A stretch of DNA of 64,000 bases, from assembly GCA_030522415.1 (NCBI GenBank), contig CM060126.1, positions 9,672,852 through 9,736,851 of the forward strand, written 5' to 3'. A program made the translations under genes and the position numbers. Below the pieces are notes generated by a model. The model did not search any database and was not told the origin of the DNA. It saw only the letters and a list, made by a program, of their open reading frames with translations. The stretch is from Channallabes apus. Its lineage: Eukaryota; Chordata; Actinopteri; Siluriformes; Clariidae. The number at the start of each line of letters is the position of its first letter. The first letter of the stretch is position 1. Below are positions 1 through 64,000 of this stretch, in pieces.

Positions 1-1996
1 GAGTGCTATATAAAGTTGACCCCCACCCCCCCTCCCCCTTAGTCTTGTTTGTTTGTGCATATTTATGCATGCAAAATAAACACTTATGCTCAATAATTTT
101 ACAACATATTTAGGGTATATAATTTTTTTTTACTCAACCCAAATCACTTAAAACTAATCTTGTTTGTCTGTTTGTCTGCAAAATAAACATTTGTGTTCAT
201 TCTGTTTTTGGAAGATTAGCCACATTTTTTTTTTTACGTTATTTCATTTTTGTTACAAAAAGAGAAGAGCTGCATAAACAAACAAGACTGATTTGAAGCG
301 ATTAGGAGAATAAAGGGGCTGATTTGTAAATGAAAAAAAATAATACTCTCCTGATTATTATATTTTCCTTACAGATACAGTGTATAAAAGACAGGGATTT
401 ATTTTTAAATAGTGAATGGTAAATAACTTCACTGTACTACAGTAAAGAATAAATAAACTTTTTTGGAAATTTACAGTATAGACGTAATATACTGTATAAC
501 AAGTCTGTCATATATAATCAATCATAATAGTTATTAAAGGGTACACGATTCCTTTAATTCATTAATACAAAAATAAATAATACAAAATTAATTGTGTGAA
601 TAATAATAAAGTCAGACATCGCTCAGGAAAAAAAAAAAATTTAAGTCTCAATGAGAATTCAGTGAGCTTTTGGAAAGCTCTTTATTTTCTTTTTCTGAGC
701 TCAGCATAAGACGCATGAATGAGGCTGAGGTGAGAATAGACTAAGTCGATATAGAGAGCTCTCTGATTTCTTTGCCTGAAATTAAAAAGAGGTGCAAAAT
801 TTTCTAATTATTTCACAGTAGAAGAGAGAAATTTACCTACGTAGGTTAAATTAAAGACAAAAAGCTTCTCTGTTTTCTAGAGCAACAGGAGAAATACGCC
901 ATAGTCTGATTTTGGTTTCACACACACCTCATACTGTACTAAGAGACCGTAATGATACTTTTTAGAGAGCTCTTTTCTAATTTTCTTTTCCTCTGGGGTG
1001 CCTCGTATATGAGTTTGTATATTTTGTCCGTCATGATTCATTTCTTTAATCATCAGCTGGCAGGTATGCAGCGATTTTATTAATTTTTATTAAAATAAAC
1101 AATCAATGTGCCTTTAAGCAGCCCATGAAACCTGAAATTTTTATTCCATTGACCACATGTTTGAGGTTATATTGCTGAACATCACAAAGATATATGAATG
1201 TCGTTTACCAGTTTTAATTTGCTTAGAGAACACAAAACTCGGGAGGAACGGTGACTGATGGAGTTAACTGATGCACAATCGGTCCACATCAAATTATTCT
1301 CAATGTGACCAAGAAATTTCTTTTATTCAAGGTTTCCTTTTTTTGTCCTAAAGCTGCCTATGCAACGAATTACTATGCTGTGTTGTCACTTACTGTATGC
1401 CCGGTCACTCAAAAGGCTGCTGATTTAACTTTAACTGTGAGTACAATAAAATCTCAAATTAAAAAATAAATGGGAAAAATACTATGACATTGTTGATCTG
1501 ACCTTGCCGGCAAACTCACAACCCTAAGCATTAATGATGGTCAGTACAGGATAATAGGCCATTAAATGAGAGGACAGTAAAGTTACATTCTGAATAATTT
1601 TCTATTAAACACCAGAATAATGCATGTGTATTCTACACATTGTAATATTATCTTTCAGATAGTACTCTGCTGCAAAAAAAAAAAAAAAACGTACAAACCT
1701 GGAACAAAAGTGTAAATATTAAAGTAATTTGGAAGCACCGTTCCATCACTCCAACACACGTTCTACCACAAGCATGGATGGCGTTTATTGGCTCGATGAT
1801 TTACAACCTCATATTAAATGTTGTGTTACTTTGTGTCTTTTAATATATTAATATGACGACTTTACGTGAATTCTTTCTAATGAATATGTTATGTTCGAAT
1901 GGACCATCAACCCACATGTTCCTTGACTAGTCAGGAAGTTTACCCAGTTTAAGTACACTCCTCTTTCTCCTCTTATTTCAAGCAACATTTAACATT
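1..1996. other. AT-rich intergenic stretch, nothing recognised
   Basis: No reading frame of note and no repeat family that I recognise. It holds several poly-A/T runs and at least four TACTGTA/TACAGTA heptamers (near 437, 473, 490 and 932), the excision-scar motif described in the findings. Confidence 0.6.
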
Positions 1997-2340
1997 CAAT
2001 TCAATTCAATTCAATTTTATTTATATAGCGCTTTTAACAATGGTCATTGTCTCAAAGCAGCTTCACAAAAATGAAAGAAATTTAACAAAAAATAAATAAA
2101 TAAAATAAAATAAAATAATAATTATTATAGAAAAGAAAATAATTGGAAGTGTGTATGTGTGAGAAAAATGTGCAGCTAATAATAATGAGACGAATGAATG
2201 AAATGTCTCTGATGAGCAAGCCAAGGGTGACGGCGACGGTGGCAAGGAAAAACTCCCTGAGATGGCATTAGGAAGAAACCTTGAGAGGAACCAGACTCAA
2301 CAGGGCACCCATCCTCATTTGGGTGATAACAGATAGAAAT
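1997..2340 (-). repeat. Dispersed fish repeat with (TTGAA)n tail, minus orientation
   Basis: Begins with a short TTCAA tandem array followed by a conserved end (TATAGCGCTTTTAACAATGG), then, near 2210-2330, the reverse complement of the 'GATGAGGATGGGTTCCC...CTCAAGGTTTC' core also seen at 36470-36735. The tail of short tandem repeats after a conserved 3' end is typical of LINE- or SINE-type retroposons. The family is common in fish, but I cannot give it a reliable name. Confidence 0.75.
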
Positions 2341-2464
2341 TATATAACATCATGTGTGTTGTGCAGGTGAAAATTCAATATGACAGAAATTATTTAAATT
2401 GACATGAAGACCAGTTCAGCATAGGGACGAGTCAGTAGGTGCAACATGGCCTATAGGGTGACGT

Positions 2465-3290
2465 ACAGTACAGTACACTGCTCAGCCAGGAAAAAAAGTC
2501 ACCTTTTCAGAAGGCTCAAAATTATTGGGTCACATCAAGCAAAGAAAACAACCAAGGAGATGTGACATTACTGGAACTGAGTTAGGAAACCTTTAACACA
2601 TTATCAAAACCTGTAGGATCTGTGTAAGACTTCAAACTTTATCCATAAATAAAATGTGGTTGGAAACAAAAAACATAAATAAAGAGTAACTTAAAACATT
2701 TGTGAAGTTGCATCATACAAAAATCTATAGTGCAAGTAAGAGTGTTTTAATACACAAAATACAACGCAGCACTAAATAGCTACTTAAGAAAACAATTTGT
2801 TAGTAAAGCTGACCCCAAAAAAAAATGTTAGGGCGAAGTGATGAAAACAGATCATGTGTTCTAATGAGTCGAGTCTGACACCAATACAGAGTGATGAGTG
2901 ATAAGATGTCAGGATAACAAGCGAAGCACTTGAAGTGATGCTCCCATCATGCATAGTGTCCACTGTACAAGCTTCTGGAAACACTGTAATGATCTGGGAT
3001 TGCTTCAGTTGGTCAAGTCTAGACTCAGCAACATTATATGGCAATAAAATAAGTCAGCTGATGACCTGAATGTCCAGGTTATCACACCTATAGAGATTTT
3101 CTTCCCTGACGGAACAGGCCTATTCCAGGACTCAAATTGCGACAGTCTGATTCTAGGAGTATGAAGAATCATTTTCACACAGGAATTGGCCACCACATTG
3201 TGTGCTGTAATCATACAAACAAAGGCAGTCAAACTAAATCTTGGTGTGCGTGATTGTTTTATTATTATTTATTTTTGGCCAGGAAGTTTA
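2465..3290 (+). mobile_element. Tc1/mariner remnant, internally deleted
   Basis: The left end (CACTGCTCAGCC at about 2477) and the right end (TTTTTGGCCAGGAAG at about 3272) match the inverted repeats of a known fish Tc1 lineage. Between them, degraded transposase sequence runs in the plus direction: the region around the first catalytic aspartate near 2860 and the later catalytic-domain stretch near 2935-3190. Most of the N-terminal half is missing. No frame stays open. Identification rests on remembered similarity of the non-coding ends and core text. Confidence 0.75.
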
Positions 3291-3485
3291 CAATCATTAG
3301 CACAGACCTAACAAACTGAAAGTACGACATTGCACAATTGTTATGAGATCTAATTGTTCTGAAATTTAAATTCAAACTTTTGCTAAGACTCATTATAAAT
3401 TTGCTGCACATAAAACAAGTTTGGATTCATTTTGTTCATTCAGGCAGGTGGAAAGAAATAGGGAGAGAATGAAAGAGAGAGAGAG
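3291..3485. other. Unassigned spacer
   Basis: Short AT-rich stretch between a Tc1 remnant and a SINE, with a GA-rich run at about 3460-3486 that may be part of the SINE target. Confidence 0.4.
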
Positions 3486-3935
3486 GCAGCACGGTGGCTT
3501 AGTGGTTAGCACTACATTTACATTTAAGCATTTGGCAGACGCTCTTATCCAGAGCGACTTACATTTTTATCTCATTACACATCTGAGAGTTAAGGGCCTT
3601 GCTCAAGGACCCAACAGTGGCAACTTGGTGGTTGTGGGGTCTTGAGATCTTCCGAAGATCTTATGCTGAGATCTTCCGAACCGTAGTCCAAGCACTATCG
3701 CCTTGCACCTCAAGGGTTCGAGTTCGAATCCCGCCACCGTGTGCATGGAGTTTGCATGTTCTCCCTGGGCTTGGTGGGTTTCCTCTGGGTACTCTGGTTT
3801 CCTCCCATAATCCAATAACATGCAGATTAGGCTAATTGGCTCAGGATTGGCACCCCATCTAAGGTGTATGCCGCCTTATGCCCCCGCGACCCTGTATACA
3901 GGATAAAGCTGTATATACAACGATGATACAGAGAG
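3486..3935 (+). repeat. tRNA-derived SINE (family I), interrupted by another SINE
   Basis: Head 'CACGGTGGCTTAGTGG' has the A-box pattern, and 'GGTTCGAGTTCGAATCCC' near 3714 supplies the B box. The conserved body follows (TGGAGTTTGCATGTTCTCC, then GTTTCCTCCCA and GACATGCAG-like text) and then a tail near 3890-3930. At least eight other copies lie in this window. The head is split at 'TTAGCACT' by the minus-strand element at about 3509-3700; the bases AGCACT occur on both sides as a short target duplication. Confidence 0.85.
3509..3700 (-). repeat. Nested tRNA-derived SINE with UnaL2-type 3' tail
   Basis: On the minus strand this ends in the conserved stem-loop 'GTCGCTCTGGATAAGAGCG' followed by 'TCTGCCAAATG' and a TAAATGTAAATG tail, the 3' end shared by SINEs mobilised by UnaL2-type LINEs. 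The tRNA-like head is at the right (3640-3700) and is damaged by a local duplication of GAGATCTTCCGAA (about 3643 and 3670). The element sits inside the family I SINE with AGCACT on both sides. Confidence 0.8.
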
Positions 3936-4855
3936 AAACAGAGATAGGATAAAGTATTCGTTCAAAAGAAAATTTCTGCGGAAATATTCTTGCAGCCAAG
4001 CTGCAGTAAATATTTCTGCCACATATATAGAAATGCTTTAGAAATTTCCAAGTGTGTGTTGAGCATCCAAAAAAGTCCAAAGTATTTTCCGGACATGGTT
4101 TATTTGCATCTGATGCCCACACAACTTCATTAAAGTTTACGCATTGCAAGTGATGTGATGAAAGTAAAGGCAGAAAGGCAGAAGCCGAGGTTATTTCCAC
4201 TCGGTTCTTTGCCAGTAAGAATTATTTAGAAGCGTAACAACACCTGAAAGAGGGAAAATCTAGAAACACATTACAGAAAAAAGGTTAATGAGCTGAGAAT
4301 TAAGCACGGTAGCAAGAAAAATGGTGTGACATAAAAATTAAAAAGAGCGAATTCCAGGTATTCATGCACACACAATACAGAGGAAGAGCTATTTAAAAAT
4401 GTTCTATGTGTCTCAGCTAAAGTGCTGGAAGTATTGCAGAGCATTAAAAGAAGATGACTTGGCAACAGAACCAATTTATAAGCCAGCTTTTATCCTCGGA
4501 AATAAATCATACCAGTCTTTAAACAATCTTTTTCTCATAAGTGTGACCTGGGCTAAATCTTCCCTCAGCTAAGGAATTTGTTTACACCCTGAAGCGATAT
4601 GCAGGCAGACCAGCATATCCTCTATTTAGACGGTGGCATTTATTTTGTTATAATAGGATGACTACAGTCATGGGGAAAAAAGAAAGCCCTTTATAACTCC
4701 CTTATCCCTGTTTTCAGCAGAGCCTAAATAATGTCGGTGTCGTCACCACGTTCTAAACAATAAAGAACTTCAGGAGACCACCAAAAAAAATCAACACATT
4801 TTTCTCTGGTGTCATTCAAGCCAACATTCAGAAGTCATGTGAGGAAAAATGAACC
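3936..4855. other. Intergenic, nothing recognised
   Basis: AT-rich sequence with short frames in all phases. I see no repeat family or gene signature. Confidence 0.5.
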
Positions 4856-5215
4856 ACGCCCGATATACGTTAACATATAGAACCAACTTTAGCAGCAATA
4901 ACTCGATTGTAGACGATTTCGACAGTATATGAGTTTATTAGCCTCTCATATCGTTTTGGAAAAAAATTATATTTTTTGACGTTTAGCTCTCTTTGGATCT
5001 CACCACAGCATCTCAATGGACTTTAGAAGTCAGTTGGACATTGACTTGGCCATTTGGACACCTTGATTTTTTTCTTCATTCATTCAGATCATCATTCATG
5101 AGCAAGTTTCTCAGATCTGTGGCTACAAAACAAGCCCAAAGCATCACCTCTCCACCACCATGACTGCCAGATGGTACAGTGAGAGGTGCTACATATTTAT
5201 AATTGACTCAATTTA
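4856..5215 (-). mobile_element. Degenerate Tc1-like remnant
   Basis: Text such as CACCACAGCATCTCAATGG (about 5001), followed by a 'GACTTGGCCA'-like phrase and 'CATCACCTCTCCACCACCATG' spread over 5145-5165, recalls the minus-strand reading of Tc1 transposase genes. The copy is heavily decayed and its ends are unclear. Confidence 0.45.
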
Positions 5216-5224
5216 AAGGTTATT

Positions 5225-5399
5225 GGTGGCTTGCTGGTGTAGTGGTTAGCACTGTCGCCTTGCACCTCCAGGGTCTTGGTTCAATTCCCGTCCCGTCTGT
5301 GTGCATGGAGTTTGCATGTTCTCCTCGTGCATGGTGGGTTTCCTCCCACAGTCCAAAGACATGCAGACTAGGTTAATAGGTGGTACCAAATTGCCCATA

Positions 5400-5435
<36 letters not shown>

Positions 5436-5505
5436 GCCCTGCGATGGATTCCCTCCGCAACCCTGAATACAGAATAAAGCAGTATAGACAATGAGTGAGT
5501 GAGAG
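5225..5505 (+). repeat. tRNA-derived SINE (family I)
   Basis: Has the A-box-like 'TGGTGTAGTGGTTAGCACTG', the B-box-like GGTTCAATTCCC, the body phrase GGAGTTTGCATGTTCTCC, a short (TG)n/(TATG)n tract at about 5400-5432, and the tail 'AGAATAAAGCAGTATAGACA' near 5470. It is fairly complete. Confidence 0.85.
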
Positions 5506-5559
5506 TGAGTGTTGGCTTGCTTTATTTATTTTTAATATTCTTTAATAAATACCATTGAG

Positions 5560-6175
5560 ATAAGAGCTAGTTATGCCAGAGACCCAATATATGTTGACCT
5601 TATCCATCATGTGACTGTGAGTATGCCTGTAACTGAGAGAGTAACTGTTCTCTCTCTCTCTCTATCTCTTTCTGTGTTAAGCTACACATGGCACTCCTGA
5701 ATGACTGTACCATTGATCCCGACCCTTTCTGCCACATGGACGTGTCTGACACAACCTGGTGCCCTACATCTGCTTGAAGCTCTTGTTGCACGGGGCCTCT
5801 AGCTGCTACTGAGGATGGCCCTGTGTGATTTGCCCGGGTAGGGGGTGACAGGTCAGTGTGTGTGGTGACAGTTCCACTTGATGATCGTGGAGATGGACTT
5901 GGACTGGGCTGATGCAGGCAGTTTATCCGTGATGGCTTGTGACTGCAGTCGCTCAACAGTTTAAGAACTGAAATTGCCATGAACATTTTTGCACCTGAGG
6001 CTCCATCAGTGAACGCGGACTTTATTTTAACTTAAACACCTTTTCTGTTATAGACGGAGATTGATTTATGGCTTTACTGTCTGGTGTCACCCAAATGAAG
6101 TCGGGTTCACTTTTGAGTCTGGATTCTTTCAAGGTTTCCTCGTTATGTCTGAGTTTTTTCTGTGATTTTCAGGTA
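5560..6175 (+). repeat. Dispersed repeat body related to the copies at 1997 and 36470
   Basis: A long block resembling a common fish (ostariophysan) dispersed repeat: CT-rich tract, 'AAGCTACACATGGCACTCCT', GATGCAGGCAGTTTATCCGTG, then near 6090-6150 the phrase 'GTCTGG..TCTTTCAAGGTTTCCTCG', a decayed form of the core found at 36490-36540. The 128-residue minus-strand frame over 5600-5986 lies entirely inside it and has no recognisable protein features. Confidence 0.6.
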
Positions 6176-6890
6176 TATATTTAAAATGTATTCTTTTTCC
6201 TTACCTTTATTTCCAATTAATATCCATATTTTTTTATTTCTCTGAATCTGATTTGTGACAATTGATGGAATTTTATGTTTCACATTTTATGAACTGAAGT
6301 CAATTAAGTTGAGGTTCATTAGTTGGTCAGAAGCACAAGTAGGAAATGTAAATTTTATCCTTAATTACAGGATTTTCATTAGTAGTTAACTTCTTGTGTA
6401 AATGCTCGTACGGACAGAGTTATTTTTGAATCCAGCTTGATATTTGACGACAACTCAGACATGCTTGAACTTTACGCAATACAAGAGGCACTAACCACAA
6501 TACACACTCCATCCACTCAGTCTCACAAGGACACCAGCTACTTGACACAGAGAACTCCAGTTTACCCTCAGCTATGTGCCGAATGCTCATACCGCACCTC
6601 CCACCTTCCTGTCTCCCGGTGAGAGCGTGCGACACCTCAGCAGTAGACAGATGTTTATGCTAATGATACTTTTGAAGCAAAAACATTTTAATTGATCAGT
6701 GTATTGAGGTTTGTGGTTTTGGAGTTTTACACTGATGTGGGCAGAGGACAGACTGATTAAAAAGTGAAATGTGATCCTAACTCTGTTAGTGCCCCAGACA
6801 CACCAGGGCATTATGAAGATGTGTTTGCATCATGCCTTTGTGTGCTCACACCCTTAAGGCTTATTAGAACCATGATTGTAAAATAGGAAG
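6176..6890. other. Intergenic, nothing recognised
   Basis: Unique-looking sequence without repeat signatures. Short overlapping frames on both strands at 6420-6811 have no recognisable motif. Confidence 0.5.
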
Positions 6891-7035
6891 CCAAAATTCA
6901 CATGCGCATTCACACACTACTGGCAATAGCTTAAACTGCATGTCTTTGGACCGTTGGAGGAAACCAGAGTACCCGGAGGAAACCCACCAAGCACACATGG
7001 GAAGAACATGCACAATCTATTCACACACACAATCA
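6891..7035 (-). repeat. Family I SINE fragment
   Basis: Central body only, in minus orientation: 'GCATGTCTTTGGACCGTTGG', GGAAACCAGAGTACCCGGAG, GAAACCCACCAAGCAC, GAACATGCACAATC. Head and tail are missing. Confidence 0.75.
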
Positions 7036-7597
7036 CATCTTTCTTCTCAACTTTCTCTTGTTTTGTGTAGTTAGTGTGCACTCTGTTGTGTAAATATTGC
7101 AACTCTGCAATTATTTTACTTGTGCTATTGTGTTATTCTGTGTTATTTTTGTACAGTGCACTTGTCATTTTCAAAAATTCTAAAATCTTGCATATTCAAG
7201 ATTCCAAACTATTTCTAGGGCACTAATTAAATTTAAAACCATGTTATCTCTTTTATAGAAACAGTTAGATTTTCCTTGAGTCTAATCCCTTCTATTGATA
7301 GTGTGCAGATGACACGCTGACGGATTTGAGCTAACATGGATCATCAGGTTTCACACAAGCTTGGAAAGTTCATGCCAGCTCGAGTGCAAGCTGTCGTTAA
7401 TAAACACGCCAAATACTGAACCACTTTAAATATATTAAAATAAGATTCTTCCTGAGAGTACTGTATATATTAAAAAGAGAAGAATAGAAGTATTTTCACA
7501 CATACAGTAGGCAAAATATAGTTAATGGATTACTCAGAAGTCATTTGCTCAATGATATCACATGTCTATCTCTGAGCTCTATACTGTACATTAGAAT
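7036..7597. other. Intergenic, nothing recognised
   Basis: AT-rich. Contains TACTGTA/TACAGTA heptamers near 7458, 7503 and 7580. Confidence 0.45.
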
Positions 7598-7975
7598 ACA
7601 GCGCCTTGCAAAAGTATGCATACGATGCAATTTCATGCAATTTATATTTTATTGAGATTTTATGTAACATACCAACACAAAGTAACACATACTTGTGGAA
7701 GGAAAATGATAAAAGGCTTTCAAAATGTTTTACAAATGAAAATCTGCAAAGCGTGGCATGCATTTACTGTATATTCATCCGAGTCGACACTTCGCAAAAG
7801 CAGCTTTCAACGTAATTTTTTGGGGAATATCTCTACCAGCTGAAAATTTTGCCCGTTCTTCTTCGTCTCAGGTCTTTTGCAGATTCGAACTAATTTTAAA
7901 ATGAAATTTGCAAAAAGCAGGACAGAAGGCTACAGCCAAATGCCACTGTTTTCATAATTCATACTGGTTCAAAAT
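7598..7975 (-). mobile_element. Tc1-like remnant or MITE
   Basis: Starts with 'GCGCCTTGCAAAAGTATGCA', which resembles the ends of fish Tc1 elements of the GCCTTGCGAAAGTATTC type. Text near 7735-7775 resembles their subterminal region. A TACTGTA heptamer at 7765-7771 interrupts it. Only one end is clear. Confidence 0.5.
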
Positions 7976-8773
7976 GATTAGGGTTAGAGCTATTACTGTA
8001 TATACAAACACATATAAATAGCCACATGGGGTCTTTCACTCTGGGTGCACATACAGTAGCATTGTTACTTATGGATTCCTGAGTGTAAATAACATCTGTC
8101 TTTAAAATAGTCTGGATTTAAATGTCTTAGCAGAAAAGTCCTATCTCGAACTCTCCCTATTTGGTGGCTGTCATATAATAGGGAAGAATAGCTGGAAATT
8201 GGCAAATGACCTGATTGGGAGTATAAAAAAATAAATAAAAATAAATAAATAAAAGAATGTCGGTTGTCAAGATCTGTGCCATACTGCTTGATAATTGAGG
8301 TTTTTCAGGTTGGGACAATGTGCAAGAGTCAAATAATAATAAAAAAAAGGCATACAATTTAAAATTTAAGCAGCCAGTACCAGAGCTTCATAGGGTCACC
8401 AATGGACATCCTTTCATCCTGACAAGGAAGAAAATGGCTTTGCCACTCTGCGGAAGCAAATTGCTTTTGTAATCAACAAAACAAAACCTTTTACACAGGC
8501 AGGCAGCCGGCAGGTGAAAGACATTTTTAAACCATGGTGTCAGCCCTTGAAATTTAAAATTCATTTCTTTGTGCACAGCATGGCTCACCTGACAGGCGAC
8601 GGACAGCCCTGACAGTGAGAGGAATCTGTAAAGCTTCTCAGCACCTTGCCATCAGAGACAGGCGGGGCACAGGAGGTGCAGTGGAAACCATGAGAGAAGG
8701 TAAAAATGCATGCTTTGCGTTCTTTCTATTTAATGTATGCATATTTTGCATTATACTGTAATTATTTGGAAGG
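7976..8773. other. Intergenic, nothing recognised
   Basis: No repeat or gene signature. An A/T-rich (AAAT)n-like run lies at 8226-8252. Confidence 0.45.
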
Positions 8774-9085
8774 GAGGCACGGTGGCTTAGTTGTCAGCAT
8801 TGTCGCCTTGCACCTCTGGGGTCTGGGTTCGATTCCTGCCGTGGGTCTGTGTCCATGGAGTTCACATGTTCTCCCCTTGGTGGAGGGCTTCCTCCGGGTA
8901 CACCAGTTCCAAAGACATGCAGAAATAACTGACATTTCCTAATTGTCCAAAGTGATGTGAATGAGCGTGTGTGTGCCCTGTGTTGGACTGGGACCCTGTC
9001 CAGGGTGGACCCCCGCCCCCCATCAGGTTCTAGGTGGAATAGGCTCCAAACACTCCGCCACGCTGAAGGATAAAGCTCTCTTTTA
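8774..9085 (+). repeat. tRNA-derived SINE (family I)
   Basis: Head 'GAGGCACGGTGGCTTAG', B box GGTTCGATTCC, body with a damaged 'TTCACATGTTCTCC', 'CCTGTCCAGGGTGGACCCCC', and tail 'GGATAAAGCTCT'. It is moderately diverged. Confidence 0.85.
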
Positions 9086-9234
9086 AATCTGTGTTTTTGT
9101 GTAAATAAAAAAACCATCATCTAATCGTAGCGGGTCTTAGTATTAGGCAAATACAACCTCAACAACAACAACATAAATAATTACATGGTGAAAGTGTATA
9201 TGTTTCAAAACTGAAGCCAAAAAGAAAAAAAAAT

Positions 9235-9545
9235 GTTCCACTATGTACCCCCTTATTGCTTTTGTGAGAGGTGTGCAGACCTCTATAAAAGCAGAAGTTT
9301 TGGCAGTTTGTTGGTCTGGAACAATGTACTATGGACAGATGAGCTCACAGTGGAGTTGATCAGGCTTAGTGCCTAGAACCATGTATGAAACCAATCAGCA
9401 TCTTAGCAGAAACACCTCATACACATGTCAAGCACAGAGGAGGAGGGGAATCATAGAGGAAACTATTGCTTCAAGTTATTGCTGCTAAAGGTCGATTTAA
9501 AAGCTCCTGATTTATGGGGGGTACCTGGTATTGCACACACGTTTT
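9235..9545 (+). mobile_element. Tc1/mariner remnant
   Basis: 'CTATAAAAGCAGAAGTTTTG' and GCAGTTTGTTGGTCTGGA, then TGGACAGATGAG (the region of the first catalytic aspartate) and CACCTCATACACATGTCAAGC, match the plus-strand layout of a fish Tc1 lineage with a large internal deletion. Confidence 0.65.
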
Positions 9546-9826
9546 CCTTTTGTGCTTCATTTTTGTTAAATACGTAATACCACAGTTATAACAGTGGTGA
9601 AAAAAAGTAGATGTTATTCATCTGAGGTTTTATTTGCCTTATACTAATACTCACTATGATCGTCATTGTATGCATGTATTAAAGAAGTAAGATTTGATTT
9701 GATAATATTGCAAGAGCATACCTAACTATATTTACTATTTACACGTAATTCTATGTCTTCCTTAATACTGCCAAATAATGTATCAAGATTCATTTCAATG
9801 CCTTTTTTGGGCAGTTTGAAAGATAA
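9546..9826. other. Intergenic spacer
   Basis: AT-rich, with no recognisable element. Confidence 0.4.
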
Positions 9827-10275
9827 AAATTGGTCTCCAACCTTTTTTGCACCACGGACCGGTTTTATGCGATACAGTTTCCCTGTGACAAAACGTTCCC
9901 ATCTGGGGGGCAGTAACACCTGAAGTGCATTTCTTATGTCCAGTCTGTTCCGTGATTTTATTTTCGTTGCTGTAACTGCAGACAACCCAGTCTCACAATG
10001 ATGGGGTGTTGAAAATGGAAGCGGAATTTTTAGTGGAAATTTCAGGATATTGCGCCTCAATTTTAATCCAGAATGTCAGAAAAGTTAGAAAAGTTGTTTT
10101 ACAAACACTTAAAAATCAGCTGTTGCGATCAGATGTGCTGACGATCTGATCATTTTTCAAAATGAAACACTCTGCAGACGCCAATAAAATGGAAATAAAA
10201 TGAAATATATATTTCTCCTTTCTGTACCAAATCATCCATGGCCCGGTACTGGTCCTCGGCCCGGTGATTGTTCTT
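9827..10275. mobile_element. Non-autonomous hAT-type element (CCCCAACC / CGGACCGG ends)
   Basis: The left end reads GGTCTCCAACC...GCACCACGGACCGG and the right end (10235-10270) CCATGGCCCGG...CTCGGCCCGGTG. These are the paired terminal regions of a widespread vertebrate hAT family whose ends read 'GTCCCCAACC'. Both outermost bases are eroded and no target duplication is visible. The 112-residue minus-strand frame at 9722-10060 is fortuitous. Confidence 0.75.
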
Positions 10276-11324
10276 CTCTCTTTAGTGTACTTGGTTAAAA
10301 AAAATAAAAAGCTCTCTTTTACGCAGGGTACACTTTACATTACAGCAGGTAAAAAAAAAAAATTCTTGCCTGCTCCTGTCAAACTCTAACCATGTTTCCT
10401 GACTCTTTCCAACATCTTTGCTGCTGCAAAATTATTGGATCATTTTGTTTATACCCGACTGCAATATATTTTTTTCCAAGACAATCTGATCTAATAAAGT
10501 TTCATAATAATATGATATAAAACTCAAGAAAAATCCATTTTTAGCACAAAAAAAGAAAAGAAAAGCAATGGTAGAAGAAAAAATTTTCTTGTTCTCTTAA
10601 GCCTTATGTGATCTACAATTTCTTTAGTCTGTAAGTTATGCAAATGTATGTGCGTATACATTTACATACTTTTCCCCCCTCCCTGTCTTTTTAAAATGTT
10701 ATAATGTCCCGGGTATTACATTTGCTTAGGAGCACCTTTAGTCTCAAGCACTGAAAAACCCATAAATATGCATGTATATGTAAATTAGGAAAGGCATCAA
10801 TCTCACCACCTCAACTTCACTCTTTCCCCAAGTGCCCTACTATTACATATGGCATGCTAAAACTCTACAAAAGGACAAGAAGCAACACAAGGGAAATGTA
10901 TTCCAATTCAATTGAACATCAGACCGAATCCCAGAACACAGATGCCAGTTTTTGAAACTCACTGGGGGTGCTACCACCACCATAAAATCATGCAATTTCA
11001 TAATAAACCATATCAGGGCTCTTGCATATGGTATTGCTAAAGCCTACCCTATTGTTTTTGACAGCACTCATCATCATGCTTCTCCCGGTGTAGTTTAAAG
11101 CAGTATATCACCCCAAACTCATAGCTAAAAACAGAAAATATGCTAAACTGCCCAGTAGTTGTCTCCTGACTCCAAAGAGACGAGTTGCCCCCTCTGAACC
11201 CACATATTATACAGTATATTCCCAATAAAAACAAACAATAACATTTTCTGTGCATGAATAGCTTTCACAAAGAGCATCACTCCCTGCTGGTGTTGGTCTC
11301 TACAATGGAGATTACCTCCTTACC
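10276..11324. other. Intergenic, nothing recognised
   Basis: AT-rich. No TACTGTA/TACAGTA heptamers until 11205 and no repeat family that I can name. Confidence 0.45.
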
Positions 11325-11522
11325 ACCTTAGGCCGTGGCAACCCAATGGTTAAACTGTTGGATCATTGACTGGAAGAATGTTATTTTAAATTCCAGCACG
11401 GCCAAGCTGACACTGTTGGCCCTTGAGCAACGCTCTTAACCTGCAACTACTCAACTGTATAAATAATATAAATGGCAGTTGCTGTGGATAAGGATGTCTG
11501 CCAAATGCAGCAAACATATATT
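11325..11522 (+). repeat. Degenerate SINE with UnaL2-type tail
   Basis: Reads CCAATGGTTAAACTGTTGGA, 'GTTGGCCCTTGAGCAACGC', then TGTGGATAAGGATGTCTGCC and 'AAATGCAGCAAACAT'. This is the same layout as the minus-strand SINE nested at 3509-3700, but much older. Confidence 0.7.
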
Positions 11523-11734
11523 ATATGCCTTCATAAATGTTGCTGTAGCCACCCACCTGGAACTCATGCCTTAGTGCCCAGACACTTTTTGCCCCTGAAA
11601 ACTACATTTCCTGCTTATGTTCACACTCTATTAAATAATTCCACACTCTAATATTCTGCTGGGTTGCTTTTAGATTTAAACACATCATGCATTCGGCATG
11701 TAAATGTATATATTTATCAATATATATTAATAAC

Positions 11735-12385
11735 TGATAACCTGGGCTCATCAGACCACATGACCTTTTAAGAAAGCTACTCAACAGTCCCTTCGTTATG
11801 CTCCTCAGCAAACCAGAAGAATTATTTTTTTCTGTCGTATCCAGTTCCTCCCTGTCACTAGGGGGCTCCCGCATTAAGACTACTACAACCATTCAGTCGG
11901 GGGAGGGCCCCAGACTATCACGTGTTTCCTTCAAACCACATGATGTCACCGACCGCATCTTTTCGAACTTCTCGCACCGTTGGGGGCGGCGTAAAAACAC
12001 AAGGAGTACAGCGCTATGGGCTCCTTCTGCTTGCGTGAGCTCACAGGCGCTCCTGATTGGCTGTAGTGCCGTGATTAATGTGGGAGCACCAAGTACCTCA
12101 TTCCACCCCACTGAGAGAGCTTTCTCTAGACTCGGCTGCGAGAGGCTACAGCATCACCCGGGGATCGAATCAGCGACCGGATGATAGAGCGTTTTTTTTT
12201 TTTTTTTTCCTTGATTAGCCTCACTGATAAATATTCTTAAGGCTGCATTGCTGTTTAGTCCCAATCCCTTGAGTTCTCTTCATATTGTGTGTGTGGAAAT
12301 GCTCCAACTTTCACTTTAAAACATAGCTACAATATGGGATCTTTTTTGCGTTCGGGGGGGGGATGAATAATTTTTTATTATTCGA
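11735..12385 (-). mobile_element. Tc1/mariner remnant split by a SINE
   Basis: Left part (11740-11818): 'GGGCTCATCAGACCACATGA' then GCTCCTCAGCAAACC. Right part (12209-12380): GATTAGCCTCACTGATAAAT, 'GCTGTTTAGTCCCAATCCC'. Together they are minus-strand transposase sequence of one fish Tc1 lineage, interrupted by the SINE at about 11820-12208. A second decayed copy of the lineage lies at 23716-23900. Confidence 0.8.
11820..12208 (-). repeat. tRNA-derived SINE (family II), nested in a Tc1 remnant
   Basis: Same family as 35934-36195 and 46842-47295: CCCCAGACTATCACGTG, CACCGTTGGGGGCGGCGT, 'CAGCGCTATGGGCTCC', CTGATTGGCTGTAG, GCTGCGAGAGGCTACAGC and B box (minus strand) in GGGGATCGAATC. The tRNA head ends near 12190, abutting a T16 run. 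The 128-residue plus-strand frame inside it is fortuitous. Confidence 0.85.
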
Positions 12386-13329
12386 TTTTACCAAACTACA
12401 TAGGATTTTTTTTCTTGCAACCTAAATTTAATTCCTTCCTGAAGATTAGTTCAGTACTATTCATTCAGGTTAATAATGCGTTTTACAGTTCATAACACAA
12501 TTTTAGTAGTTTCAGCAATGTTCTAAATAGGTTTATTTTCTTGATGCATAAAGAGATGAACACAGGATATGTATTCTGACATGGTTGTTTAAGATGAGAA
12601 GCTCCTCATCAGTTAGGGTTAAATATCTTAGGTAAGCCATATTAATCACTGCAGTAATTATCCTCTCACCTATTTGCTTAGTTAAATCGAGCCTCAACAA
12701 TCATACACATTGGGAGAATACAGATGAATGAGATTGTGCTATAAATAACTTTTCATGCATGACTTCTTGTTGGGAACATATGGCAGATACAGCTATCTAC
12801 ACATATCATTATCTGCCATTTGACGACAGTGCCTTGGCTTCCAAGTCACGAGCGATCGGTGTTAAGTGGCTGCCACTTCTAATTTGCATTATATGGAATG
12901 TGAATGGTTGGTCAAATTATGTTTGAAGTGCACGTATTGAAACAGCTGAATCAGTAGAGACAGTGTGCAAGAAACTGTGACATGGTGTAACCTATGTTAA
13001 TGCAGCCATTTACACCATATGCTTAAAATGTGCATGATCTTATTACTGAACTTCTAATGTGTTTTAAACAACACAACAGTGATTAATTTTTTTTTTAAGA
13101 GCTATTATTTTTCAAATTAACAAGAAAGCTCAAGTTATATTTTTGGCTGTAGCATGACAGCAATTGAATTTTGAACATTGTAGAACTCAATTGCTACATG
13201 TATAAATAGTAGGGATTTTATTGTGGTTTAGTTTTTGTGTGTTTTATAGTGGTAATTCATAAACACATACAAAATTAGTTAAGAATAACATTAAAATATG
13301 CAAAAGTCCTGAACCAACACTCCTTACTT
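12386..13329. other. Intergenic, repeat-poor
   Basis: No repeat family recognised. One octamer-like ATTTGCAT-type site lies near 12880 (TAATTTGCAT). This is a candidate for unique sequence, but no function can be read from it. Confidence 0.4.
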
Positions 13330-13695
13330 TATATTCAATCCTGTGTATAAAGAGAAAATAAAAAAAAGGTTGTTTATGTAATAAAATCAGCAGCATTCTC
13401 ATTTCCCCTCTCGTCTGTTCCAGCCAATCAGCATTCAGCATCACCAGTATACTAATCACTGTCCTGTCATCATCTGCACCTGTTTCTCATGGGTTCATGT
13501 CTTACCTTAGATGTTTTTTATGCTTGAATACTTCATAGGTCACTGAGTGTCTTAACAATCAAAAAACATTCCTCTGAAACGGCTAAGGCCAAGAACTGGA
13601 CTGGACTGAAAATGAGAGACAAAAACCTGGTAAATATTGAAGTCCTTCAGGAAGCCTGGAGAACTATTTCTCTAGACTACATTAAAAATAAAAGG
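13330..13695. repeat. Dispersed repeat, copy 1 of a pair (other at 48700-49070)
   Basis: Shares with 48815-49060 a run of matching phrases: CATTTCCC.TCTCGTCTGTTCC, CATTCAGCATCACCAGTATAC, TTTTTTATGCTTGAATA, TAGGTCACTG.GTG.CTTAAC, CATTCCTCTGAAAC. The minus-strand frames over the two copies also resemble each other (a SILVMLN..WLEQTR pattern). It is probably an old transposon; the end near 13630-13690 resembles the C-terminal part of Tc1 genes. Confidence 0.65.
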
Positions 13696-14827
13696 ATATT
13701 GCCTGGCTCGTTGCAAGCAAAATATGAATAAATGTTTATGCGCCGTACTGAACGTGTGCATGATCTTCCATACTGTAGATGTACTAAATGTTGTTTATGT
13801 CTGTTGCAAGCCTAAAAATTGAGTCACTCAATACGGATTATTTAGCACAAATGGTTACAAAAGAAAACCTAATTATAGCTTGATTTACTCACCTACTGTA
13901 CCCATACAGTAAAAAACTTTCCTAAGGCGTAAATGTAAGAAAGAGAACTGTGGTAGAAGATGAGCTTGCCAGTTAATGGAAGGATATTCATGCTGAAATA
14001 TGTTTAATGGAAGCCCGTGCCCTAACTGCATGCCAACTCCTTACTCTATTTGCATAAAAAAAATAACTTGAGAGAAAATTCCTCTTGGAGAGATAAGTAG
14101 CCCGGTATGATCCTTAAAATCAGATATTGTCACTGAAATTCAATTCCTTAGATAGTCTCTGAGCACTTACAGTTCCAATCTGCCGTACTGGATGTCTTAC
14201 AGAGGATTGGTGTAAGAAAATTGAATGGGTGCAATTCCCTTTTCAATTTCTTAATCTTCTGTATGTATTTTTAAGTGCTTTGCAGGAGCTGAGGCACAGT
14301 ATATAAAAAACGGTTGCTTACATTCCTAACCAGCAGTACCATTTTTAATTGATATATGATGATTAATGATGTATTAAATGAAAATTAGACTGTGGTTATA
14401 GGGAATAAATCCATTGGGTGAGGATGATCTTTCCTGTTTTAATGATGGTAATCAGATTTCTATCTGAATATGTAAAATTACTTTTGGGGGCCACCATTTA
14501 ACCTATAAAAAGGAGAAGAAACCGATGGTAAAATTCTTTTTGCTAGCCATTAGGTTTGTCTACATAAACCGAAGGAAATAAATAAAAGATATCAGATTGA
14601 ATATTCAGAAACTAGCTCTATGCAAAGTTATTTACAATAGCTACGGGATATTAGTTTTCAGTCACAGTCTTGTTGAACTATATCACAATGAAATTCTTCA
14701 ACAATATGCTGCTGATCTTGTTGCACATTTCAATACTCCAGGATGTTAATGTGATTTTCTTTGCTGTTTGGTATTGCTTAGTTAAACTGTAATGCCTGGT
14801 AAGAGCTTGTTTTTTATGCTGGGTATT
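13696..14827. other. Intergenic, nothing recognised
   Basis: AT-rich unique-looking sequence. Contains TACTGTA/TACAGTA near 13771, 13893 and 13905. Confidence 0.4.
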
Positions 14828-14862
14828 AACCACAGTGCATGCCTCTAACATGCACTGTGGTT
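14828..14862. repeat. Perfect 14-bp inverted repeat with 7-nt loop
   Basis: AACCACAGTGCATG at 14828-14841 is exactly complementary to 14849-14862, with CCTCTAA between. It stands immediately before the promoter-like start of the L2 element. Confidence 0.9.
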
Positions 14863-14864
14863 CT

Positions 14865-14896
14865 CAAGATGGCGCCGGTGAGTTCGGCTGACGTCA
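14865..14896 (+). promoter_or_regulatory. YY1-like and CRE-like sites at the LINE 5' end
   Basis: CAAGATGGCGCC (14865-14876) matches the YY1 site, and TGACGTCA (14889-14896) is a perfect cAMP-response element. A YY1 site at the start of a LINE is a known internal-promoter feature of mammalian L1. Here both sites precede the coding region, so this copy probably kept its 5' end. Confidence 0.65.
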
Positions 14897-14936
14897 CGAC
14901 TGCTCCGACCACCTTTTCCTTGTTTTTGTTTTTTAA

Positions 14937-16277
14937 GTTAGTTTTCTTTGTTTTAAAATCAGCAAAATCATCACCATTGAGTACATTAGGTATGATAGAG
15001 ACACTCTTGTTTCTATTGGTATACAATGTACTCACAATTCGACGTTTTTAACTCCGGATCCGAGCTGGCCGAGTGAGATCCTGAGGGAGAACAATGGACG
15101 CGACGCGAAGTGGAGGCCTCGAGGGAGACGAGCCGGCGTGAGGAATAGGCTCAGAACCCGTGCACACCGCACACCTCTGCCTAGCATCCTGCTCGCCAAC
15201 GTCCAGTCACTGGAGAACAAACTCGATGACCTCAGGGCCAGGATAAAGTTCCAGAGAGACATTCGGGACTGCAATCTCCTCTGCTTCACCGAGACATGGC
15301 TGAACCCAGCGGTGCCAGACCACGCCATACAACCAGCCGAGTTCTTCTCGGTTCACCGCATGGACAGGACGCGGGACTCGGGGAAGTCAAGGGGAGGCGG
15401 CGTGTGCTTAATGGTGAACAACAGCTGGTGCAACAGCGCGAGCGTTGTTCCTCTTACACGCTCCTGCACACCAAACCTGGAACTACTGTCCATCATGTGT
15501 CGTCCATTTTATCTACCCCGGGAGTTCACATCGGTCATAATCAGTGCCGTTTACATACCTCCACAAGCAGACACAGACAAGGCCTTATGCGAGCTGCATG
15601 AGGCACTCACACAGCACCAGACACAACACCGGGACGCTGCGCTCATAGTGGCGGGGGATTTTAATAGTGCCAACCTCAAACGCGCAGCGCCGAACTTTTA
15701 TCAGCACATCACCTGCCCCACCAGGGGCGAAAGGACACTGGACCACTGTTATACCACGGTCAAAGACGGTTACAAGGCACAATCTCGTCCAGCGTTTGGT
15801 AAATCCGACCACGCCGCCATCTTCCTCATGCCAAAATATAAACAAAGGCTGAAACAGGAAGTGCCGGCTCAGAGGGAGGTCGCGCGCTGGACGGACCAAT
15901 CGGTGGCCGCGTTACAGGACGCACTCGATGACGCAGACTGGGACATGTTCAGAAACAGCTCCGATGATGACGTCAGCGTGTTTACGGAAGCGGTTGTGGG
16001 ATTTATTGAGAAGCTAGTGGACGATACGGTAGAGAAAAAGACTATCAGAACGTTTCCCAACCAGAAGCCGTGGGTGGATAAAACCATCCGCGACGCTCTG
16101 AGATCTCGCACAGCTGCCTACAACACGGGACTTGCGTCGGGGGACATGGAACCGTACAAGGCTGCGTCATACAACGTCCGGAAGGCGGTGAAAGAGGCGA
16201 AGCAGCGCTACGGGAGAAAACTAGAGTCACAGCTTCAACAGAGTGACTCTAGGAGCCTACTGTATGGCAGGGACTGA
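14937..16277 (+). pseudogene. LINE endonuclease domain, frame ended by a 5-bp insertion
   Basis: The first half of the single L2 polyprotein: an apurinic/apyrimidinic-type endonuclease that nicks target DNA to start reverse transcription. The frame is open from 14937 but has no ATG. The first GTG that could be used as a start is at 15138, yet family-like residues (PSWPSEILRENNGR) lie upstream of it, so the real domain starts earlier. Visible motifs: LANVQSLENKLDDLR (about 15195), CFTETWL near 15285, VAGDFN (about 15648), LDHCYT (about 15740) and FGKSDHAAIFL (about 15796), which together give the catalytic Asn, Glu, Asp and His residues. Translation then runs into TGA at 16275 only because of the TACTGTA at 16258-16264. 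Without those five bases the frame continues into the frame at 16313. Confidence 0.9.
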
Positions 16278-16392
16278 GAACAATAACGGATTATAAAGCA
16301 CCAACATCCGGTATGATGAACGCGGACGCGGCTCTGGCAGACGAGCTCAACACTTTCTATGCTCGCTTCGATGCTGCAGCTAAAGACCCTAG

Positions 16393-17505
16393 CGGACTTC
16401 ACTACCGGACACACTCGACCCACTACAGTTCGCTTATCGCAACCGTTCCACAGACGATGCAATCTCATATCTCCTCCACACATCTCTCACCCACCTGGAC
16501 ACTAAGAGGGGAAATTATGTGAAAATGCTCTTCATCGACTACAGCTCTGCATTTAATACCATAATTCCCTCCACATTCACCACCAAGCTGGAGCACCTGG
16601 GACTCAGCTCACCCATGTGTCAGTGGATCTCCAACTTCCTAACTGGCAGACCACAGGCAGTAAAGATGGGCGGTCATGTCTCAGCCTCCCTCACACTCAG
16701 CACTGGAGCGCCCCAGGGTTGTGTTCTGAGCCCCCTGCTGTACTCTTTATACACCTACGACTGCATGGCCACTACCAACTCCACCGCCGTCATCAAGTTT
16801 GCTGACGACACTGTCGTGGTGGGCCTGATCACGAACAACGATGAGTCGGCCTACCTGGAGGAGATTGGGAATCTGGAGAACTGGTGCCAGAGGAACAATC
16901 TCCTCCTGAACGTCAGTAAGACAAAGGAGCTGATAGTGGACTTTTGTACAAAGCAGGAGAGGAACTACCAGACCCCCGTCATCAACAAGAGCCCAGTGCA
17001 GAGAGTGGACAGCTTCAGATACCTCGGTGTTCACATCACGCAGGACCTGTCATGGTCCTGTCACATCAACACCGTAGTGAAAAAGGCCCGGCAGCGTCTG
17101 TACCACCTCAGACGTTTGAGAGACTTCAGACTGCCCTCCAAGGTGCTCAGGAATTTCTACTCCTGCATCATAGAGAGCATCCTGTCGGGAAACATCTCGA
17201 CTTGGTTTGGAAACAGCACCATGCAGGACAGACGAGCTCTACAGAGGGTGGTGCGTTCAGCTGAGCGCATCATCCGCACCAAGCTCCCTGACCTGCACTC
17301 AATCTACACCAAGCGGTGCTGGACCAAGGCCAGGAAGATCGTGAAGGACCTCAGCCATCCCAATAATGGACTGTTCTCTCTGTTGCGGTCAGGAAAGCGC
17401 TTCCGCTCCCTGAAGGCCAACACAGAGAGACTGAGGAGGAGCTTCTTCCCGCAGGCAATAAGGTCTCTCAACCATACCACATTCACACCACAAACACAGA
17501 ACTAA
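16393..17505 (+). pseudogene. LINE reverse transcriptase domain, N-terminal motifs deleted
   Basis: The second half of the L2 polyprotein, which copies the element RNA at the nicked target. The frame is open from 16393; the first ATG is at 16519. Family-like sequence begins at 16402 ([10 protein letters not shown]). Motifs in order: [12 protein letters not shown] (about 16528); [14 protein letters not shown] (about 16708); [10 protein letters not shown] (about 16798) with both aspartates kept; and a conserved block [12 protein letters not shown] (about 17020). It ends at 17505. The segment normally joining endonuclease to motif A (linker and RT motifs 0 to 2) is missing: the frame from 16313, LADELNTFYARF, jumps directly to LPDTLDP. 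So the catalytic core is intact, but no functional polyprotein could be made. Confidence 0.9.
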
Positions 17506-17939
17506 TACAACCTGTTAACGTCAACGGACACTATGGACACTTTCATGCACATCTACCCTGACATTGGAACTCATATTTATGTTTACATTCTGGACCCCTG
17601 CACAAAGTCACTTTAATAAGGCACCTTAACACATGTTTCCATGCAAATTACTTGCACACCATACATCCTCTACCAAATTTCAATTTTAAAAGAAAATCTC
17701 TATTGTACAGTATATCTCTATTTTTATTTCCATTTTATGTACAGTATACTTTTATTTTTTATTTCTATTTTTTTATTCTAGTTAAGTTAAAATTTTCCTA
17801 TTTCTTTATTCATATTTATTCCTTACTGTAAGATTTAATTATCTTTTTAAGGTCACTGGCGGTCGTGTAAGCATTTCACTGCATATCGTACTGTGTATGA
17901 CTGTGTATGTGACGAATAAAATTTGAATTTGAATTTGAA

Positions 17940-18357
17940 CAGGTGCACGTGCAAGTGCTTTACAAATCCAATCACAGGGATTTGATTACATCTTGTACAC
18001 AGATCTCTATAAATAGTTGTGCTTAGGTCAAACCGGCTGGATCAAACACACCACTCTGGGGCACAGCCAGCACCTCACACCTTTTGCAACTGCCTGCGTA
18101 TAGCCACATTGTGTTAGCAGTAGAATATTGAACAGATGTAATTCTTCTTTACTTTACATATTCTGCTTTTAAACCTGAAATGGTTTAAAAACTTAATGAC
18201 AGTTAGGCAGAAACAAAGTACTTTTTTTTTAATCATACCTACTGTACACAGCAAATGCCAGCTTTTCCAATGTCAGAAAAAAAATGGCATGGCACATTTC
18301 AAAACAGTCACATCAAATGATATTCAATAGCATCTTTAGAACTGGAAAAAAAAGAAA
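17940..18357. other. Intergenic spacer
   Basis: AT-rich, with no element recognised. TACTGTA at about 18236. Confidence 0.4.
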
Positions 18358-18368
18358 GAAAGAAGACA

Positions 18369-18501
18369 CTCACTCCCTCACTCACTCATCTTCTATACCA
18401 CTTTATCCTGTATTCAGGGTCACGGGGACCTGGATCCTATCCCAGGAGGCTTAGGGCACGAGGCAGGGTACACCTTGGACAGGGTGCCAATCCATCGCAG
18501 G

Positions 18502-18570
<69 letters not shown>

Positions 18571-18776
18571 AATTCACACACTACAGGCAATTTGGGAACA
18601 CCAATTAACCTGTATATCTTTGGACTGTGGGAGGAAACCGGAGTACCCGGAGGAAACCCATCAAGCACATGCAAACTCCATGCACACAGAGACGGGAATC
18701 GAGCCTGGCCGGGGAAACGAACCCGGACCCTGGAGGTGCAAGGCAAGTGCTAACCACTACACCACTGTGCCGCCTA
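18369..18776 (-). repeat. Young family I SINE with perfect 11-bp target duplication
   Basis: A complete copy in minus orientation: tail (CTATACCACTTTATCCTG) at the left, body, then the tRNA-like head ending CACCACTGTGCCGCC-like text at 18765-18775. GAAAGAAGACA at 18358-18368 and again at 18777-18787 is the target duplication. An (AC)n tract has expanded inside it. No TACTGTA/TACAGTA scars. Confidence 0.95.
18503..18569. repeat. (AC)n microsatellite, about 33 units
   Basis: Uninterrupted dinucleotide run that grew from the short AC stretch present at the same position in the other family I SINEs (compare 24223 and 54213). Confidence 0.98.
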
Positions 18777-18787
18777 GAAAGAAGACA

Positions 18788-20394
18788 AACTAAGAAAAAA
18801 AAATACTCCAAGAAGCCTAGACTAATTAGCTGACGTACCAGAGGTTACAGGTTTCTTAAACCTGGGTGCACTAAGTAAGATAACAAACATCAAGGCTAGT
18901 CCAAATAGCCCAGTGCGCTATGACAGTTTGACCTGGCAGTGTGCATTCGAGTCAGCAGTTCCTCACACAATAGTGTGTGCACAGTGTACTGGATCGCAAA
19001 CTATCACCAACAGAGAATATAATTCTGTCCAATTAAACCTTTAAAGGCTTGTGTTAATCCATAACTGACCTGCAATGGGCTCTTTAAACACCTAAGAAGC
19101 ACGATCAAAACGGATGCCATCAAACCCTATCGAGATTACTTCAGTTCCCAAAACGGTTCTGCTCCATTATATTGCCATCATTCTCCACTGTCAGAATGGT
19201 AGATGTGTGGGTTCATTTAGAAGCAGGTGGAGAGAAAAGACTATGCCAAGTTGATAGGTGTCTGGCTCATTTAGAAGCAGGTGGACAGAACTGCCTGGAT
19301 AAGCTCCATGCTCTCAATGCCACTCTAATGAGGGCACAGCAGGCCAGACCCCATTCAGAGCAACGGGTCCTGCTGATGGCTGACTACCTGCTGTTTCCGC
19401 AATGCCCCGTCTCTTGTCCCAGGAGCTTCATTAGCTCTTGCAGAAGAGACTCTACAGCTGATAGGCAATGAGGGTACTATAAACAGCATTTCCTCTCTAA
19501 CACAGAAACGGACACAGTGTGTTTGTTGCAAGCTTCCGAAATGTTCCTCTGGAGATCCTCTCTGGCCCTCTTGTTTCTCTAATTTCCAGTTGAGAAAATG
19601 TTAGTTTCCACAAGTTGTCTCATGTGCTCTCATAAATAGATAATCACACATCTCACTAATGGGGCAAGGCCTTTAGGCTCTTTAAATGAAAACAAAAAAA
19701 CAAAAAGTAATAAAATAAATACACAATAATATACAGACCATCAGAGATTATTAAAATTGCCCAAATACAAAATGTTTATTTGAACTACTGTATAACCCTC
19801 CAATATAAAAACAGCTTTATGTGATTATTGCATTTCAGTAATTTTAACAAAATAGACAAATATCAGAGATTATTGTTATCATCATATTATCATTATTATC
19901 AAACATTATTTTGCTCAGCCAAAACATAATTTTTCCTTTTACTCTGTCAAATTTTCCAATTTGATCATTTTGCCATTTTCTCCTCAAATGACTGCTACCA
20001 ATCAGTGTGTGTGTGTGTGTGTTAAGACTAGCACATGCTTTCTCTGAGACATATGAAGCAAACCACTATCACCCTCCCACTCGCCCCCCCCCCCCCCCAA
20101 AAAAAAATAAAAAACTGCAGCGTAAAACACTTAGCGGCTAGTGAAATCCGCACTCCTTAGTTTAGCTGAGTTCACAGATGTCCATAACCGGCTACTATCC
20201 CTATGATTGACAGGGAAAGGGCAATGCGATCCCTCCCACCAAGAGAACTCACTCAATTGTTCTCTGCTGGACTCCCGGCAATGGCTGAGGTTGTCATCAT
20301 CAGAATTTCTGTGGTTAGCTTTCAAGTAAATTCAAAATGCACTTTTAAAATGATTATTTCATTTATTAAGAGGAAAAAAGCTGCCTAAACCTAC
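18788..20394. other. Intergenic, with a short tandem duplication at about 19199-19290
   Basis: At 19199-19240 and 19253-19292 the phrase CATTTAGAAGCAGGTGGA recurs in similar context (AGATGTGTGGGTT / ATAGGTGTCTGGCT before it). A 99-residue plus frame spans 19172-19471 but shows no family signature. A C14 run lies at 20085-20098. The rest is unremarkable. Confidence 0.45.
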
Positions 20395-21301
20395 AGTACC
20401 TGAGCCTATGTGAAAAAAAGTAATTGCTCAGTTTGTTTTAAGTCAAGAACAGTTGGCGGTTTTCGAGCATGAACAGCCTGATTAAGGTCATGCCACAGCA
20501 TCTCAATCAGATTTAAGTCCAGACTTTGACTAGGCCACTCCAAAACCTTTATTTATTAATTTTTTTGAAATTTAGAGGTGGACTTGCTGGTGTGTTTTGG
20601 ATCATTGTCCTGCCAACCCAAGTGCGCTTGAACTTGAGGTCATGAACTGATGGCCGAACATTCTCTATCAGGACTTTTTGGTAGAGCACAGAATTTATGG
20701 TTGCATAAATCATGGTAAGTTGTCCAGGTCCAGGACCCTCACACTACCACCACCAGCACCATCTTTGACTGTCGGTATGATGTTCATTTAATGAAATTCT
20801 GCTTTAGTTATATGCCAGATGTAACAGGACACACCTTCCAAAAAATTCCACTTTTTGTCTCATCAGTCCACAGAATATTTGCCCAGAGGTCTTGGGATTA
20901 ATCACAATGTATTTTGGCAGATGTAGATGAGGCTTTGTGATCTTTAGGGTCAGCAGTGGCTTTATCCTTGAAACTTTCACATCTGTTCTTGAATTTCTTC
21001 AGATGGAGGCATGATGTGTTGTTTTTTGAGATCTTTTAGCGTGCTTGACTCTGTCAGAATGTAGTTCAATGATTTCTTGATTCAACAGGTCTGGCAGTAA
21101 TCAGGAGTGGAATTTAACTCAGCTTTCCAATAAATATGGTTAATCACAGTTCATTCATGATTTAGCAAGGGAGCAATTACTTTTTCACATAGGGGAAGTT
21201 ACTGTATGTTTGGACAGCTTTTTCCCCTGATCTCAAACATTTAAGTGTGACAAATATGCAACAAAAAATCAGGATAATCAAATACTTTTTCACAGCACTC
21301 T
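20395..21301 (-). mobile_element. Decayed Tc1/mariner element, same lineage as 62456-64000
   Basis: GTCATGCCACAGCATCTCAATC, then 'GACTTTGACTAGGCCACTCC', GGTGTGTTTTGGATCATTGTCC, CCAGATGTAACAGGACACAC and CAGGTCTGGCAGTAATCAGG follow the same order and strand as the better copy at the window's right end. The subterminal phrase GAGCAATTACTTTTTCACAT occurs at the right (about 21171), and its complement at the left (about 20410). The reading frame is destroyed. A TACTGTA at about 21190 splits a phrase close to the right end. Confidence 0.85.
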
Positions 21302-21470
21302 ATAGCTCTCCCATCTCCGCAAGGGAACTCAAGATCTCTTTTATATTGACCTTTGGGTTCTTGGTTACCTCTGACCAAGGCCATCCGGTCTCAATTTCTC
21401 TATTCAATGTGGACAGAGCTAGAAGACCGTTGGTCGTTCCAAATCTCTTTCATCACCGAAAATGCTTACC
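21302..21470 (-). mobile_element. Fragment of a second Tc1 lineage
   Basis: CTCTCCCATCTCCGCAAGG, then 'TTTGGGTTCTTGGTTACCTC', 'TGACCAAGGCC' and 'GGTCGTTCCAAATCTC' match the middle of a fish Tc1 gene read on the minus strand. Other parts of this lineage occur at 24560-24960 and 28534-28930. The fragment abuts the previous element at a TA, so that element may have inserted into it. Confidence 0.7.
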
Positions 21471-22539
21471 GTGAAAGAAAAAGGATTTGAATATATTTGA
21501 AGATCAGTATGACACTTAACAAATTGTGAAAACCTAGAAAGGGCCTTAAAACCTGTATGTATTTCTGTGTTTGGCTAAAGAGTCAGTCCTGCAAAATGCA
21601 TCCAAGCTCCTGCAATGTCCAGTTAAACAGATGGAAGTCAACACCGCATGGCACATAATTCCCAGCATGTTATCTCGACAAAGCGGCATGACATTGGGGA
21701 TGGAAGCAAGTGAAAATGTCAATAGTGAAAAGGCTAACATGGATCTTCTAGATGCCACCAGCAAAACACTTTTAACTGTCCAACAGTTTGGGTCAGATAT
21801 ATTTAGCACAACACTGTGGAACTGCCATTTCTGTTGCCACAATTTCATTTCATTCTCCACAGTCCCCCCAATTACCTGTGGGAAAGTTTTTGTGTCAGCC
21901 AAATTACATAATTTCTTGAAATTCTTACTCAATACAGCGCACTAATAAAGCTCAGCAGGGACTAAGCTGTCCCTTACTGTAGTAAGTAAATTAGACCTTT
22001 CTGACATTATCTCACCTAACACACGCACTAAATGAGCTGCTAAAAGACTCTTATGTTAAAGGTTCCTAAAAAATGGAACATGGCAATGGGACATGAAATT
22101 TACAACAAAGTGGAATACATGACAAAACGGCAAATCTGGATGATACAGTATGTATGCTGAACCAAACTTCTTAAAATTTACTCTTGCTCCTATACATTTT
22201 GGCTGTTTTTAAGAAGAAAAAAAAGAAGAAAAAAGCAAAAAAACGTTTTATAAACTAATAGAAAATATATTATGCATTACTTTTTTGAGTCACATTGATG
22301 TTAAAATGCACAATTGCTTTTTACTACACAAATGTATTATCAGTTGGTTGGGTTTTGATTTTAAAACGATTATGAGCATAATCAACCTCCTCCTCCTCCA
22401 CCAGATTCTCACTTCAGTAGATGACGACATATTTGTCAGTGGTCCCATGAGCTTAAAAAATCCAAACTGGAGAAAGGGATGCAGCAAATGAATGCCAATG
22501 TAACACCTTCCCATACATAATGCTTATATCGCAATTACA
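21471..22539. other. Repeat-poor stretch open on both strands at 21546-21945
   Basis: Long frames overlap on opposite strands: plus 21571-21945 (124 residues) and minus 21546-21932 (128 residues). Neither shows a domain, signal peptide or splice-bounded exon that I recognise, and I see no repeat signature. TACTGTA/TACAGTA occur nearby (about 21970 and 22140). Probably chance, but it is the largest open patch outside transposons. Confidence 0.35.
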
Positions 22540-22985
22540 TTGTGATTCAGGTTGGGTTGAGGTCAGGAGGTCAGGACCCTTTGCAGGCCAGCAAGTTCTT
22601 CCACACCAAACTCGCTCATCCATATATTTATGGACCTTGCTTTGTGCGCAGTCCTGACCTCAACCCGAGAGAACACATTTGGGATGATTTAGAGCAGAGT
22701 CTGCGAGTCTCTGGAAGAATGATCAAAAATTCAGATAAACACACTCCTAAACTTTGTGGAAAGCCATCCCAGAAGAGTTGAAGCTGTTATAGCTGAAAAG
22801 GGTGAACCAACATCATGTAACACCCAATGGATAAAGAATTTGATGTCATTATGGATAAAGAATTGATATTCTTGTGCATGTGAAGGCAGGTGAGCAAATA
22901 CCGTTGGCAATATAGTATATAATGTGGATATACAGTATGGATATACGTGATAACCTGGCCATTCAGTACATTCAAGTCGTTTTAT
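22540..22985 (+). mobile_element. Tc1/mariner remnant, 3' half
   Basis: Near 22595-22625 it has the phrase TTCTTCCACACCAAACTCGC, then CCTGACCTCAACCC (last catalytic residue region), AAACTTTGTGGAAAGCC and GAAGGCAGGTGAGCAAATAC, and it ends near TTGGCAATATAGTATA. This is the same lineage as 38280-39383. Its phrase GTTATAGCTG (about 22786) is the un-inserted form of GTTATACAGTAGCTG in that copy. Confidence 0.8.
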
Positions 22986-23093
22986 TGCCAGATAACATCA
23001 CTAGACCTGACCAACTGAATCAACACTAATGTCAACTCAAAAAAAAAAATAGATAAAAATAATAAAATTTTGACCGCCTCTAGTCTATTTTTA

Positions 23094-23299
23094 TCTATTT
23101 TATTTATTTAATTACTTAAAGTAAATTACTTAAAGTAAACACAGAGAGAGAGAGAGAGTGTGTGTGTGTGTTGGTGTAAGAAAATGAGCGCGCGCACACA
23201 CACACACAGCAGTGATTCCGTTAGTATGCAGTCACGCAAGTGAGACTAACGATGTTCCTTGTTAATTTTTAAACGGTTTCAAAAACGGTCTCTCCGTTA

Positions 23300-23331
<32 letters not shown>

Positions 23332-23712
23332 CTCTGCAAGCACTAAGACCCAGCAGGGGAGATGATTATCGTCTCCCCTGCTGGGTCTTAGTGCTTGCAG
23401 AGTTTATGTGTAAGGCAGAGATTGTGCGTTTGTGTGCGTGTGTGTGTTTGTGTGTGTGTGTGTGTATTCACCCAGCAGGGGAGATGATTACCTACAATTC
23501 AGCAGCGCAAGAGAGAGAGAAACCATTGGTTCAGTTGTGATGACGTGACGTGAGTGTCAAAACAAGAAACGCATGCGTGATACATGATACTCGGTGCTCA
23601 TAAACCAAGACAATGCTCGTTTTTCAAGTCAAAATTTATTAAAAATCTTTGCTCGTCTTGCGGAACACTTGTAAACCGCGTTACTCGTAATCCGAGGTTC
23701 CACTGTACCTTC
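23094..23712. repeat. Dispersed element with GGTTCCACTG end, copy 1 (copy 2 at 39420-39985)
   Basis: The right end, TCGTAATCCGAGGTTCCACTG, finishes at about 23705. Interior phrases shared with 39800-39985 include CAGCAGGGGAGA.GATTACC, CAATTC.GCAGCGCAA, CGTGATACATGA.ACTCGGT and TTTTTCAAGTCAAAAT.TATTAAAAATCTT. The complement of the right end (CAGTGGAACC, hAT-like) matches the left end of copy 2. The left half of this copy is replaced by GA/TG simple repeats. Probably a non-autonomous hAT-type element. Confidence 0.7.
23330..23404. repeat. 75-nt near-perfect palindrome (37-bp arms, 1-nt spacer)
   Basis: 23330-23366 pairs with 23368-23404 around T23367. All pairs are Watson-Crick except T23363 / G23371, which can wobble. 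The left arm begins AACTCTGCAAGCACTAAG. It lies between two (TG)n runs (23303-23329 and about 23434-23464). The arm phrase CCCAGCAGGGGAGATGATTA occurs a third time at about 23471. Confidence 0.97.
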
Positions 23713-23715
23713 TTC

Positions 23716-23900
23716 CATAGCTCCAAAGTCCGATCTTTATGCTGCTTAACCAAGTCAATAATTTTTCTGATAGGCCTCACTAACACATTTTAAAAAATAT
23801 ATTTTTTTATGGATGCACAGCTGTTTAGTCCCAATGCTTGGTTTTGATAATGTGTTCCAGCGATATTAAATCTCCTTATTGTTTATTTATATTTTTTGGT
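23716..23900 (-). mobile_element. Tc1 fragment, same lineage as 11735-12385
   Basis: CTCCAAAGTCCGATCTTTATGC (about 23721), AGGCCTCACTAACAC and 'CAGCTGTTTAGTCCCAATGC' correspond to the two halves of the copy at 11735-12385, without a SINE between them. Confidence 0.65.
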
Positions 23901-24095
23901 TTATTCAGCCCAATAATTTGACCCTTCTGAAATGGGGACTTTGTTTTGGCCAGGCATAATCCTCAGTATTAATCCTTTTCAAGTCTTCACTCTTCACTTT
24001 CGACTTGACTACAGTGTGTCTAGCAGGCTCTAAAACCACCCAGACACACGTCAGTTTTTTTTTCACAGTTATTGTGATATTATTAGATGTAATTT

Positions 24096-24471
24096 CATTC
24101 ATTCATTCATTTTCTATACCGCTTAATCCTGTGTTCAGGGTCGCGGGGACCTGGAGCCTATCCCAGGAGACTTCGGGCACTAGGCAGGGTACACCCTGGA
24201 CAGGGTGCCAATCCATCGCAGGGCACACACACATACACACACTCACACACCCAATCACACACTACGGGCAATTTAGGAACGCCAATTAGCCTAATCTGCA
24301 TATCTTTGGACTGTGGGAGGAAACCGGAGTATCTGGAGGAAACCCACCAAGCACGGGGAGAACATGCAATCTCCATGCACACAGAGACGGGAATCGAGCC
24401 TGGCCGGGGAATCGAACCCAGACCCTGGAGGTGCAAGGCGACAGTGCTAACCACTACACCACCGTGCCGCC
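24096..24471 (-). repeat. Young family I SINE with perfect 12-bp target duplication
   Basis: Complete: (ATTC)n tail at the left, CTATACCGCTTAATCCTG, the body, and a head finishing CACCACCGTGCCGCC. TAGATGTAATTT at 24084-24095 and 24472-24483 is the target duplication. No excision-scar heptamers. Confidence 0.95.
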
Positions 24472-24559
24472 TAGATGTAATTTAAAATGCTATTTCAAAT
24501 TATTTGGTAATATACACACAATAATGAATAACAAACATTTGCCATGGCCAGTCAAAGAC

Positions 24560-24963
24560 ATTGAGAGTACTGAGTAACTCCAGCACTGCCTTGGCTGTAA
24601 GCTTTAGATTGTTGTCATGCTTGAACCTTCACAACATTCTGTTGTTATGTGCAATCTGGTACAGGGTGTCTTAAAGGACCTCTCTGTATTTGGCTGTATT
24701 CATCCTTATTTCAATTCTGACCAGTCTCCCTGTCCCTGCTGCTTAGAAATATGTACACAGTATGATGCCAGCACTGTCATGATTCACAGTATGGATGGTA
24801 TTAGCCAGGTGATGAGAAAAACCTATATTTTGCCAGACAAAATATATAATTTCAAGAGAATTCCTCATTTTCCTCTAACAGTCTGCCACATGCATTTTTT
24901 TTTTAACTCAAAATTAGCCATTGGGGTTTCAGTCACCAAACAAACAAGTTACAAAATTTGTCC
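24560..24963 (-). mobile_element. Tc1 remnant, left part (continues at 28534)
   Basis: CTTCACAACATTCTGTTG, GACC.CTCTGTATTTGGCTG.ATTCATC, CCAGTCTCCCTGTCCCTGC and 'ATGGTATTAGCCAGGTGATG' are minus-strand transposase text of a fish Tc1 lineage. It breaks off at 24963, where the CCCCAGT element begins. Confidence 0.75.
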
Positions 24964-25399
24964 CCCCAGTGAAAAAAAAATGCACTTTAGTGTATTAAAA
25001 ATATATGGAAATCCTCGATAATACACTGCAAATATACTAACAAAAAGTTGTACCATCAGTTAATGTATAAAAAGTATACCAACATCATGCTTTTACCAAA
25101 GTTTTGGAATTAAACTTTAAATATACTTCAAAATAATTGTATTGTAGTACACTTTCCAAAAATATATTATTGGAAAATATACTTTAAGTGAAAGGCTGGT
25201 CTAATTTCCAAAGTATACTTATTTAAACTTGTTTTTCAATGTATTTTGGTATATTTTTAAAAAAACATGCTCGAAATAATAATTGTATAAATGTACAGAA
25301 AGTATACATTAGAATACAATTTTTAATACACGGTAGTCTAGGTATATTATCAGTTAAATTTAAATGTACTTATTAATATGTACTTATATTTAGTGCACT

Positions 25400-25765
25400 G
25401 CTCCCTCGTGCGCGCGCTTTTAGACTCGTTTTTGCACGCTGAATCTCTCTCTCCCACGCACGCGCGATCTCATCTCACAACTCGTTTTTGTGCGCTGAAA
25501 ATCACTTTTGCCGTTAAAGAAAATTTATGTTTGCACTCTCTCACTCTTGCAACTGCAGCAGCGTTAGAACTCCAGCCAACCGGAGACTAGAATCGTTGCG
25601 CCCACCAGTCAATCATAGACTGGAGGTGGGCAGATTCGGACTGTCCGTTCTCTGATTGTCTCCCCAGTCCTCCGTTTCTAGTTTGAATTAACGGCTGAAG
25701 CTACATCATCGCGTGCGTTTGTTCGTATCGTTATTATTTTATTTTCATCGGCATAAGGTAAATTT
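25400..25765 (+). promoter_or_regulatory. CpG-rich core of the CCCCAGT element, with a donor-like site
   Basis: Rich in CG, unlike its surroundings (GTGCGCGCGC, CACGCACGCGCGATC, CATCGCGTGCG). It ends in CATAAGGTAAAT (about 25752-25763), which fits a 5' splice site. It could be the promoter and first exon of an autonomous ancestor. No TATA box or protein supports this, so it is weak. Confidence 0.3.
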
Positions 25766-26723
25766 AACGGTTTTTATTAGGTAGTTTGTAATTAAGTACA
25801 TACTTTAAGCTATAGAGTGTATTGTCTAATGTGTTGTTGCTAAATCTTATGTACTTTGCTTGTGGTATAATGGCTCTGTAGCTCTCGGCCTGTTTTCAGT
25901 TTCTGTGTAACAGAATCAACACACCAGGTTTAAACTAATACTGTACCTGTAGATTCTAATACTAATGTCTGTCTGTGTTCACACAACTGTTTAAATTTTA
26001 GTTTGTGTTTGTGAGACAACCTGACTTTTGTTGAGCACAAATAAACTATAGAAGTGCTTTTTTGTAACCTTGTGCAAATTAAATCTGCTGAACACATTAA
26101 TAAAATCTGCCTCATAATTACTGATGTAATGCATTTATAAATTATCCTAAACACTTAATGTACTGGTAACACATTTGCAATACTGTAGTATAGAAGGTTG
26201 TGTGTACTGTATGATACAATAAAGTATATTTGTATTAACCACAAAGTGTACTTTTTTAGTATTTGTAATTGTCCAGAAGTATAACAGCATGCTACTGCTG
26301 CAATAAGAATATACTCATAGTATATTAATCATGTATTTGTAATACAGTAAAAATAGCTGTAATGTACTTATAATACATCAAATATATACTTAAATTGTAA
26401 TAATTACTGTCAGGTACAGTATGTACGTTAGTACACACACAGCCATATACTTTAAGTCAGTGGTTCTCAAAGTGTGGGGCGCACCCCACTAGTGGGGAAT
26501 ACAGACATGACAGGTGGGGCGCAATGAACGGGAGGAAATAACAGGAAAGTACCTATTCTAATTAATGCTTTTCTTTATTGATAATGAAGAGCGTACGCTC
26601 AAAACTAAACAATCACACACAAATAAATGGATCATTAATACAAGTAAATTTAAAATAACATCAGTTGTGGGCCGGGAGAAAAAGTGGAACCATAGGGGAA
26701 CAATAACTTCGGGCCAACTTCAC

Positions 26724-26936
26724 CAGCGCTGCTCGAATCACAAACCTGCGCGAGCCACTGGGCAGCGCTGCGCGACTCTGACAGAAATATACCGCGCCGA
26801 CCATCAAAATACATTTTCTGGGATGCGCACATACAAACCAGGCATGGCAAGGCGGAAACAATAATAAACAGTCCTGACATTTTAAATAGTTTGTAAATAA
26901 AAACATAGTGGGTCGCATTCGAGCAGCGCTGCGCGA
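26724..26936. repeat. Inverted and direct repeats near the hAT 5' end
   Basis: CAGCGCTGCTCGAAT (26724-26738) is the exact complement of 26917-26931. CAGCGCTGCGCGA at about 26762 recurs directly at about 26924. These could be transposase-binding subterminal repeats or the result of a local rearrangement. Confidence 0.7.
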
Positions 26937-27098
26937 TCCACCGGGCTGCGCAAATAAACCAGATCATCACTGCGCTATTCAGATAGTCGCGCTGCCCTGT
27001 ATTTGCGCAGATATTTGGTTCAATCGGGTGCCACGGTTTCGTCCCACTTTTGATGTGTTTGGCTTCACATACACTTCGACAATGGAAGAAGACGAGCA

Positions 27099-27580
27099 GT
27101 GAGCTTGCTTATATGTGACAAAACCAACAACGAGGAGATTGTAAAGAAAAAAAGTGCCTCGTCTGTGGTGTGGAATTGGTTTGGGTATAAGAAAAGTGAT
27201 ACGAATGAGATGAACGTGATCCACTTTAAACATGTGGATTGCACAACCCTGGACATTACCATTCTTTTCCTACTCATACAGCTGCTCTTATTGTTCACAT
27301 ATTCTTCATATATTTTCTATATTGTGTATTGTTGTACAGTTATTTTATTTTAACTTTAGTTTTTATATTTTATTTTATTCATTCCTAGTTAAATTTACCC
27401 CCTATTTTATTTTTCATATTTATTTCCTATTCATAGTCTTTTATTTTAAGGTTTGAATTAAATAGAATTTTTGAATTTGATTTGCAAGGTACGCAAGTGC
27501 ACTGTTTTAACAAGTGGTGGAAACACGTCAAACCTCTTCTATCATCTGAAATCCAAGCATCCAAACGAATATGGCCAAAG
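27099..27580 (+). pseudogene. BED zinc-finger fragment of a ZBED1-like hAT gene, split by an L2 tail
   Basis: BED fingers let hAT transposases bind DNA. The first part, at about 27144-27220, reads KKKSASSVVWNWFGYKKSD, the aromatic start of a BED finger. After the insertion at 27233-27480 the second part (about 27487-27578) reads SGGNTSNLFYHLKSKHPNEY, the H-x4-H end of such a finger. One of the two expected cysteines is kept (KC in VRKCTVL). The catalytic region is missing. The text resembles ZBED1-type genes, unlike the finger at 27773. Confidence 0.75.
27233..27480 (+). mobile_element. 5'-truncated L2-type LINE 3' tail inside the BED exon
   Basis: AT-rich 3' UTR-like sequence similar in style to 17520-17939 (runs such as TTTTATATTTTATTTTATT), ending in GAATTTTTGAATTTGA, a decayed form of the TTTGAA tail. 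Its edges fall between the two halves of a BED finger, so it is a secondary insertion. Confidence 0.6.
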
Positions 27581-27599
27581 TAAAAAAAATGCAATGGCA

Positions 27600-27775
27600 A
27601 ATAAAACTTACATTATGTAAAACAGTTTCTTTGTGTTTGAATTTTTATTTATGCATTTTCAGATACAAATTGCTATATTGTGATTATATTGTTACCGAGG
27701 TAGAAAATAGCTTCTACTGTGATAGAAGATTTTGGTTATATCGCCCACCACTAATGAAGCCTAACTTGCTTCATG
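27600..27775 (+). mobile_element. Possible 3' end of a second hAT element
   Basis: 'TATATTGTTACCGAGGTAG' followed by 'GGTTATATCGCCCACCACTA' (ending about 27752) resembles the 3' terminus of hAT elements whose ends read TAGGGGTGGGCGATA. This suggests that the ZBED1-like part came from a different hAT that joined this one. No matching 5' end was found. Confidence 0.4.
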
Positions 27776-28048
27776 GTGGGGATGGTGGGGGCAGAGGAGA
27801 GACCTGTGTGTGTTTTGTGTCTTATACCGCTGGCAGCAGACCGCATGAGACCCAACAAATTAGGAAGACACTTAGAGACAACACACGTTAATAAGCCACT
27901 CGACTTCTTTCAAAGAAAGCTGGCAGAATACATACAGCAGGAGAATCGCATGGTAAAATCTGAATCAGTGGACAGCAAAGCACAAATGGCTTCATTCAAA
28001 GTTGCATACAGAATTGGCCAGTGCAAAAAAACTACAAACGATTGCTGA
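27773..28048 (+). pseudogene. BED zinc-finger start of a second hAT transposase gene
   Basis: A 91-residue frame whose first third is a C2H2 BED finger: CVLCLIPLAADRMRPNKLGR, then HLETTH, giving C-x2-C and H-x4-H. It continues with DFFQRKLAEY, the phrase that follows this finger in ZBED5/SCAND3-like hAT genes, and breaks off after VAYRIGQCKKTTNDC. The dimerisation and catalytic parts are missing. The frame starts with GTG or TTG rather than ATG, so it is not a gene in its own right. Confidence 0.75.
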
Positions 28049-28533
28049 GCAGCTAATAAACATGGGGTCAGTTATGCAAAGATAAGTGACAACGTAAGCC
28101 TTTTATAACAATTGCACGTGTATTTTATCTGTTTTTAACTTGGTGTTGTTTGATCTTATTGGTTTAGAAATTGATATTTCAATAAACAGTAAACTTGGCA
28201 GATTTCGTTATTATTTTGTTAACAAGTGGGGCTTGAAAATTTGCTCACCCCTTTAAGTGGGGAATGACAGAAAAAGTTTGAGAACCACTGCTTTAAGTGT
28301 ACTAAAGTATACTTAAAGTTGTTCCACTTTAGCACACAAAAGTATACTTAATACACTTAAAATTGTGCTTTTGTACAATTTAATGACAACTTAAATACAC
28401 TTAGTACAAAATTAGTTGTTCCAAAATAGCAAACCTCAAGTATACTAGTCATTAGCCTGGCTGCAATTACATTTAAGTATGCTTTGGCATGCTAGGTTTT
28501 AATATACTTAGCATTTTTTTTTTTTTACTGGGG

Positions 28534-28935
28534 CCAGTTTGGGTGGCTCCAAACTTTTTCCATTTTAGAACAACGGACCTGCTCCTGTGAACTGTGAACT
28601 GTTCCCGTGAACAAAGTATATATATATGTTTTGTAAACCCTTGCCATGGTCTTGCCATGACCATGGAGAATTCCTTAGATTCATGGCTTGCTTTTTCCCC
28701 CCTCGTGCTTTGGATTCTATGAACTGTGAATGGTGGGCATGCAAATAGCTTTTCTAAATCAGGTCTAATCAATTGAATTTGCCACAGGTGGACTCTGGTC
28801 AAATTCTACAGACCTTTCAATATAATTAAACAAACAGAACACACCTGAGCTCAGTTTGGAAAGCCTTAGTCGATATGTTATTTTTAATAAGGATTGTAAT
28901 TGTTGTAATGGGGTACAGTGTGTAGCAGATTAATG
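28534..28935 (-). mobile_element. Tc1 remnant, right part (continues from 24560)
   Basis: Resumes minus-strand Tc1 text directly after the CCCCAGT element: GGTGGCTCCAAACTTTTTCC, TTCATGGCTTGCTTTTT, CAATTGAATTTGCCACAGG, CACACCTGAGCTCAGTTTGG. Together with 24560-24963 this shows that the AT-rich element inserted into a Tc1 copy. Confidence 0.8.
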
Positions 28936-28995
28936 GTGTGATAGCTCTCTGGAATGTTGCTGGTGCAGATCAAACATGCATAAGTTGCACTCAAA

Positions 28996-29035
28996 TCTTC
29001 TTCTATCATTATCTATACCATATATCCTGTACAGG
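28996..29035 (-). repeat. Left piece of a family I SINE split by the RTE-like LINE
   Basis: CTTCTATCATTATCTATACC and ATATCCTGTACAGG correspond to the tail end of minus-orientation family I copies (compare 18391). The SINE resumes at 32143 after the LINE. Confidence 0.75.
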
Positions 29036-29399
29036 TTCAATGCAACCTCGCGGGGCCGGGGGGTGGGTAGTTGTGTCAGTGGAGGGGGCGCAATCCAGTG
29101 TCTTCTTGTGCCAACCCCAAGTCTGGATAAATGCAGAGGGTTGTGTCAGGAAGGGCATCCGACGTAAAACATTTGCAAAATCAATGATGCGAATCACAAA
29201 TATAATTCTCATACCGGATCGGTCGTGGCCTGGGTTAATAACGACCGCCACTGGTGCTGTTGACCTACAGGGTGCCGGTGGAAATTGGGCTACTGTTGGT
29301 CGAAGAAGGAGAGGAGGAGGCGTGTTCGAAAGCAGAGAGAAGAGGAAAGGCAAGAGTTTAGGAGTGATAGTAGGGACTACTAGTAGGGAAGGTAAGAGA

Positions 29400-30130
29400 G
29401 TTGGTTGATATGATGCAGAAAAAGAAGGTGGATATACTGTGCGTCCAGGAGACCAGGTGGAAAGGTAGCAAGGCCAGAAGCTTAGGAGCAGGATTCAAAT
29501 AGTTTTACCATGGTGTGGATAGGAAAATAAATGGAGTAGGAGTTATCCTGAAAGATGAGTTTGTAAGGAATGTTCCAGAGGTGAAGAGAGTATCAGACAG
29601 GTTGATGAGTCTAAAGCTGGAAATTGAAGGAGTGATGTTCAATGTTGTTAGTGGTGATGCTCCACAGGTAGGATGTGAGTTAGAAGAGAAGGAGAAATTC
29701 TGGAGTGAGTTAGATGAAGTGATGCAGAGCATCCCCAGAGGTGAGAGTGTAATGATTGGTGCAGACTTCAATGGACATGTTGGGGAAGGGAACAGAGGTG
29801 ATGAAAATGTTATGGGCAGGTCTTCAGGACAGGAATATAGAAGGACAGATGGTGATGGATTTTGCAAAGAGGAGTGAAATGGCAGTAGTAAATACTTTCT
29901 TCCAGAAAAGGCAGGAACATAGGGTGACATATAAGAGCGGAGGCAGCAGCACTCAGGTGGACTACATCTTGTGTCGACGTTGTAATCTGAAAGAGATTAG
30001 TGACTGCAAAGTGTTGGTAGGGGAGAGTGTAGCCAGACAACACAGAATGGTGATGTGTAAAAATAACCCTGGTGGTGAGGAAGGTGAAGAGGACAAAGGC
30101 AGAGCAGAGGACAAAGTGGTGAAAGCTTAG
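29400..30130 (+). pseudogene. Endonuclease domain of the RTE-like LINE
   Basis: An apurinic-type endonuclease that would nick target DNA. Pieces are spread over shifted frames: VDILCVQETRW (about 29430, catalytic Glu), GVGVILKDEFVRNVPEVKR (29536 on), GADFNGHVGEGN (about 29757, catalytic Asp and Asn), then in another frame AVVNTFFQKR and TQVDYILCRR (about 29955, the second aspartate). A frameshift lies near 29830. The final histidine region is at about 30035 (VARQHRMV). In-frame stops begin near 29500. Confidence 0.8.
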
Positions 30131-30139
30131 AAAGGAAAA

Positions 30140-32113
30140 ATGTTGTGTAGTCTTTATGGAGGAGTTGAGACAGGCTAAGGGTGGTCAGGAGGTGCTTCCA
30201 GTTGACTGGACAACTACAGCCAATGTACCAGGGAGACAGGTAGGAGGGTACTTGGTGTATCATCAGGTAAGGGAAAAGTGGACAAAGAGACTTGGTGGTG
30301 GAATGAGGAAATCCAGGAGTGTATACAGGGAAAGAGGCTAGCTAAGAAGAAGTGGGACACTGAGAGGACTGAAGAGAGTAGACAGGAGTACAGGGAGATG
30401 CAGCGTAAGGTGAAGGTAGAGGTGGCAAAGGCCAAACAAAGAGCATATGAGGACTTGTATGCTACTGTAGTCTGGACAGTAAGGAGTGAGAGGTGGATCT
30501 GTACAGGTTGGCGAGGCAGAGAGATAGAGATGGGAAGGATGTGCAGCAGGTTAGAGTGATTAAAGATACTGTAGAGATGTAAATGTACTGACAGATGCCA
30601 GGAGGGTGATGGGAAGATGGAAGGAGTACTTTGAAGAGTTGATGAATGAGGAAAACGAAAGAGAACAAAGAGTAGAAGAGGTAACTGTTGTGGAGCAGGA
30701 AGTAGCAAATATTAGTAGGTGAGGTGAGAAGGGCGTTGAAGAGGATGAAGAGTGGAAAGGCTTTTGGTCCTGATGACATACCTGTGGAGGTATGGAAGTG
30801 CTTAGGAGAGGTGGCAGTAGAGTTTCTGACTAGTTTGTTTAACAAGATCTTGGAGAGTGAGAGGATTCCAGAGGAATGGAGGAGAAGTGTATTGGTGCCG
30901 ATTTTTAAGAACAAGGGAGAAGTGCAGAGCTGTGGCAATTACAGAGGTATAAAGCTAATGAGCCATACAATGAAGTTGTGGGAAAGAGTAGTGGAAGCTT
31001 GGTTAAGGGCAGAGGTGAGCATTTGTGAGCAACAATATGGTTTTATGCCTTGAAAGCGTACATCATATGCAATATTTGCTTTGAGGATGCTGGTGGAGAC
31101 GTACAGAGAAGGTAATAAAGAGTTGCATTGTGTCTTTGTAGATTTAGAGAAAGTATACGATAGGGTGCCGAGAGAGGAGCTGTGGTGTTGTATGAGGAAG
31201 TCTGGAGTGGCAGAGAAGTATGTTAGAGTGGTGCAGGACATGTATGAGAGCTGTAAGATGTGCTGTAGGTGTGACAGAAGAGTTCAAGGTGGAGGTGGGT
31301 CTGCATCAAGGATCGGCTCTAAGCCCCTTTTTGTTTGCTCTGGTGATGGACAGGATGACAGATGAGGTAAGACAGGAGTCTCCATGGACTATGATGTTTG
31401 CAGAGGACATTGTGCTTTGTAGCGAGAGCAGAGAATAGGTGGAGGAAAATTTGGAGAGGTGGAGGTACGCTATGGAAAGCAGAGGAATGAAGGTTAGCCG
31501 CAGCAGGACGGAATACTGTACATGTGTGTGAATGAGAGGGACCCAAGAGGAACAGTGAGGCTACAGGGAGCAGAGGTAAAGAAGGTGCAGGATTTCAAGT
31601 ACTTAGGGTCAACGGTCCAGAGCAACGGAGAGTGTTCAAAGGAGGTGAAGAGGCGGGTGCGATAAAAGAGTATCAGCAAGAATGAAAGGAAAGGTGTACA
31701 GGACAGTGGTGAGACCAGCAATGCTCGACGGCTTAAAGACAGTGGCACTGAAGAAAAGACAGGAGGCAGAGCTAGAGGTAGCAGAGCTGAAGATGTTGAG
31801 GTTCTCTTTGGGAGTGACAAGGATGGATAGGATCAAGAATGAGTTCATCATAGGGACAACCCATGTTAGATGTTTTGGAGATAAAGTCAGAGAGGCCAGA
31901 TTGAGGTGGTTTGGACATGTTCAGAGGAGAGATGGTGAATATATCGGTAGAACGATGCTGAGGTTGGAATTGCCAGGCAAGAGGTCTAGAGGAAGACCAA
32001 AGAGGAGATTTATGGATACAGTGAGAGAGGACATGAAGTTAGTTGGTGTGAGAGAAGAGGATGCAGAGGATAGGGTTAGATGGAGGCAGATGATTCCCTG
32101 TGGCGACCCCTGA
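30140..32113 (+). pseudogene. Reverse transcriptase and C-terminal domain of the RTE-like LINE
   Basis: The linker includes TWWWNEEIQECIQGKRLAKK (30287 on). Reverse transcriptase blocks follow: RMKSGKAFGPDDIPVEVWK (30742 on), LVPIFKNKGEVQSCGNYRG (about 30892), motif [13 protein letters not shown] (about 31135), motif [17 protein letters not shown] (about 31302) and motif C FAEDIVLC (about 31397). Motif C should be F-A-D-D; the first catalytic aspartate is now glutamate (GAG at 31403). The C-terminal part keeps RLRWFGHVQRRDGEYIGR (about 31902) and ends RWRQMI..CGDP. Frames shift at 30463, 30567 and 31514, each at a TACTGTA, and elsewhere. Confidence 0.85.
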
Positions 32114-32142
32114 AAGGGAACAGCCAAAAGACAAAGAAGAAG

Positions 32143-32437
32143 ATATCCTGTACAGGGTCACAGAAGGCCTGGAGCCTATCTCAAGGGCCTCAGGGTAACT
32201 AGGAGGGTTTAACCCTGGACAGGTTGCAATATCCAGCTCAGGACACACACACTCAAAAGAGGCAAATTAGAAAAACCAAGTAGTCTAATCTGCATAGGTT
32301 TGGACTATAAGAGGAAACTGACCCAGCTTGGGAAAACAATCAAACTCACACACCACAGACCTGAGGTGGGACTCAAATTCTCAATACTGGATGTGCTAGG
32401 CCACAGTGCTAACCACTACGCCACTGTGCCACCGTGC
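32143..32437 (-). repeat. Right piece of the family I SINE split by the LINE
   Basis: CTGGAGCCTATCTCAAGGG, CCCTGGACAGGTTGC, TCTAATCTGCATAGGTTTGG, and a head at AGTGCTAACCACTACGCC. It is old and diverged compared with the copies at 18369, 24096 and 54072, fitting its role as a target for the LINE. Confidence 0.85.
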
Positions 32438-33799
32438 ACCCAAATCTGAGTATGTTAATTAACTAGACAAGTGTCTAAATGAGATAATATTAAAAAATAA
32501 ATTGAACATTGAAAAAAATATATATCCATTTTTTAATACATCTGAGAATCTAATTAAAAACAAATCACACCTAATAGCTTAGTGCTGAGTTTAATCAAAC
32601 ACAAACCTGAGTGTAATCAAACACAATAAAGATTATATTCATGTTTGGTTTCATTTTCATGCAGTCCCAAAGGTTTTTTCCAGCCAGTGATTTCCTTCCG
32701 CCGGCTTTCTGGGAGGTCTTTGACCAATCAAGCTCTAATGTCGGTCTCCTCCTTTTTTTTGTACATTCACTTCTCCCATCAATTTATCCTTTTCCTTTGC
32801 TCTCACTTTCTCTTTCAGACAATTACACCAGGCCAGTCTGAGGGCACCAGCCAGACTGAATGACAAGTAATGACACCCTTTGAGATGCTGCCTTTTCCCA
32901 GGGTGCACCATTGTCTAACCCATGATGTCTGCATCATTACACTGATGTCTCTGTCCCTCTCTGTACCTCTCATCTATTGCTCTCCTTTTCCTAACTGTGC
33001 TATACTGAACATATATTTCATTGAATTCATGTCTATGACACAATGAGATATAATTAAAACCGGTTACAAAAAATTATAAACTGAACCGAATAAGCTGGAA
33101 TAAGCACCCTGTGAAGTGATCACCACAGGCTACAATCTCCAGTCAATAAATCATTTGTAGCTACCAACTGTACTGCAGACTCTAAGAATGCTGGGTAATG
33201 GCCTTGCACCACCTATAAATAAAGCAACAAAAAAATAAGACTATAATAAGACTCATTTGGTTTATTCTTTCATTGGGAACTTTCCCATAAATCTTGGGTT
33301 TGGCCAATGCACATCAGCCCAAATCTAGATATGAGACACACATAACTATGTGCTAAATTTTCATTTAGGTTTTTGACAGCACCTTCATGATCATGCTGTA
33401 GGCAAGGCTTTCACCTTGCAAAGTCATTATTTCCTAACCTCCATTACTTACTCCTTTTTAATCTTAATGTATAATTTGTAACTGCAAGAGCACATTACTG
33501 GTGTTGTCAACTGCTGACCACAGCCTGGCAGAGAATTCAATTGGATAGATCCAACCACTCAAAAAGCAGAATCAATCAGCATATTAAAAAAGAGAGAGTG
33601 TGTGTGTGTGTGTGTGTGTGTGTACAGTGTATTGAATAGTTCAGCCATGCCAGTATTTTGTAAAGTCCAAATACTAAAAACATATATTGTTAATCTGATG
33701 TTACCATTTAAATAATGTAATTCTATCAATTCATGTCTGCAAAAATTTTGTCAAATAATTTACTAACAAAAATTATTTGTCTTAATGCCAAGTGAGCAG
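32438..33799. other. Intergenic, nothing recognised
   Basis: No repeat family or gene signature. (TG)n at 33599-33623. A pyrimidine-rich stretch at 32740-32820 has two short overlapping frames without features. Confidence 0.45.
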
Positions 33800-34135
33800 C
33801 ATCAAATGATGGCATTCATGGCTGGTAAACTCTACTGTAAATTAATTCATCCTCTGCAGCAGACGCAAGTTTTGGTCGTGCTTTCCTGAGAAGGTCTTCA
33901 TGAGAGCCAGTTTCATCATGCTGCTTGATGGGTTGTGCAAAGGCACTTGACACAATACTGTTCTTGCAAGAACAGCTGACCTCTGTGTTTTAAAATAAAA
34001 AAATAAAAAAAGATTGTTGTTTCTTATCTACCTATTGCCATAATGTATGCGTCATCTCATAGTTTTGAAAAATCTAGAATGTAGAACATAAATGCAACCT
34101 TGCGTCCAAACTTTCAATTGGTACTGTATATCATT
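33800..34135 (-). mobile_element. Tc1/mariner remnant
   Basis: 'CTTCATGAGAGCCAGTTTCA', TCATGCTGCTTGATGG, and an end with 'CATAGTTTTGA', AGAATGTAGAA and 'GTCCAAACTTTCAATTGGTA' match a fish Tc1 lineage with a large internal deletion. The TACTGTATAT at about 34121 belongs to the normal end of that lineage, so it is not counted as a scar. Confidence 0.75.
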
Positions 34136-34495
34136 ATGGTTTACATAAGCATTAGGATTTGATTTCAGTTATCTGTTCAAATATGTCAATGATGTTAAAC
34201 TGCTTATGAAAATGAGAATTAGTCAGCCAGGACAGTTTTATCACCGAAATTATGTAAAGCATGTCACATTGTCGCTGTGCCGGGTAATAACTTTAGTCTC
34301 ACTAGCCACTTTGGTGGGTAGTTTATTCTTTGGTATGACAATATATTTTTGTTGTAGTTTTCTCTAAAGTCATCCGATATAATAAACGCATTGCAACGTA
34401 ATATTACGCGCATAAAACGCGCGTGAATGTAATGAGGACATTTAATACCTCTCTCTACATATGTTCACACATGCATTGCGCGTGTGCGCGCGCGA

Positions 34496-34565
<70 letters not shown>

Positions 34566-35220
34566 TTACTTCCTGTTTGGTGTGTGTGTATCATTTCCTT
34601 AAAGGGCTATTGCTTCTCAACAGGATGAGAATGTTTGCCCCTTTCGCATAGGTTATTTACTGATTATATATAAAAAAGTAATCACTATTAAAATCTATTT
34701 AGATTTCATGTTGAATGATAGAAAAATCATCAATTGATTGAATTACCTCACACTATAAAGAGTCAACATAACAAGATAGACCAGAGTCCATTGTCCTAAC
34801 TCAGAATTCTGATATAATAATACATAATGAATAATAATACCTGATAATAGTACACATAATAACACACTAAAATGATAAATGTTCTGAGTTTTAATATCAA
34901 AATGAGTTCAGTTGTACTGAATCTGTTATTTTTCAATTTCATGTGGTAAGAGGCTTGAATTTAAGTTCAATAAACAGAATATACTGTTCATGTTTGCATG
35001 TTTTTATATTGGGAGCTATCTTAACAGTACTGAATACTTGACTACTACTATAGTGATACAGTGTATGCTGTCATTTATAAGTAAATCTAGATATAACAAA
35101 CATTAACGTATCATGGTGAAAAAAACTGCGATTTTCTGGTAACAAAATTATGGCTAGTAAAAAGGCTGAATGGTGAGTGACTCCGGAAATCCACTAGCCA
35201 CATTGGCCAGTGAGCAAAAA

Positions 35221-35273
<53 letters not shown>

Positions 35274-35933
35274 TAATCAAATTACTATTATGGCATTTAA
35301 AAATCTATTTTTGACCATTTTGTATCCAAGCATGTACCGTAGGTGAAGCCACAAAGTCTAATGAAAAAACAAAACGTCTTCTTTAAATTGAGAATGAAAT
35401 TACACAAATTGGATAAAGATTTAAATCTTTAAAGCTGTCAGTCATTTCGAAAACTCTTGTGTTAAACTGAATGCTTCGTTTTCACCGTCTCCGCTGAGAG
35501 GATTTGTGTGAAAATATCAATTCTCTTCTTTTAGAAATAAGTCAAAAGCTGTGCTTGAACTGTGCATGGGCTTGTGAGCAGCGCGTTACATTTTAATATT
35601 TAGTTTTCATGACAAATTTTAAATAATACACAGCATCGTTAATCTAAAGGGGATGGTAAGTGAGGGGAGGGGGGATTTACAGAGGGGATGGTTTTTGTTA
35701 TTTTGTTCAACAGGGGGACCCTGCTAATTAGTTATCCTTCCCACATCATTACAGTTATAAGACACCATATGTCACAAAACACATTATTCATATCAGTACA
35801 CTTTTACTTTCTCCCTCAACAACACATTTTTTAAATCCAATTACTTTAAATAGACACAATGAGCAGATACAGGGCTCACTAGGATGCCGATCCTGCAAGA
35901 AATGTATGAAATAGAACAAAATAACATCATTCG
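34136..35933. other. Intergenic with two long (AC)n microsatellites
   Basis: (CA)n at about 34497-34562, preceded by a CG-alternating run GTGTGCGCGCGCG, and (CA)n at 35226-35270. The rest is AT-rich and unassigned. Confidence 0.6.
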
Positions 35934-36195
35934 GCCTCCAAGTGGCGCAGTGGTAAAGTGCTCGCCCTATCATCCGGAGATTGCGAGTTCGATTCCCGGG
36001 TGATGCTGTAACCTCTCGCAGCCGAGCTCTGTCAGAGGGGAGGGATGAGAGGTACTTAGTGCTCTACAGCCAATCAAGGGTGTCTGTGAGCTCACGCAAG
36101 CGGAAGGAGAGGAGAGCGCTGTCCTCCGAGTGTGTTACACCACCCGCATGAAGTTAGTAACATAAATTGACTGGATTTACCAATTGGGATACCTT
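35934..36195 (+). repeat. tRNA-derived SINE (family II), 3' truncated
   Basis: The tRNA-like head is the best preserved in the window: AAGTGGCGCAGTGGTAAAGT (A box), GCGAGTTCGATTCCCGGG (B box). The family body follows: AACCTCTCGCAGCCGAGC, GAGGTACTTAGTGCTC, AGCCAATCAAGGGTGTC, GAGAGCGCTGTCCTCCGAG. It stops resembling the other copies at about 36150. This is a SINE head and not a functional tRNA gene. Confidence 0.9.
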
Positions 36196-36469
36196 TTTTA
36201 TCATATTGTAATGGAAAAGGTGTTTTTTGCAGATAATCAAAACATTTTTTATATTTTTTTTACCTCAGTTGGTTGAATGAATTTTTTTTATGGACAGATC
36301 CGGCAACCCCAGATATGTCATACCACGCTTGATGTACTGTAGTATTTTGTGTGAATGACAACTACTGTATAACACATTTCATCCAAAGATTGAAAGAAAA
36401 TGGTTTTTCGAAAGAAAAAGCTTAATGTTTTGCTTTGCAACTAGGATCTATTGTACTGCGACTACAAAA
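36196..36469. other. Intergenic spacer
   Basis: AT-rich, with TACTGTA at about 36341 and 36363. No element recognised. Confidence 0.4.
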
Positions 36470-36735
36470 TGTTACACTGATCACCCAGATGAGGATGGGT
36501 TCCCTGTTGAGTCCGGTTCCTCTCAAGGTTTCTTCCTATTACCATCTCAGGGAGTTTTTCCTTGCCACTGTCGCCTGTGGCTTGCTCACCAGGGACAATC
36601 TGACCATTTTGATTCATACACATTCACATTCCATACAAACTTAAATTATTCTTTTGATTGTGTAAAGCTGCTTTGGCAACAATGACAATTGTTAAAAGCG
36701 CTATACAAATAAAATTCAATTGAATTGAATTACAC
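36470..36735 (+). repeat. Dispersed fish repeat with (TTGAA)n tail
   Basis: GATGAGGATGGGTTCCCTG, CTCTCAAGGTTTCTTCC, 'GGAGTTTTTCCTTGCCACTG', then 'GTAAAGCTGCTTTGGCAAC', GTTAAAAGCGCTATACAAAT and an AATTGAATTGAA tail. Same family as 1997-2340 (opposite strand) and the pieces at 5560 and 37455. Confidence 0.8.
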
Positions 36736-37454
36736 TGTCTGGAGGAATCTACTTAGTTTAGTAGAACTATTTGTTCTACTGACAAAGAATACTGTTTTTG
36801 TACTTTTTGATATACTGTATGTGAAATTTACCCCAAACTATAAAATGACTAATTTTCTCTGTGAATACTGTGTACAGTATGTAGAATTGTATATAGCTTA
36901 GGTAACAGGTAAAGGTGCACATAGAGAGTTGTGGTAAGCCTCCCTTACTTTTATGTCCCCGAGTGCCCTCACGGCTTTGTTACCTTCTTGATCTCCCATG
37001 TAGTTATGCTGTCATAGTTAGTCCTGTCAGAGTCCTCCCTTGCACTCTCTGACATTTTACACCCTTTTAACCACTGTAGGATAAAAGCCCACATAATAAT
37101 CTCTTCTCTCTTTCTGTCAAGTTGTACATGCACACCCGCTGCCTGATTCGATGCTGGTGCCTGATCCCTCAAATGCTTCTCTCAACCTCCAGACCTCACC
37201 GACTTATCCTGATGCTCTAATTTCCATGGAACGTTCTGTACTTATGACTCAGTGTTTCCTGCTGTGGATGGTCTCATACTGTATGTACACCCAAAGATCT
37301 GCACTAGTCTAAAACAATTCATGTCTGAAACTCACTGGATAAGTTGCCAGGGAGCTGCTGCTTTAACAATAAAAACAGACATTTCCTCTTCCCAGGACGT
37401 TAATTGACAATGTAGTAGTTGAGATCATCTTTTCATGTTTGTCTCTACCTAAAA
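36736..37454. other. Intergenic, nothing recognised
   Basis: Unassigned. Contains TACTGTA/TACAGTA near 36826, 36871 and 37279. Confidence 0.4.
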
Positions 37455-37670
37455 TACTCTACAATTGATCATGAACGATAATTCCGGAATCGCTAGTGGA
37501 ATTATCCCAGATGGTTTCCCTTTTGGGTCTGTACTGTAGCTCTCAAGGTTTCTTTCTTGCCTTCTTCACTGCTGTCCATGACTTGTTGTTGTGTCTGGTA
37601 TATGTGACACTGGTTCTGTTGTGTCTATGCATATTGTTAAAACTGGCACACAAAATTTTAAGCAATTGAA
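37455..37670 (+). repeat. Degenerate piece of the same dispersed repeat
   Basis: CCCAGATGGTTTCCCTTTTGG and CTCTCAAGGTTTCTTTCTTG follow the order of 36485-36540. The phrase between them carries a TACTGTA (37532-37538) that the other copy lacks. Confidence 0.6.
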
Positions 37671-38279
37671 ATAACCAGGAAGTAATCCAGCTTTTACAGC
37701 AATTCAGCACTTTGCATACAGCATTTACATACAGTATAAACCTCAGATCACTTAAAACCTACAAAGAAATTCTTTTTTTTTTATTTTTAATTTTTTTTTT
37801 TTCCAAACCATGCCATTGCTATATATACAGTGGTTACTCAATCGGAATGGTTATTACCGTCGCGCTCACCGCCGTTTAAAGGCGACAGCGGCCAAAATAA
37901 ATCAGTTGTACATTTGTACTGTAATTTTAGTACTGTGATTATGAATTCGTTTAACTACAGTCTTTCACTTGATTTTAACAGCTACGAAGTGCAGTTCTAA
38001 AGGAGCGTGTCTCATTAATCCGGCAGAGAATGAACTAAGGCATGAGGCATCAGTCTATAGTTATATAGCGCCACTCAATGGTAAAAGCCAGCAAACGCAC
38101 AAACCCAAAAGCCGAGCTTGTGTCTATTTAAAGTAATTGGATTTAAAAAATGTGTTGTTGAGGGAGAAAGTAAAAGTGTACTGATATGAATAATGTGTTT
38201 TTTTTTGTCGCCGAGCACAGCGACGGTAAAACCAATGCTCCGATTAGGTAACCACTGTACAGTATATACACAACACACA
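37671..38279. other. Intergenic, nothing recognised
   Basis: Poly-T runs at 37776-37800 and several scar heptamers (about 37731, 37915 and 38256). The phrases TTATATAGCGCCACTC and 'CCAATGCTCCGATTAGG' suggest an unnamed repeat. No gene. Confidence 0.35.
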
Positions 38280-39383
38280 CACTGTATTGCCAAAAGTATT
38301 CACTCACCCATCCAACTTTCATGGTTATATAATCAAGGTATATAAAAGCAAGCATCTAGGCATGTTCGCTTCTACAGTACGAACATTTCTGAAAGAATGG
38401 GTAGCTCTTAGGAGCTCAGTGAATTTCAGTGGTTAGGATGCCACCTGTGCAATAAGTATAGTCGAGAAATTTCCTCACTACTAAATATTCCACAGTCAAC
38501 CTTCAGTGGTATTATAACAAAGAGGAAGCAATTGGGAACAGCAACTCAGCCCCAAAGTGATGGGCCACGTAAAAGCGAGGCCTAGAGTGGAGTCAACAGA
38601 TGCTGAGATGCAGAATTCCCAACTTTCTGAGTCAATAGCTACAAACCTCCAAACTTCATGTGACCTCAGATTAGCTCAAGAACAGTGCGTAGAGAGCTTC
38701 ATGAAATAGGTTTCCATGGCCGAGCGGCTGCATCCAAGCCTTACATCACCAAGTGCAATACAAAGCATCGGATGCAGTGGTGTAAAGCACACCGCCACTG
38801 GACTCTAGAGCCACTGGACTCTTCTCTGTCTGGCAATCCAATGGACGAGTCTGGTTTTGGCAGTTGGCAGGAAAACATTACTTGTCTGACTGCATTGTGC
38901 CAAGTGTAAAGTTTGGTGGAAGGGATTATGATGTGGAGTTGTTTTTCAGGAGTTGGGCTCGGCCCCTTAGTTCCAGTGAAAGGAACTGTGGGAACAGTTT
39001 GGGGATGGCCCCTGTTCCAACATGATTTCATAAAGACATGGATGAGCAAGTTTGGTGTGGAAGAACTTGACTGGCTTGCACAGAGTCGAACACAATAGAA
39101 CAATAGAACACTTTTGGGATGAATTAGGATGATGAGTGGAGACTGGAGCCAGGCCTTCTCGTCCAACATCAGTATCTGATCTCACAAATGCGCTTCTGGA
39201 AGAATGTTCGAAAATTTCCATAAACATACTCCTAAACCTTGTGGAAAGCCTTCCAGAAGAGTTATACAGTAGCTGCAAAGGGAGGGCCAACATCATATTA
39301 AACCCTATAGATTTAAAACTGGATGTTTCTCAAGTTGATATGCATGTGAAGGCAGGCGAGCGAATACTTTTGACAATATAGTG
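38280..39383 (+). mobile_element. Tc1/mariner element with both inverted repeats, decayed gene
   Basis: The left end CACTGTATTGCCAAAAGTAT (38280) and the right end ATACTTTTGACAATATAGTG (39364-39383) are inverted repeats. The transposase sequence between them reads in plus direction but in many frames: HTH region near 38480-38540, TVRRELHEIGFHGRAA (about 38680), GIMMWSCFSGVGLGPLVPVKG (about 38922), then the C-terminal part. Two TACAGTA scars (38373 and 39265) break phrases that are continuous in the related copy at 22540. Confidence 0.85.
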
Positions 39384-39419
39384 TATATCACCATATCAAA
39401 AACACTACAGTACTGTATA

Positions 39420-39985
39420 TAGTGGAATCTTGGATTACGAGCATAATTCATTCCAGAAGTGGGCTCATATTTCAAAACAATTCATATTTCAAAAGTGAAT
39501 TTCCCCAGAAGAAAAAATGGAAACTCAAATTATTTCTTCCACAGCACAAAAATATAAATAAATAAAGTATAAACCTTATTAAAAATAATTAACAAAAAAT
39601 ATAAAGTAAAATTAAAACAAATTAACCTGCACTTTACCTTTAAAAAAAAAAAAAAGTAAAAATAAATCCTGACAGATAAGTGTTTCCGTTTATACGTGCG
39701 TGTGTTTGTGTATGTGTGTGAAGCTAAAGTAAGAGGAGAGGAGGAATTAGTGTTATGTTATAGTAAACAGTACACGCGTGCACGTATGTTGATTATACCA
39801 GTAAGAGACCGAGCAGGGGAGACGATTACCCACAATTCCGCAGCGCAAAAAACGTTGGCTCAGTTGTGAACACGTGACGCTCGGCATCAAAACAAGAAGT
39901 GCACGCGTGATACATGACACTCGGTACTCGTAGAACCAAGACATCTGTTTTTCAAGTCAAAATGTATTAAAAATCTTCATATATA
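39420..39985 (+). repeat. Dispersed element with AGTGGAAYCTTGG end, copy 2
   Basis: The left end AGTGGAATCTTGGATTACGA mirrors the right end of copy 1 (23690-23705). The interior shared with copy 1 begins at GAGCAGGGGAGACGATTACC (about 39814). The right part stops at 'AAAATCTTC' and is replaced by (AT)n. It lacks the palindrome found in copy 1. Confidence 0.75.
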
Positions 39986-41525
39986 TATATATGCTCTGTA
40001 TACTCAAGAGCAGTGAGAGACACATACTGTAATGACACTAATGATGAGCACAGCTATTGGTACAAATTTTTCTGTGCTCTACACACTGCTGAGATGCCAA
40101 ACAAAAAATCTCTGCAGGTTGAGTTGCTGACAGTTTCAAAAGTTATCATGCAAGAAAAATCTATACAGGTCACAGGTAAGAACTGTGATGGAGTCACGTG
40201 TCTGTTTTAAACAAACTCCACTTCACTACACAACATTTTAGGATTATCACCTGACTAACTCTGTGCATAACTTTGAATATGGCCCCTTTTTCCATTTTGC
40301 AAGTGTGAAAAAGGACAGGTAGACTATGTACTTATGATGAGATCCTACTTTAATTTTATACTGTGACCTGACACACTGATGAAACGATGGGTAATTTTAG
40401 ACCTGGAAGCCTCTGAAGAAACATGTTATTCCAGGACGTACCTCATCTTACCTACTGTAAATCAGAGTTCCCACTGGTATGACACTGTTAGGATATATAC
40501 TGTATATTAACTTTTATTGTTCTAAAATGGCTCTTGGACAGATAGCGTGAAAAATGGCATTGTAACATTTTGCATAACACCCTAAAGAGGTAAAATTGTT
40601 TACAAGGTCCTGTCTGGCAAAACCATCCACATATGGTCCCATAAGGTTATGATAGAGCCCATAAATCCTAAATGAAGAGGAGGACATACAGTAGTGAATG
40701 TAACCAGATATACCAAAATGAAACGGCTTCACATGTATCTTATGTCTTATGTATAGAAATTGAGCATGCATCTCTTCAGTGTTGTAGTGTTTTGTCTCTG
40801 CTTAATTTCCTTTTGTAAATATTTTAGCGATTTTTATGGGGGTCTTAGGAGAATAATGCAAAAATGAGCGAAAGGCTAAAAGTGTTGCAGTCAAACTGTT
40901 AATATTTAACTTGTACATTATCTGTATACAAATTAATAATCCAAACTGTTATTCCAGATGTATCCATCATTGGTACAGTAGGATGTATGTATACGTGTGT
41001 GAGGGTATGGATTTCCATCTCTTTCTAAAAGCCATTAGGCTGGAGTTGGGCTCAAGTCGGAGCTGCTTTGTGAACTCGCAGTTAATTTCATTTCGGTTCT
41101 TGGAATTGGATTTGTGACTAGTTTCAAGATAATTACAATTTTGCAGGAAACAGAATCCAATCACATCAAAGTTGTTCCAGGAAGTCAACAGCAGTTTAAG
41201 ATGTACAATTTTCAGGGCTCTTAAAAGAAATTAAATCAGCTCCCATTAAAATCTCAGAAACCACTGTTTGTACACTTCACAGGAGCTTTGAGCAAAAGAA
41301 TAACACTGTAGATATTCTCTATACTGCAGACCCTAGACAGGTTAGATTATCCATACCATATTTACTCTCAGTTGGTGAATCATTGCATGGCAGGCACCAA
41401 CTATTCATTTCTTTTTAATTGATATTTACAAGGATAGTCATGTTTAAAGTCTGATTACTGTATAACGAATGACTCAGCTTATCGGTAGATATATTATGTT
41501 ACTTTAAGTTGTTGGCAACAGCAAG
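39986..41525. other. Intergenic, nothing recognised
   Basis: Unique-looking AT-rich sequence with several scar heptamers (about 40027, 40455, 40500, 40690, 40975, 41458). No domain in the short frames. Confidence 0.4.
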
Positions 41526-41580
41526 CTTGGCACCGGTTTTACGCTGGATGCCCTTCCTGACGCAACCCTCCCATTTTAAC
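41526..41580 (-). mobile_element. Short fragment of the RTE-like LINE 5' leader
   Basis: TGGATGCCCTTCCTGACGCA is the complement of GTCAGGAAGGGCATCCGACG-type text at about 29148 in the LINE leader. Confidence 0.6.
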
Positions 41581-41722
41581 TTACCCTCCAAGTAACTTAT
41601 TATAATCTAGGCTTGTAGACCTCTACATGTAACATGCAACATGAAAGATTAATTAATTCCTTTGGAAACAATAGCAGAGACGTGTGTATTCAAGTGTACT
41701 AAAGATATCAGACACTCCATAT

Positions 41723-41756
41723 CCCTAAGAAGCAGAAACTAATCAAGAACTAACAA
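41723..41756. repeat. Left member of a 34-bp imperfect direct repeat
   Basis: CCCTAAGAAGCAGAAACTAA followed by TCAAGAACTAACAA. The partner is at 42371-42403 and differs at about two positions. The pair brackets a truncated Tc1 element. Confidence 0.85.
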
Positions 41757-41775
41757 TACTGTATATACTGCACAC

Positions 41776-42370
41776 AGTGGGGGAAATAAGTATTTAGGTA
41801 GGTTTATGGTAAAGGATTGAGACAGAATATCAACCAAAAATCCAGAAAAAGCACATGACACAAATGTTATGAATTTAGTTTCCTAATTTCAATGAGGGAA
41901 ATACGTATTTGATCCCCTACCAACCAACTGCCTCTCACAGACTGGTTATGTGCTCTTGTGGTCCACATATTAATTTAAGAAGGTGCTCCTAACAACAATG
42001 TGGTATGTGTATAAAAGCCACCTGTCCACAAAATCTCTATCTTCCATTCAAACCTCACCACCATCGGCAAGACCAAGCACAGGAACAAGATTTTAGACCT
42101 GCACAAGGCTGGAATGGGCTACAAGACCATCAAGAAACATCTGCTGGAGGGGTTATTTACAAATGGAATAAATACAACGTACCCATTAATGGCCCTATGT
42201 GCAAGATTTCACCTCATGGACTAAGAATAATCCAAAGAAAAATGAGGGACCAGCCCAGGACTACACGGGAGGAGCTTTTGAATGATCTCAAGGCAGTTGG
42301 GTCACCAAACAAACCATTGGTAACACAATACGCCTGCATGAATTGAAATCCTTCAGCGCAGCAAGGCTTC
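41776..42370 (+). mobile_element. 5' half of a Tc1/mariner element
   Basis: The left end CACAGTGGGGGAAATAAGTA, then 'GATCCCCTACCAACCAACTG' and a leader. The gene start is broken, but TTREELLNDLKAVG (about 42256) and the preceding SPHGLRIIQRKMRDQP belong to the transposase N-terminal half. Sequence stops resembling Tc1 at about 42360, just before the second direct repeat. Confidence 0.8.
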
Positions 42371-42403
42371 CCCTAAGATGCAGAAACTAATAAGAACTAA
42401 CAA
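42371..42403. repeat. Right member of the 34-bp direct repeat
   Basis: CCCTAAGATGCAGAAACTAA then TAAGAACTAACAA, followed directly by an A12 run. See the finding on this pair. Confidence 0.85.
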
Positions 42404-42414
42404 AAAAAAAAAAA

Positions 42415-43672
42415 CATCATTATTGAAGTAATGCAATCAATTTATTTCCAAAAAGAGAAATAATGTTTGTTTGCTAGAGGACTAAAGAACGCAATATAAA
42501 CAACATATGAAAGAAGTTATAGAAAGGCTTAAAAGGCAGCTCCATAGAAATCTGTCTCAATGTGTAATTGCATCGACTGTATGTGCCAAGATATGTGCAA
42601 TGTAATTTGGGCTACTCTAATTAGGAATAACAATATATACATAATAATGTTGTATTTTAATTGTTTGTTTGACTTTAATTCGCTTCCAAGTTTACAGGCA
42701 TACTGTACTGTAGAGTGAAACGAAAAACTCAGTGTCCATACAGTATTTGTTCAAACAAGTAGGTGGGACACAACTTCATTACTAATCTACTGTATATAAA
42801 TAAATAAAACACATTGGTAAGAACTCGCTCTTTGAGTGAAAAGTTCATACTTTGGAGAACCAGAAATCAGTCTCAGAAATGTTTCTGTCTATATGTCTGT
42901 TTGTACAGTACAGCATGTGTGTCCAGCCAGATTTTGTCACAGTATCACGCAAAAATGTCTGGACACAATTGATTTGAAATATTTTTGATGGGTGATTGCG
43001 TTCGAAATATTTTTGTATCAGCCTTTGCAGCCACACAAACAATCCTCTTGAGCAGGGTAAAGTGTAGCTAGCTATATAACTTATACTGTATAGTTCAAAC
43101 AGTCAGTCCATGCATACTACAGTATGTCTAATGACACACACACACAGTTATTATAGTGATTAGTAGAGTTACGACCACTAGTAAAAAATATATATTCACT
43201 AATATTACTTTAATATTTGAACACCTACACCCATTTCAGCAATGATAAATCATTTATCAAAGATTCGTGGCAGGGAAGGCATACATTTCTCCTGAAACTT
43301 CTTAGTTCAAAGGATCAGATCATTTTAACTGGCATGCTGTCAATTTTTCAATTAATATCTGTGAAATGAACAGGAGTACAATAGAAGTTCAGACGTCATT
43401 AAACCTACAGTTTTAAGATGCGTGAAGTTAAGATAAGTCTTTATTAATCCTGAAGGAGATTGTTTCTCCAGTGGCTGCATATTTAAAAGATATACAATAG
43501 ATACAATAGGATAAGAAGAAGGAGAAAAAAAATAGAAATACAATACAATATAAACAGATATAAATAAAATAAAAATAAATAGAAAAAAAACTACAGACTG
43601 TACAGAAAGGTGCAGAATTGTATCTTTTGTGTAATGTACTGTATATATATATTACTGTAATATACTGTATAT
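42415..43672. other. Intergenic, very rich in the scar heptamer
   Basis: No gene or named repeat. Ten or more TACTGTA/TACAGTA within 1.2 kb (about 42702-42713, 42741, 42790, 42905, 43085, 43121, 43637, 43653, 43661). Confidence 0.5.
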
Positions 43673-43673
43673 A

Positions 43674-44893
43674 CACTCACCTAAAGGATTATTAGGTTCA
43701 ATTTCGCATTAATGCAATTATCTAATCAACCAATCACATGGCAGTTGCTTCAATGCATTTAGGGGTGTGGTCCTGGTCAAGACAATCTTCTGAACTCCAA
43801 ACTGAATGTCAGAATGGGAAAGAAAGGTGATTTAAGCAATTTTGAGCATGGCATTGTTGTTGGTGCCAGACGGGCCGGTCTGAGTATTTCACAATCTGCT
43901 CAGTTACTGGGATTTTCATGCACAACCATTTCTAGGGTTTACAAAGAATGGTGTGAAAATGGAAAAACATCCAGTATGCAGCAGTCCTGTAGGCGAAAAT
44001 GCCTTGTTGATTCTAATGGTCAGAGGAGAATGGGCCGACTGATTCAAGCTGATAGAAGAGCAACTTTGACTGAAATAACCACTTGTTACAACCGAGGTAT
44101 GCAGCAAAGCATTTGTGAAGCCACAACATGCACAACCTTGAGGCGGATGGGCTACAACAGCAGAAGACCCCACCGGGTACCACTCATCTCCACTACAAAT
44201 AGGAAAAAGAGGCTACAATTTGTACGAGCTCACCAAAATTGAACGGTTGAAGACTGGAAAAATGTTGCCTGGTCTGATGAGTCTCGATTTCGTTTGAGAC
44301 ATTCAAATGGTAGAGTCAGAATTTGGCATGGGAACAGAATGAGACCATGGATCCATCATGCCTTGTTACCACTGTGCAGGCTGGTGGTGGTGGTGTAATG
44401 GTGTGGGGGAGGTTTTCTTGGCACACTTTAGGCCCCTTAGTGCCAATTGGGCATCATTTAAATGCCACGGGCTACCTGAGAATTGTTTCTGACCATGTCC
44501 ATCCCTTTATGACCACCATGTACTGTACCCATCCTCTGATGGCTACTTCCAGCAGGATAATGCACCATGTCACAAAGCTCGAATCATTTCAAATTGGTTT
44601 ATTGAACATGACAATGAGTTCACTGTACTAAAATGGCCCCCACAGTCACCAGATCTCAACTCAATAGAGCATCTTTAGGATGTGCTGGAACGGGAGCTTA
44701 GTGCCCTGGATGTGCATTCCACACATCTCCATCAACTGCAAGATGCTATCCTACCAATATGGGACAACATTTCTAAAGAATGCTTTCAGCACCTTGTTGA
44801 ATCAATGCCATGTAGAATTAAGGCAGTTCTGAAGGCGAGAGGGGGTCAAACACCGTATTAGTATGGTGTTTCTAATAATCCTTTAGGTGACTG
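43674..44893 (+). mobile_element. Tc1/mariner element with both inverted repeats
   Basis: The left end CACTCACCTAAAGGATTATT and the right end AATAATCCTTTAGGTGACTG are inverted repeats with few mismatches, flanked by TA-rich target. The transposase gene lies between. This is the most complete Tc1 copy in the window. Confidence 0.95.
43814..44861 (+). pseudogene. Tc1 transposase gene, disrupted
   Basis: Would cut and paste the element at TA targets. It starts MGKKGDLSNFEHGIVVGARR. The helix-turn-helix at about residues 22-48 (GLSISQSAQLLGFSCTTISR) binds the inverted repeats. The first frame stops at 44240 (residue 142). Catalytic residues: Asp in WSDESRF (about 44271), Asp in FQQDNAPCH (about 44550) and Glu in SPDLNSIEHL (about 44650), all present. 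A TACTGTA at 44521-44527 shifts the frame just before the second aspartate, and the tryptophan after IEHL is a TAG. It ends near GGQTPY. Confidence 0.9.
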
Positions 44894-45555
44894 TGTGTAT
44901 ATATATTGCACATGATTTTCATGATATTACATAATTAATGGTTTTGCATGTGATATTGTTATAGTGATAACCAGGTTATTACACCTTTTTCAAGTTTTTG
45001 ATAGCATATTATATGAGAAAGAAGAAATAAAGTAAAATGTTGGCAATGCCATGTGCTTGTCATAAATTTAAACCAAATTGTTATTTGTTCTGATTTATCA
45101 CTGAAGCACAACAGTATTAGATATTATTATCCTGAGAAAAAAGTAGAGCAAGAGAGCGAAGTTCTTTAAATCTCCTGGTTCTGCCTGGCAGGGTGATACT
45201 ATTTTGGCCTAATGCAGTTTGAAGGCCAGACGGTGGCATTCTGGTAAGGGCAGCAGTGTGATGCCATTAAATACCAACTCCCACTAACATTTGTGCCACC
45301 AGACTTTAATCTAATGCTCCCCTGACATCCAAACCCTAGTCATAGCAATTATCAAGTAACCTTAAATGAAAGCATTTAAAAACTCTTTATATTATCGACT
45401 GCTGATGAAGTGAGTTATGTTTCCTTTTGTTGTTTTTTTTTTAGAGTGGGAGAAAATAGACTCACAAGATTAATGCAGTGGCATTTAACTCTCTGCATGG
45501 AGACTTTGTCCAGACATGGGCTTGACACATCAGCTGATCACACTTGAATGTATCC
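44894..45555. other. Intergenic, nothing recognised
   Basis: AT-rich. No signature. Confidence 0.4.
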
Positions 45556-45862
45556 ACCTATCCAACCATCCATTCTGCTTATCCCATGTAGGGTCTTGAG
45601 ATGGCCTGGATTGGTACCTATTCCAGGTAACTCAGGGTAGGTAAGATAGAGTACACCCTGAATGGGGTGCCAACACATGACAGGGCACAAGCACACACCC
45701 ACTCACATACTGCAGGCAAGTTGGAAACACTTATTAGTCTACACTGCATATCTTTGTGCTATGGAAAGAATCCAATAGGCTCGAGGTGAAATCCGAACCC
45801 CTAATCCTGGAGGTGAGAATTGACAGTCATTAAGATGACCACCGTGCCATCTGAAATTATTC
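45556..45862 (-). repeat. Old family I SINE
   Basis: 'CATTCTGCTTATCCCATGTA', AGTACACCCTGAATGGGGTG, CAACACATGACAGGGCACA, CTGCATATCTTTGTGC, with a decayed head near 45845 (CACCGTGCCATC). Confidence 0.8.
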
Positions 45863-46827
45863 CCGGCATAATTAATCAGCACCCAAAGTTGACAGTCTCA
45901 ATCACTAAAAGGTCACTTTTGTAACTTTAAAGACTTACAGGATAAAGAGGAAATCTTGGCTAATTGGACTTGTTGTAAACTTTGTTTGTGGCACAGTGGG
46001 GAAATAGACATGGTTGCCTAATCACTGTACTGAGAATGTCAGGGCTTGGTTGATGCAATGACAATGACAGTGGCCTGGTGTTCTCTGAGCAGAGATTGCT
46101 TTTGTAATATGCCACCATATAAAGAGATCAATATGCTTGCTGCTGTTCAGAGCGCAATCATTTCAAAACCCAGTATGCCATAATTTATCAGATGTGATTT
46201 AGCTACACACACGCACACACACATACTGTAGATACACACAAAGACACACGCAGGCACAATATGCCCCCCACTGTTAAACTGTCGATACGTTTTTAGTGCT
46301 CATTGCAACGGCAGAAACATTAAAGTGGAAGTTTCTGCTAAGCCAACAGTTGATCCGTCTGTCTGACTGTCTCACTGTCTCTCTCTCTCCGAGTAATGAT
46401 GTTCAAACAGTTCAAACTGATTTTACAATTGGTTTTCCTTGTCTATCGAGGCGGTGATAAATATAATAGACTTTCTGTACTCTCTCTGTAGTTGAAAGAG
46501 ATTAAAAGCAAACTAATTTGGAGCTAAATTTCAGCTAAACTTAGGACACTGATACCTGCACCTTCTGTAAACAGTAATTTAATGGGGCATATTAAAATGA
46601 TTAAACATTAACCAGATATTCATATTTCGATTTGTTTAAATGTCCCTGTACTCAAGAACTCCCCATACAGTATGACGCCTTTTTGTTGAATGTACATTTC
46701 CGTGAAATTTTACATAATTTTTAAGCATCAATCTGCCGTGCAATATGGTTACAAACTATACCATTAGGAAGCTTAGAATCTCAGGATTTGATCAGATTGT
46801 TTTTTATTCACACCAGTTTCTTCAGTT
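45863..46827. other. Intergenic, nothing recognised
   Basis: Unique-looking sequence. A stretch at 46010-46200 is less AT-biased than its surroundings, but no function can be read from it. Confidence 0.4.
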
Positions 46828-46841
46828 CATTGTTTCAATTG

Positions 46842-47295
46842 CTTTTTTATTTATTTATTTTTAATTATCCCGCCCCCCCCCCAATCGTGTCCAATTCCTC
46901 CCCGTCACTAGGGGGCTCCCACATCAAGGCTACTACTACCACTCATTCGGGAGGGTCGAAGACTATCACGTGTTTCCTCCGAACCACGTGATGCCAGCCG
47001 ACCGCATATTTTCTAACTGCTTGCTATCGCACCGTTGGGGGCGGCGTTACACACTCGGAGGACAGCGCTATCCGCTCCTTCCGCATTGCGCAAGCTCACA
47101 GACATCCCTGATTGGCTGTAGAGCAGTGAGTAATGTGGGAGCACAAAGTACCTCTCATCCTGCCCCTCTGAGAGAGCTCGGCCAATCAGCTCTCTCTAGA
47201 CCTTCAGCTGCGAGAGGTTACAGCATCACCCCGGAACCAAACCAGGGATCTCCGGATGACAGGGCGAGCACTTCACCACTGCGCCACTCAGAGGC
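46842..47295 (-). repeat. tRNA-derived SINE (family II), full length
   Basis: The A-rich end is at the left (T-rich on this strand), then CCTCCCCGTCACTAGGGGGC, 'GACTATCACGTGTTTCC', CACCGTTGGGGGCGGCGT, CTGATTGGCTGTAGAGC and CAGCTGCGAGAGGTTACAGC, with the tRNA-like head ending CACTGCGCCACTCAGAGGC. CATTGTTTCAATTG at 46828-46841 and CATCGTTTCAATTG at 47296-47309 form a 14-bp target duplication with one change. Confidence 0.93.
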
Positions 47296-47309
47296 CATCG
47301 TTTCAATTG

Positions 47310-48655
47310 TAACATACTGTAAGCACCGAATGTTAGTCTTTACCTTCAAACGCATAAGGCCTGTGTCTGTGGCCTGGTAGACGTTATAATAGTAACGTCA
47401 ATTGGCACTGCTCTGTTCAGAGCTGTTTGAAGCAGGCGGAAATAAAATGCTTCTTTTTAATCTAAAAGGACTTTGTGCCAGTAAATCTCATCAGTTTTCT
47501 ATTTATTTATTTTTAAACTTCAAAGTCTTAGCTTTCAAATGAGATGGGAAATAAATCAAGGTCAAACAAGGTTCGAATGCACATTCATGAGGACTGGAGT
47601 GTGTGTGAAGTGAGTAATGCTTTGAATTTAAGTCTACCATTCTGGGCAAAATGAGGGTGACAGTTAAGAGGTTAAAATCAAGAAACATATTCTGCAATAA
47701 GTGCGTAATTACCGTCACACATTCTAAACAACATTATCGCAGTCTATTTAATTAGGCCTAATTAAATGCACTTATTTTATTTGTTTTTAGTTACTGACAA
47801 TTCAATCTAACCTAACTGCTGACGAAGTAGTGAGCGGTTGTGTGGCTGATGCAGAACCCTGAGAATGTTATAAATTATAGAGGAACATTACATGGTACTA
47901 AAGTGTTTGCACCTTTTAGTGAGAATTAAGGTGAACTTACCTATTCTGAAGGAGAGTGGCCCACTGGTGGCACTTCTCACCCACATTGCTAAGAAGAGCA
48001 AAGGCGCCCAGGGTGCGAGCATCTTCTATGCCTCCTCATGGGTCCTGGCCCGGGGGTGCCCCTTCTCACAGCCACCTAGTCCAACAAACACACACACACG
48101 CACCATGCAATTTTATGAATACAGCTGTCAAATACAGTCAGTCAAAACATATTCTTAGCCATAATGTCACTTCTTGGTGTCATATTTTCTATATCTGGAT
48201 TACACTCATTTAGTTACCTTATTTTTTACTTTTAATAATAATCTTTCTCCGGCAAATACAGTTTCCAAAAAGGAATGAAACAGAAAAGTGATTTCATTTC
48301 ATTCAAACGAGACAAACATATTATTGAGGCAATTTATTTCATACTACTATAGTATAGTTTGCACTGCTCATTACTTCAGGAACTCTTACTGTATAATTAG
48401 AATGATTGTTATCTGCTTGTGTTAGCTGCTAGATGTACATACTACACATATTCAATACAGGACCTGCCTTCTGAGACACGTGACTACATTATCAAAGGAG
48501 GAAGCTGATGGTTAAAAAACATACGGAGCTTCATCCACTCAAAACCAATCTCTGTTTACAGTGGTCACGACAAGCTCTCACAGTGGCCAGGTATTTGTTG
48601 GCATCAAAAGGAAGGGAAAAAAAACTCAAGCAAAAAAGCAACTCATTATATAATG
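47310..48655. other. Intergenic with a GC-richer patch at 47945-48090
   Basis: The patch (GGCACTTCTCACCCACATTG ... CATGGGTCCTGGCCCGGGGG) is open in two plus frames (47892-48158 and 47956-48213) and ends in an AC tract. No domain is recognised. It could be an old LINE fragment or a pseudo-exon. Confidence 0.35.
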
Positions 48656-48699
48656 TACAGTGTTATGGAAAAGTCTTGAGCAATCCCTTATTGCTTCAT

Positions 48700-49070
48700 A
48701 TTAAATTAAATTTAATTATGTAGATTCAATTAAAGAAATGGAAGCAAATGTTTTACTGTGACAGGCTGCAAAGCGCCTAAAGATTTTATTTAAAAATTGG
48801 TTTCTTACAGTATGTAACCTCAGCAGCAACCTCATTTCCCATCTCGTCTGTTCCAACCACTCACCATTCAGCATCACCAGTATACTAATCACCAGCCTGA
48901 TCATCTGTCATCATCTGCATCTGTTTTTCACTGGTTCATCACTTAAGTTAGATGCTTTTTATGCTTGAATAGGTCACTGTGTGGCTTAACAAGCGAATAG
49001 CATTCCTCTGAAACTACTCAGCTACAGGGACTCGACTGAAAATGATGGATAAAACCTAAGAGCCAAAAAA
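48700..49070. repeat. Dispersed repeat, copy 2 of the pair with 13330-13695
   Basis: Phrases match copy 1 in the same order and strand (see 13330). It is preceded at 48657 by 'CAGTGTTATGGAAAAGTCTT', which looks like the end of a Tc1-type element (compare ends of the CAGTG.TGTGAAAAA type). Confidence 0.6.
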
Positions 49071-49568
49071 TGTCATATCAAGTATCATTATTCATAGAAC
49101 ATATTTTTCATTGTTCTTAAACAAATATTTAGTCTGGAATAGTGATGGGAAGTTTGAATTATTTTAGTGACTCGGTTCTTTGAATCTCGTTCATCAATTT
49201 TTTTTGTCATTTAGTTCATTTCGTTCTTTTGATCAGAAATAAAATAAAATGTTGCATTTTCAATAAAAAAAGACCCTCAATACGTCTACATACACAAATT
49301 TTGGCTATAGTTCCAGTAATGAAAATATTACAGTGCAGTCACCTCTTATATCTTCTAGTACTGTATGTGTCTTTATACTGTATGACAACATCTATCAAAT
49401 GAGTAATTGTAAGCAGAAATGCTTTCGGCTAGAGTTTCCTGTATTAAATATCTGACAATCGTTCCAACTGCCAAGAAACAGTCACGGGCACTGTATATAG
49501 TACAGTACATGAAAAATGGACAAATAGATAAGATGCATACAGATTGAGAATGTTATGGTATCTTAAAC
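49071..49568. other. Intergenic spacer
   Basis: AT-rich, no element recognised. Scar heptamers near 49362, 49376 and 49501. Confidence 0.4.
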
Positions 49569-50095
49569 CAGAGGTGCCAGAAGTACAAGCAGAAGCCTTA
49601 TGTTTACTTGTGTACTCGAGCAAAAGAACAGAAGCAATCACATTCAAATGTATTTAAGTATTACATGTGCCCACGACTTAATTCACATGGAATTTAATTG
49701 CACACTCACAAGCGTGTTTTAAAAAATACAGCATCTGTTGAATATTGGAATTAACAAAAACTTTTTTACTGTGAAGTATATAATAAAGGGGTGAGATGGA
49801 GTTTGATAAGTAGATTACAAATCTACTTCAATATATAAATAAAAAAATGTGAATGTTTGAATGTTGTTGAATTTTGAGATAATGATTTTTTTGGGGTAGA
49901 TTTTTTTGTGACATGAGGGCGTTTTCCATTTATAATTCAAATTATCTTCTCTGCGCATGGGCCATTTGCATTGAAACAAAATTAAAATGTATTTAGTTTT
50001 TTCCTTTTTTTTTACATAATGTGTGCGCAAAAAACAGACAGACAAAAAAAAAAACATCTTGATGTGTTCTATTAATTATCCTACGTCCCACAAAA

Positions 50096-50103
50096 TAATA
50101 ATA

Positions 50104-50165
<62 letters not shown>

Positions 50166-50205
50166 ATTTATTATTATTATTATTATTATTATTAATAAAT
50201 ATTTT
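50096..50205. repeat. (AAT)n-(ATT)n microsatellite, self-complementary
   Basis: AAT repeats up to about 50133 switch to ATT repeats until about 50193, so the two halves can pair. The polyisoleucine frame over it is an artefact. Confidence 0.95.
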
Positions 50206-50904
50206 TTATTAATTTAATTATTATTGTTTTAGTTATTACAAATACAGGGCTTGTACAGTATTAGCTCACATTAGCCTTTTTAATAGTAAAAAAAATACTA
50301 TTTTAAATTCCTGCTTCAAATACTACACACCACTTTGCTTACAAGAATGTAGTTAAGTAAAAGTACAGAAAATTTCCTGTACTTTTGAGTAAAAACGTAT
50401 CCTCTAATAAAACTATTTATGTAAAGTAGAGATAAGTAAAATATGTACTCCTTAAATAGAGTAACAAGTAACAAAGAATCTACACCCTACATACTGTATC
50501 GCACTAGCTTTCCATTTTATGTTATTTCTTATTCAACCGCAGAACGGTTAGTTAGCTGATGCTATTCTGAACCAGAATAACTGGAGACATAAAAAAAAAA
50601 TTTTAATAAGGTATTGAGATTGAAAAAACTTGAAAACATACTGTAGGTTTTTAGATGGAGACCTGGTTGACATACAAATACTAATAATAACTGTAAGACT
50701 GCAGATAATGTATTGCGTCTTATGCAGACTTTAAATCGAGGGCTTTAAAATTTTATTAATTTATTTATTTTTTGTAATGAAAATTCTCTCAAAGGACAGA
50801 AGGACGGGTTTTGGGGTCTTTGCTGTTTGATTCTGTCAAAAAAAATACGACATAGCCTTTTAAAACTACAAATTTAAAACAATGGCAATCAATGGCAGTT
50901 TGTG

Positions 50905-51092
50905 GGGACAGTTTCAGAGGCTTAGTGATTAGCTTTGTCAGCTCGCTCCGCCAGGGTCCGATTCCAAGTTTCGATTGCCGCCTCGGGTCTGTATGCATGA
51001 AATTTGCATGTGCTCTCTGTGCTTGGTGGGTTTCCTCTCACAATCCAAAGACATGCAAATTAGTCTAATGAACATTTCCAAATCGCCCATAC
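50905..51092 (+). repeat. Old family I SINE
   Basis: GAGGCTTAGTGATTAGCTTTG (decayed A-box head), GGGTCTGTATGCATGAAATT, 'TGCTTGGTGGGTTTCCTC', CAATCCAAAGACATGC. Confidence 0.75.
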
Positions 51093-51289
51093 TGTAATTG
51101 AGTAGTTTTTGTTGTGTATTTGTACTTTTTAAAGTAGTTTTTAAAATCTGTAATTTTACTTAAGTACGTTTTGTTTGAAGTATTGTAATTCGCTACATTT
51201 TAAATCATATTTGCTACTGAGTAAAAAATAAATGAATGAAAATGCTAAAATAATACAAATATTATGCTTTTGTGCTCGCGTGTGTGTAT

Positions 51290-51440
51290 CATGTCCTGGT
51301 CGCGCGCCGCTCCAGACTCCACTCCAGATTTTCTGACATCGGCATCTACCTGACATTCCACACGGTCGCTTCCGTCATCGACTAGTGACGTCATCGACTA
51401 GCGCGACCATATATAAACCGGAGAGCGACGCGGGAAAGAT
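51290..51440 (+). promoter_or_regulatory. CpG-rich core with TATA box inside the hAT-like element
   Basis: CATATATAAACCGG at about 51408 is a good TATA box. Just upstream GTCATCGACTAG is repeated (51374-51385 and 51390-51401), and TGACGTCA (51386-51393) is a perfect CRE overlapping the second copy. The stretch is CG-rich, unlike its surroundings. It is plausibly the transposon promoter, but no gene follows. Confidence 0.5.
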
Positions 51441-51989
51441 GAAAGAGGTTGTGATTTTGGCGTTTTGATATTTGGTTGTGTATTCTGGTTTTGACTTTTT
51501 GCCTCCAATTGACTTTGATTATTGCTTTGTTCCTTTGGTTTGGTTGGTCTTTGTATATATTTGTAGATAATTTCACTGTTTTTGGTTTAGGGAGTCCGGG
51601 AAGGTACCTGTATTTTTGTTTGTGTGTTGTTGTTTTTTTTGCAGGGAATCTAGCTACTAAATATAAATACCATTTTGTTTATTATTTTGGCCTGAGTCCA
51701 CCCGAATCTGATCCTCCTCCTGGTGTGTGTGTGTGTGTGTGTTTGTATATACAAACCTCATTATTTTTTTAACTACGCTAGAATGCCTCATTCCACCCCC
51801 GCTGTTAAAAAATAAAAATAAAAAAGTAACTCGGTAACTTTTACTCTGAGTATATTTTTAATGAGCTACTTTTTACTTTTACTTGAGTAGATTTTTATAA
51901 TGGTAACTTTACTTGTACTTAAGTAAAATTTCACTGAAGTAACAGTACTTGTACTTGAGTACAAAATTTTATTACTCTTTCCACCTCTG

Positions 51990-53439
51990 CCCATGGTGTG
52001 TGAATGTTGACTGGAGGTCCCACCACGGTCGTAAAATGTGAATAAATACCATTAACCTCTACGGGCCCCAGTTGGACTACAGAGGTTCCTAGATAGATGG
52101 GCACAGTTTGCTCAAATAATGACTTGCTGCAAACATACACGCGCACACACACACATTGGCATGCTCTTAAAGGTGTATTAGGCAAGATTAGTCAAGATGC
52201 GCAAAAGATTAACTCTCTAATGGGAAATTAAGAAGGATTAAGAGTGGAATAATTGTTTTTTAACTCCTTGATCTTGCCCCTTCCATTCCCACTCATGTAC
52301 ACAAAGCTCTGTCCCTAGGGTCCGGGGATCGGCATTTGTATTAGCATGGCATCACTTTAGATCATTGCTACTATAAAAAGCTAAACATGTTAAAATTTGA
52401 CTACTGATTTGACTTACAGTTATCACTACTACAGAAAATTGACCAACTAAATAGATAAACAGCGCTGTGGCATGAGTTAAGATAACAGGCTTGTAGATTG
52501 TATGCTTTGTTTTAGTTAAAACAATTGTTGTCTTGTACTGTATAATATCTTCTCGCTACTGCCCTCTCTATGTCATGCGACTGTCTGTGAATGAGTAAAC
52601 AAACTGTAATGTTTCAATACAAATATGACAACCAGAGAAAAGGCCTTAAATCTCCCACTGCTTTAATTATTGTATGTTACGTAGGTGAATGGAGGCTGCT
52701 AACAATAATCATGATAATTATTGATCTTTTTCAAATGTGGCTTGATGTGGGAAAAAAAAAACTATAATGAAACAGATGTTCAAGGCAAGAAAAAATACTC
52801 AATCTGTTTGTTCTCTGAGAGCAGAGATATGCTTCGACATGCATCAAACTGCGACCAATAGGGATGCCAGAGCGTGAAAGATTTATTTAAAAAAGATAAC
52901 CGCAGCTGGATACATAGAGCAAAGGCAAACATGAGATTATTGTTAAGCCAAATGAAGAGAATGTGCCCAAGTCAGACTGAACTATCATCACTACAGTGAA
53001 CTGAACTATGAACACACAGAACTCAAGATGAACTTTACTAACAACTGTGGGTAGAAGAAAATACACCCCTGTAAAAATGATGTGTATAAAATAGAAGAAA
53101 TAATAAAAATAGAATAAAATCAACCCAGGAAAAATCATGTCGGATCGTTTTCTACACTTTTATTGTGCAAGAGCAGCTAACAAAAGACAAAAACCTACAC
53201 AATATCCTGGCTGCATCTTCTAGTTGCACTATACTGTACAGTAGATACTAGAGTTACTATAATTATTACCATCTGAACTACAGTACATCTCGAGACGACG
53301 TAACCTGATGTTCTGAAAGGCAGACTTTGTTGCTTTACAGATACTGTATTATGCAAACTGTATTATTATACTATAGCTACCTACAGTATACAGAATGAAA
53401 CCACTTAGTGTGTACAGTATATACAGTACAGTAAATGGG
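51990..53439. other. Intergenic, nothing recognised
   Basis: Mostly unique-looking. Its right end is dense in scar heptamers (about 53232, 53237, 53281, 53341, 53383, 53413-53430). Confidence 0.4.
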
Positions 53440-53835
53440 GTGCTGGATGGTTTATGGTGAAGGGATGCACAATAAGGCCAAATGTTCGTAGACACCTGAC
53501 CACCACACCGACAAACCTGGAAGCACAATTTTATAATATTTCTTTGTATACCGTAGCTTTACAATTTTCCTGAACGGTCCTAACTGAAATAAAGGACCCA
53601 AACTGTTTTCCATCACAACAATATCCCTATGCACAAAGTAAGGTCCATGAAGACATGGTTTGTCAAATTTTGAATGGAAAAACACGAATGGCAAACACAG
53701 AGCCTTGATCTCAAACCCACTGACCACCTTTGGGGTGAAGTGAAATGTTGACTGTGCCCCAGATCTCCTCATCTGACATCAGTGTCTTACCTACTGTATG
53801 AATGCTTGAAAGACTCACACATTTCCACAGGTTAT
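53440..53835 (+). mobile_element. Tc1/mariner remnant
   Basis: The left end GGCCAAATGTTCGTAGACAC, then 'ATGAAGACATGGTTTG', CTCAAACCCACTGACCACC (around the last catalytic residue) and TCATCTGACATCAGTG. TACTGTA at 53792-53798 interrupts the C-terminal part. The middle of the gene is missing. Confidence 0.7.
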
Positions 53836-54059
53836 ATTACCAGAAAAGGGGAAACTACACATAGACTGAGCTCCAAAATAACACAAATATTAATATGAGA
53901 TGTTTACAAATCTTCAACCATATCGTGCAACTCATTTAGTTGTGGCGATCTTAGTTGGTTGTAGCATAAGTACTAAAAAAATAATAAAAAAGCAAGTGGA
54001 AAATACCTCTGCACAATCAGATTTTGAAGATAACAAATGTTATATACACTGTATTTTTA
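53836..54059. other. Intergenic spacer
   Basis: Nothing recognised. Confidence 0.4.
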
Positions 54060-54071
54060 GATATTTCTGTT

Positions 54072-54455
54072 CATTCATTCATTCATTCATTCATTCATTT
54101 TCTATACCGCTTAATCCTGTGTTGAGGGTCGCGGGGGACCTGGAGCCTATCCCAGGAGACTTCGGGCACTAGGCGGGGTACACCCTGGACAGGGTGCCAA
54201 TCCATCGCAGGGCACACACACATACACACACACACACCCAATCACACACTACAGGCAATTTGGGAACGCCAATTAGCCTAACCTGCATATCTTTGGACTG
54301 TGGGAGGAAACCGGAGTACCCGGAGGAAACCCACCAAGCACGGGGAGAACATGCAAACTCCATGCACACAGAGACGGGAATCGAGCCTGGCCGGGGAATC
54401 GAACCCAGACCCTGGAGGTGCAAGGCGGCAGTGCTAACCACTACACCACCGTGTC
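54072..54455 (-). repeat. Young family I SINE with perfect 12-bp target duplication
   Basis: Complete: (ATTC)n tail at the left, CTATACCGCTTAATCCTG, body and head. GATATTTCTGTT at 54060-54071 and 54456-54467. Very close to the copy at 24096-24471, and free of scar heptamers. Confidence 0.95.
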
Positions 54456-54574
54456 GATATTTCTGTTATATATGTAAATTATGAATAAACACAAACAGAA
54501 ATTCCTACAACCAGCAACTTATATGGAGTGTTGCAATTTACAGTATATGGTGAGTCTTCCAGTCATGAAAATCA

Positions 54575-54814
54575 AAAACCCAGCATCTCAGAATGTTTGA
54601 ATATTAAGCAAAAAAGCATTTACAACATAGAAATGTACAACTTCTTAAAACTATGTTGATTTATGCACTCAATACTTGGTTGGTGTTGCACTAATTACTG
54701 CATCAATGTGCTGTGACACGGAGGCGATCAGCCTATGGCACTGCTGAGGCGTTACTGAAGAGCTTTGATAGCAGCCTTGAGCTCGTCTGTATTGTTGGGT
54801 TAGGTGTTTTCTCG

Positions 54815-54851
<37 letters not shown>

Positions 54852-54962
54852 TTCATGAGCTATAAAATTTTAATTAAAAAAAAAGCCTTGAAGTAGATAA
54901 GAGTTTCACTTTGTAAATTATGAATAAAATAAAATTATATTCTAATTTTTTGAGATGTAATG
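54575..54962 (-). mobile_element. Tc1/mariner remnant with large internal deletion
   Basis: CAATACTTGGTTGGTGTTGC, GATCAGCCTATGGCACTGC, TTGATAGCAGCCTTGAGCTC, then (TTA)n at 54821-54850 and the opposite end 'TTTTCATGAGCTATAA' ... ATATTCTAATTTTTTGAGATG. Both ends of a fish Tc1 lineage are present, but almost the whole gene is gone. Confidence 0.75.
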
Positions 54963-54964
54963 TA

Positions 54965-55600
54965 AACACAGACATGAACAAATATCAGCCATAGCATAAA
55001 ACGACAAGCACAGACAGGTGGTTTGGGTGGTCTGGAAAAGTGGGCCAAATTATGATGGCTAAGTGGATAACAAATGTGGTCTAAGGAAGGGCAGCCGGTG
55101 AACAGAGGGTGATGGGCTCCCAAGGCTCATTGATGCACGTATTGAGCAAAGGCTTAGCTGTCTGGTCCAATTCTACAAAATAGTTACTGGCTAACTCCAT
55201 TTCATTTTACATTGTGTGGATGGATGGGTATATGTGTATCAGTTAAGATGGGACCGCCAACCAATATGACAAGAAGACAAACTGGTGAAGACAGTTTGAT
55301 GCTCTGTTATGAATGTTACTGTATGTTATTAATGGGTCCAGGCATTCATGTGGATGTTTCTTTGACATGTACTGTACCACCTACCTAAAACACTGTTGTA
55401 GACCATGTACACCACTTTATAGTAAATGTATTCCCTAAAGGCAGTGGCCCCTTTCAGAAGGTTAATGCTCCAGGTCTTGGCCCTTTAAAATCCTGAAAAC
55501 TCAATCTAATTGATCATCTGAGATTTACTTAAGTAAGGGTTCAATTAACAGAGGGCCCACTTTGGAACTTATAGGAGCATTTTTTCCCCTTTTTGCTAAT
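54965..55600 (+). mobile_element. Tc1-like remnant, different lineage
   Basis: GGCTCATTGATGCACGTATTG, GGCATTCATGTGGATGTTTC, CACTGTTGTAGACCATGTAC and GGCAGTGGCCCCTTTCAG follow the order of a fish Tc1 transposase gene in plus orientation. TACTGTA at 55369 and one near 55318 interrupt phrases. Confidence 0.75.
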
Positions 55601-56504
55601 TTCTTAGTTTCAGAAACCACAGAAACATGCCAGTCGAGAAAAAAAGATTTAAAAAAATCAAACAAACTGACCAGATGAGAAGTAAATGATTTCTTTCTTT
55701 CTTTCTTTTTTTAATCCACAAAGACTGCAAAGATTGCTGGGTCATACTTCCTCATGAATAAACATGAATAAACATCTATTGGCCCTTTTCGAAAGCAGCT
55801 TGTGGCAGAAGGATAAAATCTTTATACATTAAAGCAAACCTGTTTTACTGCTGTGGAGACAGATGACATGTTTTTCAGAAGCAGCAAATTACTGGTCCCA
55901 GCATCACCTCACCACTTATACCTAAAATGTTACAATGATTAACCCTTTAAATGGCAAAGTGAAATTTGCCAGAGTAAAAAAAATATATGTTATAGCTATA
56001 GAGCAACAAATCAATAAAGTGCTAAGTACATGCTAATATGTGCTAGCCAAACAAGCAACAAAGTGTTATAGAAGGGAGCAAGTTAATTCCAATGTATTAT
56101 TTAGTGATACTGATACTTTGAGACTTTTAAGCAAAATGATTTGGAAAATGTGGGTAGAAAAAATGCTTTAGAGAGCTTTTCCCACGACTACTAAAGATGG
56201 AGGATAGGAGTCTGATTAGATACAGAGTGACAAGAAAACGTCAACTTTTTTTTTTTTTTTTTTACAATCCAATAAAACTAGAAGTGATAAAAGAAATAAA
56301 TTTTATTCATAGTAATTGAAACCTAAAACTTTAAAATGGTGGAGTGTTTACTTGCTAAATGTCACTAACCCGCAGTGCTACCACCTGCTAATGGCTACCA
56401 CCTGCTAATGGCTACCAATATGCATTTCAAAAATTCCCGTTATTCTGTGTCACCCTGTATTTGCATTAATTAGTAGTAGAACCTAATAAAAGTTACGGGT
56501 GAGT
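55601..56504. other. Intergenic, with a small tandem duplication
   Basis: CTACCACCTGCTAATGG is repeated in tandem at about 56380-56415. Poly-T at 56246-56262. No gene. Confidence 0.45.
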
Positions 56505-57930
56505 GCATTGTATATTTCTGGATCAAAAGAGACCACTGCAAAAATTGGCAGTTTCTCAGGTTTTACTTTTATACAGTAGGTATGTGTTTCTGTTAAAAAA
56601 TTAACAGATTTTTTTTATTTTAAGAACCACAGTACTGACACCATTTGTCCCAAATTCCAATTAAGAATATTGTTATTTAGAGAAATTACATAAAGAAAAT
56701 TGCTAAGCAGTGATTGCAAAGATCTTGAACAATGCAAAGAAAACAAGTTGATATTCATTTTAAACAGTATGCACAGTATAAACTAATGTTTTAACATTCA
56801 GCATCTGGTGGAATAACCCTGTTTGGCAGTTACAGCTTTCAAGTGTCTTGGCCCTCCACCAGTCTTTAACATTGCTGTAGGGCAACTTTATGCCACTCTT
56901 GAACACAATCAAGAAGCTCAGCTGGCTTGTATCCATCTAACCCTTGATCACATATTCCGGAGGTTTTCAACGGGGCTCAGCTCTAGAGACTGGGCTGGCC
57001 AAGACACTGTCTTAATATCCAGACCGTGATTGACTTGGCTGTGTACTGTAGCATTGTCCTGCTGGACCATTTGGTGAACCTAGTCAGAGCGGAAGAACGC
57101 AAATGTTCTTCCAGCATAACCTTACAGTATACATGGCTTGATTTGTGTGTCTTTCACAAAGACAAATTAATCTGATTCTAGCCTTGCTGAAGAACCGCCA
57201 GATCACCAACCCTCCATCACATTTCACAGTTGCTGCAAGACGTTGTGGTTTGTAGACTTCTCTTCAGGTCTCTGTCTAACCATAAGATGTTGGCTAAAGC
57301 TAACAATTGGAACCATCAGAGAGCTTTCTCCAGTTCTCTATGGTCCAATTCCTGAGCTATTTTGCAACTTCAGCCTGGCTCTTCTTTGCTTTCTCTTTGA
57401 TGAGGAGCTTTTATCTGGCTTTGCACGTCTTCAGCCCCGCCTCTAGGAGCCTGTCCTCGCCATGCACTTTACCCAAACTTCGGTTTGCCACTGTGTTGTG
57501 ACATCCATGTCAGTAGAGATTAATTTTCGCCCTCTGTCAGTCTCTAGCTTTGTTGTCCCCAGTGTCTGCTGCTTGACCTTGTTCTTGAGTACTTCTGTCT
57601 TTGAAATGTGAAGGATGGAAGCAACATGATGCTCACTGTATCCCTGTGCCAGTAAAGCCAGGATTGAAATCTTCTTTTCTTCTGACAAAACTTTACATTT
57701 TTCATTCAACTCTTTTGTCATGGTCAATGTTTTTTTTTTTTTTTTTTTACATTCCAGAGTTACTACATGATGTTTCTGTATTTCATAAAGCAATGTGTTT
57801 GTGTTGGAATTGACCAAATGATGGAATGGAACGGAATGGTTGCTCTTTTTGTAGAGATGCTGATTTAAGAAAAAAAAAAAAAAGCAGGGGTTTCCTTTTT
57901 TTTTTTTTACATTGCTGTATACAGTATATT
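56505..57930 (-). mobile_element. Tc1/mariner element, nearly full length, decayed
   Basis: Left subterminal text GAGACCACTGCAAAAATTGG, then minus-strand gene text: CCACCAGTCTTTAACATTGC, GAGGTTTTCAACGGGGCTCAG, GCCTTGCTGAAGAACCGCC, TCTGCTGCTTGACCTTGTTC, and the right end near 57925. At least three TACTGTA/TACAGTA scars (56572, 57044, 57123) break phrases known from other copies. Confidence 0.85.
57443..57721 (-). pseudogene. N-terminal DNA-binding part of the Tc1 transposase
   Basis: From the ATG at 57721 it reads MTKELNEKCKVLSEEKKISI, then LALLAQGYSEHHVASILHIS, a helix-turn-helix for binding the inverted repeats, and KTEVLKNKVKQQ. The frame is lost in the catalytic part, which is scattered over 56830-57440. 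It is too short to act as a transposase. Confidence 0.75.
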
Positions 57931-58935
57931 TTTAGATGCATAAGGGCACAACCAGTCTTTAGACTGGGTTAAAAATCTCAGATGTTAACAGCAACAAGTT
58001 CCTTTTAGCCCCCAAGGAAAGCTTTTAGCATCCCATTATCTAAACTGAACGTGCTATTAATCACCAAAAATAGATGCATGCACACTAATGGCACTAGGCA
58101 GTCCTGACAAAGCTAAATGGTGTAAGACTTAGATGAAGTAGGGAAAATAGCAGGGTTATATAACGGGCACAGAGTCAAACACAGAGCATTATTATATACC
58201 GTTTCCCAACATCATTACACTTGATAAATCACCTTTTCAGTAGCAGAATGTTTAATGTCTAATGTTTTCCAAAACCCAGTTTATTCAAATGGGATGTTAA
58301 ACTATTCCTTTCCAATTCCCACAAGGCAAAACAATACATAGGGACAGAATTTGCATGCAGTTTTTTCAAAACTGCAAAAACAAAGGTTTTTCAATACCAA
58401 CAATGCTAAAACCCTAAGTGTGTATGTATAATATGCTTTGCTTTGGTAAACTCCTAGCTAAACCCCAAGCTAATCCAGGGATTAACATGAAATTCTGCAC
58501 CAGTTCATGTCTAGGATTTATGATTCCCCAAAGGAAAGCAGATCTTTCTTCTTTTTAGAATTAGGCATTAAAGCAGTTAATCAGGATTCAATAGAAATGT
58601 TAATGTGAGTGGAGGGAAAATAAATAAATAAATGTTTTTAAGATGGTGTCTCAAGGTGTCTTAGATATTCCCATTTTAGAAGGAGAATAAATTGATACAG
58701 TAGGTCACATTAAAAGAGTAAAAATCCTTCATGACATGGAACATGCATAACCTTAAAGTGCAGCCCAACCGCCATACATCTCACACGGAAAAAGATTTGG
58801 TGAACGTTGCCACATAAATATTTAAAACAGTCCAGATATATTCATATTTTCCATGTGCTATCCACATAATTTATAAAGAGCACCTATTATACAAAAATTC
58901 ACTTTAAAAACATTTTCAGGTAATCACAAGGGTCT

Positions 58936-58975
<40 letters not shown>

Positions 58976-61000
58976 CAAATATATATCCAAATATATTATT
59001 TGGATTTTCTTTGTCTATCCAATCAAAAATAGTGAGGATTTTTCTTAGATGAGAATAAACAGATGTACCAGTTATTAGAGTGGAAAAATATAGGTCTTTT
59101 CCCTAAAGTCTTTTCCCTAATTTATTCTCATGAAAATGTAAAAGTGGGACTTGGACTTCGCTCAGCATATCAGTACCTGTTTATAAAGGCTCCATACATC
59201 ACTTCTCCTACATTGAAAGGTCAGTGCTTCTAATACAATGCAGTCAATTTGCTTGTGCACGGTGTAGTTCAGGTTCAATCTGTGCTTGGAAATATGGCTG
59301 AAGGCCAAATATCGTTTCAAAGTCCTAAAATAAACTTTAAAATGCCTTAAAACTGGCCGCTTTCATTTTTCTTTTTCCAAACCCTATCAATATGCCCCTA
59401 GAAACAATGGAAAAAAAGCACAAGCAGAAATGCCAGGACTGTCATCATACTGTTGGATACCAATCCAATGCCCTGAACACCCTTTTGGCTAAAAAAGGAC
59501 CTCCTATTTGTATCAGTACCTATATCTGTTTTTTTTTGTTTTTTTTGTGAACAATGTATTCATATATGGTTGTACTTTAGCATGTTTCTCATTTCTCAAA
59601 TTCTAGTATAAAATGTTTAAGCTTTAAATTAGGAGTAAATGAGTGATGTATTACATATGGCAGCATGTGCACAAGCTCTCTATTGTTTTACTATTACAAG
59701 CACTTTTGTCACAGTATCTATGACCAAAATCAGGCTTCAGTGGGAAACAAATGACTAATCAATAGCAATCTTCCTACGGCGAGATACATGGCCACAGCTC
59801 CTCTCATTCTAACTCTCCTGCACTTTGCTATATGACAGCTTTGATTTAAGCCCGACTCGATAGAGAACAGCCTTTATTTGTAGGACAGCTAACTGTAACA
59901 ATGTGTCTAATATGTTTTCCCAAGTCCTGCTACATTCCACACTCACTGATCAATGATCACGATAAAAGCTCATGACGCTTTGATGGGTTCATACTCACTT
60001 CTTTTTTTTTTTTTAACTCTCATACCCGTACATTTCCTATTAGTTCCGCTGTACATATTTTACGATGAATAATGCACACGACTATGGATTTAAGCATTTG
60101 AATATTTTGTCACTACATTGTATTCAGTGCATTGCTGAATTATTTCAATTCAATTAAACAACATGAATATGTAAATATAAGTATTTAATGTTTATGTATC
60201 TCATACTGTATGTACTGCATATGTTTAGTAGCTGCATGTAACCATGATTTTAAAAATCTTTACACCACAGTGCTTTTGAATACTCAAATCTGTGTAATTT
60301 GATTAATTTTCCATAAAAGTACCCTGACAATAATCTTGGCTACACTTCAAACTGCAGGTTTAGTCTTAATATAACGGACACATTTTCATTTCTATGGTAA
60401 CAGCTCATTTAATGGAGGCTTGTACTGTAAGACAAGATGTAACAGTTAAGACATTAAAAGGGACCTTTTATACAAAATTTCTTTCTTTTAGTAATTTTTC
60501 GACATTTAGATGGGACTTCAGTGTCTGTGTCCAAACAATAAAAAGCATTTTCTACTTCTGGTGCTTTTCCTATTTTTGTACTGTCCAGGGTTTAAAGAAG
60601 CAACTTAGATTTATTATTGTGACCTCATATACAGTAAGAAGATGCCCTTCGCAGACTTGCCCTTCCCACCCAGCTGTGCTCAGCTCTGCCGTTAGGCTTG
60701 GCAGTTGCTCACTTATATACAGTAGAGACTGAAATGGTGTGTTTGGAAAAGGAGTAGAACAGAGGGTGTTTGAGGTAAAAAAATAAAGAAAGAAAGAAAG
60801 ATTATCTGAGGGTTATTTCAGCTTTGCACTTTGAGGGACCTCCGAGACCTTTGTTAACTTGTTAAAGAAATAACAGAATACAAGACCATAAAAAAAAAAT
60901 TTCAGATGTTAAAAATACATACTCTAGTAAGTCATTGATCAATAAAGTAATCAATACTGTGTAATCCATGTGTAATCAATGAAATCTAAAAATGAGTCTA
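57931..61000. other. Longest repeat-poor stretch of the window
   Basis: About 3 kb in which I recognise no transposon except simple repeats: (GT)n then GCGCGC at 58939-58976, several A/T runs, and an (AAAG)n run near 60785. Scar heptamers are sparse (58697, 60205, 60424, 60630, 60717, 60998). Conserved non-coding elements, if any, would most likely be here or at 12.4-13.3 kb. Confidence 0.4.
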
Positions 61001-61029
61001 CTGTAGGGTGTGCCACGGTGCATCAGTGA

Positions 61030-61720
61030 CGGGCATGCACTCAAATCTTTTTGAATCTTTTCATCCCTCGCACACTCCGAAGGCTGACTACATAGGTCGG
61101 CGGGGAGGGGAGGGGCGGGGCCGCTTGGGGACCTCGGGTTTTCTCTGTTTTATAAAAGCGAGGCAGGGAGCTTAGATCGAGGTCCGGAGTTCGGGAGAGT
61201 GGAGAATGAGTGGCAGACGTTTAACTTGAGAGGGGCATGCGACCGGGGCAATGCCATGTGCCACAGGGACTTCAAAGGCAGGTGAAGTGAGCACACCTGT
61301 TTGATTACCACACCGTCAGCTACTAAAGGACTGCACGGCACTTTCACTTTCACCGAGAGCCAGCCTTCACGATCCAGCCATAGAAGAGGAAAAGCAGCGA
61401 TAGCTGACGTTGGCAACAGCTGCGTTAAGACTCCTGTCTGCAGCCGCACCCATGAAGAGCTAGACGGGGCTGGTTGGCCACGACTGCAAGTGCTGCGTTG
61501 AGGAGCCTGCAGGAGCCACGTCCACATGGGTCCACTCTACCACTCTGCTCACCACCATCACTCACCAGCCGAGTGCCACCATGCCAGCTTGCCAGTGCCT
61601 CTGGGCTGGCACGTGCACATTCTAACTTCTTTCCATCTCCAAGACCTCGCCTTGTGTCTGTGGTGCGCCCCGAGTCAAAGGTGACAAATCTTACAGGTGT
61701 TATCGGACATTTTAATTTTG
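61030..61720 (+). promoter_or_regulatory. GC-rich promoter-like island with TATA box and splice-donor site
   Basis: GGGGAGGGGCGGGGCCG (about 61108-61124, GC boxes) is followed by TTTTATAAAAGCG (TATA, about 61148). The next 550 bp are GC-rich and end at TTTTG|GTAAGT (61720/61721), a near-perfect 5' splice site. No ATG opens a convincing frame: the first at 61206 stops after seven codons. It may be the first exon of a gene or non-coding RNA, or an LTR (TGTAG at 61003, TTACA at 61691), but no target duplication is seen. Confidence 0.4.
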
Positions 61721-62455
61721 GTAAGTTTTCCACCATGATACAGAGGATGTTGAACTTTTTATTCTCTCTGTAACCTGGCAAGATTTTTTTTAATTACATT
61801 TATGAAAGAACAAAGAGCAGCTGGTGAGCTTATAGCTGTTGTAAGTAATAACAAGAACCAACTTGTTTTGAGGGCAATACATGAAAAGAAATTAAACTAT
61901 AAAAGCTTAACAAGCATAACGTGTCATTTATTCATACATTAGCAATGGTATTTATTGCCAAATGCATTTATAACACAGCGTTCATGATGTCAAACCACAA
62001 TATTGTAAACATCTCAGCAAAACTTGGACCTGTTAGAAAAGCTAACTTTAAAAAAAAAAAAAGAAAAAAGGAAAAGCTGACCAGAGGCTGACTATGATGC
62101 TGCTGCTTTTAATTATCCCAGAAAGGATAATGAAGACGGTTCATTTTTCCATTATCTCCACTGTCAGACAGCAGACCATAATCCTCAGAATCAGCACTTG
62201 CATTAAAAGCTTTCGCAGCATCATGAACAAAGTGAACAGGCAATGTACGGTACATCATTCTCCAACTAACAGTGAATACTAATTGAATGAATTACGCAAC
62301 CTGTCTGTGTGCACGTAAACTAACATATCTGCTTTACATGCTGTTTGCAAGTCATATTTTATGCCCATACTTTCTTTGTATTCACATACGGATGGCATAC
62401 TGTCTGTTTAGTAAAACAATGTGCCAGTATCTGGAAAAACAAGATGGCAAAAGTA
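61721..62455. other. Intergenic, nothing recognised
   Basis: AT-rich. No element recognised before the Tc1 left end. Confidence 0.4.
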
Positions 62456-64000
62456 CAGTGGTGTGAAAAACTATTTGCCCCCCCCCTCCTGATTTCTTAT
62501 TCTTTTGCATGTTTGTCACACAAAATGTTTCTGATCATCAAACACATTTAACTATTAGTCAAAGATAACACAAGTAAACACAAAATGCAGTTTTTAAATG
62601 AGGGGTTTTATTATTTAGGGAGAAAAAAAATCCAAACCTGCATGGCCCTGTGTGAAAAAGTAATTGCCCCCTGAACCTAATAACTGGTTGGGCCACCCTT
62701 AGCAGCAATAACTGCAATCAAGCGTTTGCGATAACTTGCAACGAGTCTTTTACAGCGCTCTGGAGGAATTTTGGCCCACTCATCTTTGCAGAATTGTTGT
62801 AATTCAGCTTTATTTGAGGGTTTTCTATCATGAACCGCCTTTTTAAGGTCATGCCACAACATCTCAATAGGATTCAGGTCAGGACTTTGACTAGGCCACT
62901 CCAAAGTCTTCATTTTGTTTTTCTTCAGCCATTCAGAGGTGGATTTGCTGGTGTGTTTTGGGTCACTGTCCTGCTGCAGCACCCAAGATCGCTTCAGCTT
63001 GAGTTGACGAACAGATGGCCGGACATTCTCCTTCAGGATTTTTTTGGTAGACAGTAGAATTCATGGTTCCATCTATCACAGCAAGCCTTCCAGGTCCTGA
63101 AGTAGCAAAACAACCCCAGATCATCACACTACCACCACCATATTTTACTGTTGGTATGATGTTCTTTTTCTGAAATGCTGTGTTACTTTTACGCCAGATG
63201 TAACGGGACACGCACCTTCCAAAAAGTTCAACTTTTGTCGCGTCGGTCCACAAGGTATTTTCCCAAAAGTCTTGGCAATCATTGAGATGTTTTTTTAGCA
63301 AAATTGAGATGAGCCTTAATGTTCTTTTTGCTTAAAAGTGGTTTGCGCCTTGGAAATCTGCCATGCAGGCCGTTTTTGCCCAGTCTCTTTCTTATGGTGG
63401 AGTCGTGAACACTGACCTTAATTGAGGCAAGTGAGGCCTGCAGTTCTTTAGATGTTGTCCTGGGGTCTTTTGTGGCCTCTCGGATGAGTTGTCTCTGCGC
63501 TCTTGGGGTAATTTTGGTCGGCCGGCCACTCCTGGGAAGGTTCACCACTGTTCCATGTTTTTGCCATTTGTGAATAATGTCTCTCACTGTGGTTCGCTGG
63601 AGTCCCAAAGCTTTAGAAATGGCTTTATAACCTTTACCAGACTGATAGATCTCAATTACTTTTGTTCTCATTTGTTCCTGAATTTCTTTGGATCGTGGCA
63701 TGATGTCTAGCTTTTGAGGTGCTTTTGGTCTACTTCTCTGTGTCAGGTAGCTCCTATTTAAGTGGTTTCTTGATTGAAACAGGTGTGGCAGTAATCAGGC
63801 CTGGGGGTTACTACAGAAATTGAACTCAGGTGTGATAAACCACAGTTAAGTTATTTTTTAACAAGGGGGGCAATCACTTTTTCACACAGGGCCATGTAGA
63901 TTTGGAGTTTTTTTCTCCCTTAATAACGTAAACCTTCATTTAAAAACTGCATTTTGTGATCAATTATGTTATCTTTGACTAATAGTTAACGGTTTTTGAA
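62456..64000 (-). mobile_element. Tc1/mariner element, right end cut by the window edge
   Basis: TA (62454-62455) followed by CAGTGGTGTGAAAAACTATT, the left inverted repeat. The right part (63935-64000) mirrors the left subterminal text (TTAGTCAAAGATAACA) but the outer end is beyond the window. The element ends in CAG, the triplet expected in excision scars of the form TA-CAG-TA. The copy at 20395-21301 is an older relative. Confidence 0.93.
62677..63701 (-). pseudogene. Tc1 transposase gene with two frameshifts
   Basis: Starts at the ATG at 63701: MPRSKEIQEQMRTKVIEIYQ. Two helix-turn-helix subdomains (residues about 5-50 and 70-115) are linked by a GRPTK motif that contacts the minor groove. 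The catalytic part has Asp in LWTDATKVELFG, where the residue after Asp is changed from the usual Glu, Asp in LQQDSDPKHTS and Glu in SPDLNPIEMLWHDLK, spaced as in DD34E enzymes. Frame shifts near 63290 and 62970 split it into three frames (63279-63701, 62963-63301, 62677-62982). It ends at KGGPTSY. Relatively young but not functional. Confidence 0.92.

Follow-up and report, generated by a model that had tools for sequence, protein, structure and literature searches.

In the 64,000-bp stretch of DNA analysed here, hereafter the window, most of the 105 copies of the heptamers TACTGTA and TACAGTA appear to be excision footprints of CAG-ended Tc1/mariner elements, a reading to which we assign a probability of roughly 0.88. 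This interpretation, put forward earlier in a sequence-only reading, is supported by the enrichment of the heptamers, by their flanks, by gains of exactly 5 bp at tested sites and by CAG-ended elements nearby. Neither of the two outcomes named there as fatal to it was obtained, given heptamer numbers far beyond Markov expectation and the exact 5-bp insertions seen at TA where close protein relatives permit the comparison. A word count over the whole window gave 62 TACTGTA and 43 TACAGTA, a density of 1.64 heptamers per kb, in agreement with the little over 100 copies (about 60 and about 40) claimed before. The enrichment over base composition, for which about 14 copies had been claimed as the expectation, was likewise upheld, as composition predicts 12.8. 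Comparison with Markov and shuffled backgrounds and with the other TA-NNN-TA words had also been proposed, and was carried out within the window. Markov models gave 13.4 (order 2) and 17.7 (order 3) expected heptamers, order-2 simulations in which the heptamers were masked before fitting gave 9.9 ± 3.0 (maximum 18, n = 60), and dinucleotide shuffles in 500-bp blocks gave 10.9 ± 3.1 (maximum 18, n = 100). Given that about 10-18 copies are expected against 105 observed, TA-C(A/T)G-TA stands far above the models, with a surplus of about 87-95 heptamers, and perhaps 87-95 of the 105 are footprints. When the 32 strand-merged TA-NNN-TA words were compared, TACTGTA/TACAGTA was the sole strong outlier, with a z of 25 against 2.6 for the next word. 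Shorter or imprecise footprints showed little excess, the largest among the short words tried being that of TACTTA/TAAGTA (41 vs 30.8). The heptamers are spread unevenly, with 2 to 17 per 4 kb (variance/mean 2.8).

The excision-footprint mechanism is already known. According to PMC7827188, the first cut falls three nucleotides within the element and the resulting 3-nt overhangs are kept as a footprint by end joining, and two further papers give TACAGTA and TACTGTA as typical footprints, the canonical Sleeping Beauty footprint TAC(A/T)GTA being identical to the two heptamers of the window (PMC4378557, PMC3432063). In the sequence of events that we propose for the window, elements whose ends read CAG...CTG would be cut out by a transposase with a stagger of 3 nt, which would leave the donor site with 3′ overhangs of 3 nt. 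These would be retained by end joining, and the target TA would thus become TA-CAG-TA or TA-CTG-TA, i.e., five bases longer. Repeated rounds, presumably in the germ line and involving one or more CAG-ended families, would have left about 1.4 scars per kb in the window.

The predicted gain of five bases was sought in broken genes. Database proteins were aligned to the window with frame changes permitted at equal cost for all small lengths, and a heptamer was regarded as testable when more than 10 database proteins spanned it (n = 7). At four of the seven testable heptamers, namely 16258, 44521, 31514 and 57123, the alignments contained exactly 5 additional bp (see the table for the features at the first three). 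At 16258, where the first 40 of the 120 proteins listed were used, 38 placed the gain at 16260-16264; the other common change in this LINE gene, seen with 35 of the 40, was the loss of one base near 16392. At 44521, the gain was found in 106 of 117 spanning proteins, and the same Tc1 gene also showed a +2 change near 44325 in 106 of 120 proteins. At 31514, it was found in 12 of 16 spanning proteins and, in another alignment run, in 22 of 120 proteins, most of the 120 not reaching the site; a 2-base deletion near 31650 was seen in this LINE in 58 of 120 proteins. The aligned stretches at these three sites contain one heptamer each. In addition, a tblastn test on pairs of alignment pieces recovered the +5 change at 16258 (47 proteins) and 44521 (68 proteins), and elsewhere once, with one protein. 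The named best protein relatives belong to ray-finned fishes (Cirrhinus, Electrophorus, Silurus, Cyprinus and others), so that the DNA very probably derives from a teleost. The LINE that contains 31514, which we take to be RTE-like, lies under a region of strong GC skew (0.39 at 28001-32000).

Alignment of the diverged Tc1 copies used 60 of 120 listed Tc1 proteins, few of which gave alignments spanning the heptamers of the copies at 38 kb and 53 kb. Among the 34 proteins that spanned the heptamer at 57123..57129 (minus strand), 27 showed the +5 change and 5 a different shift, with a median identity of 31%; this heptamer probably marks an excision within a diverged Tc1 transposase gene and is the weaker case among the four. 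No +5 change was found at 57044 (0 of 34 spanning proteins), at 55317 (0 of 16, median identity 33%) or at 55370 (0 of 23, median identity 33%). The reading frame continues uninterrupted across the heptamer at 57044, and because the frame runs on through the word this heptamer looks like a chance copy, some of which are expected among 105. A single protein spanned 39265, without a +5 change, and none spanned 53792, 30463 or 30567. The earlier claim of 5-bp insertions thus stands at 16258, 44521, 31514 and 57123 and falls at 57044 and 55370 (the latter given there as 55369), while the insertions it had placed at 30463 and 30567 agree with frame changes seen by eye in the translations.

Table. 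Features of the window that bear on the excision-footprint reading.
Feature	Position	Strand	Basis
Scar shifting the frame of a LINE gene (gene about 14937-17505)	16258..16264	+	protein alignment
Scar within the transposase gene of a Tc1 copy (gene 43814-44858)	44521..44527	+	protein alignment
Scar in a second LINE (about 29040-32150)	31514..31520	+	protein alignment
Heptamers 30463 and 30567, both where the frame changes, same LINE as 31514	30463..30573	+	by eye, three-frame translations
430-bp CAG-ended MITE with inverted termini, bounded by TA at each end	37828..38257	.	CAG-ended element search
Tc1-like CAG-ended element, TA before it, extending past the window end	62456..64000	-	left end, Pfam
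Inverted-repeat element with heptamers 20392 and 21200 at matching places of both arms	20372..21226	.	arm alignment
Nested heptamers with opposite-sense cores and a common TA, TACTGTACAGTA	53232..53243	.	nest search
Other nests	2464, 39406, 42701, 53422		nest search

Comparisons at the DNA level inside the window gave a different picture. Two pairs had been offered as clean 5-bp insertions, 39265 versus 22786 and 37532 versus 36510, and neither held, the net change at the spot being -4 bp in the first and +4 bp in the second, so that 39265 and 37532 are unusable as proof. Self-comparison of the window DNA yielded nine distinct 5-bp gaps (gap lengths from 1 to 42), none of them at a heptamer, and another length was commoner, contrary to the prediction that 5 bp would be the commonest gap. 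Gains of exactly 5 bp at TA were obtained where close protein relatives span the heptamer and not in this self-comparison. A looser self-comparison placed a 5-bp gap at 20392, and the same gap appeared in an alignment with the element at 62538-63999. Both arms of this related element (left end 62456) have five columns fewer at the spot that corresponds to 20392 and 21200, so the pair may stem from two separate events or from a single inherited scar.

Elements that could have served as sources, CAG-ended and next to a duplicated TA, lie in the window at 37828-38257 and from 62456 onward. The MITE at 37828-38257 is followed on its right by a TA that also opens heptamer 38258. The element that begins at 62456 starts with CAGTGGTGTG after a TA, has only one of its ends in the window, and gave Pfam matches, in pieces, to PF25787 (Sleeping Beauty HTH), PF01498 (Tc3-type HTH) and PF13358 (DDE). 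No CAG-ended element with matching termini emerged from a strict search of the window, and a looser search for CAG-ended elements returned 14 matches vs 4 in the control. The Tc1 copy at 43674 starts with CAC, not CAG, and despite its presence TACACTA/TAGTGTA, the footprint expected of CAC-ended elements, occurred 3 times vs 10.3 expected and was not enriched. A separate observation concerns a sequence of 84 bp that is present in identical, inverted form at 35776-35859 and 38118-38201; the latter lies inside the MITE, and the former is without MITE termini.

The independence of the sites was assessed by comparing 20-bp flanks on each side of the heptamers, in both orientations, for all pairs of the 105. 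The best pair, 20392/21200, matched at 31 of 40 positions and the next best at 24 of 40; the contexts of the heptamers are independent except for this one pair. This result bears on the possibility that a single dispersed short repeat supplied the heptamers as its termini or remnants, copied rather than independently made, as might be suggested by the CAG-ended 430-bp MITE in the window and by the one heptamer pair shared between the arms of an inverted-repeat element. We consider this very unlikely, since no flank pair beyond that one rises above 24 of 40, and since four heptamers break genes that belong to unrelated classes of element. An origin from one repeat family is thus largely refuted by flanks that are unrelated except in one pair.

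The bases next to the heptamers were then scored for their fit to AYA-TA-TRT, three bases on each side. The mean flank score was 3.21 of 6 at the 105 heptamers. It was lower both at the 332 other TA-NNN-TA sites (2.38; Mann-Whitney p 2e-9) and at 4634 TAs (2.29; p 2e-13). A-(C/T)-A was preferred before the heptamer and T-(A/G)-T after it. The target preference of Sleeping Beauty has the degenerate form AYATATRT, and the heptamer flanks carry this Tc1/Sleeping Beauty preference. Sleeping Beauty insertions, as described in two papers, centre on ATATATAT with TA in the middle, a preference of like kind (PMC3271037, PMC10573994).

A second alternative is that host slippage or some other mutational process adds the 5-mer CTGTA or CAGTA in a transposon-free manner. 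The window contains five nests in which two heptamers have one TA in common, and three of these are direct repeats of one core, in keeping with slippage. The cores of the other two, however, are opposite, for which re-insertion accounts and slippage does not, and slippage does not predict the symmetric transposon target preference found in the flanks. We regard this alternative as even less likely than a single copied repeat.

One-base variants of the heptamers were also counted. With the scars masked, the 243 variants observed compare with 203.5 (order 2) and 214.7 (order 3) expected, and with 205.8 ± 13.6 in 60 simulations. Relative to the roughly 95 scars still intact, this excess suggests a change of about 4-6% per site since formation, with wide error and with all scars treated as one age. 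The idea that only very fresh scars are present was dropped; a background that included the scars gave 249 vs 242, and the scars-masked background gave an excess. That TACTGTA is instead a selected functional motif, e.g., a protein-binding site, would suit a short word so strongly enriched on both strands, but is just as improbable as slippage given that the heptamer disrupts the frames of element genes and that its one-base variants are in excess (243 vs 204-215), as for decaying neutral marks.

As excision footprints, the heptamers of the window form a natural, dense and partly decayed set, in contrast to those of Sleeping Beauty, an engineered transposon followed in mouse tumours or human cells. 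The mouse genome has a size of 2.7 Gb. PMC4378557 gives more than 300,000 TAC(A/T)GTA words for it, which on that size would be about 0.11 words per kb vs 1.64 per kb in the window. ZB and other fish Tc1/mariner elements likewise produce TA duplications, and ZB leaves footprints of 0-3 bp in cells; the passages available concern excision from donor plasmids, whereas the scars of the window lie in a natural genome (PMC7913693). A word search of the accessible text of PMC9341512 returned no mention of footprints or excision, and no description of a natural scar density like this was found in the open literature searched with the terms used.

Taken by itself, the window seems to preserve the traces of intense cut-and-paste transposition in the past. 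The genome-wide past burst that the sequence-only reading had proposed is an extrapolation from it, and we give an even chance that scars are equally dense throughout the genome, where they would number on the order of a million as extrapolated from one window. If so, TA-CAG/CTG-TA would be among the commonest small insertions of the genome and would form a countable and datable record of germ-line cut-and-paste cycles, far outnumbering the surviving copies; copy number tallies the elements that stayed, and scars tally excisions. Such a genome-wide density would provide a direct measure of jumps, of precise germ-line end joining and of natural target choice. Scars at that density would also repeatedly give rise to 5-bp frameshifts and to identical mutations arising in parallel, which could mislead species comparisons.

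Other repeats were also noted in the window. A UnaL2 LINE 3′ element (Rfam RF00436) scored above the gathering score at 3522-3575 on the minus strand. In addition, 11835-12191, 35933-36148 and 46885-47296 are related copies of one GC-richer short repeat, which is presumably a tRNA-derived SINE.
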